Of a stretch of 39,981 nucleotides of DNA, positions 1 to 39,981 are shown piece after piece. The stretch spans positions 1 through 39,981 of the forward strand of contig DLKC01000007.1 of the NCBI GenBank assembly GCA_002478885.1, in the 5' to 3' direction. The stretch comes from Chitinophagaceae bacterium UBA7600. Its GTDB lineage: Bacteria > Bacteroidota > Bacteroidia > Chitinophagales > Chitinophagaceae. Position 1 is the first letter of the stretch; every line of letters starts with the position of its first letter. The notes below the pieces were generated by a model. It saw only the letters and a list, made by a program, of their open reading frames with translations, was not told where the DNA came from and searched no databases. The translations under genes were made by a program, and so were the position numbers.

Positions 1-19
1 TTGTGTCACTCACTTGTGC
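1..19 (-). repeat. Dispersed intergenic repeat, copy 1 (head only, decayed)
   Basis: Read on the minus strand, this is GCACAAGTGAGTGACACAA, a diverged version of the head ACAAGAGTGCGACGCAAC that recurs through the window. The same decayed variant (TGTCACTCACTTGT on the plus strand) is found at 9507-9526. The window edge cuts off the tail. Confidence 0.55.
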
Positions 20-160
20 TTCTTTTCTATGGGCATCGAAGAAGAACCGGGTTTGAAAGATTAATGCCTATTGCTTATTTCGTTTCCCACATATGGCATA
101 TAGGCATTGAAATTATTCCACATACCCTAAATTAAATCGGGCAACATTCTGCAAAGCATT

Positions 161-168
161 TAAATTTG
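161..168 (+). promoter_or_regulatory. Bacteroidota-type -7 box for the DUF885 gene
   Basis: TAAATTTG matches the Bacteroidota -7 consensus TAnnTTTG exactly and lies 13 bases before the ATG at 182, so the leader would be very short. I see no clear -33 TTTG at the usual spacing, so this is a partial promoter call. Confidence 0.45.
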
Positions 169-181
169 GCAAAGCCACTTT

Positions 182-1942
182 ATGAAATATGCAATTTTCG
201 TTCTTGTATTAGGCATTGCATGTGCATGCCGGAACGACCAGCCAGCAACCGGCAATGGCGATCAGCCTGGTTCTGCCGACAGCCTTTTCTCTGCATTTGA
301 AAACAGTTTCATCGATGCTTACTGGAAGCAAAATCCTTCAGCGGCCATTTACGCAGGCTATGGCAAATACTACGATATACTTAAAATACCTGATGCGGCT
401 TCTGTAAAAAGCGATGTTGATTTTGCAAAGCATTACCTCGATTCATTGCATGGGTTTAATTATGCATCGCTTTCTGCAAATAACAAAATCGATTACCGCA
501 TACTCGAGAACCAGTTCAATGGTACCATATGGTACAGCGATACGTTTAAGCAACAGGAATGGGATCCTTCAGTGTACAATATCGGTGGTGAATGCTACGA
601 GATCATTAATAATAGCTACGCACCACTTACTGAAAGGTTAAGAACGCTCAGCAGCCATATCGCGCATTCAGATGCTTATTATGCAGCCGCAATCAATATG
701 ATAAAGCAGCCTACGCGGGAACATGCGGATCTTGCAGTTAAGCAAAACAAAGGCAGCCTTGAAGTATTTGGCTCCATGCTGCAGGATTCAGTTAAGGCAT
801 CTTCGTTAACGGAAGTAGAAAAAGATACACTGTTGCAGCGTGCTGCAAGAACAAAACAGGCGATAAGCACTTATGCCGATGCACTGGAAAAAATGCTGGC
901 TGATAAAAATTTTGCTTTCCGCAATTTCAGGATCGGCGACAGCCTGTTTAACCAAAAGTTCAAATACGATATTGTTACCGACTATTCAGCTAAAGATATC
1001 TTTGATAAGGCAGTAGCCTCAAAGCAATATTACCACGCCCAAATGTTTACGATCACCAAAGAGCTGTGGCCGAAATATTTTGAAGGTGCAGCAATGCCGG
1101 CCGATACGCTACAGGCCATTAAAATGATGATCGACAAGATTGCCCTCAACCATGCAAGCCCTGAACATTTAGTAGATACCATCAATAAACAGGTAAATGA
1201 CCTCAAGCGTTTCATCATTGAAAAAGACTTGTTTGCATATGATACCACCACGCCCTTAAAGGTGCGTATTATGCCGGCATTTATGAGCGGCGCTACACTG
1301 GCCTCGGCGAGCCTTACAGGCCCTTACGACAAGCAGGGGGTTGCTTATTACAACATCAGCGATCTTACCAAAATCCCCAAAGCGGAAGCCGAGAGCGATC
1401 TGCGGGAGCACAATAATTACACCTTGCAAATATTGTCTATCCATGAAGCCATGCCGGGTCACGACCTGCAGGGATGGTATTCCAATAAATCGCGTAGTAT
1501 GGTAAAGGCTGTGTTTGGTAACGGCGCCATGATTGAAGGCTGGGCCGTTTACACCCAACGCATGATGCTTGATAACGGCTGGGCAAACAATGCACCCGAG
1601 ATGTGGCTGATGTTTTACAAATGGAGCCTGCGCGAATGCTGCAACGTAATCACCGATTATGGCATCCAGTGTCTTAACTACTCCAAAGAAGACGTGGTTA
1701 AAATGCTTAAGTACGAGGCTTTCCAGGAAGATGCGCAAATAGCGGAAAAATATCACCGGGCCACTATTTCGCAGGTACAGTTGTGCAGTTATTTTACGGG
1801 CGCAACCGAAATCAATGCTTTGCGTGAAGCCTACCATAAAAAGAAAGGTGATGCTTACAGCCTTAAAGATTTTCACGAAAAATTCCTGAGCTATGGAAGC
1901 GCGCCGGTTAAATATATTGGTGCATTAATGCTGGGTGAATAG
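182..1942 (+). CDS. DUF885 family secreted lipoprotein, putative metallopeptidase
   Basis: 586 residues. The N-terminus is a lipoprotein-type signal with cysteines at 14 and 16 (GIAC/ACAC), so the protein is probably anchored in the envelope. Near the C-terminal third, H421-E-A-M-P-G-H427 is the HExxPGH zinc-site signature of the DUF885 family, followed by a conserved E-G-W-A-V-Y segment that probably supplies a further ligand. Full length and the intact motif suggest an active zinc hydrolase. Members of this family are usually annotated only as DUF885 proteins, and the substrate is unknown (peptide cleavage is inferred from the zinc motif). It is transcribed alone and converges on the porin gene at 2090-3316. 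The ATG at 182 is the first in frame and begins the signal peptide. Confidence 0.88.
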   Translation: MKYAIFVLVLGIACACRNDQPATGNGDQPGSADSLFSAFENSFIDAYWKQNPSAAIYAGYGKYYDILKIPDAASVKSDVDFAKHYLDSLHGFNYASLSANNKIDYRILENQFNGTIWYSDTFKQQEWDPSVYNIGGECYEIINNSYAPLTERLRTLSSHIAHSDAYYAAAINMIKQPTREHADLAVKQNKGSLEVFGSMLQDSVKASSLTEVEKDTLLQRAARTKQAISTYADALEKMLADKNFAFRNFRIGDSLFNQKFKYDIVTDYSAKDIFDKAVASKQYYHAQMFTITKELWPKYFEGAAMPADTLQAIKMMIDKIALNHASPEHLVDTINKQVNDLKRFIIEKDLFAYDTTTPLKVRIMPAFMSGATLASASLTGPYDKQGVAYYNISDLTKIPKAEAESDLREHNNYTLQILSIHEAMPGHDLQGWYSNKSRSMVKAVFGNGAMIEGWAVYTQRMMLDNGWANNAPEMWLMFYKWSLRECCNVITDYGIQCLNYSKEDVVKMLKYEAFQEDAQIAEKYHRATISQVQLCSYFTGATEINALREAYHKKKGDAYSLKDFHEKFLSYGSAPVKYIGALMLGE

Positions 1943-2027
1943 TCTCCGTATTTGTACTGTTTGAAAACATCGCGATGAATGCTGTTACCTAAACGCGTCA
2001 TCTGTTGTTTGTTGCCAGGAGCACTGT

Positions 2028-2086
2028 TGTACAAGAGTGCGACGCAACTTAAGCTTGTTTGAATCGATGGTGCCGGGTACAAAAAA
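2028..2086 (+). repeat. Dispersed intergenic repeat, copy 2 (complete)
   Basis: The head occupies 2028-2048 (ACAAGAGTGCGACGCAAC preceded by TGT) and the tail ends in TGCCGGGTACAAAAAA at 2071-2086. This is one of the best complete copies, about 59 bp, filling the space between two convergent genes and stopping four bases short of the porin stop codon. Confidence 0.85.
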
Positions 2087-2089
2087 GTA

Positions 2090-3316
2090 TTAAAACAACA
2101 GCCTCATGATACCTAGTATGCGGAATGCCGAGCCCCTGGTATTATCGTAATTTTCTTTAACACCATAGAGCAATTCACCGCCTATTGTAAAATACTTATT
2201 GATGGCATAAACCGCATTGCCTGCGAAATAGCTGCTGTGTTTGAAAATAACATCGGTTGATTGCGGTTTTTCCTGGTGCAGGTAGCTATAAACATAAGTA
2301 GATGACCAGCGTTTTTTGAATACAAAACTGTACGAAACATAACCGCCATAATACAACAGCGACTCAAGTGTTATACTGTCTTTTGGAAAAGCTTCATAAC
2401 CTAATCCACCAAAATCGTTTACGGCGCCTTGGGTGCCATCGCCAATAATGCCAAAGAGATTAAACGATCTTTTCTTAATTCCAAGCAGGTTTGCTTTGTG
2501 GCTGTCCGGCAGGTCGATGCTGAGAGAACTGGTAACGCCCCAGGCGCCAAGTTTCTTCTTAAAGGAATAATCTTTATCGGTATATACAATTGGCTTATAA
2601 ATGACCGAGTTTGACCAATGCCCGTTTTTAAAAGTGTATTTTGGTTTTACAACAAGTTCGGGAAAAGCCGACTTTACCGCGTTTGCGCTGTCTAAAGGTG
2701 TATAATCGGCACGGGGTTCTTCTATTGCCAGCAGCAGGTTCCAGTTGCTGCTTATTTGTCTGCGCCATCTTATTTGTGCTACACGGGAAGCCGGCATGGA
2801 ATTAGGTCCTTCGAGATCTAGCGTGTTGGGTGATGCGTTAACGTCGCCAAAATTTGTCCAGGTTTGCCCTACGAGAAATTCGCCGGTGGTAAGATAGGCG
2901 TGCCTCAAACGGAAATAGGTATTCAGCCCCTTGGTGCTCGATAAAAAATCTCCTTCAACAAAAGCGGTGGTATTGTTACCGGCTTTAGGGAATTTAAAAG
3001 CAAAACCCAGCCTGCTCTGGTTGGCAGACATATGAAAGCGTTTGAATTTAATGTTGGTTATTTCGGTTGTCGGTATCTCGGAGGTTACAAAAACATCGTT
3101 GTTGAAAACGTTATTGTTATCGAAGTATAGTGCCGGTTGCACAAACCCGGAAATCTTTAACTCAGCGAACTCCGTAGCAAATGTCGGCTTTGCAGAGGGC
3201 TGATAACTGGTGTCGAGATTACTGTTTCGCTTCAGTGAATCGAATTCCGTTTGGCTTGCACCCTTTTTTGCGAAGCCTGCAAAGGCTAAAATAGAAAGTA
3301 GGAGATATTTGTTCAC
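2090..3316 (-). CDS. DcaP-like trimeric outer-membrane porin
   Basis: 408 residues with a Sec signal peptide (hydrophobic residues 4-16, likely cleavage near residue 21). After a short linker, the mature chain begins with the pattern ELKISGFVQPALYFDNN and carries on as amphipathic beta strands to a C-terminal aromatic residue (...IMRLLF), as expected for an outer-membrane barrel. The repertoire (RLRHAYL...GQTWTNFGD, then LEGPNS...QIRWRR) resembles the DcaP family of porins, which in known members pass small anionic substrates such as dicarboxylates. Substrate here is unknown. The start is GTG at 3316, just upstream of the signal peptide, with a TTTCTTTG-like -7 element a few bases further upstream. 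It is divergent from the serine hydrolase/deacylase gene at 3579. Confidence 0.75.
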   Translation of the reverse strand: MNKYLLLSILAFAGFAKKGASQTEFDSLKRNSNLDTSYQPSAKPTFATEFAELKISGFVQPALYFDNNNVFNNDVFVTSEIPTTEITNIKFKRFHMSANQSRLGFAFKFPKAGNNTTAFVEGDFLSSTKGLNTYFRLRHAYLTTGEFLVGQTWTNFGDVNASPNTLDLEGPNSMPASRVAQIRWRRQISSNWNLLLAIEEPRADYTPLDSANAVKSAFPELVVKPKYTFKNGHWSNSVIYKPIVYTDKDYSFKKKLGAWGVTSSLSIDLPDSHKANLLGIKKRSFNLFGIIGDGTQGAVNDFGGLGYEAFPKDSITLESLLYYGGYVSYSFVFKKRWSSTYVYSYLHQEKPQSTDVIFKHSSYFAGNAVYAINKYFTIGGELLYGVKENYDNTRGSAFRILGIMRLLF

Positions 3317-3473
3317 GAACGCAAAGAAATAAATATTTTATCATTTAAGCTAACCCTAAAAGATCTGGCAACGATTAATGCTTTGCTTGTTACGTTTTTA
3401 ACAGCTGAACCGCGCATGACCAACCTGCCAGCTTGTATTTGTTGCTGGCATGGCTGCACAGGGATTTACAATA

Positions 3474-3490
3474 AAAGAGTGCGACGCAAC
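3474..3490 (+). repeat. Dispersed intergenic repeat, copy 3 (head, tail decayed)
   Basis: AAAGAGTGCGACGCAAC matches the family head. Upstream bases (TTTACAATAA) look like the usual TGTACA start with a small insertion, and the following stretch ends in GTCCGGAACATAGAAA, a decayed tail. It is unusual in lying in a divergent promoter region rather than after a gene. Confidence 0.75.
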
Positions 3491-3578
3491 GATGTTCAAT
3501 AGCCGCACGATAGTCCGGAACATAGAAAATTGATTTACATTTATCCGGTACTACTGTTATGGTCTTCAAAAATTCATT

Positions 3579-6098
3579 ATGAGAAAAATTTTTGTTCTGC
3601 TCGCACTTGCGGTTACGCCTTTTTTTGTATCGGCCCAAACAAGCAACATAGCCGGTTCTCTCGATTCTGTTTTAAGTTATTTGTATACAACGCACCAGTT
3701 CAACGGCACGGTTTTATATGCGGAGAAGGGCAAGCCGGTATATGAAAAGGCATTTGGTATTGCGGACAGCAGAACGGGCACGGCACTTCAAACAAATTCG
3801 GCATTCAATCTTGCATCCGACACCAAGCAATTCATTTGCATGTGTATCATGATGCTCAAAGAAAAAGGTCAGCTTTCTTATGAAGATGACGTTACGAAAT
3901 ATATTCCCGAACTTCCTTATAAAGGCATTACGATACGCAACCTGATGACGCATACGTCGGGCTTACCCGAATACGATGTGCTGTTTCAACACATTCGCGG
4001 ACCACTTGATACACTCACCAATGACGGCATGATAAAGATGTTCGCTACCTTGAAGCCAGCCCTCGAATTTCCAACAGGCACTAAATGGCAATATTGCAAC
4101 ACAGGTTACATATTGCTTTCTGCGGTGGTATCACGAATTTCGAAAATGCCGACAGAAGAATTTGTCAACGACAATATTGTTATGCCCCTTGGGCTTAAGG
4201 AAACTTACTTGTATAATGTTTACTTGCCATCTCCTCAAAACCACGTGTATGGGTTTGAAGAAGTGAACGGTAAACAAAAACTCAATGATCTTTTCTACCT
4301 CGATGGCGTAACAGGTGATGGCAACATGTATTCGTCTGTTGAGGATCTCTTTAAATGGGAGCAAAGTCTTTACACCGGGAAACTGGTGAAGAAGGCAACT
4401 TATGCCGATGCGCTAAAACCTGTAAAGCTTAGCAACGATTCAACATACCCTTACGGCTTTGGATGGTTCATTGGAAAGGAAAATGAATTTTATTACCATA
4501 CAGGAAGCTGGGCAGGTTTCAGGAACATCATCTGCCGCGATACTAAAAATAACCGCACACTTATTATATTAAGCAACGGTACAAATGGAATGGCAAGACA
4601 GGTGGCAAGAAATATATTTGAAGGCAAATCCTATGAACTCCCTTCATTGCAGCTTATTACAAATGTGCTCGTAATCGACGGAACCAACACCCCGGCGAGA
4701 AAGGCGTCTGTTCGCATTAAAGACAATACGATTATGGCAGTCGGCGATCTTACTCCTTACCCCGGCGAAACCGTAATTGACGGCGCAGGCAAAACGCTAA
4801 CCCCCGGCTTTATAGATACTCATAGCCATCTCGACAGGTCGTTACAGGAAAAGCCCGAGGCCATCCCCGCATTGAACCAGGGTGTGACAACAGTTGTGGT
4901 TGGGCAGGATGGCGAAAGTGACCCGATTGATACAATGGAATTACGCATCCAACAGACACCTATCGCATTGAACATGGCAAGTTATACCGGCCAAACAACT
5001 TTGCGGGCAATGGTAATGGGCGAAAACGATTTGCACCGCGTGGCGACCGAAAAAGAAGTGGCTGCTATGAAATCATTGCTTGCCACTGAAATGAAAAATG
5101 GCTCACTGGGATTAGCAACCGGCCTCGAGTATGAAGGTTCGCATTTTTCATCGCGTGAAGAAGTGATAGAACTGGCGAAGACAGCTGCTGAATACCATGG
5201 CCGATATATCAGCCATATGCGCAGCGAAGATATCGGGCTTGCTGATGCCATTGACGAAATAGAACAAATTGGCCTGCAGGCGAAACTCCCCGTGCAGATA
5301 TCACATTTTAAGATTGCTTTGAAAGATGATTGGGGAACAGCACCAGCTATACTCGGCGACCTCGAAAACATGCGGAAACAATATGGTGTTAATATAACTG
5401 CCGACTGTTACCCTTATGAATATTGGTACAGCACCCTTCGGGTACTCTTTCCAAAAACCGATTACAGCAATTTGGAAAGCGCAAAGTTTGCTGTCGATCA
5501 AACAATCGACCCGTCTGGCTCTGTTGTATTTCCCTTCGCACCAAACAAAACTTATGAGGGCAAAACAATCAGTGAGATCGCTGCTATGCGTAACCAGTCG
5601 GCGGCACAAACCCTGATCGATCTTATTGTCATGGTCGATGATTTTGAAAAGAAAAACCCGGGTGTTGATGCGGAAGGCATCATCGGCAAGTCAATGAAAG
5701 ATGAAGATATCATCAAATTGCTGTCGTGGGCCAATACCAATATCTGTTCCGATGGCGGCGGCGGCGGGCATCCACGCAGTCATGGTGCATTCACCCGCGT
5801 GCTTGGCTATTACGTACGGGAGAGAAAAATAATGAGCCTTGAAAATGCCATTTATAAAATGACCGCTTTGGCAGCCGAACATGTTGGCCTTGCCGATCGC
5901 GGCCTCATAGCGCCTGGCTATTATGCCGACCTGGTGCTGCTCGACCCCGCAACTGTAAAAGACAACGCCACCATACAAAACCCGACCGCTTTGTCAGATG
6001 GCATCCTTAAAGTTTGGGTGAATGGAAAAATTGTTTTTGAAAACAAGCAGCCCACACACCAGTATCCCGGAATGTTTTTAAAGAGAGCTGCAGAGTAA
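3579..6098 (+). CDS. Secreted fusion: serine beta-lactamase/DD-peptidase-like domain + N-acyl-D-amino-acid deacylase
   Basis: 839 residues with a Sec signal peptide (residues 1-19). Residues about 25-350 form a class C beta-lactamase/D-aminopeptidase-type serine hydrolase: S80-D-T-K83 (SxxK), Y172-C-N174 (YxN) and H307-T-G (KTG-like box). Residues about 360-839 form an amidohydrolase of the D-aminoacylase type: metal motif D-T-H415-S-H417, then the QISHFK and SHMRSE segments, and a late CSDGGGGGHPRSHGAFTRVLGYY block typical of N-acyl-D-amino-acid deacylases. Each half is about the length of a stand-alone enzyme. Known members of the two families act on D-residue peptides and on N-acyl-D-amino acids, so a two-step release of free D-amino acids in the periplasm is a reasonable inference. 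The next two genes on the same strand fit D-glutamate or muropeptide use. Confidence 0.88.
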   Translation: MRKIFVLLALAVTPFFVSAQTSNIAGSLDSVLSYLYTTHQFNGTVLYAEKGKPVYEKAFGIADSRTGTALQTNSAFNLASDTKQFICMCIMMLKEKGQLSYEDDVTKYIPELPYKGITIRNLMTHTSGLPEYDVLFQHIRGPLDTLTNDGMIKMFATLKPALEFPTGTKWQYCNTGYILLSAVVSRISKMPTEEFVNDNIVMPLGLKETYLYNVYLPSPQNHVYGFEEVNGKQKLNDLFYLDGVTGDGNMYSSVEDLFKWEQSLYTGKLVKKATYADALKPVKLSNDSTYPYGFGWFIGKENEFYYHTGSWAGFRNIICRDTKNNRTLIILSNGTNGMARQVARNIFEGKSYELPSLQLITNVLVIDGTNTPARKASVRIKDNTIMAVGDLTPYPGETVIDGAGKTLTPGFIDTHSHLDRSLQEKPEAIPALNQGVTTVVVGQDGESDPIDTMELRIQQTPIALNMASYTGQTTLRAMVMGENDLHRVATEKEVAAMKSLLATEMKNGSLGLATGLEYEGSHFSSREEVIELAKTAAEYHGRYISHMRSEDIGLADAIDEIEQIGLQAKLPVQISHFKIALKDDWGTAPAILGDLENMRKQYGVNITADCYPYEYWYSTLRVLFPKTDYSNLESAKFAVDQTIDPSGSVVFPFAPNKTYEGKTISEIAAMRNQSAAQTLIDLIVMVDDFEKKNPGVDAEGIIGKSMKDEDIIKLLSWANTNICSDGGGGGHPRSHGAFTRVLGYYVRERKIMSLENAIYKMTALAAEHVGLADRGLIAPGYYADLVLLDPATVKDNATIQNPTALSDGILKVWVNGKIVFENKQPTHQYPGMFLKRAAE

Positions 6099-6107
6099 GA
6101 AGATTTT

Positions 6108-6158
6108 GTTGCCGGCTTTAGCAAAATGGCATCGCCTCTTGCGTCGCACACTTGTACA
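6108..6158 (-). repeat. Dispersed intergenic repeat, copy 4 (complete, minus strand)
   Basis: On the plus strand the tail comes first (GTTGCCGGCTTTAGC) and the head, TTGCGTCGCACACTTGTACA, ends at 6158. The spacer GATGCCATTT between head and tail also occurs at 15203-15212 (reverse strand), and its GATGCCA part at 21333-21339, which shows that conservation extends beyond the head. Confidence 0.82.
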
Positions 6159-6283
6159 GCGATTCTTTATTCAGCCAGGAGATCAGTAATCGGGTCATTC
6201 ACTCTGTAATTATCAATACCGCAGAATAATGCCACAGCCTGTTTCAAGATTTCTGCATATTGCTCAGCAAAGAATAAAGCGCT

Positions 6284-6300
6284 GAAGAGTGCACTGCAAC
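6284..6300 (+). repeat. Dispersed intergenic repeat, copy 5 (decayed)
   Basis: GAAGAGTGCACTGCAAC keeps most positions of the head. A tail-like stretch ending in GGAAACCAAAAAAAT follows at about 6330-6352. With copy 4 it forms a head-to-head inverted pair. Confidence 0.5.
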
Positions 6301-6412
6301 GCATGCTTCATTTCTTTGCCAATGCTGGAAACCAAAAAAATACTGTTTTGCAGGTAGCGCTACAAATAATATCTTGAACGCCTAATTTAAAAAGTTATCA
6401 ATAAAGCCAGGT

Positions 6413-7465
6413 ATGAAACCCAAAGCAATTGTTATTACTAACGGATTTTTAGATGTGACTGATGCAAAAACAGCGCATGGATTAATTAGAGGAACCGATC
6501 GTTTTACCATCGCTGCTGTTATTGACCCCGTGCATGCAGGCAAAGATGCAGGAGAAGTATTGGATGGTAAACACAGAAGTATACCCGTATTTGCAACAGC
6601 CACTGAAGTAATGGATGCAATAAGCGATATTCAATACTGTATCATCGGCGTTGCTACACACGGCGGCGTGTTACCCCCCGAGTTTATTTCCATCATAGAA
6701 GAATGTATTCAACACCGCATTTCCATCGTAAATGGCTTGCATGAATGCTTAACGGAGCACGCTAATATTGTGGCACTCGCCAAACAGTATGATGTTGAAC
6801 TGATCGATATACGCAGGCCGAAGAAACGAAGCGAACTGCATTTCTGGCATGGCGATATAAACAAGGTTGATGTTCCTGTTATTGCAGTGCTTGGCATGGA
6901 TTGCGCCATGGGAAAAAGAACAACCTGCCGTATGGTTATGCAGGCTTGCGCGGCAGAAAATATTAAAGCTGAAATGATTTATACTGGTCAAACGGGTTGG
7001 CTACAAGGCGGCGAATATGGCTTTATTTTCGACACAACATTGAACGATTTTATTTCCGGCGAAATTGAACACGCTGTTGTAACCTGCTGGAAAGAAGCAA
7101 AACCCGATGTAATAATGATAGAGGGCCAGTCGGCGCTGCGCAACCCAAGCGGGCCATGTGGTTCCGAGTTCCTGGTGTCGGGCAATGCACGTTACACCAT
7201 CCTGGTTCACGCACCTAAAAGAGTTTATTTTGATCACGCTCCCGAATGGGGGAAAATTGCACCGGTGCAATCAGAGATTGACCTTATTGCCATGTATGGT
7301 TCACAGGTAATAGCCGTGGCATTGAATACAGAAATGTGTACAGAAGAAGAAGCTTTTACTTTTCAAAAACAATACGAAGAGGCCTTGGGCATTCCGGTAC
7401 TATTACCCATACAGGAAGGCGTGTCGAAAATAGTGCCTGTAATAAAGTCCCTCGCAGGCGAATAA
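6413..7465 (+). CDS. DUF1611 family protein, DgcN-type (putative D-glutamate N-acetyltransferase)
   Basis: 350 residues, no signal peptide, so cytoplasmic. The N-terminal half is Rossmann-like; the C-terminal half starts with a P-loop, G161-M-D-C-A-M-G167-K-R-T-T, followed by EGQSALRNP and further conserved DUF1611 blocks. Characterised DUF1611 members (DgcN, described in marine proteobacteria and haloarchaea) acetylate D-glutamate, and a partner of the enolase superfamily (DgcA) then inverts the product to N-acetyl-L-glutamate. The gene directly downstream here is exactly such a partner family, which supports this reading. Older annotation would say only DUF1611, and other D-amino acids or peptides remain possible. 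Spacing to the next gene is 105 bases, occupied by a repeat copy, so co-transcription is likely but not certain. Confidence 0.82.
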   Translation: MKPKAIVITNGFLDVTDAKTAHGLIRGTDRFTIAAVIDPVHAGKDAGEVLDGKHRSIPVFATATEVMDAISDIQYCIIGVATHGGVLPPEFISIIEECIQHRISIVNGLHECLTEHANIVALAKQYDVELIDIRRPKKRSELHFWHGDINKVDVPVIAVLGMDCAMGKRTTCRMVMQACAAENIKAEMIYTGQTGWLQGGEYGFIFDTTLNDFISGEIEHAVVTCWKEAKPDVIMIEGQSALRNPSGPCGSEFLVSGNARYTILVHAPKRVYFDHAPEWGKIAPVQSEIDLIAMYGSQVIAVALNTEMCTEEEAFTFQKQYEEALGIPVLLPIQEGVSKIVPVIKSLAGE

Positions 7466-7496
7466 GATCAGCTGCCATTCTTGATGCAGATGAACG

Positions 7497-7550
7497 AAAT
7501 GCGACGCAACGAAGTTTCACAAAGGTTATAAAGCTTGGCTCAAAATAATT
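7497..7550 (+). repeat. Dispersed intergenic repeat, copy 6
   Basis: Head AAATGCGACGCAAC at 7497-7510, spacer starting GAAGTTTCAC, and a tail AAAGCTTGGCTCAAAATAA at 7530-7548. An in-frame TTG at 7535 in this tail creates a false upstream start for the epimerase gene. Confidence 0.75.
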
Positions 7551-7570
7551 TTCACAGTAAGAACAATTCA

Positions 7571-8638
7571 ATGAGAATAAATTCTATCAATGCGTGGTCA
7601 GAAAAATTACCGCTGACAAAACCTTACAGCATCGCTTATAAAACTATTAGTGATACTGACCTGATTTTTGTGGAGTTCATCCTGGAAAATGGCATAAGCG
7701 GACTCGGCGCGGCAAACCCATTTCCCGAAGTGGTTGGTGAAACAGCCGGGATAACGCTGGCAAACCTGCGCAGTGAATTTGTACAAGGCTTCGTAGGAAG
7801 AGACATTCGCCATTTCAATTCCATGATCGATGAAACAGCAGCTCATTTCCCAAACCGCCCAGGTACCCTTGCCGCCATTGACATTGCATTGCATGACGCA
7901 TTCGGGAAATTCCTTGGCGTGCCGGTGCTTGATTTTTACGGACAGAAAATTGAACCGCTGGCAACATCCATCACCATTGGTATTAAACCAACCAGCGAAA
8001 TGATCGAAGAAGCAAAAGGGTACCGTGCGCAAGGCTTTCATGTGTTGAAAATAAAAACAGGCCATGAGGTAGAAGAAGATATTGAACGCGTTCATAAACT
8101 CAAAGAAGCTTTTGGCGATCAATTCACCATACGTGTTGATGCAAACCAGGGTTACGATATTACCCAACTTCGCCGCTTTATTGCCGCAACCAAAGGCATG
8201 GCAGAATTAATAGAGCAGCCCGTGCACAAAGGACATGAAGATGTATTAACCCTGTTAAGCAGCGAAGACCGAAAACTGCTTGTGGCAGACGAGTCTTTGC
8301 TCGATGCCGGTGCGGCTTCGGTGTTAAGTCACCCTCCTCAACCTTTTGGGGTGTACAATATCAAACTCATGAAGTGCGGCGGTATCAAAGCTGCGAAGGC
8401 AATCGCTACAATTGCCCAATATGCAGGTATTGATTTGTTCTGGGGGTGTAATGATGAAAGCCTTGTGAGCATTACAGCCGCAGTGCATGCAGCTTACTCA
8501 TGCCCCAATACAAAATACATTGATCTCGATGGCAGCTTCGACCTCAGTAAAGACATGGCTGACGGCGGCTTTATTTTAAAAGACGGCTACATGTACCCGA
8601 ACGGTAAGCCCGGGTTAGGGATTTCCAGGTTGGGATAG
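7571..8638 (+). CDS. Dipeptide epimerase / N-acetyl-D-glutamate racemase (enolase superfamily)
   Basis: 355 residues from the ATG at 7571. A TTG at 7535 is in frame but lies inside a dispersed repeat and adds twelve unrelated residues, so it was rejected. Muconate-lactonizing-type enolase fold with the catalytic K160-x-K162, metal ligand D190 (VDANQGY), later acidic ligands in EQP and ADES, and K268 in NIKLMK. A D318-L-D320 pair near the C-terminus matches the DxD that binds the alpha-amino group of dipeptides in L-Ala-D/L-Glu epimerases. Two readings are therefore open: muropeptide dipeptide epimerase, or the DgcA-type N-acetyl-D-glutamate racemase implied by the DUF1611 neighbour. The DxD favours the dipeptide, the neighbourhood favours DgcA. 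Cytoplasmic. Confidence 0.87.
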   Translation: MRINSINAWSEKLPLTKPYSIAYKTISDTDLIFVEFILENGISGLGAANPFPEVVGETAGITLANLRSEFVQGFVGRDIRHFNSMIDETAAHFPNRPGTLAAIDIALHDAFGKFLGVPVLDFYGQKIEPLATSITIGIKPTSEMIEEAKGYRAQGFHVLKIKTGHEVEEDIERVHKLKEAFGDQFTIRVDANQGYDITQLRRFIAATKGMAELIEQPVHKGHEDVLTLLSSEDRKLLVADESLLDAGAASVLSHPPQPFGVYNIKLMKCGGIKAAKAIATIAQYAGIDLFWGCNDESLVSITAAVHAAYSCPNTKYIDLDGSFDLSKDMADGGFILKDGYMYPNGKPGLGISRLG

Positions 8639-8727
8639 TACTTTTTACTTGTCGTAAACATACACGGTGAACCGGCAGCTCTGAATCCGCAGGAATGAGT
8701 TTAATTTTTTACATTTAAATCATTGGT

Positions 8728-9441
8728 ATGAAACGGAAAGAGTTTTTAAAAAACGGTGCCATACTATTATCGTTGGGATCTGTATTAAATGGTTGCAGCA
8801 AGGAAAACGCGGTAATGGCCTCAAGCGGAGAGGCCGCTGCGGATGCGGGCACAGCCTGCAATACAACGCCCTCAGAAGTTGCTGGACCATATGAAATCGA
8901 TCTCATCAAGAATTCAACTATTTACAGGAGTGATATACGGGAAGACCGCACCGGCTTGCCGCTGGACCTGCGCCTCCAGGTAAACGAGGTGAATGCTAAT
9001 TGTGCGCCTATAAAAAATGCAAGGGTTGATATCTGGCATTGCGACAAGGATGGCTATTATTCAGGCTTTGTAAATGATGGTTATCTCGGCGCCATTGACA
9101 ACAGCGGTAAAACATTTTTACGTGGCATCCAGCTCACAAATAAAAATGGCATTGTCGATTTTGCTACGATATTTCCAGGTTGGTATCCCAGCCGTATTAC
9201 ACACATTCACCTCGAAATTTTCATCAATAATGTGTCGGTGAAGACCGCGCAAATTGCCTTTCCCGATAAGATTAATCGCAAGGTTTACAGTTCACCCGAT
9301 TATCTCGGGCACGGGCAAAATACAACAGTGCTGCGAAACATTGACGATCCGGTTTTTAAAGATTCTCTCGCAAATGAACTTTGTACAATAGATAAAGCAT
9401 CACCCACCGGCATTAAAGCATCTTTTGTTTTGGGCATATAG
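8728..9441 (+). CDS. Lipoprotein with intradiol ring-cleavage dioxygenase fold
   Basis: 237 residues. The N-terminal signal ends in the lipobox LNGC with C23, preceded by KRKEF, which resembles but does not complete a twin-arginine motif. The core matches the C-terminal domain of protocatechuate 3,4-/catechol 1,2-dioxygenases: WHCDKDGYYSGF supplies the first Tyr ligand, and PGWYPSRITHIH supplies the second Tyr and both His ligands of the ferric site. All four iron ligands appear present, so it may be active. Such envelope-anchored homologues are common in Bacteroidota, but their substrate is generally unknown. The family usually cleaves catechols, so action on plant or humic phenolics is inference. 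A TACATTTA element at 8710-8717 may be its -7 box. Confidence 0.83.
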   Translation: MKRKEFLKNGAILLSLGSVLNGCSKENAVMASSGEAAADAGTACNTTPSEVAGPYEIDLIKNSTIYRSDIREDRTGLPLDLRLQVNEVNANCAPIKNARVDIWHCDKDGYYSGFVNDGYLGAIDNSGKTFLRGIQLTNKNGIVDFATIFPGWYPSRITHIHLEIFINNVSVKTAQIAFPDKINRKVYSSPDYLGHGQNTTVLRNIDDPVFKDSLANELCTIDKASPTGIKASFVLGI

Positions 9442-9506
9442 GGAAAGCATCATTGTAACAGTGCTTATGTATTTTGATGATCGGCTTTTGTCCTGCCGGC
9501 AACTTC

Positions 9507-9526
9507 GTTGTGTCACTCACTTGTAC
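9507..9526 (-). repeat. Dispersed intergenic repeat, copy 7 (decayed, minus strand)
   Basis: GTTGTGTCACTCACTTGTAC on the plus strand is the inverted head, with the same TCACTCAC variant seen at 1-19. It faces copy 8 about 60 bases away, and both are flanked by CTTTTG/CAAAAG, so the pair could fold into one long imperfect hairpin. Confidence 0.7.
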
Positions 9527-9586
9527 GGTAGAGCCATGAGCGGCAACCCATAAACTTCAGGCAAATCCGGCTCAAAGCTGTTTTGC

Positions 9587-9646
9587 TGTACAAGTGCGCG
9601 ATGCAACAAAAGCCTTACGGTTATACTAAAGCCGGGCCTGCAAAAT
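9587..9646 (+). repeat. Dispersed intergenic repeat, copy 8 (complete)
   Basis: The head at 9587-9607 reads TGTACAAGTGCGCGATGCAA plus C, and the tail at about 9628-9646 reads ACTAAAGCCGGGCCTGCAA. It is the plus-strand partner of copy 7. Confidence 0.78.
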
Positions 9647-9732
9647 TTCCTGCCTGATATATACCTTAGAGAGGGTATGATTGATGCAGGCAATCCGGTT
9701 ATCTTTATGCGTAAATGTAAAACCCGAATACC

Positions 9733-12700
9733 GTGAAATATTTTATTGCTGCAGCTTGTTTTTTCTTTCCTTTTTCTCTTTTTGCACAGGCGCCTGAATT
9801 AATTGTTCCTGCCGGGCATGGCGACCAGGTTTATCTCACAAAATTTTCCGCCGATGGTAAATTTCTTTTCTCAGTGGGCACAGGCGCAAAGGCGGTGAAG
9901 ATCTGGGATACAAAAAACGGGCGTTTGTTGAAGAATCTTCCCGTGAACAATTTTCCAATGAGCCTGCAACCAACTGCTGACAGCAGGCAACTGGTCATAG
10001 CTACAAAGACCGAGATATATTTTTATGACTTCCCTTCTTTAAAACTTACACACAAGATCGCTCACGGGGCGTTAGACGCGGTAGCGGGTAAAAACAATTT
10101 GTATACACTTTTTACAGAAGGGCAAACCGGCTTTAAAATCAAAACAATTGATCTTACAAGCTTTCAGGAGAAGGATTTGTATACCGATGCAACTGGTTCT
10201 GCTGCAGTGATCAGTCTCTCACCGCAGGAAGATAAGTTGTTTATCGCATCAGGATTTACGGTGCAAATTTTAAATACCGCTACGGGTGCTGTCGATAACA
10301 CTACCTCACCTGCGATCGGAAATATTTTTATGGGGTATACACCGTCGGGCAATCTCATCAGCTTCAATGACAAGGGTAAAAAAGGATTTATCCCGGGTGT
10401 TAATGATGCAACAAACTTTGCACCATTGCGTAATCTTGATGCGAAACTGCCGGTGAGTTATGGGCTTCCTTCTCTGAAAAGCAAAATTGCCTACGCCGCT
10501 GACGGGCAGGTATGCTTATCTGCTGATGAAGCTATCGTTATCGCAGACTATACAACAGGTAAAAAAGTGCGGGAAATAAAAACACCGCACGAAGATATTA
10601 TTGCAATGGATGTTTCAGGCAACAGGCTGGTAGCCGGTGACAAGTTTAAAGGCACATTAAAGCAATACGATCTAAATACGGGCAAACTGTTGCGTGTTTA
10701 TGGTGAAGACGCCATAGCGCCTATAGCCTGGGAGACAGCAAGCAACGCAACAGGCATAGTGATCGATGGCATATTCGATTCGCCATGCGGGTATTTTAGC
10801 GGGCAGCCCGATGGAAGAATTGTTGCCGCAACTTTTCAGGATAAGGAAAATGAATTAATGAGTATTGTTGGTATCTCTGCAGACGCCAGCATAACAGCAA
10901 CCTACAACCAGCAGGAAGTGCAGGTGTACAAGGCACCTGTATTTGATAAGCCCGTTTTGAGTTTTGACCTCGATGACAAGCAGGTTGCGTCTCTTGGTAT
11001 TTCACCCGACAATAAAAAATTGCTGGTCGCATACAAAAATTATATAGATGTTTTTGATGTAACATCAGGAAGCCTTATAAAGGAAATACCTAACGATCTC
11101 ATCTTTTTTGGGAAAGAAAAAATTAAGAAGAATGAGTACCTGGATTATACGGCCAGTTCATTTTCTTTCTCAGGCGACAGCCGTTATGTTGCCGTAATGG
11201 CAAATAAGAACGCCACTGTTTTTGATTTAGCATTGAATAAATCTGTTGCTACACTAAATGAAGATCGCATAGAAGCGATAAGACTGGCTGCCGATGGCAG
11301 TAAGCTATACTATATTAAAAACAGATCGTACGGTGAGGCGGTGAAATGGGGTGAGTATGATGTGTTACACCCGGCACCGCCTGTTGAAACACCGGTTAAC
11401 CTGGGACTTGGTGAAGTGCGTATCAGTGATTATGAGGTTCAGAAGACGAATGTATCCATCTCGCCCGACCTGCAGTTTGTTGCTTTTATAAGTAATGATG
11501 AGGTAGTGGTATATAACCGCACAGAAGCCGGGCAAACAAAAATCCTTAAAGGCCATCAATCCTATACAACGCAGGTGCGTTGGCTTGCCAATGGCATACT
11601 TGTTTCGTCCGGGAACGACAATACCATTCGATTCTGGGATGCGGCAAAAGGGACGGAAATACTTAAGCTTGTAATGTTTACCAATGGCAGTTGGGTCCTT
11701 GTTACACCTAACGGCCAGTTCGATGCATCAGAAGATGCAATGAAAAAATTGTACTATGTACAGGGTATTCAAACGATACCATTAGACAACCTGATGGAGA
11801 AGTTTTACACCCCCAAATTGCTGGCCCGGCTATTATCAGGCGCTGCTTTACCCGAACCCGACATAGATGTAAACACGCTTGCCACGGCACCAAAAGTAAA
11901 ACTGAGTTTCGATGCTGCACGCAATCTTGAAGTGGCAGATGATGTTCCAAAGATCGATTGGGCGAATGAAAGTATTTCCGTTACGGTAAATGCAGAATGT
12001 ACCGAAGATGCGATTGATGAAGTGCGCCTGTACCTCAACGGAAAACTTATCGAAAGCCAAACAAGAAATCTTGTTGTGGAAAATGACAACAGCAAAAAAA
12101 GCCTGCGTAAAACCTTCACGGTAAAACTTAGCCCGGGTATCAACAGTTTTAAAGCAATTGCTTTGAATACCCAGCGGACAGAAAGCCAGCCCGACCAGGC
12201 AGACGTAAATTATAAGCCTGCCGCGAACAATATACAACCTGCGGTTGACGACATTACCCTGCATCTCGTAGTTGTTGGCATAAACAATTATAAAAACCCT
12301 AAGTACAATCTTAATTACGCAAAGGCCGACGCAGAATCATTCAAAGCGGAACTGGAAAAAGCCAGTAGTCTTTTCAAAAAAGTGAACACCTATTATATTA
12401 CAGATGACCAGGCAGTGAAGGCCAACATCGAAAGCACACTTACAAAAATTACAACTACGGCTCAACCGCAGGATATGTTCATATTCTTTTATGCAGGTCA
12501 TGGTGTAATGAGCGATGACGCCGCAAAGAATGAATTCTTTATCGTGCCTTACGATGTTACACAGTTATATGGCGCACAGGATGCGTTAGCGCAAAAAGGT
12601 ATTTCTGCAAAACAGCTCGAAGTGTTTTCCAAAAACATACCTGCCCAAAAGCAGTTGTTCATTCTTGATGCCTGCCAGAGCGCTGGTGCGCTGGAAATAG

Positions 12701-13017
12701 TTGCAAGCCGCGGTGCCGCTGAAGAAAAGGCGATTGCACAGTTGGCGCGCAGCACGGGGAGCCATTGGCTTACTTCGGCCGGCAGCGACCAGTTTGCCAG
12801 CGAGTTTGGAACGCTTGGTCATGGCGTATTCACTTATGCACTGTTGCAGGGTTTGCAGGGAGCGGCAGATAATGGAGACAAACGCATTACGGTGAACGAA
12901 CTAAAAGCGTGGCTGGAAGTGCAGGTTCCCGAACTGTCTCAGAAATACAAGGGCACCCCGCAATATCCCGCCAGCTATGGTTTTGGAAATGATTTTCCTT
13001 TGGAAGTATTAAAATAG
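9733..13017 (+). CDS. Secreted WD40-repeat protein with C-terminal caspase-like (C14) protease domain
   Basis: 1094 residues with a Sec signal peptide (residues 1-20), so the protein is exported. Residues about 25-690 are beta-propeller repeats of WD40 type (for example KIWDTKNGRLL near 60 and GHQSYTTQVRWL...RFWDAAKG near 605-645). Residues about 740-840 form an Ig-like linker. Residues about 845-1094 are a caspase-fold domain with the His-Cys dyad in FYAGHG (H923) and LDACQSAG (C981). It is therefore a prokaryotic orthocaspase with an intact dyad. Family members mostly cleave after basic residues, but specificity here cannot be read. The start is GTG at 9733; an ATG just upstream runs directly into TAA. 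It stands alone between two repeat-filled gaps, so genomic context gives no partner. Confidence 0.9.
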   Translation: MKYFIAAACFFFPFSLFAQAPELIVPAGHGDQVYLTKFSADGKFLFSVGTGAKAVKIWDTKNGRLLKNLPVNNFPMSLQPTADSRQLVIATKTEIYFYDFPSLKLTHKIAHGALDAVAGKNNLYTLFTEGQTGFKIKTIDLTSFQEKDLYTDATGSAAVISLSPQEDKLFIASGFTVQILNTATGAVDNTTSPAIGNIFMGYTPSGNLISFNDKGKKGFIPGVNDATNFAPLRNLDAKLPVSYGLPSLKSKIAYAADGQVCLSADEAIVIADYTTGKKVREIKTPHEDIIAMDVSGNRLVAGDKFKGTLKQYDLNTGKLLRVYGEDAIAPIAWETASNATGIVIDGIFDSPCGYFSGQPDGRIVAATFQDKENELMSIVGISADASITATYNQQEVQVYKAPVFDKPVLSFDLDDKQVASLGISPDNKKLLVAYKNYIDVFDVTSGSLIKEIPNDLIFFGKEKIKKNEYLDYTASSFSFSGDSRYVAVMANKNATVFDLALNKSVATLNEDRIEAIRLAADGSKLYYIKNRSYGEAVKWGEYDVLHPAPPVETPVNLGLGEVRISDYEVQKTNVSISPDLQFVAFISNDEVVVYNRTEAGQTKILKGHQSYTTQVRWLANGILVSSGNDNTIRFWDAAKGTEILKLVMFTNGSWVLVTPNGQFDASEDAMKKLYYVQGIQTIPLDNLMEKFYTPKLLARLLSGAALPEPDIDVNTLATAPKVKLSFDAARNLEVADDVPKIDWANESISVTVNAECTEDAIDEVRLYLNGKLIESQTRNLVVENDNSKKSLRKTFTVKLSPGINSFKAIALNTQRTESQPDQADVNYKPAANNIQPAVDDITLHLVVVGINNYKNPKYNLNYAKADAESFKAELEKASSLFKKVNTYYITDDQAVKANIESTLTKITTTAQPQDMFIFFYAGHGVMSDDAAKNEFFIVPYDVTQLYGAQDALAQKGISAKQLEVFSKNIPAQKQLFILDACQSAGALEIVASRGAAEEKAIAQLARSTGSHWLTSAGSDQFASEFGTLGHGVFTYALLQGLQGAADNGDKRITVNELKAWLEVQVPELSQKYKGTPQYPASYGFGNDFPLEVLK

Positions 13018-13086
13018 TTGTTGCAGAGGCGAAAGGTATGTTGGCGCAAGGCTTCCTGTTTCGTAGCGTTCGCGTGCATACGGAAC

Positions 13087-13105
13087 TGTGTTACTCACTC
13101 GTAAG
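13087..13105 (-). repeat. Dispersed intergenic repeat, copy 9 (strongly decayed)
   Basis: TGTGTTACTCACTCGTAAG resembles the inverted head with the TCACTCAC variation. On its own it would not be called, but it pairs head-to-head with the clear copy at 13171. Confidence 0.35.
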
Positions 13106-13170
13106 GTCAGGAAGTGGTTGTGCAAAAAACAATCGAAAACCTCTTGCGTTGCTGTTGCTTTTTTTACTGT

Positions 13171-13230
13171 TGTACAAGTGTGCGACGCAACAATGCAAAA
13201 TTGAAATACTCCAGCCCGGCTCCTAAAAAC
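13171..13230 (+). repeat. Dispersed intergenic repeat, copy 10 (complete)
   Basis: The head at 13171-13191 reads TGTACAAGTGTGCGACGCAA plus C. The tail at about 13215-13230 reads CAGCCCGGCTCCTAAA. It lies 154 bases after the caspase gene stop. Confidence 0.82.
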
Positions 13231-13306
13231 TCATCTTCAAAAACCGGATTGCCTGGGCCTTCTACAATCATACATTATTTGCAGGCATATTCTTTATGTT
13301 TGCAAA

Positions 13307-14164
13307 ATGCTTTCGGCTGAGGACATAAAAACGATTTGCATATGCGGTGCAGGTACCATGGGTAGTGGTATTGCGCAGTTATCGGCAATGGCAGGTTTTC
13401 AAACCATCCAGTTCGACGTACAGGCAGCAATGCTGGAGAAAAGCAGGATGAGTATTGAGCAAGCCTTGCAAAAGCTGCTGGAAAAAAATAAAATTACAGC
13501 AGAAGAAAAACAGCGGGCTGTATCAAATATTACGTTCACCACAAACATCGCTCAATGCAAAGCAGATGTTATCATCGAGGCAATCGTTGAAAAGAAGGAA
13601 GCAAAGATCGGGCTCTTTAATCAGCTTGCGGCGATCAATAACGGCGAAGCTGTTCTTGCAACAAATACCTCTTCAATTTCCGTAAGTGAAATCGCATCAG
13701 CAACGGCCAGTGCGTCGAAAGTTGCCGGCATGCATTTTTTTAACCCTGCTCCGTTAATGAAACTCGTTGAAGTAGTTAGGGCAAACGATACCTCCGGCAG
13801 CGTAATAGAAATACTGGTTGCAGTTGCACGAAAGATGGGCAAAGTGCCTGTCGTGTGCAAAGATTCGCCCGGTTTTATTGTTAACCGGGTTGCGCGGCAC
13901 TATTATCTTGAATCAATGTGGCTTGTAGAGCAAGGCCTGGCAACCATTGAAGCCGTCGATGCAATAATGGAATCCACCGGGTTTAAAATGGGACCATTTA
14001 AACTGATGGACCTTATTGGAATGGACGTCAACTATGCGGTAAGCAATATTGTTTGGGAGTCGCTCGGCAAACCGGAACGTTTAACCCCTTCCCCCTTACA
14101 AAAGCGAAAAGTAGATGCCGGCGAATTTGGACGTAAAACAGGAAAAGGATTTTATCAATATTAA
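13307..14164 (+). CDS. hbd: 3-hydroxybutyryl-CoA dehydrogenase
   Basis: 285 residues, cytoplasmic. NAD-binding Rossmann motif GAGTMGSG at residues 14-21, the catalytic His in G-M-H143-FFNP, and the C-terminal 3-hydroxyacyl-CoA dehydrogenase helix domain (KDSPGFIVNR, then GPFKLMDLIG). It oxidises (S)-3-hydroxybutyryl-CoA to acetoacetyl-CoA, or the reverse, in butanoate or fatty-acid metabolism. Length is normal for the single-domain enzyme. A perfect TATGTTTG sits at 13295-13302, but so close to the ATG that a transcript from it would be almost leaderless, so the promoter is uncertain. The SDR gene follows after 15 bases, and the two are almost certainly co-transcribed. A PaaH-type role on other acyl chains is also possible. 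Confidence 0.92.
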   Translation: MLSAEDIKTICICGAGTMGSGIAQLSAMAGFQTIQFDVQAAMLEKSRMSIEQALQKLLEKNKITAEEKQRAVSNITFTTNIAQCKADVIIEAIVEKKEAKIGLFNQLAAINNGEAVLATNTSSISVSEIASATASASKVAGMHFFNPAPLMKLVEVVRANDTSGSVIEILVAVARKMGKVPVVCKDSPGFIVNRVARHYYLESMWLVEQGLATIEAVDAIMESTGFKMGPFKLMDLIGMDVNYAVSNIVWESLGKPERLTPSPLQKRKVDAGEFGRKTGKGFYQY

Positions 14165-14179
14165 TTTTTACAGCCCTGC

Positions 14180-15178
14180 ATGAACTCTGACAACACGAAC
14201 AATATCTTGGTCACCGGCGCAACCGGGCTTGTTGGTTCCTGCCTGCTTGAGTTGCTGCTGCAGCAGGGAAAAAAGGTAACAGCCTTGTATCGCAACACTA
14301 TTCCGGCATTTCCGTTTTCCGGTAAGCTGCATTGGGTCAAAGCTGATGTCCTGGAAATCGATTCGCTGGAAGAGGCTATGCAAAACGTTCAGCAGGTTTA
14401 TCACTGCGCAGCCATCGTTTCTTTTAATCCCAAACAAAAAGAGTTACTCAATAAGGTTAATGTTGAAGGCACAGCCAATGTGGTTAACGCATGCCTTACT
14501 GCCGGCGTAAAAAAATTACTGCACGTAAGTTCCGTTTCTGCTTTAGGAAGAATAAGGGAAAATACGGTTATAGATGAAACAATGAACTGGAGCGAAGAGA
14601 GCAGTAACAGTGAATATGGCAAAACAAAATTTCGGGCTGAAATGGAAGTGTGGCGCGGCATTGGAGAAGGTTTGCAGGCGGTTATGGTTAACCCCACCAT
14701 AATTCTGGGGGCGGCCGACTGGGAGAAAGGCTCTTCAGCGATCTTTAAAAATGTTTACAACGAATTTCCATGGTACACCGAAGGCGTAACAGGTTTTGTA
14801 GATGTACAGGATGTTGCCAGGGCAATGATCATGCTCATGGAAAGTGATATTTCAGCCCAGCGGTTTATTATTAGCGCCGACAATCTTTTATACCGCGACC
14901 TGTTCACCATGATCGCAAATGCATTTGGAAAAAATCCGCCACATAAAAAAGTAACCCCATTTATTGCCGGAATTGTTTGGCGTCTCGAATCGTTAAAGGC
15001 GCTTTTTAGCGGCAAACAACCATTGCTCACGAAGGAAACGGCTGCAACCGCCCAGGCAAAGGTTTACTTCGACAATAAGAAACTGTTGCAATTTTTGCCT
15101 GCCTTTAAGTACAACAGCATGCAGCAGACAGTGCAGCGTGTTTGCGCCGTTTATAAACAAAAATACCAGTTGAAATAA
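14180..15178 (+). CDS. Extended short-chain dehydrogenase (NAD-dependent epimerase/dehydratase family)
   Basis: 332 residues, cytoplasmic. NAD(P)-binding TGATGLVGS at residues 12-20 (TGxxGxxG) and the catalytic Y146-x-x-x-K150 in YGKTK. The general sequence (HVSSVSALGRI, NPTIILGAADW) resembles the dihydroflavonol-4-reductase/3-beta-HSD-like branch of extended SDRs, which act on steroid-like, sugar or aldehyde substrates. The exact substrate cannot be given. It lies 15 bases after the hydroxybutyryl-CoA dehydrogenase gene, which suggests joint regulation and perhaps a shared acyl or carbonyl pathway, though such pairs can also be incidental. Confidence 0.87.
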   Translation: MNSDNTNNILVTGATGLVGSCLLELLLQQGKKVTALYRNTIPAFPFSGKLHWVKADVLEIDSLEEAMQNVQQVYHCAAIVSFNPKQKELLNKVNVEGTANVVNACLTAGVKKLLHVSSVSALGRIRENTVIDETMNWSEESSNSEYGKTKFRAEMEVWRGIGEGLQAVMVNPTIILGAADWEKGSSAIFKNVYNEFPWYTEGVTGFVDVQDVARAMIMLMESDISAQRFIISADNLLYRDLFTMIANAFGKNPPHKKVTPFIAGIVWRLESLKALFSGKQPLLTKETAATAQAKVYFDNKKLLQFLPAFKYNSMQQTVQRVCAVYKQKYQLK

Positions 15179-15189
15179 GTAGATTTTTT

Positions 15190-15241
15190 GGTAACCAGCG
15201 CAAGTGCAAATGGCATCTTCCGTTGCGTCGCACGCTTGCGC
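15190..15241 (-). repeat. Dispersed intergenic repeat, copy 11 (minus strand)
   Basis: The inverted head GTTGCGTCGCACGCTTGCGC ends at 15241. Its tail side (GGTAACCAGCGCAAGTGCAA at 15190-15209) is altered, but the spacer ATGGCATC is conserved. It pairs head-to-head with copy 12. Confidence 0.78.
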
Positions 15242-15341
15242 TGCAGAGCACAGGTCGGGTAGACGAAGTCTGAAATTCACTAAAGCTGGCACCAAAACAT
15301 GGTAATCACTTTCGGTTCGCCTTGCTGAGTTATGGAATAAA

Positions 15342-15403
15342 TGCACAAGAGTGCGACGCAAGCAAAGCCATATGGTTGAGCTGCAGCCCGGCTCAAAAAA
15401 AAT
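15342..15403 (+). repeat. Dispersed intergenic repeat, copy 12 (complete)
   Basis: Head TGCACAAGAGTGCGACGCAA at 15342-15361 and tail GCAGCCCGGCTCAAAAAAAA ending near 15402, immediately before the aminotransferase stop on the opposite strand. About 100 bases separate it from copy 11. Confidence 0.85.
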
Positions 15404-15418
15404 CTGTGAATAAAAAAG

Positions 15419-16675
15419 CTAGCTTAATTTTTCCAGCGCCTTCTCTAGTTGCAAAAGCATGGGTGGTATTTCTGCTGTTCTGCAGGTGCCAACGCTAAGG
15501 CGGTACCAGGGCGAATGATCGTCGTTGCCGAAAGCATAGAAAGGAACTACGGCAAGTTTGGCCTCGTCGAGCAGGTAAGTGGTTACGCAAGACTGCGAAC
15601 CCAGCGTTTGGCCGTTGGCTGTTTTACCAAAAATATCAAGTTTAATAGTAAGGTAAATGGCGGCTTGTGGTGCAATGGCATCAACGGGAAACCCTTTTTC
15701 TTTAAGTGCAATAAAGCCTGCGTAAATTTTTCTAAGTCGGTCTTCCAGGGCTTCTTTAAACTCATTTTGAAAGGCGGTGATTTTTTCAGGCTGGTTAAGA
15801 TAAGCAGCCACTGCATACTGCTCGGCCATGGGAGCCCATGCGCCTATATGGCTAAGCAATGCCTTCATTTTAGCGATGATATTGGCAGGGCCGAATGACC
15901 AGCCAACCCGCACGCCGGTTGCAGCAAGTGACTTGGATATACCATCGATAAAAACGGTATAAGCTCTCATGGCCGGCCTCAGCGAAACCGGGTTATAATG
16001 AATGGTATCGCCATAAGTAAGCGTCCAGTACATTTGGTCGAACATGAGGTATAATTTCTTTTCACCATCTGCCCGTGTATTATTTTCTGCGATAATAAGA
16101 TCGCAGATCTTTTCCAGCTCTTCTTTCTTTAATGCAGTGCCGGTTGGGTTTTGCGGGGTGCACAGGCACAACAGCGAAGCACCTTTGATGTGCGGCGCTA
16201 TATCGGCTGCAAGTGGCAGAAAATTATTTTCAGGGCTTGTTGCGATAACGCAATGCTGTGCCCCATTTATATGAGTGTAGTGATTGTTATTCCAGGATGG
16301 CACGGCATAAATTACTTTATCTCCCGCATCAACAATGGCTTTAAAAACGGTATAGATAAGTGGCCGGCCGCCGGAGGCTATCAGTATTTCATTTTTTTCG
16401 TAAGAAATACCTTCGTTGTCATTGATGAAATTGCTTACCGCTTTGCGTAGTTCATAGATGCCATCTGCCGGCGGATAATTGGTTCTGTGGTCTTTATATG
16501 CTTGTACAATCAGTTCTTCCAGTTCTTGCGGAATGGGGAAAATAGCGGGAGAGAAGTCACCAATGGTAAAATTGTAGATTTTTTCCCCTTGCCTTATGCG
16601 CTCGTTGATTTCGTTTCCAAGCTTTACGATTTCGGAGCCTTGTAATGTTTCGGCGAGGGTGCTTAGTTTAATCAT
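15419..16675 (-). CDS. Class I/II PLP-dependent aminotransferase (aspartate aminotransferase-like)
   Basis: 418 residues, cytoplasmic. Fold-type I motifs are present: NPTGTAL (substrate/PLP contact), the aspartate in MFDQMY, the Schiff-base lysine K248 in G-I-S-K-S, and R in ATGVRVGW. The glycine-rich IASGGRPLIY before the cofactor helix is also typical. It transfers amino groups between amino acids and 2-oxo acids; aspartate is the likely donor by general similarity, but specificity within the AspB-like group cannot be fixed from motifs. It is transcribed alone, convergent with the SDR gene. Its upstream gap carries twin palindromic sites (16753-16789) that could serve either this gene or the divergent gene at 16857. 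Confidence 0.88.
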   Translation of the reverse strand: MIKLSTLAETLQGSEIVKLGNEINERIRQGEKIYNFTIGDFSPAIFPIPQELEELIVQAYKDHRTNYPPADGIYELRKAVSNFINDNEGISYEKNEILIASGGRPLIYTVFKAIVDAGDKVIYAVPSWNNNHYTHINGAQHCVIATSPENNFLPLAADIAPHIKGASLLCLCTPQNPTGTALKKEELEKICDLIIAENNTRADGEKKLYLMFDQMYWTLTYGDTIHYNPVSLRPAMRAYTVFIDGISKSLAATGVRVGWSFGPANIIAKMKALLSHIGAWAPMAEQYAVAAYLNQPEKITAFQNEFKEALEDRLRKIYAGFIALKEKGFPVDAIAPQAAIYLTIKLDIFGKTANGQTLGSQSCVTTYLLDEAKLAVVPFYAFGNDDHSPWYRLSVGTCRTAEIPPMLLQLEKALEKLS

Positions 16676-16752
16676 AAGTATTCATTAATAGTCCGGGCAA
16701 ATGTAAAAGGCTATATCAATGTGGCTCTAAAGTAAATACAATTGCGGGAATT

Positions 16753-16789
16753 TGGTGAAAAATCACTTTGGCAATGGTGAAAAATCACT
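16753..16789. promoter_or_regulatory. Twin palindromic operator-like sites
   Basis: The 15-mer TGGTGAAAAATCACT occurs exactly twice, at 16753-16767 and 16775-16789. Each copy contains the perfect inverted repeat GTGA-AAAA-TCAC. The start-to-start distance is 22 bases, two helical turns, so both would face the same side of the DNA. They lie 68-104 bases before the ATG at 16857 and 78-114 bases before the divergent aminotransferase. I infer binding sites for a dimeric regulator. The LuxR-type regulator encoded at 19036 is a candidate, not shown. Confidence 0.65.
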
Positions 16790-16856
16790 ATATAAAATAA
16801 TTCATGTATTTTAATTTGCGTAAACATTATTCCAAATTCTCCACAATCCCAACAAA

Positions 16857-17228
16857 ATGGCAACAAACTGGCAACAAGTAGTAGATGAAGTTAAAACTTA
16901 CAGAACTTACTACAACGGATTACCTGCTTCGGCAAGTTCTTACAAGAAAAAAGGTTATTTTATTTCGAAAGAAGAATTATTCAGTTTGCTGAAACAGAAA
17001 GATGCAAACTCATTGCTCGATGGTATCAGAATTTACTTCGGAGCTAATATGGTCGAAGGCAATATGGTACCCACCGTTCATGTAGTGGCATGTGAAAAAG
17101 ACGCTTCATCACCTGATCTGATGAATGACTATAATATAGGTGATACTGTTCCAGGCAGCGCGACCCTGGTGGCTGACACGCATCCTTGCCCTATATACTG
17201 TGGTAAATCAAATATTTTAAATAAGTAA
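16857..17228 (+). CDS. Small cytoplasmic protein of unknown function
   Basis: 123 residues, no signal peptide or membrane segment. The N-terminal two thirds are mixed helix/strand with charged residues (KEELFSLLKQKD, GIRIYFGAN). The C-terminal part has three closely spaced features: DTHPCPIYCG with two cysteines (CPIYC) that could bind metal or form a disulfide. I do not recognise a family. The start is well fixed: ATG follows an untranslated AT-rich stretch, and the stop overlaps the next gene by one base (TAATG), so the two are translationally coupled. Position downstream of twin palindromic sites suggests tight regulation. The neighbouring membrane protein and two-component system may be functional partners (inference). 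Confidence 0.8.
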   Translation: MATNWQQVVDEVKTYRTYYNGLPASASSYKKKGYFISKEELFSLLKQKDANSLLDGIRIYFGANMVEGNMVPTVHVVACEKDASSPDLMNDYNIGDTVPGSATLVADTHPCPIYCGKSNILNK

Positions 17229-17941
17229 TGTTATGGCTGATGGAAAATGAAATATTAAACCAGGTGCTGAGATCTGACGATGCTTACCTGCCTTTGCTGG
17301 TATTGATGGTCTGTTTTTTTCTAAGAAAAAAAATACCTGCAACTGAACGGTTGTTGATCATCTATCTTTTCATACAATTCGCATTTTCTACTGTTACAAA
17401 TGTGCTTGGGTATTTCAAGATCAACAACCTGTTTTTATATCATTTTTTCACGTTGTTTGATCAGTGGTTTGTCACTTACTATCTCGCCAGGATTATTACA
17501 AAAGGCAAGATGCCGGTAATTTACTATCTCGTCAATATTGTGTTTACCGTTTTCTGGATCATCAATATTTCATTCTTCGAATCTTATCATGTTTTTAATA
17601 CAAATACGGCAGTAATATCAAGCCTCATCATTTTATTGCTTTGCATGTATTATATGCTCGATCTTTCAAAAAATGATGATATACTTTACTTTCAGAAACT
17701 TCCTGCTTTCTGGATCGTGAATGGGTTTCTTTTATACAACGCGTTAAGCATTCTTATTTTTGCGGTCTATCGGTACTACACGGCGGAGTATAGCCTCGAA
17801 AGTGTGGAGGTACCTGATGTTGACTACTGGGTGATGATGCACTTCCCCATATCGCTTAAATATATAATGATAGCGATTGGTATTGCCTGCTATTACAAGG
17901 TCCCTTCCATTAAACAGGAGAGCAGATTGATGGCATCTTAA
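17228..17941 (+). CDS. Polytopic inner-membrane protein of unknown function
   Basis: 237 residues with about six to seven hydrophobic segments (roughly residues 20-35, 42-62, 70-88, 96-120, 128-145, 160-182 and 208-225). No catalytic motif is visible. The layout of a compact seven-helix bundle with short loops and a polar C-terminus recalls small sensory or accessory membrane proteins that precede histidine kinases in Bacteroidota, but I cannot assign it. It begins at 17228 within the stop codon of the preceding gene; M5 at 17240 is a second possible start. The operon appears to end at the strong hairpin at 18009-18054, which separates it from the kinase. Confidence 0.8.
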   Translation: MLWLMENEILNQVLRSDDAYLPLLVLMVCFFLRKKIPATERLLIIYLFIQFAFSTVTNVLGYFKINNLFLYHFFTLFDQWFVTYYLARIITKGKMPVIYYLVNIVFTVFWIINISFFESYHVFNTNTAVISSLIILLLCMYYMLDLSKNDDILYFQKLPAFWIVNGFLLYNALSILIFAVYRYYTAEYSLESVEVPDVDYWVMMHFPISLKYIMIAIGIACYYKVPSIKQESRLMAS

Positions 17942-18008
17942 GCGCGGATGCCGGTACCCGTTTCAATAACGGTAATAATAATTTCGTTCAGGCTTCTTAT
18001 ACAATAAA

Positions 18009-18054
18009 ATGTTGCTCTTTAGCGCGTATGCGCTAAAGAGCAACATGCTTTTTT
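18009..18054 (+). terminator. Strong rho-independent terminator after the membrane-protein gene
   Basis: A perfect 17-base-pair stem (left arm 18009-18025, right arm 18030-18046) with a GTAT loop, followed by GCTTTTTT. The stem is unusually long and has no mismatch. It lies 68 bases after the stop at 17941. Confidence 0.88.
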
Positions 18055-18149
18055 ACCGGGAAACTATTTTGCCGGCTCAAGGTAAAAGAGCAGTATAAGG
18101 TTATTTATTGCAACCTTACCGTATCGGGAAATAAACAAACAGCTTGCTA

Positions 18150-18180
18150 TTGTAAAAGCCTTTAGATATATCTATTTTTG
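18150..18180 (+). promoter_or_regulatory. Promoter of the two-component system
   Basis: TTG at 18150-18152, a 20-base spacer, and TATTTTTG at 18173-18180 match the Bacteroidota layout of a -33 TTTG-like box and a -7 TAnnTTTG box. The predicted leader to the ATG at 18217 is about 30 bases. Confidence 0.6.
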
Positions 18181-18216
18181 GAAAACAACCTGGTTGTATA
18201 TTACCAGCAGTAATTT

Positions 18217-19032
18217 ATGAAAATGGTTCATTTCTATTCTCTACTTGATGCGCAGCCAAAAGTATATCTGCCAATGGCTTTTTTCCTGGTGGGCACCTTC
18301 CTGATCATATTCTTTTTGTTCTTTTTTTATTTATTCTTTATCCAGATGCAAAGACGCCGCAGTATTCACCAGCAGGAAGTGCTGGCGCTTAAAACACGGT
18401 ACGAAAAAACCATCATGGAATCACAACTTGAAATACAGGAGCAGACATTCAGGAATATCAGCCAGGAAATACACGATAACATCGGGCAGGTCCTAAGCCT
18501 TGCTAAGCTTAATCTTAATACCGTTATGGCGGAACAATTCTCCGATAAAATACAACTTACGGAAGAATTACTCGGTAAGGCGATCAATGACCTTAGAGAT
18601 ATAAGCAAAAGTCTTAACCCCGAAAAAATTGCCGATATCGGTTTAGTAAACGCCATACGCAACGAATTGCAGGTAATAAGCAGGGCGGCAAAGATCAGGA
18701 CAGAATTTATCTGCGAAGAAGATGACCTGGGTCTGAAGAACGAAACAGCCATTATCATCTTCAGAATGATCCAGGAAATTCTTAACAACATCATCCGGCA
18801 TGCCCGGGCGAAATATGTTACTGTGGCCATAGAAAAATCTGCAATGCAAACGCTGATAGAAGTGCGCGATGATGGCTCAGGCTTTGACGTGGAAAAACTA
18901 AAAAGCACGGAAACAGGTATCGGTTTAAAAAGTATTCAGCAGAGATGTTCGCTTATCAATGCCGCTTTTACTATCGATTCAAAAACCGGTGAGGGGACTA
19001 CCATCCGGATACAATTAAATAATAATAACTGA
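18217..19032 (+). CDS. Sensor histidine kinase (NarX/DesK-type, HisKA_3)
   Basis: 271 residues. One strong transmembrane segment at about 18-43, then a coiled-coil-like linker (about 45-80), the HisKA_3 dimerisation region with phospho-acceptor H86 in EIHDNIGQ, and a GHKL ATPase domain with the N box around N190-N191 (LNNIIRHA), the G box DDGSGFD and GIGLKSIQQR. It lacks an extracellular sensor domain, so it must sense through its membrane helix or a partner protein. It phosphorylates the response regulator encoded three bases downstream. Own promoter at 18150-18180. The nearby seven-helix-like protein (17228-17941) could be the sensing partner, but the intervening terminator weakens that idea. 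Confidence 0.92.
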   Translation: MKMVHFYSLLDAQPKVYLPMAFFLVGTFLIIFFLFFFYLFFIQMQRRRSIHQQEVLALKTRYEKTIMESQLEIQEQTFRNISQEIHDNIGQVLSLAKLNLNTVMAEQFSDKIQLTEELLGKAINDLRDISKSLNPEKIADIGLVNAIRNELQVISRAAKIRTEFICEEDDLGLKNETAIIIFRMIQEILNNIIRHARAKYVTVAIEKSAMQTLIEVRDDGSGFDVEKLKSTETGIGLKSIQQRCSLINAAFTIDSKTGEGTTIRIQLNNNN

Positions 19033-19035
19033 TCT

Positions 19036-19677
19036 ATGACAAAAGTTGCTCTTGTAGACGATCACGCATTGCTTCGTAGCGGCCTTGCCAGCGTGGTCAA
19101 TAGTTTTGGCGAATTTACGGTTGTGTTTGAAGCAGACCATGGTAAACAATTCATTGAGCTACTTAAAACAAAAGAACGACCCGATATCGTTTTACTCGAC
19201 ATTAACATGCCCGAAATGGATGGCTTTGAAACTTCAAAATGGATCAGGAATAATTGTCCCGAAATTAAAATCCTGGTATTGTCTATGCGGGACGACGATC
19301 ATTCGATCATTCGCATGTTGCAAAACGGCGCAAAAGGTTATATTCTTAAAGACACTAAACCGGAAAGCCTGCGTACAGCGTTGCGAGAAGTTTCTGACCG
19401 CGGCTTTTTTTTCAATGACCTTGTCAGTGGTAAACTTGTACATCTCCTCACTAAAAAAGAAGGTGAAAAAACCGGTGCAGTACAACTTAGCGAAAAAGAA
19501 ATTGAATTCTTGCAATGGTGCTGCACCGAAAAATCTTATAAAGAGATTGCCGAAGCAATGAATATTACTTCAAGGGCGGTAGAGTCGTTGCGCAGCAATC
19601 TTTTCGAACGCCTCGAAACGCTTTCAAGGGTTGGCCTTGTTATGTATGCCATAAAAAATGGCATTATGAAAGTATAG
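19036..19677 (+). CDS. LuxR/NarL-family response regulator
   Basis: 213 residues. Receiver domain with phospho-acceptor D55 (VLLDINMP), acidic pocket at VDDH near the N-terminus, conserved S/T in VLSMRDDD and K in YILKDTKPES. The C-terminal LuxR-type helix-turn-helix (about 145-210) contains LSEKEIEFLQW, SYKEIAEAMNIT and the recognition helix region SRAVESLRSNLFERL. DNA binding as a dimer at inverted repeats is usual for the family. It starts three bases after the kinase stop, so they form one transcriptional unit. No target is encoded directly downstream. The twin palindromes at 16753-16789 are a candidate operator (inference). Confidence 0.94.
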   Translation: MTKVALVDDHALLRSGLASVVNSFGEFTVVFEADHGKQFIELLKTKERPDIVLLDINMPEMDGFETSKWIRNNCPEIKILVLSMRDDDHSIIRMLQNGAKGYILKDTKPESLRTALREVSDRGFFFNDLVSGKLVHLLTKKEGEKTGAVQLSEKEIEFLQWCCTEKSYKEIAEAMNITSRAVESLRSNLFERLETLSRVGLVMYAIKNGIMKV

Positions 19678-19690
19678 GGTATTGCTGGTC

Positions 19691-19723
19691 TTACACAAAA
19701 AAGGCTGCACGTAATGCAGCCTT
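19691..19723 (-). terminator. Terminator hairpin between convergent genes
   Basis: Stem AAGGCTGCA (19701-19709), loop CGTAA, TGCAGCCTT (19715-19723). Read on the minus strand the stem is followed by TTTTTTGTGTAA, a good U-tract, so it suits the minus-strand msrB transcript. The plus-strand side has no U-tract, although it may still slow the response-regulator transcript, whose stop is 23 bases before the hairpin. Confidence 0.7.
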
Positions 19724-19869
19724 CGCAAATAAAGTCATCAAAAAACAGCAATATATTTTTGTACAGGCTTATGAGCACTTGGCATTGTTCAATGAACTTG
19801 CACCGGAGAAACGAATCAGGATCGAATTCTCGAACTGCACAACTTTCTGCGGCGGTGGATGCGGTGCTG

Positions 19870-20454
19870 TTATTCTTTCTTGGAAGTGTTTTTGCTGTTG
19901 TAATCTTTCTCCGCTTCCTGCGCCTTTTTAAAGTCGAGCACAACTCCGTTAATGCAATATCGCAAGCCCGTAGGTTTTGGTCCATCGTCAAAGACATGGC
20001 CAAGGTGCGATTTGCACCTGCCACACATAACTTCCGTACGGTTCATGCCGTAGCTGTTATCAGGAGCATAAATAATAGAACCTTTACTTATAGGCTCATA
20101 AAAACTTGGCCAGCCACAGCCACTTTCAAACTTTGTATCACTTTTAAAAAGTGCATTGCCACATACGGCACAATAGTAGGTTCCCACTTCCTTCGAACTT
20201 TCAAAGGCACTTGTCCAGGGCCTTTCTGTTCCCTTTTGTCTTGCCACATAGTAGATATCGGGCGACAGTATTTTTTTCCACTCTTCGTCTGCCATGGCCA
20301 CTTTCGAAGTGTCAGTGTTCGAATAGACCGGGTTCTTTTTCTGATTTGAATTATCCATAGTACTCGTTTTTTTTGTTGGGGTATTTTGTGAATAACAGCC
20401 TTGGGCGACTGCAACAGCTACCAGTAAAATACCATAAGCAAATTTCATTTTCAT
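19870..20454 (-). CDS. msrB: Peptide-methionine (R)-S-oxide reductase, envelope lipoprotein
   Basis: 194 residues. A lipoprotein signal (lipobox AQGC, C20) and a polar linker of about 35 residues precede the MsrB domain. Zinc-type cysteine pairs CAVCG and CGRC, the SGCGWPSF block, and the resolving region RYCINGVVLDF with catalytic C167 are all present. It reduces methionine-R-sulfoxide in oxidised proteins; with this signal it acts outside the cytoplasm, so it needs an extracytoplasmic thiol donor, not visible here. MKMK allows starts at 20454 or 20448. It is divergent from adk, with which it shares a 163-base promoter gap. Confidence 0.94.
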   Translation of the reverse strand: MKMKFAYGILLVAVAVAQGCYSQNTPTKKTSTMDNSNQKKNPVYSNTDTSKVAMADEEWKKILSPDIYYVARQKGTERPWTSAFESSKEVGTYYCAVCGNALFKSDTKFESGCGWPSFYEPISKGSIIYAPDNSYGMNRTEVMCGRCKSHLGHVFDDGPKPTGLRYCINGVVLDFKKAQEAEKDYNSKNTSKKE

Positions 20455-20583
20455 AGTATGCCTTTCAGTATGTTCTAAGTTAATAACAATTATATTCTAA
20501 ATACGTTCAATAAATTTCTGCCTTACATATACGGGGTTTAAATAAGCTGCGGTTTTGTTAAAGGAAATTTAAAACACAGGTCT

Positions 20584-20591
20584 TATATTTG
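20584..20591 (+). promoter_or_regulatory. -7 box of adk
   Basis: TATATTTG matches TAnnTTTG exactly, 26 bases before the ATG. A TTTTG at 20553-20557 is the only -33 candidate, though its 26-base spacing is longer than usual. Confidence 0.5.
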
Positions 20592-20617
20592 CGCTTCACC
20601 CAAGCATAGCAAGCATT

Positions 20618-21193
20618 ATGTTCCATGTAATTTTATTTGGCCCGCCGGGGAGTGGCAAAGGCACGCAGAGCGAAAGGCTTATAGCACGCTACGGCTTTAA
20701 GCATTTGAGCACCGGCGATCTTTTGAGAAATGAAATAAGTAACAACACAACCCTTGGCCTCGAAGCAAAAAGATTTATCGATAGCGGCCAGCTTGTGCCG
20801 GATGAAGTGGTGATTGGTATGATCAGCGATGCGCTCGATAAAAACCCCGATGCGAAAGGATTTCTTTTCGATGGTTTCCCACGTACCAGGGCCCAGGCCG
20901 AGGCGTTGGACACGTTATTGGCACAAAAGGGTTCGGCAATTGCTGTTTTTCTTGCTTTGGAAGTAAGTGAAACAGAACTGACTAAACGATTGCTTAACCG
21001 CGGTCTTACAAGCGGACGCAGCGACGATAACAACGAAACAATTGTAAAAGCACGAATTGCAGAATACAATGCAAAAACATCTGCCGTTGCTGATTATTAC
21101 AGGCAATTTGATAAAGTGGTATTGATAAAAGGCGAAGGGCTTATCGATGATATCTTTTCGGCGCTGTGCCGCGAAATTGATGCAAAAAAATAG
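20618..21193 (+). CDS. adk: Adenylate kinase (short type)
   Basis: 191 residues, cytoplasmic. P-loop GPPGSGKGTQ at residues 8-17, the LSTGDLLR AMP-binding segment, DGFPRTRAQA, and a short lid (RGLTSGRSDDN) instead of the zinc-carrying lid of long forms. It interconverts ATP + AMP and 2 ADP and is essential for nucleotide balance. Length and short lid agree with Bacteroidota homologues. Single-gene transcript with its own -7 box and a good terminator at 21220-21245. Confidence 0.97.
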   Translation: MFHVILFGPPGSGKGTQSERLIARYGFKHLSTGDLLRNEISNNTTLGLEAKRFIDSGQLVPDEVVIGMISDALDKNPDAKGFLFDGFPRTRAQAEALDTLLAQKGSAIAVFLALEVSETELTKRLLNRGLTSGRSDDNNETIVKARIAEYNAKTSAVADYYRQFDKVVLIKGEGLIDDIFSALCREIDAKK

Positions 21194-21219
21194 TCTGTTC
21201 AATTCGTTTAATAAATTAG

Positions 21220-21245
21220 ACCGCCACAGTACTGGCGGTTTTTTA
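21220..21245 (+). terminator. Rho-independent terminator of adk
   Basis: Stem ACCGCCA (21220-21226) with TGGCGGT (21233-21239), a six-base loop and a T-rich run TTTTTATTTT, starting 27 bases after the adk stop. Confidence 0.85.
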
Positions 21246-21287
21246 TTTTCCATGCCTGGTCGCCTGGAGAGTATGCCAGCATGTATC

Positions 21288-21369
21288 CGCGTCGCACAAA
21301 GACTCAGTTGCACAAGAGTGCGACGCAAGGGACGATGCCACCGGGTTGCCAAAGCCGGGCACAAAAAAA
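21288..21369 (+). repeat. Dispersed intergenic repeat, copy 13 (complete) with a partial inverted head
   Basis: A partial inverted head (CGCGTCGCACA, 21288-21298) is followed after ten bases by a full plus-strand copy: head TTGCACAAGAGTGCGACGCA at 21308-21327, spacer GACGATGCCA, tail AAAGCCGGGCACAAAAAAAG at 21351-21370. This is the clearest example of the consensus, and its A-tract runs into the sulfatase terminator. Confidence 0.88.
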
Positions 21370-21397
21370 GAATCATGCTGCAGTGCATGATTCTTTT
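21363..21397 (-). terminator. Terminator of the sulfatase gene, joined to a repeat tail
   Basis: A perfect 12-base-pair stem (AAAAGAATCATG at 21366-21377 with its complement at 21386-21397), extendable by one C-G pair. On the minus strand it is followed by seven T residues that are the complement of the repeat's A-tract, so the repeat supplies the U-tract. The stem starts 24 bases after the sulfatase stop. It also ends in TTTT on the plus strand, so it may work both ways. Confidence 0.8.
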
Positions 21398-21420
21398 GTA
21401 TAAGTAAAACGTGTTTTAGT

Positions 21421-22827
21421 TTATGGTGCTGGGTATTCCGGGTATTGTGCCAATACTTTCTGGAAATTCTTGTAGATCTGTTTTTCTTCCGGAGTCATTG
21501 CTCCTTTTTTAATTTTGCTTTGCTCGTAAGGATCAGCAGCAATATTGTAGAATTTATCGGTTAATCCGTAGAGTTTATAGGTTGAATCCTGTACCCACAT
21601 TCTTAAGCTGGTATTGCCACTGTTCGTAAGCGGGTGGTAATAATCGTAGATCCATGGCCTTGGCGTATAGGGCTGCTGGTATAATTGTTTGTAAAAGCTA
21701 ACCCCATCAAGCGTGTCGTAGGTTGACACATCGGCACCGGTCATTTCCTGGAAAGTAGTCATGAAATCTGTAAAGCTAATGAGGTTATTGTTTACAGTTC
21801 CTTTTGGAATGCCTGCGCCGGCAATCATCAATGGCACATGGGTTCCCCAGGTTGTGGTAGAGCTTTTGCCTCCCTGCACCAGTTGCCCATTGAACATGCT
21901 GTAAATTTCTGTTGGCGTCCCGTTATCGCCGGTGAAGATGATCATGGTTTTATCAGAAAGGCCCAGGCTCTTCACCTTAGCTACAATCTCTCCAACTTTT
22001 TTGTCTACATAAGACACCATCGAAGGGAAAAATTTCGGATCGCTGATACGTGCCTTGGGATCCCATGTAGCAAACTCAGGATCATCTGGTGTTGGCCCAA
22101 ACGGTGTATGAACAGAGGGTGGCGCGTAATAAACAAAAAAGTTGTTGTTCTTATTGGAATCGATGAAGTCGGTGACATATTTTGAGTAAAAATCTTCACC
22201 ATATTTGCCGTTGGTTTCGCTTGAAGGCAAATATCCGCCATCCTGGTAAATGGTGGGATTTTTATATGACGAGCCCTGGCTGCCGCTTGTATAAATCTCG
22301 TAAGCATTCCAAAGGCAATATTTATCAAATCCCAGGCTTTTTATCGAAGCATCACCGCCATCGAGCTGCCATTTACCAGTGGCGCAGGTTTTGTAACCTG
22401 CACTCTTGAATAAGGTACCCAATGTTTTTTCGGTAGGATCCATCACACCCCAGTTGGTGTAATTCCTGAAATTATATTTACCTGTTAATAAAGTAAATCT
22501 TGCAGGCGAGCATAAGGGTGAACCGTGGCATTGTGTAAAACGCATACCATCCTGCGCAAGCTTATCAATGTTTGGTGTCGAATAGCTTTGTCCGCCATTG
22601 GCAGTAATTAACTCGTAACCCCAGTCATCACCAAGAATCACTACTACATTAGTACCGGCTGGAATTTTTGTTCCGGCAATGTTTATTTCTCCGGCATCGC
22701 TGGCCGTAGAAACCGGCGCAAACTCCGTTTTTTTACAACTTGTGCCAAAAAGCAGGCCGCCAAAGAGCGTGCAGGTCATTAACAGGTTACGGCTGGTTAG
22801 CTTGGGTAGGTTCATTACACCTTTCAT
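21421..22827 (-). CDS. Type I sulfatase, lipoprotein
   Basis: 468 residues. Lipoprotein signal with lipobox GTSC (C31). The alkaline-phosphatase-type fold begins VVVILGDDWGY (two metal-binding Asp). The sulfatase signature C106-S-P-A-R carries the Cys that is converted to formylglycine by an aerobic FGE or an anaerobic maturase, not encoded here. GKWQ and FTGDNGTPTE complete the active site. It hydrolyses sulfate esters at the cell surface; polysaccharide or steroid sulfates are possible substrates. No SusC/SusD genes or other glycan enzymes adjoin it, so it is not in a typical utilisation locus. ATG at 22827 was used; M5 (22815) is an alternative. It is divergent from the propeller/cytochrome operon. 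Confidence 0.93.
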   Translation of the reverse strand: MKGVMNLPKLTSRNLLMTCTLFGGLLFGTSCKKTEFAPVSTASDAGEINIAGTKIPAGTNVVVILGDDWGYELITANGGQSYSTPNIDKLAQDGMRFTQCHGSPLCSPARFTLLTGKYNFRNYTNWGVMDPTEKTLGTLFKSAGYKTCATGKWQLDGGDASIKSLGFDKYCLWNAYEIYTSGSQGSSYKNPTIYQDGGYLPSSETNGKYGEDFYSKYVTDFIDSNKNNNFFVYYAPPSVHTPFGPTPDDPEFATWDPKARISDPKFFPSMVSYVDKKVGEIVAKVKSLGLSDKTMIIFTGDNGTPTEIYSMFNGQLVQGGKSSTTTWGTHVPLMIAGAGIPKGTVNNNLISFTDFMTTFQEMTGADVSTYDTLDGVSFYKQLYQQPYTPRPWIYDYYHPLTNSGNTSLRMWVQDSTYKLYGLTDKFYNIAADPYEQSKIKKGAMTPEEKQIYKNFQKVLAQYPEYPAP

Positions 22828-23268
22828 AGTTGACTTTTTTAATTTGGATAATAAAAGTTTGATTTCAGGGTACAGCTCAATTATAAAAAATTATGCAGCA
22901 GATGATTAAAGTAATGTTTAAGGGTTAAGAAATCAAAATTATGGTTTATAATTGATTTTTGCGCGGCAAACTGCGCATTGCTTTTTAAATTTTAATAGGT
23001 CTAACTTGTATTTAATTAAATAACCGCGTCGGTTTTATTATGTAATAAAACAGATACAAGGATTTATGAGGTTGCCTTTTCAAAAAAAATACTGTTGCTT
23101 TTTTGTACCCGGCTTTAACGCGTGCCCGGGCATCGTTGCGTCGCACTCTTGTGCATCATAACATAAGTCAGCAAAATTTGTCAGCAATTAATAGGGAGTA
23201 CGTTGCCAACACTTTTTTGCATGCTGCTTTATAAAAGCCGGGAATAATACGGCCATATAATAATTTCG
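22828..23268. other. Divergent AT-rich intergenic region
   Basis: No gene. It contains a possible minus-strand -7 box for the sulfatase (TATAATTG, plus-strand 22878-22885), a perfect palindrome GTTTTATTA-TG-TAATAAAAC at 23032-23051 that could be an operator or a weak hairpin, and a full dispersed repeat at 23095-23155. Just before the propeller gene, TAATTTCG at 23261-23268 resembles a -7 box, which matters for choosing its start. Confidence 0.5.
23095..23155 (-). repeat. Dispersed intergenic repeat, copy 14 (complete, minus strand)
   Basis: The plus strand shows the inverted tail TTTTTTTGTACCCGGCTTTA first and the inverted head GTTGCGTCGCACTCTTGTGC ending at 23154. The tail starts TTGTAC and the head in other copies starts TTGTAC, so the element has short matching ends. 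Confidence 0.87.
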
Positions 23269-24345
23269 TTGGCAAAAAATAGCTTAATTTCCAACACTAA
23301 AATTAAAAGATTGCAACGCCGGAATTTTATTAAACAAACTACTATAGCCGTAGCGGCATTGGCTGTCGCTCCTGGTTTATCCGCACAAGCAGCAGATGGT
23401 CTCATTGTCGGTCAGGGTAATAAACGTTATAAAGTCAATACCGATTGGGGTAAGTTGGATTTTGCACGATACCCTGTTAAAGACTGTCATGAAATGGTCC
23501 AGGACAAGCAGGGTAGAATTATTTTGCTTACCAACGAAACGCAAAATAATGTGATCATCTACGACAAATCTGGCAAACTTATTACCACATGGGGGCATGA
23601 ATACCCTGGTGCACACGGACTGACTCTTTTTGACGAAAATGGAACAGAAGTACTTTTCATCTGCGATAACAACCTGCACAAAGTTTTTAAAACAACACTC
23701 GATGGAAAAGTGCTGTTGACATTAAGCTATCCCAAAGAAACGGGCAGGTATGAGAAAGAAGAAAATTATGTGCCCACAGAAACTGCTATTGCAGCAAACG
23801 GCGATATTTATGTTGCAGATGGATATGGAGAAGATTTCATTATCCAATACGACTACAAAGGCAATTACATAAGACATTTTGGTGGGCGTGGAGATAAAGA
23901 CGAAAATCTTTTGAATGCGCACGGAGTTTGTATCGATAACCGCAACCCCGGCAAGCCTTGCCTTATCGTTACTTCGCGGCAACAGAATGCCTTTAAAAGA
24001 TATACATTGGATGGTCAATACATCAATACCATTCCATTGCCCGGTGCCTGGGTTTGCAGGCCTGTAATAAAAGGAGATTACCTATATGCCGCAGTGTTGC
24101 AAAGTAATTCCAAACTTTGGCAGCAATCAGGTTTTGTAACCATACTTGACAAAAATTACAAAGTCGTGTCCAATCTTGCGGGCAGTGAGCCGGTCTATGA
24201 CAAAGCTGTCCCTGAAGAAATGTATCAAACCATAAAACTGTTTCAGTATCCGCATGATGTATGTATAGATGATGAGGGTAATATGTATGTGGCGCAATGG
24301 AATTCAGGTCACGTTTATCCTTATAAACTTCAACCTGTTGTTTGA
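23269..24345 (+). CDS. Tat-exported six-bladed beta-propeller (NHL-type) protein
   Basis: 358 residues from TTG at 23269. Residues 16-40 form a twin-arginine signal (Q-R-R-N-F-I-K followed by a hydrophobic stretch ending at AQA). The rest is a propeller of NHL/6-bladed type, with repeated DG-x-hydrophobic-Y/V-V-A-D/Q units (for example GDIYVADGYG and GNMYVAQWNSG). Proteins like this bind ligands or act as lyases, and no catalytic role can be read here. Start is uncertain: there is no ATG. A TTG at 23311 would begin directly at MQRRNF, and the -7-like TAATTTCG at 23261-23268 puts the transcript start close to 23275, favouring 23311. The stop overlaps the next gene (TGATG). Confidence 0.8.
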   Translation: MAKNSLISNTKIKRLQRRNFIKQTTIAVAALAVAPGLSAQAADGLIVGQGNKRYKVNTDWGKLDFARYPVKDCHEMVQDKQGRIILLTNETQNNVIIYDKSGKLITTWGHEYPGAHGLTLFDENGTEVLFICDNNLHKVFKTTLDGKVLLTLSYPKETGRYEKEENYVPTETAIAANGDIYVADGYGEDFIIQYDYKGNYIRHFGGRGDKDENLLNAHGVCIDNRNPGKPCLIVTSRQQNAFKRYTLDGQYINTIPLPGAWVCRPVIKGDYLYAAVLQSNSKLWQQSGFVTILDKNYKVVSNLAGSEPVYDKAVPEEMYQTIKLFQYPHDVCIDDEGNMYVAQWNSGHVYPYKLQPVV

Positions 24346-25130
24346 TGAAACATGCATTTTTTATCGGCGTCTTATTATTGATAATTTTTCGGGGCAATGG
24401 TCAGAAGCAATACCAGCTTGCTGAACCCCTCTTGCAATACCGGTCTGCTTTTTTTAAAGACACGGCAATGCTTCAGATGCATTTCAGGCAAGCATCAACT
24501 GCAATTCATTATACAATAAATGGTAGCGATCCAAAAGAGACTGATGCTGTTTATAAAATGCCTTTGGTATTAAAAGATAAAATCAGCATAGTAAAAGCAA
24601 GGGCTTTTGGTAATGACTTTTTGCCATCGGAAATAGCTACCCTTACTTTTATTAAAACAGGTTTGCCTTTCAGCGCAGCAGAGATTACAAAGCCCGATGA
24701 AAAATACAAAGCCAATGGAGCGGCGACGCTTACAGATAACATTGGAGGTATTCCTGGTCACGGCAACGGTACATGGCTGGGCTACCAGGACGACTCAGTT
24801 ACCATCACCCTCAATGCTGACAAGCCACTTAAGGTTAGTGAAGTATTACTTGATTTTCTCCGGGATGAAGGCACATGGATATTTTTGCCCGAAAGTATAA
24901 GTGTGTTTGCGGAAAACGGGGGCAAGCTGCAGCAAGTTGCAACTGATGTTCTTTCCGACAAGGAACCAGCCGATGGCAGTCATTGCCTTTACCGGGAATT
25001 GAAGCTTGATAAACCGGTTAAAACAGCAAAGCTTTTGATAAAGATTAATACAGTAAAACACATTCCTGGCTGGCACCCTGGTAAAGGAAACCATGCCTGG
25101 ATGTTTATTGATGAAATAAAAGTCTATTAA
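24345..25130 (+). CDS. Secreted FN3-associated (chitobiase/beta-hexosaminidase C-terminal-like) domain protein
   Basis: 261 residues from the ATG at 24345, which overlaps the preceding TGA by one base (an upstream TTG at 24342 was rejected). Sec signal peptide at residues 1-19. Residues about 45-105 form an FN3-associated domain (Y56-T-I-N-G-S-D-P, then KARAFGNDFLPSEI). Residues about 115-261 form a galactose-binding-like jelly roll ending in W243-HPGKG and FIDEIKVY. The same two-domain layout recurs at the C-terminus of the next gene product, evidence for an internal duplication. No catalytic residues are evident, so a carbohydrate- or partner-binding role is the simplest guess. Confidence 0.83.
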   Translation: MKHAFFIGVLLLIIFRGNGQKQYQLAEPLLQYRSAFFKDTAMLQMHFRQASTAIHYTINGSDPKETDAVYKMPLVLKDKISIVKARAFGNDFLPSEIATLTFIKTGLPFSAAEITKPDEKYKANGAATLTDNIGGIPGHGNGTWLGYQDDSVTITLNADKPLKVSEVLLDFLRDEGTWIFLPESISVFAENGGKLQQVATDVLSDKEPADGSHCLYRELKLDKPVKTAKLLIKINTVKHIPGWHPGKGNHAWMFIDEIKVY

Positions 25131-25134
25131 ACTG

Positions 25135-27273
25135 ATGGAAAGAATAAGAAGCATACTCTATAACATTACTTTCTTTTTTATTTGCCTCCTGGTTTTTCTA
25201 ACAGTGTTTTATGGTTGGATCAGTGTCCCATCCTGGGTTAAGGTATTCGGCCGTATGCACCCGATGATGCTTCACTTCCCGATCGTATTAATCATATTTT
25301 ATATCGTTTGGGCTTTATGGATAACGCCCAGGTATCCTGCCGGCAAAGAGGTAGGTAAAGTACTCTTGCTAACTGCGACGCTCACAGCCGCTATTACCGC
25401 CATAATGGGTATTATTCTTTCAAAGGAAGATGGCTATGATGCCGATGCCCTGGCTTTGCATAAATGGAGTGGCATTGCCGTGGCTATACTCAGTTTTACA
25501 TGGTATATTTTAGACAACAGGCTTGCGCAACATAAAATCTTACTTGTCGCAACAGCTTCTGTTGTTTTTGTTTTGCTCGTGGTAGCGGGTGACCTGGGAG
25601 CCGGTATCACACATGGCCAGGATTATTTGCTTGCGCCTGTGCTTCCACAAAAGCAACCACACGATGTTAGCATCGAAGAAGCCATGGTTTATAGAGACAT
25701 GGTGCAACCTATATTAGAAGCAAAATGCGTAGGTTGTCACAACAACAAAAAAGCGAAGGGTGAACTTATCATGGAAACATCCGCCCAGCTTTTAAAAGGT
25801 GGTAAAGATGGCGTTATTTGGGACACGGCTCACCCCGATTTGAGCCTGGTTTTGCAGCGCATTCATTTGCCGGAGGAGGAAGAAAAACATATGCCTCCTC
25901 AGGGCAAGCCACAACTCACCGAAGAGGAAATCAACATACTCTATTTCTTCATAAAAGACGGCGCCAGTTTCACTAAGAAAGTTACCGACCTGCCCACCGC
26001 CGATACGTTGAGAATTTTGGCAAATAAAATATTCAGGAAACCTTCGGAAGAGCAGTACGATTTTGCAGCAGCAGATGAAAAACAGGTGCAGCAATTGAAT
26101 AACAATAACCGGGTGTTAAGATCGCTTGCATTGAATTCACCTGCACTTACGGCAACTTTTTATAACAGCGAAAACTATAGCGGAGAGTCGTTGAAAGAAT
26201 TGTCAAAAGTAAAAGAGCAGCTGGTGTCACTCAATATGGCTCATATGCCCGTTAGCGATGAAGACGTAAACACGATTGCAACCTTTACCAACCTGCGCAA
26301 TCTCAACCTTAACTTTACCGCTGTTACAGGAAAAAGTATCGCCCAGCTTAAAAAACTTACACACTTAAAAGAACTGTCACTTTCGGGCACCGCGGTTACC
26401 ATAAACGACCTGGAACAGGTTGCTTCCATTGCTTCGCTTAAAAAAGTATTTGCCTGGAATACCAGCATTACAGACAAAGAAGCAGCAGCAATAGTAAAGC
26501 CAGGGGTATCAAAATTTGTGGAAACTGGCTTTAACAGCGACACCATGATTATGAAATTGAGTATGCCTGTGTTGCAAAATGAAGAATCTGTTATTACCGG
26601 GGCGCTTCCATTAAAACTGAAGCATTATATCAATGGCGTAGATATCCGGTATACGTTAGATGGTACAGAACCCGACAGCACCAGGTCGCCGGTATATGAC
26701 AAAAACGTTACGCTCGACAAGGCTGTAACTGTTAAAGCGAAAGCATTTAAAAAAGGATGGATCAGCAGTGATATACTCACCGCAGAATTTTATAAGTCAA
26801 CGTATACGCCTGATTCTGCAATACTGCTCTCAGCGCCGGATGTATCGTATAAGGGAGACGGCGGCAAAACAGTTATTGACCGGGTTAAAAGTGAGCAGGA
26901 CTTTCGTAACGGTAAGTGGCTGGGCTATCATGGAACAAAAGCCGAAATATTACTCCTGTTCAACAGCCCGGTTAAAACAGCAGGCATTTCTATCAGTTCG
27001 CTGGTCGATATCGGCGGTTATATCATGCCTCCTCAATTTGTGGAAGTTTGGGGTGGCGATGATGCGAGCCACTTGAAACTGCTATCAAGACAGGTACCCA
27101 AACAACCGGATAGCATTGGTACTGCGCATATGCCGGCCTATATACTTTCTTATCCCCCAACCCAGGTGCGTTATTTAAAGGTGACCGCCCAGGCAGTTGC
27201 AAAATTGCCTGTATGGCATCCGGGTAAAGGTGACAAAGGCTGGTTCTTTGTCGACGAGATTTTTGTGAATTAG
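25135..27273 (+). CDS. Membrane-bound c-type cytochrome with leucine-rich repeats and FN3-associated/jelly-roll module
   Basis: 712 residues, a mosaic. Residues 10-160 hold about five transmembrane helices, with MHPMMLHFPIVL near residue 42 as in DUF2231-type membrane domains. Residues about 185-285 form a planctomycete-type cytochrome c domain with the heme motif C198-V-G-C-H202 and probable axial M253 (HMPPQGKP). Residues about 320-470 are LRR-like (LKELSLSGTAV). Residues about 490-560 form an FN3-associated domain (Y506-T-L-D-G-T-E-P), and residues 575-712 a jelly roll ending in W694-HPGKG and FVDEIFVN. The gene starts four bases after the preceding stop. A redox-linked surface binding or uptake function is inference. 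Confidence 0.87.
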   Translation: MERIRSILYNITFFFICLLVFLTVFYGWISVPSWVKVFGRMHPMMLHFPIVLIIFYIVWALWITPRYPAGKEVGKVLLLTATLTAAITAIMGIILSKEDGYDADALALHKWSGIAVAILSFTWYILDNRLAQHKILLVATASVVFVLLVVAGDLGAGITHGQDYLLAPVLPQKQPHDVSIEEAMVYRDMVQPILEAKCVGCHNNKKAKGELIMETSAQLLKGGKDGVIWDTAHPDLSLVLQRIHLPEEEEKHMPPQGKPQLTEEEINILYFFIKDGASFTKKVTDLPTADTLRILANKIFRKPSEEQYDFAAADEKQVQQLNNNNRVLRSLALNSPALTATFYNSENYSGESLKELSKVKEQLVSLNMAHMPVSDEDVNTIATFTNLRNLNLNFTAVTGKSIAQLKKLTHLKELSLSGTAVTINDLEQVASIASLKKVFAWNTSITDKEAAAIVKPGVSKFVETGFNSDTMIMKLSMPVLQNEESVITGALPLKLKHYINGVDIRYTLDGTEPDSTRSPVYDKNVTLDKAVTVKAKAFKKGWISSDILTAEFYKSTYTPDSAILLSAPDVSYKGDGGKTVIDRVKSEQDFRNGKWLGYHGTKAEILLLFNSPVKTAGISISSLVDIGGYIMPPQFVEVWGGDDASHLKLLSRQVPKQPDSIGTAHMPAYILSYPPTQVRYLKVTAQAVAKLPVWHPGKGDKGWFFVDEIFVN

Positions 27274-27309
27274 AAGTAAAAAATCTTCCTGCTGCATATT
27301 GAACGGAAC

Positions 27310-27329
27310 GCACAGGGGTGCGACGCAAC
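27310..27329 (+). repeat. Dispersed intergenic repeat, copy 15 (head)
   Basis: GCACAGGGGTGCGACGCAAC, the head with two changes. No clear tail follows before the FAH gene promoter region. Confidence 0.72.
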
Positions 27330-27444
27330 CGGCGCTGATTGTAATACATAAGCTGGTAACCCAACCATCGCAACACATGTGATAACAGATCGGTGTTGGT
27401 TGAAAAAATCGCCTATTTTTACCCGCCTTTAAACGCAAAGTTTT

Positions 27445-28455
27445 ATGAAATTAGTTTCTTACCTGAATGATGGACACGACCAGCTTGCATTTTTAGTCAA
27501 TGATTTGTTGTTTGACACCGACATGATGCATCCTGAATTGCCATCGTCGATGAATATGTTTTTGAATTATTGGGAAGAGAATTATGCTATTGCCATGCAG
27601 GTAAATGCAGCGATTGAAAGTGGCCGGATTGCAAGAACAAATGGGCGGTCGCTCGAAGAGGTGCAACTGCTTTCTCCCGTACCTTTTCCCACAAGCTGCC
27701 GCGATGGATACGCCTTTCGCCAGCACGTGGAAGCAGCGCGACGTGGCCGTAAAGTGCCAATGATTCCTGAGTTTGATCAATTCCCAATCTTTTATTTTAC
27801 CAATCATCACAGCATACAGGGCCCTGGCGATATCGTTTGCATGCCCGACCATTTCGAAAAACTCGATTTTGAATTGGAAGTGGCAATCGTTATCGGTAAG
27901 CAGGGAAGAAACATCAAGGCCGCGGAGGCCGATGAATATATTGCGGGTATCATGATCATGAACGATATGAGTGCACGCAAATTGCAGGGCGAAGAGATGA
28001 TGCTTAACCTGGGGCCTGCAAAAGGTAAAGATTTTGCGACTGCCGTGGGACCTTGCATGGTTACAATGGACGAACTCGCTGCCATGGAAATACCTGCAAA
28101 AGAAAACCATACAGGTAAAGCCTGGAATCTTACGATGAGGTGTTTTGTGAACGGGATAAAAGTGAGTGAAGGAAATGTGGGTGATATGGATTGGACATTT
28201 GCTGAAATCATCGAACGCTGTTCCTACGGCGTAACATTATATGCCGGCGACATCATTGGCAGCGGCACTGTTGGCACCGGTTGTTTCCTGGAACTCAATG
28301 GCACTGGTAAGCTCAATGATCCGAACTACGAAGAGCAATGGCTGAAAGAGGGTGATGTTGTAGAGATGGAAGTAGACGGCATTGGCAAACTAAGCAACAC
28401 GATTGTAAAAGAGGAAAGTGATTTTTCTATTCTGGCTTTAAAAAAATTAGGTTGA
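27445..28455 (+). CDS. Fumarylacetoacetate hydrolase (FAH) family protein
   Basis: 336 residues, cytoplasmic. An N-terminal small domain precedes the FAH fold. Metal-site segments are visible: the Glu pair in DFELEVAIVIGKQGRN, and NDMSARKLQGEEM, GKDFATAVGPCMVT and GDIIGSGTVGTG. Family members hydrolyse or decarboxylate C-C bonds in 3-oxo acids, for example in tyrosine or aromatic catabolism. At 336 residues with an extended N-terminus it is closer to fumarylacetoacetase-like proteins than to the short HpcE type, but no homogentisate dioxygenase is nearby, so the substrate is unknown. The flavin-reductase gene on the same strand, 104 bases downstream, may be functionally linked. Confidence 0.88.
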   Translation: MKLVSYLNDGHDQLAFLVNDLLFDTDMMHPELPSSMNMFLNYWEENYAIAMQVNAAIESGRIARTNGRSLEEVQLLSPVPFPTSCRDGYAFRQHVEAARRGRKVPMIPEFDQFPIFYFTNHHSIQGPGDIVCMPDHFEKLDFELEVAIVIGKQGRNIKAAEADEYIAGIMIMNDMSARKLQGEEMMLNLGPAKGKDFATAVGPCMVTMDELAAMEIPAKENHTGKAWNLTMRCFVNGIKVSEGNVGDMDWTFAEIIERCSYGVTLYAGDIIGSGTVGTGCFLELNGTGKLNDPNYEEQWLKEGDVVEMEVDGIGKLSNTIVKEESDFSILALKKLG

Positions 28456-28519
28456 TTTTTTAGGAGCAGGCAATTAAATCATTACCCACCGCCTGTTGTG
28501 CTATAGTGCCGGCTATCCG

Positions 28520-28537
28520 GCATCACTCACTTAGGCG
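28520..28537 (-). repeat. Possible decayed dispersed repeat, copy 16
   Basis: GCATCACTCACTTAGGCG resembles the TCACTCACTTGT variant of the inverted head, with a CCGGC-containing stretch on its tail side at about 28508-28520. Weak on its own. Confidence 0.35.
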
Positions 28538-28559
28538 TTTCGAACATTATTGAACGTAA

Positions 28560-29450
28560 ATGCTAACAATAGAATTAAAAGATCTGAAACCTGCACAAAA
28601 GCAAAACTGGCTGCAACACGCAATCGCGCCAAGGCCTATTGCTTTCGCAAGCACCGTTGATGCAAAAGGTAATGTGAACCTTAGTCCATTCAGTTTTTTC
28701 AATATGTTCTCTTCACATCCACCGGTGCTGATCTTTTCGCCTGCAAGAAGAGTGAGAGATAATACTACCAAACATACCCTGCAAAATATTCTTGAGATTC
28801 CGGAAGTAGTCGTCAACATCTGTGACTACGATATGCTGCAACAGGTGAGCCTGTCAAGTTGCGAATTTTCAAAAGGTACTGATGAGTTTTTGAAAGCAGG
28901 CTTTAACAAGGAAGCCGCATTGCATATAAAACCACCCATGGTTAAGGAAGCAAAGGTGAAACTGGAATGCAAAGTACTCGAGGTTAAAAGTCTTGGCAAG
29001 GAAGGAGGTGCCGGGCAGTTGGTGATTGCGGAGATCATCTGCATGCATGTAGCCGAAAGCATTCTTACAGAAGATGGAAGCATGATTGACCAGCGTAAGC
29101 TACACCATATTGCAAGAATGGGCGGCGACTGGTACAGCGTAATAAATGAATCAGGTTTGTTAAGGGTACCAAAACCAAACCTGCAGTTGGGTATTGGTGT
29201 TGATGCGCTGCCGGAGAGTATAAGAAGAAGCAACATACTCACGGGCAACAACCTTGGTATGCTTGGCAATGTGCATGAAGAACCCGTTGTTGATGCAACA
29301 TTCGAAGATGACCGGTTAAAAAATATTATTCAATATTATTCCATAAGCCCCGACGAAATGGAAGCGGAACTGCACATCTATGCGAAGGAATTGCTGGACG
29401 CTGGTAAATTATACGAGGCATGGCAGGTATTGCTGGCTTCCGATATTTAA
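28560..29450 (+). CDS. Flavin reductase-like FMN-binding protein (DIM6/NTAB family)
   Basis: 296 residues, cytoplasmic. The N-terminal 200 residues fit the FMN-binding split barrel of the flavin reductase-like family: APRPIAFASTVDAKGNVNLSPFSFFN and the FSPARRVRDNTTKHTL block are typical FMN/phosphate contacts. The C-terminal 90 residues (SIRRSNILTGNNLGMLGNV...EELLDAGKLYEAW) are an extension seen in long Bacteroidota members. Such proteins either supply reduced flavin or act as flavin oxygenases; the partner is unknown. Same strand as the FAH gene, with a decayed repeat and about 100 bases between, so probably the same transcript. Confidence 0.87.
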   Translation: MLTIELKDLKPAQKQNWLQHAIAPRPIAFASTVDAKGNVNLSPFSFFNMFSSHPPVLIFSPARRVRDNTTKHTLQNILEIPEVVVNICDYDMLQQVSLSSCEFSKGTDEFLKAGFNKEAALHIKPPMVKEAKVKLECKVLEVKSLGKEGGAGQLVIAEIICMHVAESILTEDGSMIDQRKLHHIARMGGDWYSVINESGLLRVPKPNLQLGIGVDALPESIRRSNILTGNNLGMLGNVHEEPVVDATFEDDRLKNIIQYYSISPDEMEAELHIYAKELLDAGKLYEAWQVLLASDI

Positions 29451-29470
29451 GTGTCGCTAATGGTTATGCA

Positions 29471-29520
29471 GTACAGGAGTGCGACGCAAGGGACGTTGCA
29501 TAAACAAACAAAGCCGGGCT
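29471..29520 (+). repeat. Dispersed intergenic repeat, copy 17 (complete)
   Basis: Head GTACAGGAGTGCGACGCAAG at 29471-29490, spacer GGACGTTGCATAAACAAAC, tail AAAGCCGGGCT ending at 29520. The tail is the left arm of a terminator stem (next entry). Confidence 0.82.
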
Positions 29521-29529
29521 AACCCGGCT
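29500..29529 (-). terminator. Terminator of the TIM-barrel gene, built on a repeat tail
   Basis: Stem AGCCGGG (29512-29518), loop CTAA, CCCGGCT (29523-29529), a perfect seven-pair GC-rich hairpin. On the minus strand it is followed by TTGTTTGTTTATG, a T-rich run. It lies 32 bases after the stop of the minus-strand gene at 29562. Confidence 0.75.
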
Positions 29530-29561
29530 CTGTGATAACTTAACTTGTAAGTAAATAAAAA

Positions 29562-30389
29562 TCATTTCAGCGATCTGAGGTAACCAAGGCTTTGCGGTAT
29601 TTGTTCAACAGGGTGACTCGATTCGTCTTCGATAAAACAATATTGTATTCGTTGCTTTTTCGCCTCTTTCATAACGGCGGCAATACCTACATCGCCTGTT
29701 CCAAGCACCACATTTGATTCCTCATCTGCACGGCCATCGAGACTGTTGGGCGTACCGGGTTTCCTGTCTTTTAAATGCAGCAGCTTAAACCTGCCGGAAT
29801 ACTTTTTCATTAAAGCCACGGGATCCTGGCCTGGTTGCTTCATCCAGAAAACATCCATTTCAAAACTTACATATTTGGGATCGAGGTTTTGCATAAGATA
29901 GTCAAAGAGCGTTCCGTTTTCGTATGGCAGGAATTCATAGCCGTGTGCATGATAACAGAAGGTAAGCCCGTTCTCAGTAAACAGTTTTCCCGCTTTATTA
30001 AAAACAGCGACTGCATTCTTGGCGTCATCAATTGTAAAGCCTTTTGAATCGTGTGGTATCCACGCGCACATGATATATTTTGCCCCGAAGAACTTTGCAT
30101 TATCGATAATCGGCTGCGGGTTTTCTGAAAGCTGTTTAAAATCGGCACCAACGCTTATGGTTTTTATCCCGTTATCGTCAAGTAGTTTTTTGAAAGCTTC
30201 CGGCGTCATACCATAACTGTCGCCACCTTCCACTTCGGTGATCCCCATTTTTTTGATGGTTTCAACAGTGCCTTTTACGTCGGTTTTAAATTGATTGCGG
30301 AACGAATATAGCTGTACGCCGATATGCTGTGCACCGGCGGTCATGCAGCCGATAAAACTCAGAAAAGAAATAAGTGCAAATTTTTTCAT
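29562..30389 (-). CDS. Secreted sugar phosphate isomerase/epimerase-like TIM-barrel protein
   Basis: 275 residues with a Sec signal peptide (residues 1-20; a possible lipobox IGC at residue 15 is weak). The mature part is an AP-endonuclease-2/xylose-isomerase-like TIM barrel: IGVQLYSFRNQF at strand 1, EVEGGDSYG, the metal-ligand segments CYHAHGYEF, SFEMDVFWM, LHLKDRKPG and FIEDESSH. Most sugar isomerases of this fold are cytoplasmic; exported versions are common in Bacteroidota, with unknown substrates (oxidised or modified sugars are often suggested). It lies 21 bases downstream of the M19 dipeptidase gene in the same direction, so the two are probably co-transcribed. Confidence 0.88.
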   Translation of the reverse strand: MKKFALISFLSFIGCMTAGAQHIGVQLYSFRNQFKTDVKGTVETIKKMGITEVEGGDSYGMTPEAFKKLLDDNGIKTISVGADFKQLSENPQPIIDNAKFFGAKYIMCAWIPHDSKGFTIDDAKNAVAVFNKAGKLFTENGLTFCYHAHGYEFLPYENGTLFDYLMQNLDPKYVSFEMDVFWMKQPGQDPVALMKKYSGRFKLLHLKDRKPGTPNSLDGRADEESNVVLGTGDVGIAAVMKEAKKQRIQYCFIEDESSHPVEQIPQSLGYLRSLK

Positions 30390-30410
30390 GTAGCAAATGT
30401 TTATAATGAA

Positions 30411-31580
30411 CTAATTCATGTTGGCCTTAAAAACACGGATAAAATTTCCGCCGAGAATTTTGTTTATATCTTTTTTGCTGTAGCCACGTGCCAGCAATTC
30501 TTTTGTGATCAATGGATAGGTTGTAACATCATCCAGCTGCTTTGGTGCAGAGTTAATACCGTCGAAATCGGAACCAAGCCCAACGTGATCAACACCAATG
30601 AGGTTTACAATATGATCAAGATGGTCCAGCAAAAGGCTCAATGGCGGGCGCATGTTTTCTACTTCGTCGTGGTATTTGGCAAAAAGATTATTGTCGGCAA
30701 AGAATTCACTCATGCCCGATTTAAGCAAAGAATCTTTTTCAGCTTTGTGCGTAACATAAAAAGCTGTTTCTCTTTTTTTGAAGTTGCTGTCTACAAAGCC
30801 GGAAAAGAAATTCAACTGGATAACACCACCGTTTTTCCCAACAGCTTTTATCTGGTCGTCTTTCAGGTTACGGAATACCGGGCACAGGCTATAGCTGCAG
30901 CTATGGGAAGCGATCACCGGTTTGGTCGTAGTATTGATTGCATCCCAGAAAGTTTGTTCGCCAACATGAGAAATGTCAACAAGCATTCCCAGCCTGTTCA
31001 TCTCTCGGACAACGTCTTTTCCAAAGCCATTCAATCCTTTTGGCTGGCTATGCGTGGTATCTGTAGTTTCATACATGGCCGACGTTGCCCATGGAGTCGA
31101 ATTATTCCAGGTAAGCGTCATGTACCTTACACCCCTGTTGAATAGGGAGTCTAATTTTGCAAGGCTGTTCTCCATCATGTGGCCACCTTCCATCCCCATC
31201 ATGCAGCCAAGCTTTTTTTCTTTTACTGCTTTTTCAAGATCAGCCGGTGTTTTTACGATCATCATCAAAGATGGGTTACGGCTAACCCATGCGTTCAAAC
31301 TGTCTATTTCACGGTTGGCAAATGCATAGGGGTTTTGTTTGTCGCCATCACACCACACAGAAAAAACCTGCACGTCAACACCACCTTCTTTCATACGCTT
31401 CAGGTCACTATGTGTTTTGCCTTTCAGGTCCTGGTCAAAACTGTAGCCATTTTCAATAGCCGTTGTAAGAATGTCGTTATGAGTGTCAACAAGAATAGCC
31501 TGTGCGTGAATTTTTTTATAATCCTGGCAATTGGCAGAAAGCAGCAGCGATAATAAACCAATGGTAAAAGTGAAACGCAT
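30411..31580 (-). CDS. Membrane dipeptidase family (M19) zinc peptidase, exported
   Basis: 389 residues with a short Sec signal (residues 1-18, ending SANCQ). M19 zinc motifs are complete: H34-N-D36, the bridging Glu in GMEGGHM, the His in VDISHVG and IASHS, and the second-sphere Asp in GLGSDFDG. Family members split dipeptides, often with a D-residue at the second position, and some cleave L-D muropeptides. This gives a functional echo of the D-amino-acid genes at 3.6-8.6 kb, though the two lie 20 kb apart. First gene of a two-gene minus-strand unit with the TIM-barrel gene. Confidence 0.93.
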   Translation of the reverse strand: MRFTFTIGLLSLLLSANCQDYKKIHAQAILVDTHNDILTTAIENGYSFDQDLKGKTHSDLKRMKEGGVDVQVFSVWCDGDKQNPYAFANREIDSLNAWVSRNPSLMMIVKTPADLEKAVKEKKLGCMMGMEGGHMMENSLAKLDSLFNRGVRYMTLTWNNSTPWATSAMYETTDTTHSQPKGLNGFGKDVVREMNRLGMLVDISHVGEQTFWDAINTTTKPVIASHSCSYSLCPVFRNLKDDQIKAVGKNGGVIQLNFFSGFVDSNFKKRETAFYVTHKAEKDSLLKSGMSEFFADNNLFAKYHDEVENMRPPLSLLLDHLDHIVNLIGVDHVGLGSDFDGINSAPKQLDDVTTYPLITKELLARGYSKKDINKILGGNFIRVFKANMN

Positions 31581-31636
31581 AATGATAAGTTTGTAACCTG
31601 AATATAAAGTAATAATATTTTTAGTTGATGGAAATT

Positions 31637-32596
31637 TTAGAGGTCATCATCGGCGCCCATCACTTTTCTCCATAATTCAGGGATACGTTTGATCCAGACA
31701 AGCTCTTTCATTTTTTCCTTTGCATGTACAACAGGTGAGCCAAAATAGGTTTTGCCACCCTCCAGTGTAGAAGCGATGCCACTCTGTGCATACACTACAG
31801 CATTGGAGCCTACAGTCAATGTTTTATTTACACCAACCTGGCCCCACAATACAACACCGTCTTCAATAACCACAGCACCCGCAATGCCCACCTGCGCTGC
31901 GAACAGGCAATTTTTGCCAACGCTTGTATCGTGGCCTATATGCACCTGGTTGTCGATCTTGGTTCCTTTTCCAATCACAGTGCTGGCGGTAACGCCACGG
32001 TCTATTGTGCAACCGGCACCGATCTCAACATCGTCTTCAATAATAACATCGCCGCAACTTTTCATTCTCCTGTACCAGGCATCACGGTTTTTTTTAGTGT
32101 TGTAATAAAATGCGTCACTTCCTATCACAGTGCCGGCCTGGATTACTACATTGTTACCGATTACGCTGTAATCCATAATAGATACGTTCGGGTGAATGAT
32201 GCAATTGTTTCCGATTTTTACATCCTTGCCGATAAACACATTGGGCATAACGATCGTTCCTTCGCCGATTGCGGCGGTATCGCTCACAGGTTTTGTTGCA
32301 GCAGTAAAAGGCCTGAAATGGTCCACGATCGTAAGATAAGCTTCGAAAGGATCGGCTGTAACAAGCAACGTCTTGCCATCGGGAACAATAACTTCTGTAG
32401 TATTGATAATAATGTGCGTTGCGGAACTGTTGAGACAGGCATCATAATATTTTGGATGATCTACAAAACAGAGATCACCTTGTTCCACTTTGTGAATTTC
32501 GTTAATGCCCAGTGCTTCTTTTTCTCCATCACCGGTAACTTTTGCATTGATTAACGCTGCCACCCAATTTACTGATACAGGTTGCGGGAACTTCAT
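31637..32596 (-). CDS. LpxD-like UDP-3-O-acyl-glucosamine N-acyltransferase
   Basis: 319 residues, cytoplasmic. An N-terminal LpxD-type nucleotide-binding domain is followed by a left-handed beta-helix of hexapeptide repeats (residues about 105-280, pattern [IV]-G-x-x) and a C-terminal helix. IGSDAFYYN and the catalytic-type His in VHIGH222-D correspond to LpxD. LpxD adds the N-linked acyl chain in lipid A synthesis. Bacteroidota commonly carry an additional LpxD-like paralogue, and the absence of lpxA, lpxB or fabZ here suggests that this is the paralogue, perhaps acting on another nucleotide sugar. Calling it the main LpxD would need a genome-wide check. It is separated from the M19 gene by 56 bases on the same strand. 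Confidence 0.85.
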   Translation of the reverse strand: MKFPQPVSVNWVAALINAKVTGDGEKEALGINEIHKVEQGDLCFVDHPKYYDACLNSSATHIIINTTEVIVPDGKTLLVTADPFEAYLTIVDHFRPFTAATKPVSDTAAIGEGTIVMPNVFIGKDVKIGNNCIIHPNVSIMDYSVIGNNVVIQAGTVIGSDAFYYNTKKNRDAWYRRMKSCGDVIIEDDVEIGAGCTIDRGVTASTVIGKGTKIDNQVHIGHDTSVGKNCLFAAQVGIAGAVVIEDGVVLWGQVGVNKTLTVGSNAVVYAQSGIASTLEGGKTYFGSPVVHAKEKMKELVWIKRIPELWRKVMGADDDL

Positions 32597-33218
32597 AATG
32601 AAAATATTTTGACAAATGTAGGCTTGAATAAATCACTGTTGAAATTATTAGATCAACAGGAACAATTGGGTTAGTAGCAGGCGTTGATTACAGCGAGTAA
32701 CAGGAAGGTAAGCTTGCATGAATTGCTTTTTTGCCGCACGCCTCCAAAATCGGGTGAGATAGTTCCTGCGCTTCCGCTGCGATAGATAAAAGATGGCAAA
32801 CTGCGAATGGGTGATTTTTAAGTGATCCGGCAACAAGAACGCAACGGATCATTTGTATTCGTATGATTGTTTGCTTTTGTAACAACATCATACTTCTGCG
32901 TAAATAAATAAACTTGTAAAACACATGCGGGTAATCTTATTCAAATAAAATTCTTCGAAACATTTTTATTGCACACAAAAAAATTACATCATGATTTTTA
33001 GTTGTTGTTATGCAGCGTGGATCTATAGGTCTCCAGGTATTGAATGAAATGAACAATGCTGAAACGTAGATGCAGCAACGCTTTCAGCTGATGGAAAAAA
33101 TTATGTGAAGCGATGCTGTTACACTTGCAATAAGAAATGTTGTTTTCTTTGTATTGTGAAATGATAAGTTAATTCACATTCGATCTGAAAATTGTGCATA
33201 AAATATTTTAAAAAAATT

Positions 33219-33249
33219 TTTGTGTTAGAAAAAACTATTTATAATATTG
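33219..33249 (+). promoter_or_regulatory. Promoter of the leader RNA / pseudouridine-synthase gene
   Basis: TTTG at 33219-33222, 19 bases, then TAATATTG at 33242-33249 (one change from TAnnTTTG). This spacing is the classical Bacteroidota one. Predicted transcription start near 33254. Confidence 0.62.
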
Positions 33250-33253
33250 TGAT

Positions 33254-33324
33254 GGGAATTTAATTCCCTGTACTTACTAACCCATCCATATACAGAGTCC
33301 CGCTTCGGCGGGATTCTTGTTTTT
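33254..33324 (+). ncRNA. Candidate structured leader or small RNA
   Basis: About 70 bases from the predicted start to a T-rich run. It ends in a nine-pair hairpin with one G-U pair and a TTCG loop (GAGTCCCGC 33295-33303, GCGGGATTC 33308-33316) followed by TTGTTTTT, a classical terminator shape that ends only three bases before the ATG at 33328. The 5' part has two mutually exclusive pairings: GGGAA with TTCCC (33254-33258 and 33264-33268), or GATGGG with CCCATC (33251-33256 and 33281-33286). It could be a small RNA or an attenuator for the downstream gene. No known RNA family recognised. Confidence 0.45.
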
Positions 33325-33327
33325 GAA

Positions 33328-33915
33328 ATGAAACGCTATTTTATCATCTACAAACCATACCTCGTTTTATCACAATTCACTTCGCAATTGTCAAAAAAAA
33401 CACTGGCTGATTTTTACAACGTTCCTAAAAATGTTTATCCCGTCGGGCGCCTGGACGAAGACAGTGAAGGTTTGTTAATGCTCACCAACGATGCACAACT
33501 TAACCAGCGATTGTTGCAGCCTGCTGCAATGCATGAAAGAGAATATTTGGTGCAGGTGGATGGCTTGTTTACCGAAGAAGCGGCAAAACAACTTAGTGCA
33601 GGTACAACCATAACCGTTCACGGTAAAAGCTACAACACAAACACCTGCCTTGTTACAGTTTTGAGTGAAGAACCCGCATTACCTTTGAGAAATCCGCCGG
33701 TGCGTTTCAGGAAGAATATTCCAACGTCATGGATAAGTATCGTTCTCACGGAAGGCAAGAACAGGCAGGTAAGAAAAATGACTGCAGCTGTTGGGTTTCC
33801 TACACTAAGATTGGTGCGCTGCCGCATCGGGAATATTACACTGGGTCAACTGCAACCTGGTGATATGATCGAAATGCCCCGTAAAATGGTGTATAAAAAA
33901 TTATTCAATGAATAG
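33328..33915 (+). CDS. rRNA pseudouridine synthase, RsuA/RluE-type without S4 domain
   Basis: 195 residues, cytoplasmic. Motif II, G-R-L-D43-E-D-S-E-G-L-L-M-L-T-N-D, carries the catalytic Asp of the RsuA/RluB/E/F family. KPYLVLSQ at the N-terminus and the late EGKNRQVRKMTAAVGFPTLRLVR are further family blocks. It lacks an N-terminal S4 domain, and its length is close to that of RluE (23S rRNA U2457), so RluE is the best guess; RsuA-like activity cannot be excluded. The start codon lies three bases after a terminator-like hairpin, so expression may be controlled by its leader. Overlaps the GNAT gene by eight bases. Confidence 0.9.
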   Translation: MKRYFIIYKPYLVLSQFTSQLSKKTLADFYNVPKNVYPVGRLDEDSEGLLMLTNDAQLNQRLLQPAAMHEREYLVQVDGLFTEEAAKQLSAGTTITVHGKSYNTNTCLVTVLSEEPALPLRNPPVRFRKNIPTSWISIVLTEGKNRQVRKMTAAVGFPTLRLVRCRIGNITLGQLQPGDMIEMPRKMVYKKLFNE

Positions 33916-34381
33916 CGCTTACGAAGCTGGCGAGGCTGGTTATATCATCAGCACAGACACGGCAAAACTTAACATCGGTCTTATTCATCATTACCTTTCC
34001 CGGGAATCATATTGGGCGCAGGGTATTCCGCGGGCCATCGTCGAAAAGTCAATCACGAATTCGATCTGCTTCGGCATTTATAAAACCGGTGAACAGGTCG
34101 GTTTCGCCAGGGTGGTTTCTGACAAGGCTACCTTCGCCTATCTCGCCGATGTGTTTGTGTTGCCTGCATATCGTGGTAAAGGGTTAAGCAAATTTTTGAT
34201 GAAAACTATTCATGCACATCCCGATCTGCAGAACCTGCGCAGGTGGTGGCTGGGTACAAAAGATGCACACGGTCTTTATGCGCAGTTTGGGTGGACGCTC
34301 ATCAACGAAGACGTGGCCAAACGATTTATGCAGTTACATAACCCCGATGTTTACAAAAATTCTTCACCGCAACAGGAATAA
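33908..34381 (+). CDS. GNAT family N-acetyltransferase
   Basis: 157 residues, cytoplasmic. The acetyl-CoA-binding motif A, VFVLPAYRGKGLSKFLM (R-G-K-G), and a C-terminal LYAQFGW block are typical for GNATs. The N-terminal region (YLSRESYWAQGIPRAIVEKSI) matches a common small-GNAT subgroup that is widespread and functionally undefined. Substrate unknown. The ATG at 33908 overlaps the end of the pseudouridine-synthase gene by eight bases, so the two are translationally linked. Confidence 0.88.
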   Translation: MNSAYEAGEAGYIISTDTAKLNIGLIHHYLSRESYWAQGIPRAIVEKSITNSICFGIYKTGEQVGFARVVSDKATFAYLADVFVLPAYRGKGLSKFLMKTIHAHPDLQNLRRWWLGTKDAHGLYAQFGWTLINEDVAKRFMQLHNPDVYKNSSPQQE

Positions 34382-34480
34382 GCGCCGGCTGTTAAGCCCG
34401 TGCTATAATCCGCGCAACAGTATCTGTACAATAGCCGGCACGGCAATAACACGCGTGTTTGTTGCACAGTGCTCCGGAAG

Positions 34481-34540
34481 TTGAAGCGTGCGACGCAACG
34501 AAGTTGAATTGCGTTTCAAAAGCAGGGCCCATAAAACAAA
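34481..34540 (+). repeat. Dispersed intergenic repeat, copy 18
   Basis: Head TTGAAGCGTGCGACGCAAC at 34481-34499 and a tail CAAAAGCAGGGCCCATAAAA at 34518-34537. It lies between the GNAT and pheS genes. Confidence 0.75.
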
Positions 34541-34596
34541 ATCAGCAATCGGTAGCCTGCATTTACGGTTAGCCACATTAATATTATCTTCGCCGC

Positions 34597-35628
34597 ATGG
34601 AAAATCTGGTGCAACAGTTAGAGCAATATAAAAATGAAATTGCAGCGTACGAGGCCAACACCGCCGCGGCAGTGGAAGCTTACCGCATAAAATATCTCGG
34701 TACAAAAGGCATTGTGAAAGCCGTGATGGGTGAAATGAAAAACGTGCCTAACGATCAAAAAAAATCTTTCGGTTTACTCCTGAACGAGTTCCGGCAGATC
34801 GCTGAAGCAAAGTATGAAACACTAAAAGCGGCTTTAACAGGCAATCAAACAGAGCCCGCAGAAACATTCGACTCTACCCTGCCCGGCGATGTGTATCCCC
34901 TTGGGTCGAGGCACCCGATCTCTATTGTTCGTAAAAATATCATCGACATTTTTCACCGCCTTGGCTTTGCAGTTGCAGAAGGCCCGGAAATAGAAGACGA
35001 CTGGCACAACTTCGGTGCTATGAACCTGCCGGCCGATCACCCGGCCCGCGACATGCAGGATACTTTTTACATCAACAAAAATCCTGATTGGTTATTGCGC
35101 ACGCATACAAGCAGTGTGCAGGCGCGGGTAATGGAAAAACAAAAGCCACCGATCCGCGTCATTTGCCCCGGCCGTGTTTACAGGAATGAAACGATCAGCG
35201 CAAGGGCCCACTGCTTCTTTCACCAGGTTGAGGGGCTGTGTATCGATGATAATGTAAGCTTTGCTGATCTTAAGCAAACGCTCTATTTCTTTGTGCAGGA
35301 AATGTTCGGCAAAACAGTAAAAATCCGTTTTCGCCCTTCTTATTTCCCGTTTACCGAGCCAAGTGCCGAAATGGATATCAGTTGCCTCATCTGTGGCGGC
35401 GATGGTTGTAATGTTTGCAAACATACCGGCTGGGTAGAAATTCTGGGAAGCGGCATGGTGCACCCCAGGGTGCTCGAAAATTTTGGCATCGATTCCAACA
35501 AATACACCGGCTTTGCATTTGGCATGGGCATGGAGCGTATCTGCCAGTTAAAATACCGCGTTAACGACCTGCGCTTATATTCACAAAACGATGTGCGGTT
35601 TTTAAAACAATTTACCAGCGCAAGGTAA
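34597..35628 (+). CDS. pheS: Phenylalanine--tRNA ligase alpha subunit
   Basis: 343 residues, cytoplasmic. N-terminal coiled coil (residues 1-85) for tRNA, then the class II catalytic core: motif 2 in GRVYRNETISARAHCFFHQV, and motif 3 in GFAFGMGMERICQL. Together with the beta subunit it charges tRNA-Phe as a heterotetramer; pheT is not in this window. A Cys-rich insertion (CLICGGDGCNVCKHTGW, CxxC twice) before the EILGSGMVHP block looks like a small zinc knuckle and occurs in many Bacteroidota PheS proteins. A TATCTTCG element shortly upstream may be its -7 box. Terminator at 35658-35690. Confidence 0.97.
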   Translation: MENLVQQLEQYKNEIAAYEANTAAAVEAYRIKYLGTKGIVKAVMGEMKNVPNDQKKSFGLLLNEFRQIAEAKYETLKAALTGNQTEPAETFDSTLPGDVYPLGSRHPISIVRKNIIDIFHRLGFAVAEGPEIEDDWHNFGAMNLPADHPARDMQDTFYINKNPDWLLRTHTSSVQARVMEKQKPPIRVICPGRVYRNETISARAHCFFHQVEGLCIDDNVSFADLKQTLYFFVQEMFGKTVKIRFRPSYFPFTEPSAEMDISCLICGGDGCNVCKHTGWVEILGSGMVHPRVLENFGIDSNKYTGFAFGMGMERICQLKYRVNDLRLYSQNDVRFLKQFTSAR

Positions 35629-35657
35629 ATACGCATGGCGTATTAGAATTTTTTTGG

Positions 35658-35690
35658 GCCCTGCAGCATAACGCTGTGGGGCTTTTCTTG
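35658..35690 (+). terminator. Rho-independent terminator of pheS
   Basis: Ten-pair stem with two G-U pairs (GCCCTGCAGC 35658-35667, GCTGTGGGGC 35673-35682), loop ATAAC, then TTTTCTT. It ends where a dispersed repeat head begins, so it replaces the usual tail of that copy. Confidence 0.78.
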
Positions 35691-35707
35691 CGTCGCACAC
35701 TTGTACA
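35688..35707 (-). repeat. Dispersed intergenic repeat, copy 19 (head, minus strand)
   Basis: TTGCGTCGCACACTTGTACA, identical to copy 4 in the head. Its tail position is taken by the pheS terminator hairpin. Confidence 0.82.
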
Positions 35708-35839
35708 ATAAGTCCGGAGTTGGGCAAACACAAAAAGCCCCCAAAAGCCATTCCCCAACCATAAAATGTACTCGGTCTTTCCGGCCAAACGCTTTTCATC
35801 AAGTCAGGCGAAGTTTTTAAATTAATTTGCGGCAGCTTT

Positions 35840-36115
35840 ATGATGCAAACAATCTCAATAAAAGTCAGCGGTAAAGTGCAGGGCGTTTTTTACAGGCAAA
35901 GCACCAAAGAAAAAGCATTGTCGCTCGGCATTAAAGGGCACGTACAGAATATGCCCGATGGTTCCGTTTATATTGTTGCAACAGCCGAACAGGATGCGTT
36001 GGTGCAATTGCTTCAGTACTGTTACAAAGGCCCGTCGGGAGCGCGGGTTACAAATATTGAAACTGCTGTTATGGAGTTGCAGCTTTTTGATGGATTTGTC
36101 ATCATAAGAAAGTAG
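35840..36115 (+). CDS. acyP: Acylphosphatase
   Basis: 91 residues, cytoplasmic. The signature GKVQGVFYRQSTKEKA contains the substrate-binding R19, and GHVQNMPDGSV contains the catalytic N37. It hydrolyses the phosphate of acyl phosphates. Full length for the family. Two consecutive ATG codons (35840 and 35843) allow either start. TTAATTTG shortly upstream resembles a -7 box. Confidence 0.95.
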   Translation: MMQTISIKVSGKVQGVFYRQSTKEKALSLGIKGHVQNMPDGSVYIVATAEQDALVQLLQYCYKGPSGARVTNIETAVMELQLFDGFVIIRK

Positions 36116-36217
36116 AATTAGTTCTGCACAGGCAGGCAAAATTAAATTGGAAAGCTATTTTCAGGTAACTTAGAACCGTTAATACACAACCCCGCATTAA
36201 TCATTCATTTGCTTCTC

Positions 36218-39200
36218 ATGAAGGCTTCTATAAAGAAAAAAATTTCCAGGATCTTTAAAATTACCGGCATCGGCTTAGGAAGTATATTACTGCTGATGTT
36301 TTTATTGCCGGTACTGTTTCCCGATTTTGTTTCAGATAAAATAAAAACATGGGCCAATGATGTAATCACCAGCCAGCTTAATTTTTCTAAAGCAAGGCTG
36401 TCATTCTTTAAACACTTTCCTGCACTTACACTTACCCTTTACGATGTTACCTTAACCGGTTCAAAACCCTTTGAGAAAGACACGTTGATCGCTGCCGGCG
36501 AAATTGCCTTGGGATTAGATCTGCAGACCGTTTTTTCCGAAAGGCTGAGGGTCGACCAGGTTTTTTTAACACGTGCCAATATCAATGTCAGGGTCGATTC
36601 TGCCGGCGAGGCAAACTATAATATCTATAAAACAGATACCGCAGCAGTCGCTAACCCGGCCGATTCCGGTACAGCGTCTTTAAAGATAGAGCGCATAAAA
36701 ATTGAGCACAGCAATTTAACCTATGACGACCGCTCAATACCCATCGTTATAAATGCGAAGGAAATGAACTATGAAGGAAAGGGTGACCTGAGCAAAGCCA
36801 TTTTCGATCTCGCCTCTCATGTGTCCATCGGGTCCTTTGATCTCGATTACGACGGCCAGCATTATATCGGTTCTAAAAAATTAAGTGCAGACCTTGTTAC
36901 TAAAATCAACACAAGCTCACTTGCCTTTGCTTTCGAGAAAAATGACTTAAAGCTCAACAACCTGCCTGTTGATTTTACCGGCAGGTTTGAGTTTTTGGAA
37001 CATGGTTATAACATGGACTTTAAAATTCATTCTACAAAAGGAGACCTCCACGATCTCTTTACTGCATTGCCTCCCGGTTACATGACCTGGGTGGAAAATA
37101 CCAATGCAAAAGGTAAGGTCGATGTCGAGGCGTACTTAACCGGGAAATACGACGCCGACGCGAACCTGATGCCCGATCTCGGTCTCAATATGAAGATCAG
37201 GAATGGCTCCCTCAATTATAAGGGGGCGCCTGCCTCCATCGATAACATCTTTCTGAATTTCGATACGCAACTGCCTTCACTAAATACCGACAGCCTTTAT
37301 GTGAATATCGATTCCATTTATTTCACAATGGGCAAAGACTATTTCAGCAGCATCGTTAAACTCAATAACCTTAACAAGCCTGAAGTGCATGCTAAGATCA
37401 ACAGCGAAATAGACCTGGAAAAATGGGACCAGGCAATGGGCTTTGGCCCCGCTGAGCTCAGGGGCAAATACGCGCTTCACCTGGCGGCGGATGGAAAATA
37501 TCAAACAACCATTGTGCAAAGGCCTATACGGGGTGCAGATACCATAATAACAAGCATCCCGGTATTCAACCTTCAGTCTTCTTTAACCAATGGCTATTTT
37601 AAATATGCTGCATTGCCGCAGGCGGTAAACAATATCAGTTTCAACCTCAATGCGTCATGCCCCGACAGCAATTACCAGCATGGAAAGTTTTCTGTTGAAA
37701 ATCTAAATGCTACCGTGCTCGGTAATTTTATAAAAGGCTACTTCAGGCTCAGCAACTTTAAAGAGTACAGCCTGGATGCCTATATAAAAACAGCCCTTAA
37801 ACTGGATGAAGTAAAAAGCTTTTACCCGCTCGACAGCATAGATCTTAAGGGCAATATGAATATTGACATGCAGCTTAAGGGAAACTACATTCCGGCCAAA
37901 AAGCAATTCCCCGTCACCAATGTGGCCATCAAACTCCGGGATGGTTCGGTGCAAACAAAATATTACCCGCATCCACTCGAAAAGATCCAGGTCGATGCCG
38001 GCGTTACAAACACCGACGGAACAACAAAAAATACTTCGGTGCTCATAAAACCATTTGCCTTTGAATTCGAAGGGCAGCCATTCGCGGTCACTGCCGATCT
38101 GAAAAACCTGGATGACCTTAAATACGATATCAGCTCAAAAGGCACGATCGATATCGGCAGGATCTACCAGGTGTTTTCACAAAAAGGAACGGAGATAAGC
38201 GGCCTGGTAAAAACCGATCTTTCTTTAAAAGGCCTGCAAAGCGACGCCACCGCACAGCGCTACAGCAGGCTGTCAAATTCCGGCACCGCCGAAGTGAAAG
38301 ACCTCGAAATGAGGTCGCAGTATTTCCCCCTGCCGTTCAAAATTGCTGGCGGTCTCTTTAGGTTCAAAGACGATAAAATGTGGTTCGATCAGTTCAAAGC
38401 TGCTTACGGCAAATCAACGTTTACCCTCAACGGTTATTTGTCCAACGTAATCAATTATGCGCTGAAAGAAAATGAACCGCTGAAAGGCAATTTTAAATGC
38501 ACGTCCGCTTACCTCCTCGTTGATGAATTCATGGCCTATGCCGGCGACACGGCCACAGCCGCGGACACAACAGCGACCGGTGTGGTGCTGGTGCCTGCCA
38601 ACCTAAGTCTTGTATTCAACGCCGATGTAAATAAATTGGCGTATAATGGATTGGAACTGGAAGATTTTATAGGCGAAATGGCCATCGACAGCGGTAAGAT
38701 CAAACTAAAGCAGGCAGGCTTCAACATAATAGGTGCACCCGTTATTATGGACGCGGAATATGGAAGTTTATCGCCCGTAAAAGCATATTTCAATTACCAT
38801 ATCAACGCAAAAGAGTTCGACATCAAACGCGCCTATAACGAAATCAAGCTCTTCCGCGACCTCGCCACCTCGGCCGCAGGTGCCGAAGGCATCGTTTCGC
38901 TTGACTACACACTCGGCGGTAAACTCGGTGCAGACATGCATCCCCTGTATCCCTCGCTCAAAGGTGCTGGCGTACTGTCTGTAAAAAAAGTAAAAATGAA
39001 CGGTTTTAAACTCTTCAGCGCGGTAGGTAAGGAAACAGGCAAAGACAGTATCAGCAACCCCGATCTCTCCGAGGTAAATATCAAAACAACCATCGCCAAT
39101 AACATCATCACACTCGAGCGCACCAAAATGAAAGTGGCCGGCTTCAGGCCACGCTTCGAAGGCCAGGTAAGTTTCGATGGCAAACTCAATCTTTCCGGCC

Positions 39201-39337
39201 GCTTGGGCCTTCCGCCCTTTGGCATCATCGGCATTCCATTTAGCGTAACCGGCACGCAGGACAAACCCGTCGTTAAACTGCGTAAACAAAAAGATTCCGA
39301 TAAAATAGAAGAGACCACAGAAGAAGCAGACCAGTAA
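36218..39337 (+). CDS. AsmA-like large envelope protein
   Basis: 1039 residues from the ATG at 36218; an in-frame TTG at 36209 adds three residues and was rejected. One N-terminal transmembrane helix (about residues 14-36) anchors a long beta-rich periplasmic chain. The N-terminal part (KARLSFFKHFPALTLTLYDV...FEKDTLIAAGEIAL) and the C-terminal part (LKGAGVLSVKKVKMNGF..., ending FSVTGTQDKPVVKLRK) match AsmA/TamB-type bridge proteins. Members of this superfamily are thought to help move phospholipids or assemble the outer membrane; the exact role here is unknown. It is a single gene with no recognised partner, and the region just downstream is degenerate. Confidence 0.9.
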   Translation: MKASIKKKISRIFKITGIGLGSILLLMFLLPVLFPDFVSDKIKTWANDVITSQLNFSKARLSFFKHFPALTLTLYDVTLTGSKPFEKDTLIAAGEIALGLDLQTVFSERLRVDQVFLTRANINVRVDSAGEANYNIYKTDTAAVANPADSGTASLKIERIKIEHSNLTYDDRSIPIVINAKEMNYEGKGDLSKAIFDLASHVSIGSFDLDYDGQHYIGSKKLSADLVTKINTSSLAFAFEKNDLKLNNLPVDFTGRFEFLEHGYNMDFKIHSTKGDLHDLFTALPPGYMTWVENTNAKGKVDVEAYLTGKYDADANLMPDLGLNMKIRNGSLNYKGAPASIDNIFLNFDTQLPSLNTDSLYVNIDSIYFTMGKDYFSSIVKLNNLNKPEVHAKINSEIDLEKWDQAMGFGPAELRGKYALHLAADGKYQTTIVQRPIRGADTIITSIPVFNLQSSLTNGYFKYAALPQAVNNISFNLNASCPDSNYQHGKFSVENLNATVLGNFIKGYFRLSNFKEYSLDAYIKTALKLDEVKSFYPLDSIDLKGNMNIDMQLKGNYIPAKKQFPVTNVAIKLRDGSVQTKYYPHPLEKIQVDAGVTNTDGTTKNTSVLIKPFAFEFEGQPFAVTADLKNLDDLKYDISSKGTIDIGRIYQVFSQKGTEISGLVKTDLSLKGLQSDATAQRYSRLSNSGTAEVKDLEMRSQYFPLPFKIAGGLFRFKDDKMWFDQFKAAYGKSTFTLNGYLSNVINYALKENEPLKGNFKCTSAYLLVDEFMAYAGDTATAADTTATGVVLVPANLSLVFNADVNKLAYNGLELEDFIGEMAIDSGKIKLKQAGFNIIGAPVIMDAEYGSLSPVKAYFNYHINAKEFDIKRAYNEIKLFRDLATSAAGAEGIVSLDYTLGGKLGADMHPLYPSLKGAGVLSVKKVKMNGFKLFSAVGKETGKDSISNPDLSEVNIKTTIANNIITLERTKMKVAGFRPRFEGQVSFDGKLNLSGRLGLPPFGIIGIPFSVTGTQDKPVVKLRKQKDSDKIEETTEEADQ

Positions 39338-39360
39338 CCCTTGGGGCCGGCAGTTGCAAC

Positions 39361-39519
39361 GCTGCCCGGCTGCTTTCCCGGGAGAAACCCGAAAAGCACA
39401 TCGAAATAGGATTTGAAAAGCAAGCTCATTTTAATGAATATCTTTCATCGCTGCAACGAAATGACCCTAAACTTTATAATGTTGATAAATTACCTGACGA
39501 TTTCCGATCCACCAAATAA
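39361..39519 (+). pseudogene. Possible C-terminal remnant of an unknown gene
   Basis: In the frame ending at TAA 39517-39519 there is a 52-codon stretch with a protein-like composition (HIEIGFEKQAHFNEYLSSL, then NDPKLYNVDKLPDD). It has no start codon and its frame runs back into the AsmA-like gene, so it is either a truncated gene end or chance. No family recognised. Confidence 0.3.
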
Positions 39520-39619
39520 CAAAGCTTTAGTGCCCTGTTTGCTGTAGGTCTTCTGGCTTGTGCCTTGCTGTTTCTTGAAATTGCGAATGGCTCAGTGGTT
39601 TTAAAAAAATATTGCGCAA

Positions 39620-39805
39620 ATGTCAAAATTGTCTGTGAATTGCCCCACACGCCGACAATTTTTTGTTTTGTCCGGTTCAGCGATGCCTTTTATTTTACAT
39701 CACCAAGCTTCATTTGCAATGCAAACCTTCACCATTGGATTTGCGAATGCTAGCGTGGGATGCATGGGTATCCTGTTTTTAGATTTATCTACTGAACAAT
39801 TATAA
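39620..39805 (+). pseudogene. Possible truncated gene for a Tat-exported protein
   Basis: 61 codons from ATG at 39620. Residues 10-32 look like a twin-arginine signal (T-R-R-Q-F-F-V-L-S-G-S, a hydrophobic stretch, then A-S-F-A). After it, about 28 residues without a recognisable domain run to TAA. A real exported protein would be far longer, so it is best read as the 5' remnant of a decayed gene, or chance. Confidence 0.28.
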
Positions 39806-39950
39806 TTAAAGAGAGCAAAAGTGTAGACCAATACATCGTTTCTCACTCATAGGATAGTTTTACGCGGGTATTATTCATTTTATTTCACCATTGACTATTC
39901 ACGTCCCCGCCATACAAATCCGCGGTCATTTTTGCAGTACAGGCCGGTCT

Positions 39951-39981
39951 TTACTTAGTCCTTACTTGGTAGATACTTGGT
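39951..39981 (+). repeat. Three 9-base direct repeats spaced by 11 bases
   Basis: TTACTTAGT (39951-39959), TTACTTGGT (39962-39970) and ATACTTGGT (39973-39981) repeat with an 11-base period, one helical turn. The array runs to the window edge and may continue. It could be an operator array or a simple microsatellite. Confidence 0.55.

What the first reader, a model, noticed from the sequence alone, without database searches (positions are those of the whole stretch)
1..35707. A dispersed ~60-bp intergenic element with conserved head and tail
The head ACAAGAGTGCGACGCAAC, a spacer often starting GATGCCA, and the tail AAAGCCGGGCACAAAAAA (or GCCCGGCTC/GCCGGGTAC variants) recur. Clear copies are at 2028, 3474, 6108, 7497, 9587, 13171, 15190, 15342, 21308, 23095, 27310, 29471, 34481 and 35688; decayed ones are at 1, 6284, 9507, 13087 and 28520. 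All lie between confident genes, on both strands, mostly just after stop codons, which is roughly one per two kilobases. This looks like a REP/BIME- or MITE-like family specific to this lineage. I know of no described family with this sequence, but I cannot search.
Basis: seen in the sequence. Interest (0 to 1): 0.8.

Follow-up and report, generated by a model that had tools for sequence, protein, structure and literature searches.

The report
Alternating bracket motif between bacterial genes
About two thousand copies of a directional, roughly 80-letter DNA signal sit between the genes of this bacterium, keep an almost unchanging 11-letter core, and tend to point alternately left and right along the chromosome; this fits no kind of bacterial repeat tested here and may mark the boundaries of gene segments.

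Summary
It is not a typical REP/REPIN: no fold, no consistent Y1 (RAYT) linkage, and the richest genome has no Y1 match. The unit is ~80 bp with three boxes at rigid spacing (TTGCTGAATA; GTACAAGWGTGCGACGCAAC; AGCCGGGTACA plus A-run). The 11-bp core is nearly invariant (129 exact, 11 one-mismatch neighbours in 432 kb), while flanks compared without gaps are ~40% alike; two core 'dialects' exist. Copies lie between genes, often with the tail within ~15 nt of a stop codon. Orientation alternates along the chromosome: across one gene 233 opposite, 33 same. Place and orientation are conserved in orthologous gaps, for example at both ends of pheS in three genera. I read this as a selectively maintained polar site, most likely bound by an unidentified protein that brackets segments of one to a few genes. 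Protein and function are unknown. Rivals: domesticated transposon ends, polar roadblocks, an uptake signal. Eight searches of a held open-access library returned no description.

The parts
1..43 (-). element, cut by the window edge; dialect 2 core (GAGTGACACAA)
   Evidence: profile E 2e-4; listed
2007..2091 (+). element, dialect 1 core; between DUF885 gene (182-1942,+) and DcaP-like gene (2090-3316,-), tail end at the latter's stop
   Evidence: profile E 8e-13
3450..3531 (+). element, dialect 1; divergent gap, tail towards gene 3579-6098
   Evidence: E 2e-10
6097..6179 (-). element, dialect 1; tail end meets the stop codon of gene 3579-6098; head-to-head with the next
   Evidence: E 2e-15
6258..6341 (+). 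element with changed core (TGAAGAGTGCACTGCAA); tail towards gene 6413-7465
   Evidence: E 1e-6
7500..7552 (+). element, variant core ATGCGACGCAA with AACGAA upstream
   Evidence: E 6e-9
9468..9547 (-). element, dialect 2; tail towards stop of gene 8728-9441; head-to-head pair with the next
   Evidence: E 4e-11
9570..9647 (+). element, dialect 1 with two changes (GCGCGATGCAA); tail towards gene 9733-13017
   Evidence: E 3e-9
13152..13231 (+). element, dialect 1; tail towards gene 13307-14164
   Evidence: E 1e-13
15181..15253 (-). element, dialect 1; tail end meets stop of gene 14180-15178; head-to-head pair with the next
   Evidence: E 6e-12
15320..15404 (+). element, dialect 1; tail end close to stop of gene 15419-16675 (-)
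   Evidence: E 5e-16
21291..21372 (+). element, dialect 1; tail towards stop of gene 21421-22827 (-)
   Evidence: E 1e-11
23099..23176 (-). element, dialect 1; divergent gap
   Evidence: E 1e-13
27286..27364 (+). element, dialect 1; tail towards gene 27445-28455
   Evidence: E 4e-13
28454..28559 (-). decayed element; tail towards stop of gene 27445-28455, so this gene is bracketed + ... -
   Evidence: E 3.5e-5
29452..29521 (+). element, dialect 1; begins just after stop of gene 28560-29450, tail towards stop of gene 29562-30389 (-)
   Evidence: E 1e-11
34457..34539 (+). element, dialect 1; 58 bp upstream of pheS, tail towards pheS
   Evidence: E 9e-16; same side and orientation in six other genomes
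34597..35625 (+). pheS (phenylalanyl-tRNA synthetase alpha), bracketed by + and - elements
   Evidence: Pfam tRNA-synt_2d E 3e-98; bracket at both ends in 5 of 11 genomes
35645..35730 (-). element, dialect 1; 20 bp after pheS, tail towards its stop
   Evidence: E 4e-15

Best explanation
Each copy is a polar, composite DNA site of about 80 bp: three boxes (head TTGCTGAATA; core GTACAAGWGTGCGACGCAAC or, in dialect 2, ACAAGTGAGTGACACAAC; tail AGCCGGGTACA plus A-run) at rigid spacing. I infer that a sequence-specific double-stranded-DNA-binding protein, or a few paralogues with two specificities, contacts all three boxes. Sites are kept at gene-segment edges with the tail towards the genes. Successive sites face each other alternately tail-to-tail across one to a few genes and head-to-head across gaps. 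The inferred work is architectural: bound proteins mark or bridge the ends of segments (median + to - distance about 2.6 kb), dividing the chromosome into bracketed segments and short gaps. SHOWN: sequence anatomy, intergenic placement, core constraint, alternation in the copy-rich genomes sampled, conservation of place and orientation at the loci compared. INFERRED: a protein, its oriented pairing, and an architectural role.
For: Core: 129 exact GTGCGACGCAA versus 11 for all 33 one-mismatch neighbours in 432 kb; 132 versus 16 in 400 kb of G163; dialect 2: 39 vs 7 and 67 vs 5. Flank identity between copies, ungapped, averages 0.38 and 0.41. Rigid spacing: tail box at +33/+34 in 320 of 364 copies, head box at -29/-28 in 241 of 364. 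Core dialect is coupled to a tail-box base 38-39 bp away (z 5.0, n 274; z 4.6, n 388), as expected if one binder reads both. Intergenic: 1 of 178 and 6 of 206 cores overlap called genes, each within 40 nt of the gene's edge; 9 of 350 in four further stretches. Where the tail faces a stop codon, it ends within about 15 nt of it in 91 of 209. Alternation: across exactly one gene +- 130, -+ 103, ++ 15, -- 18; without a tandem gene array 216 versus 33. It goes by neighbour rank: at 1-3 kb first neighbours face the same way in 62 of 394, second neighbours in 211 of 253. In 4 of 4 genomes tested it exceeds shuffles of the same intergenic strings (0.87 vs 0.70, 0.84 vs 0.61, 0.82 vs 0.65, 0.79 vs 0.62). 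Weak copies between same-facing neighbours mostly restore alternation (34 of 46, p 0.002). Conservation: G163 vs G081, 22 conserved long gaps: both 12, only G163 4, neither 6, p 0.003; 14 orthologous element pairs: core 97% identical, positions beyond -14 and +14 25-57%. Both pheS ends carry the element in the same orientation in 5 of 11 genomes, from 3 genera. Over 264 orthologue pairs, ends with conserved neighbours share elements (odds ratios 18 to infinite, p 0.003 to 7e-11).
Against: No binding protein is known; apart from Y1_Tnp I searched for none. Segments between + and - are not transcription units: 26% of adjacent genes inside multi-gene ones are on opposite strands. Copy number is very uneven, even within a genus (g4: 463 and 0; g26: 822, 7, 0), so the function is not essential in the family. 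In sparse genomes alternation at >=1 kb is weak (G128 60 of 93) or absent (G004 22 of 46), from the first 100 of 140 and 50 of 166 places. Spacing is more regular than random in G163 and G081, not in G171 or G000. Tail-facing elements of orthologues whose neighbour differs agree only weakly (OR 2.9, p 0.008; OR 2.4, p 0.06). Gapped local comparison shows more kinship between copies than the ungapped figure: best matches have median identity about 85% over 48-62 nt, and single copies match dozens of places in a congener at 80-100% over 30-70 nt, so part of the flanks does show common descent.
Confidence: 0.4

Rival explanations
1. The elements are ends of an old mobile element: the unit is a head-to-head pair (- ... 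+, tails outward, ends reading 5'-TG..CA-3') that inserts as a whole, with 0-3 genes inside; pairs and alternation come from whole-unit insertion, and the ends were later domesticated.
For: Nearly all close pairs are head-to-head: in the five sampled genomes below 300 bp 191 '-+' against 13 '+-' and 3 same-facing, and 9 of 9 below 1 kb in two other genera. Whole-unit insertion gives alternation for free. Copy number differs greatly between relatives. Single genes inside '- gene +' are shorter (median 252 against 588 aa). Copies show common descent in gapped comparison.
Against: Few close copies: a best match of >=95% over >=60 nt for 2 of 178 (G000), 3 of 206 (G163, one a locus hit twice) and 0 of 350 in four other stretches; those I looked at are neighbours or local duplications. 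Neutral ends would not keep an 11-mer with so few one-mismatch forms. Places are shared between genera. Genes in '-..+' segments of 1-3 genes are not richer in paralogues (0.13 against 0.16). No Y1 match in G163.
Confidence: 0.25
2. A polar transcription roadblock or insulator: a bound protein stops RNA polymerase arriving from one side, confining or shielding transcription of the bracketed genes.
For: Tails often sit directly after stop codons; convergent gaps are most often occupied (27 of 34 and 30 of 34, against 24 of 47 and 23 of 45 divergent); terminator-like hairpins are somewhat rarer in convergent gaps with a tail-facing element (63 of 164 against 32 of 60, p 0.049; reversed-sequence control 205 of 1063).
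Against: No such depletion in tandem gaps (97 of 303 against 89 of 245, p 0.32); element orientation relative to tandem genes is nearly even (49 against 59, 59 against 69); the segments are not transcription units.
Confidence: 0.17
3. A DNA uptake signal (like DUS/USS) spread by biased uptake in natural transformation.
For: Short invariant core in two dialects, depleted one-mismatch forms, both strands, one copy per 1.9-2.4 kb in two genomes, conserved at orthologous places.
Against: Almost no copies inside genes, a ~80-bp three-box motif, and alternation of orientation, none of which is a recalled property of uptake signals.
Confidence: 0.08
4. A REP/REPIN family moved by a RAYT.
For: Intergenic, high copy, head-to-head dimers dominate as in many REP families (passages of PMC3733652). 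Some Bacteroidetes RAYTs are flanked only by 'atypical secondary structures' (subclass 2.6, passages of PMC6006769), and two RAYT-like genes here (L011 in this genome, L160 in G081) have copies on both sides.
Against: No palindrome or fold, no helix-like covariation, no Y1_Tnp match in the richest genome, 15 of 30 Y1 loci without any copy nearby.
Confidence: 0.04

Closest known systems
REP / REPIN / BIME elements (GTAG and CGTC superfamilies)
   Same: Many short intergenic copies; head-to-head dimers dominate in many families (PMC3733652 passages); alternation of orientation inside BIMEs (PMC2817692, start of abstract in a search listing).
   Different: No hairpin with a GTAG/CGTC-tagged stem; about 80 bp with three boxes; near-invariant core; alternation across whole genes; no consistent RAYT link; places conserved between genera.
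DNA uptake sequences (Neisseria DUS, Pasteurellaceae USS)
   Same: Short invariant core, dialects, both strands, high density (features recalled; general description in PMC7965970, section 16).
   Different: Almost absent from genes; long composite motif; orientation alternates.
Bacterial MITEs (ERIC, Correia, RUP; recalled)
   Same: Short intergenic non-coding units, inverted arrangement of ends.
   Different: No target-site duplication or partner IS shown; core kept far better than flanks; halves often separated by genes.
Oriented boundary sites such as CTCF sites in animals (recalled; analogy only)
   Same: Polar, asymmetric sites whose relative orientation matters.
   Different: No protein, loop or insulation shown here.

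Membership tests
REP/REPIN | palindromic unit folding as a hairpin | tested here: not met
   mean fold z between -0.14 and +0.10 on both strands, 60 of 364 copies; no helix-like covariation in 662 of 808 copies split into two length classes (one complementary-type coupling at positions 15/19, too close for a helix)
REP/REPIN | cognate RAYT/TnpA-REP gene flanked by the element | tested here: not met
   no Y1_Tnp match in G163, which has most copies; 15 of 30 Y1 loci have no copy in the flanks held, 4 have copies on both sides
REP/REPIN | intergenic, often as inverted dimers | tested here: met
DUS/USS | short core with depleted near-matches, both strands | tested here: met
   forward/reverse 1207/1213 in G163
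DUS/USS | also found inside genes (recalled feature) | tested here: not met
   1 of 178 and 6 of 206 overlap called genes, at their edges
DUS/USS | promotes uptake of DNA | not testable with these tools
   needs a transformation assay
MITE | terminal inverted repeats with target-site duplications and recent near-identical copies | tested here: inconclusive
   few close copies; no strain-level empty sites available; target-site duplications not measured
structured RNA family | conserved fold or Rfam match | tested here: not met
   4 Rfam matches up to E 1 in the window, none at an element
small protein gene | constant open reading frame | tested here: not met
   best frame open in 0.55 of 366 copies against 0.19-0.39 in the other five; tail offset 33 or 34 about equally, so no fixed frame
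intrinsic terminator | GC hairpin followed by T run within the element | tested here: not met
   no fold signal; terminator-like hairpins are still found in gaps with elements

The most novel reading that the evidence does not exclude
Some Chitinophagaceae carry a chromosome-wide orientation code: thousands of polar binding sites, kept by selection for very long times, that alternate in direction and so bracket segments of one to a few genes; a bacterial counterpart, in logic though not in descent, of oriented boundary sites in animal chromosomes, run by an undiscovered DNA-binding protein with two specificities.
Probability: 0.35. Interest if true: 0.93.

Novelty: categorically new. Interest (0 to 1): 0.82.

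Why it matters
If the reading holds, bacteria can have a genome-wide, direction-sensitive set of boundary sites at the scale of one to a few genes, which none of the kinds compared here (REP, MITE, uptake signal, terminator) predicts. It gives direct tests for how bacterial chromosomes are divided, and a natural experiment: species of one genus with 0 and with 463 core matches. Even under the mobile-element rival, the near-invariant core beside much less constrained flanks and the alternation across genes need an explanation.

Tried and rejected
(1) RAYT linkage: Y1_Tnp search and flank check; not supported, although L011 and L160 have copies on both sides of a RAYT-like gene. (2) RNA structure: Rfam, fold z-scores, mutual information; no fold. 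(3) Tiny ORF read from tail to head: attractive by eye, rejected by frame tests. (4) Recent copies: none above 0.8 in ungapped flank comparison except one locus hit twice; in gapped comparison 2 of 178 and 3 of 206 have a best match >=95% over >=60 nt. (5) Deletion of direct repeats as the cause of alternation: rejected because second neighbours at the same distance face the same way. (6) Fixed pair spacings of 51 and 58 bp: most of the 51-bp pairs come from one tandem gene array in G163, so I do not claim quantised spacing; alternation and the preference of close pairs for different dialects (58 same of 144, 83.7 expected, p 2e-5) survive without that array. (7) Strict spacing of segments: the peak near 2.5 kb in G163 is partly that array; regularity is modest. 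(8) Synteny in the first region chosen: 8 (G171-G092) and 22 (G163-G081) reciprocal best hits, too few. (9) Low-copy genomes: 16 loci read by eye; several copies lie beside ordinary housekeeping genes, no common cognate gene seen; in 3 of 16 the core fell within an ORF as called, near its end. (10) Viral contigs hold few copies (7 and 11 stretches with an exact 18-mer); not followed. (11) The first gene caller put 19 of 178 copies inside genes; the codon-based caller 1. (12) Weak point of the orthologue comparison: finding an element leans on its core, so a relative with a broken core counts as absent; all 14 strand-matched pairs found by profile entered the 97% figure. Among 21 shorter conserved gaps 17 had no element, 4 one in one species only.
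Full report
OBSERVATION. The head motif is present 13 times in the window at up to three mismatches against 0.16 expected, and a profile finds 18 elements, all outside called genes. In the whole genome (G000, 5.47 Mb, 105 contigs) GAGTGCGACGCAA has 1,398 matches at <=1 mismatch and 569 exact ones; the reversed pattern gives 3 and 0. In 432 kb of it (window plus 20 stretches) a profile finds 178 copies at E<1e-3, with nothing better than E 0.11 in the reversed sequence, which extrapolates to about 2,200 per genome. A relative held as one contig, G163, has 206 in its first 400 kb.

WHERE IT OCCURS. Of 294 genomes drawn from the family (own included), 177 have at least one match to AAGNGNGYGACRCAA and 22 at least 100; the largest counts are G163 2,420, G230 2,327, G171 2,292, G092 1,733, G081 1,606, G000 1,600. 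All 23 genomes of other families of the order examined had no exact GAGTGCGACGCAA. Within one genus counts range from 463 to 0 (g4) or 822 to 7 and 0 (g26). I take the family to be Chitinophagaceae from the named neighbours in a PheS tree. Among 80 named PheS loci only a Segetibacter MAG has copies (2 in 21 kb).

ANATOMY. Three boxes: head TTGCTGAATA at -29/-28 (241 of 364 copies), core GTACAAGWGTGCGACGCAAC, tail AGCCGGGTACA at +33/+34 (320 of 364) followed by an A-run. Two core dialects, GTGCGACGCAA and GAGTGACACAA, differ at three fully coupled positions (267 and 97 of 364) and are coupled to one tail-box base; minor cores TTGCGACGCAA and ATGCGACGCAA exist (8 and 3 in G163's 400 kb). There is no fold, no covarying helix, no constant reading frame and no Rfam match at an element.

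CONSTRAINT. In a k-mer count that does not use the profile, the core is present 129 times and its 33 one-mismatch neighbours together 11 times; in G163 132 and 16; for the second dialect 39 and 7, 67 and 5. Flanks of different copies, compared without gaps, are on average 38-41% identical; with gaps, best matches within the samples have median identity near 85% over 48-62 nt, and single copies match dozens of places in a congener at 80-100% over 30-70 nt. So the copies are kin, but the core is kept far better than the rest; a neutral, ageing repeat should have many one-mismatch cores. In 14 orthologous element pairs between G163 and G081 (median protein identity of orthologues 73%) the core is 97% identical, -4..-1 93%, -8..-5 75%, +11..+13 62%, and the rest 25-57%. 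One of the 14 has switched dialect and one has the TTGC variant.

PLACEMENT. With a codon-based gene caller 1 of 178 and 6 of 206 cores overlap genes, each within 40 nt of an edge; in four further stretches 9 of 350 elements do. Where the tail faces a stop codon, 91 of 209 tails end within about 15 nt of it; heads facing a stop lie that close less often (35 of 193 with the stop up to 49 nt from the core). Occupied gaps >=80 bp: convergent 27 of 34 and 30 of 34, tandem 91 of 152 and 90 of 136, divergent 24 of 47 and 23 of 45.

ALTERNATION. In 2.02 Mb from five genomes (910 elements, E<0.01), gaps hold '+' 253 times, '-' 237, '-+' 191, '+-' 12 and others 5. Below 300 bp 191 successive pairs are '-+' and 16 anything else. 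Across exactly one gene orientation alternates in 233 of 266, or 216 of 249 without a tandem gene array of G163; across two genes 152 of 200, across three 78 of 119. At 1-3 kb first neighbours face the same way in 62 of 394, second neighbours in 211 of 253, so the rule follows rank, not distance, and deletion between direct repeats cannot explain it. Shuffling the strings among the same occupied gaps gives clearly less alternation in each of four genomes; for G092, with few copies, 43 of 61 successive pairs alternate and no shuffle was done. Weak copies between same-facing neighbours restore alternation in 34 of 46. In two sparser genomes close pairs are all '-+' (9 of 9); at >=1 kb alternation is 60 of 93 in G128 and 22 of 46 in G004, from the first 100 of 140 and 50 of 166 places, so its range is not general. 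In the window itself 12 of 17 successive pairs alternate (counted).

CONSERVATION OF PLACE. Of 22 conserved gene pairs with gaps >=80 bp in G163 and G081, 12 have elements in both, 4 only in G163, none only in G081, 6 in neither (p 0.003); orientations agree or one string is part of the other in all 12. Of 21 conserved pairs with a shorter gap 17 have none and 4 an element in one species only; one further pair had changed gene orientation. pheS has '+' 52-74 bp upstream and '-' 4-20 bp downstream in G000, G081, G163, G171 and G230 (three genera); of the other six genomes with a match G090 and G125 have only an upstream one, G092 only a downstream one, and G024, G120 and G003 none. Over 264 orthologue pairs presence is strongly correlated where the neighbour gene is also conserved; where it differs, only tail-facing elements still correlate, weakly. 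These comparisons lean on the profile, which leans on the core: a copy with a broken core may count as absent.

INTERPRETATION. Selection on the site itself, at each place, is the simplest reading of constraint plus conserved place. A non-palindromic motif with three rigidly spaced boxes, no fold and dialect coupling across 38 bp points to a DNA-binding protein complex. Alternation and the head-to-head rule say that sites act, or arose, in oriented pairs. Close head-to-head pairs prefer different dialects (58 same of 144, expected 83.7), which may avoid perfect palindromes or reflect two binders. I therefore favour an architectural bracket system (0.4) over domesticated transposon ends (0.25), a polar transcription roadblock (0.17) and an uptake signal (0.08). 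The novelty label rests on the tested failures of REP, RNA, ORF, terminator and DUS membership, not on a proven mechanism; a reader who prefers the mobile-element rival would call it a new variant of dispersed intergenic repeats.

LITERATURE. Eight library searches; no title or abstract start in their listings points to this element, and the six papers that hold a core string are on unrelated subjects by title. Seen: passages of PMC3733652 and PMC6006769, passages and section 16 of PMC7965970; PMC2817692 only as a search listing with the start of its abstract. Subscription papers and preprints were not searchable, so absence in print is not shown. Properties of DUS/USS, MITEs and CTCF are recalled.

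Noticed in passing
G163 C1:252286-297471 (L179-L181): Tandem array of 17 genes of 768-819 aa (FtsX/MacB-like by eye), many of whose gaps carry a head-to-head element pair with exact cores.
   Followed up: partly
L009 1950-2100: A different palindrome-like repeat (TACCAATATTTTGTCCCTNNNGGGAC) lies next to an IS200-like Y1 gene; by eye it looks like a more likely REP partner of such genes.
   Followed up: no
L010 2036-3033: Three direct copies of a 373-bp unit (similar ORFs CNPESFLPENALMAEVRRDM...) beside a Y1 gene.
   Followed up: no
gaps inside head-to-head pairs, e.g. G171 and G163: Several gaps hold word-like inverted repeats (GTCGACTGTC, TTTTCACTTTTGAC, AAGCTCATAGC) different from the element.
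   Followed up: no
window 9733-13014: 1094-aa protein with WD40-type propellers and a C-terminal caspase-like (Peptidase_C14) domain.
   Followed up: no
L019 (G012 contig 205): An element copy sits between genes that read as RNA polymerase beta and beta' by eye, in a genome with few copies.
   Followed up: no
L232/L248, L234/L239, L240/L245: Three IMG/VR viral contigs carry two or more exact 18-mer heads each; they may be prophage calls that include host DNA.
   Followed up: no
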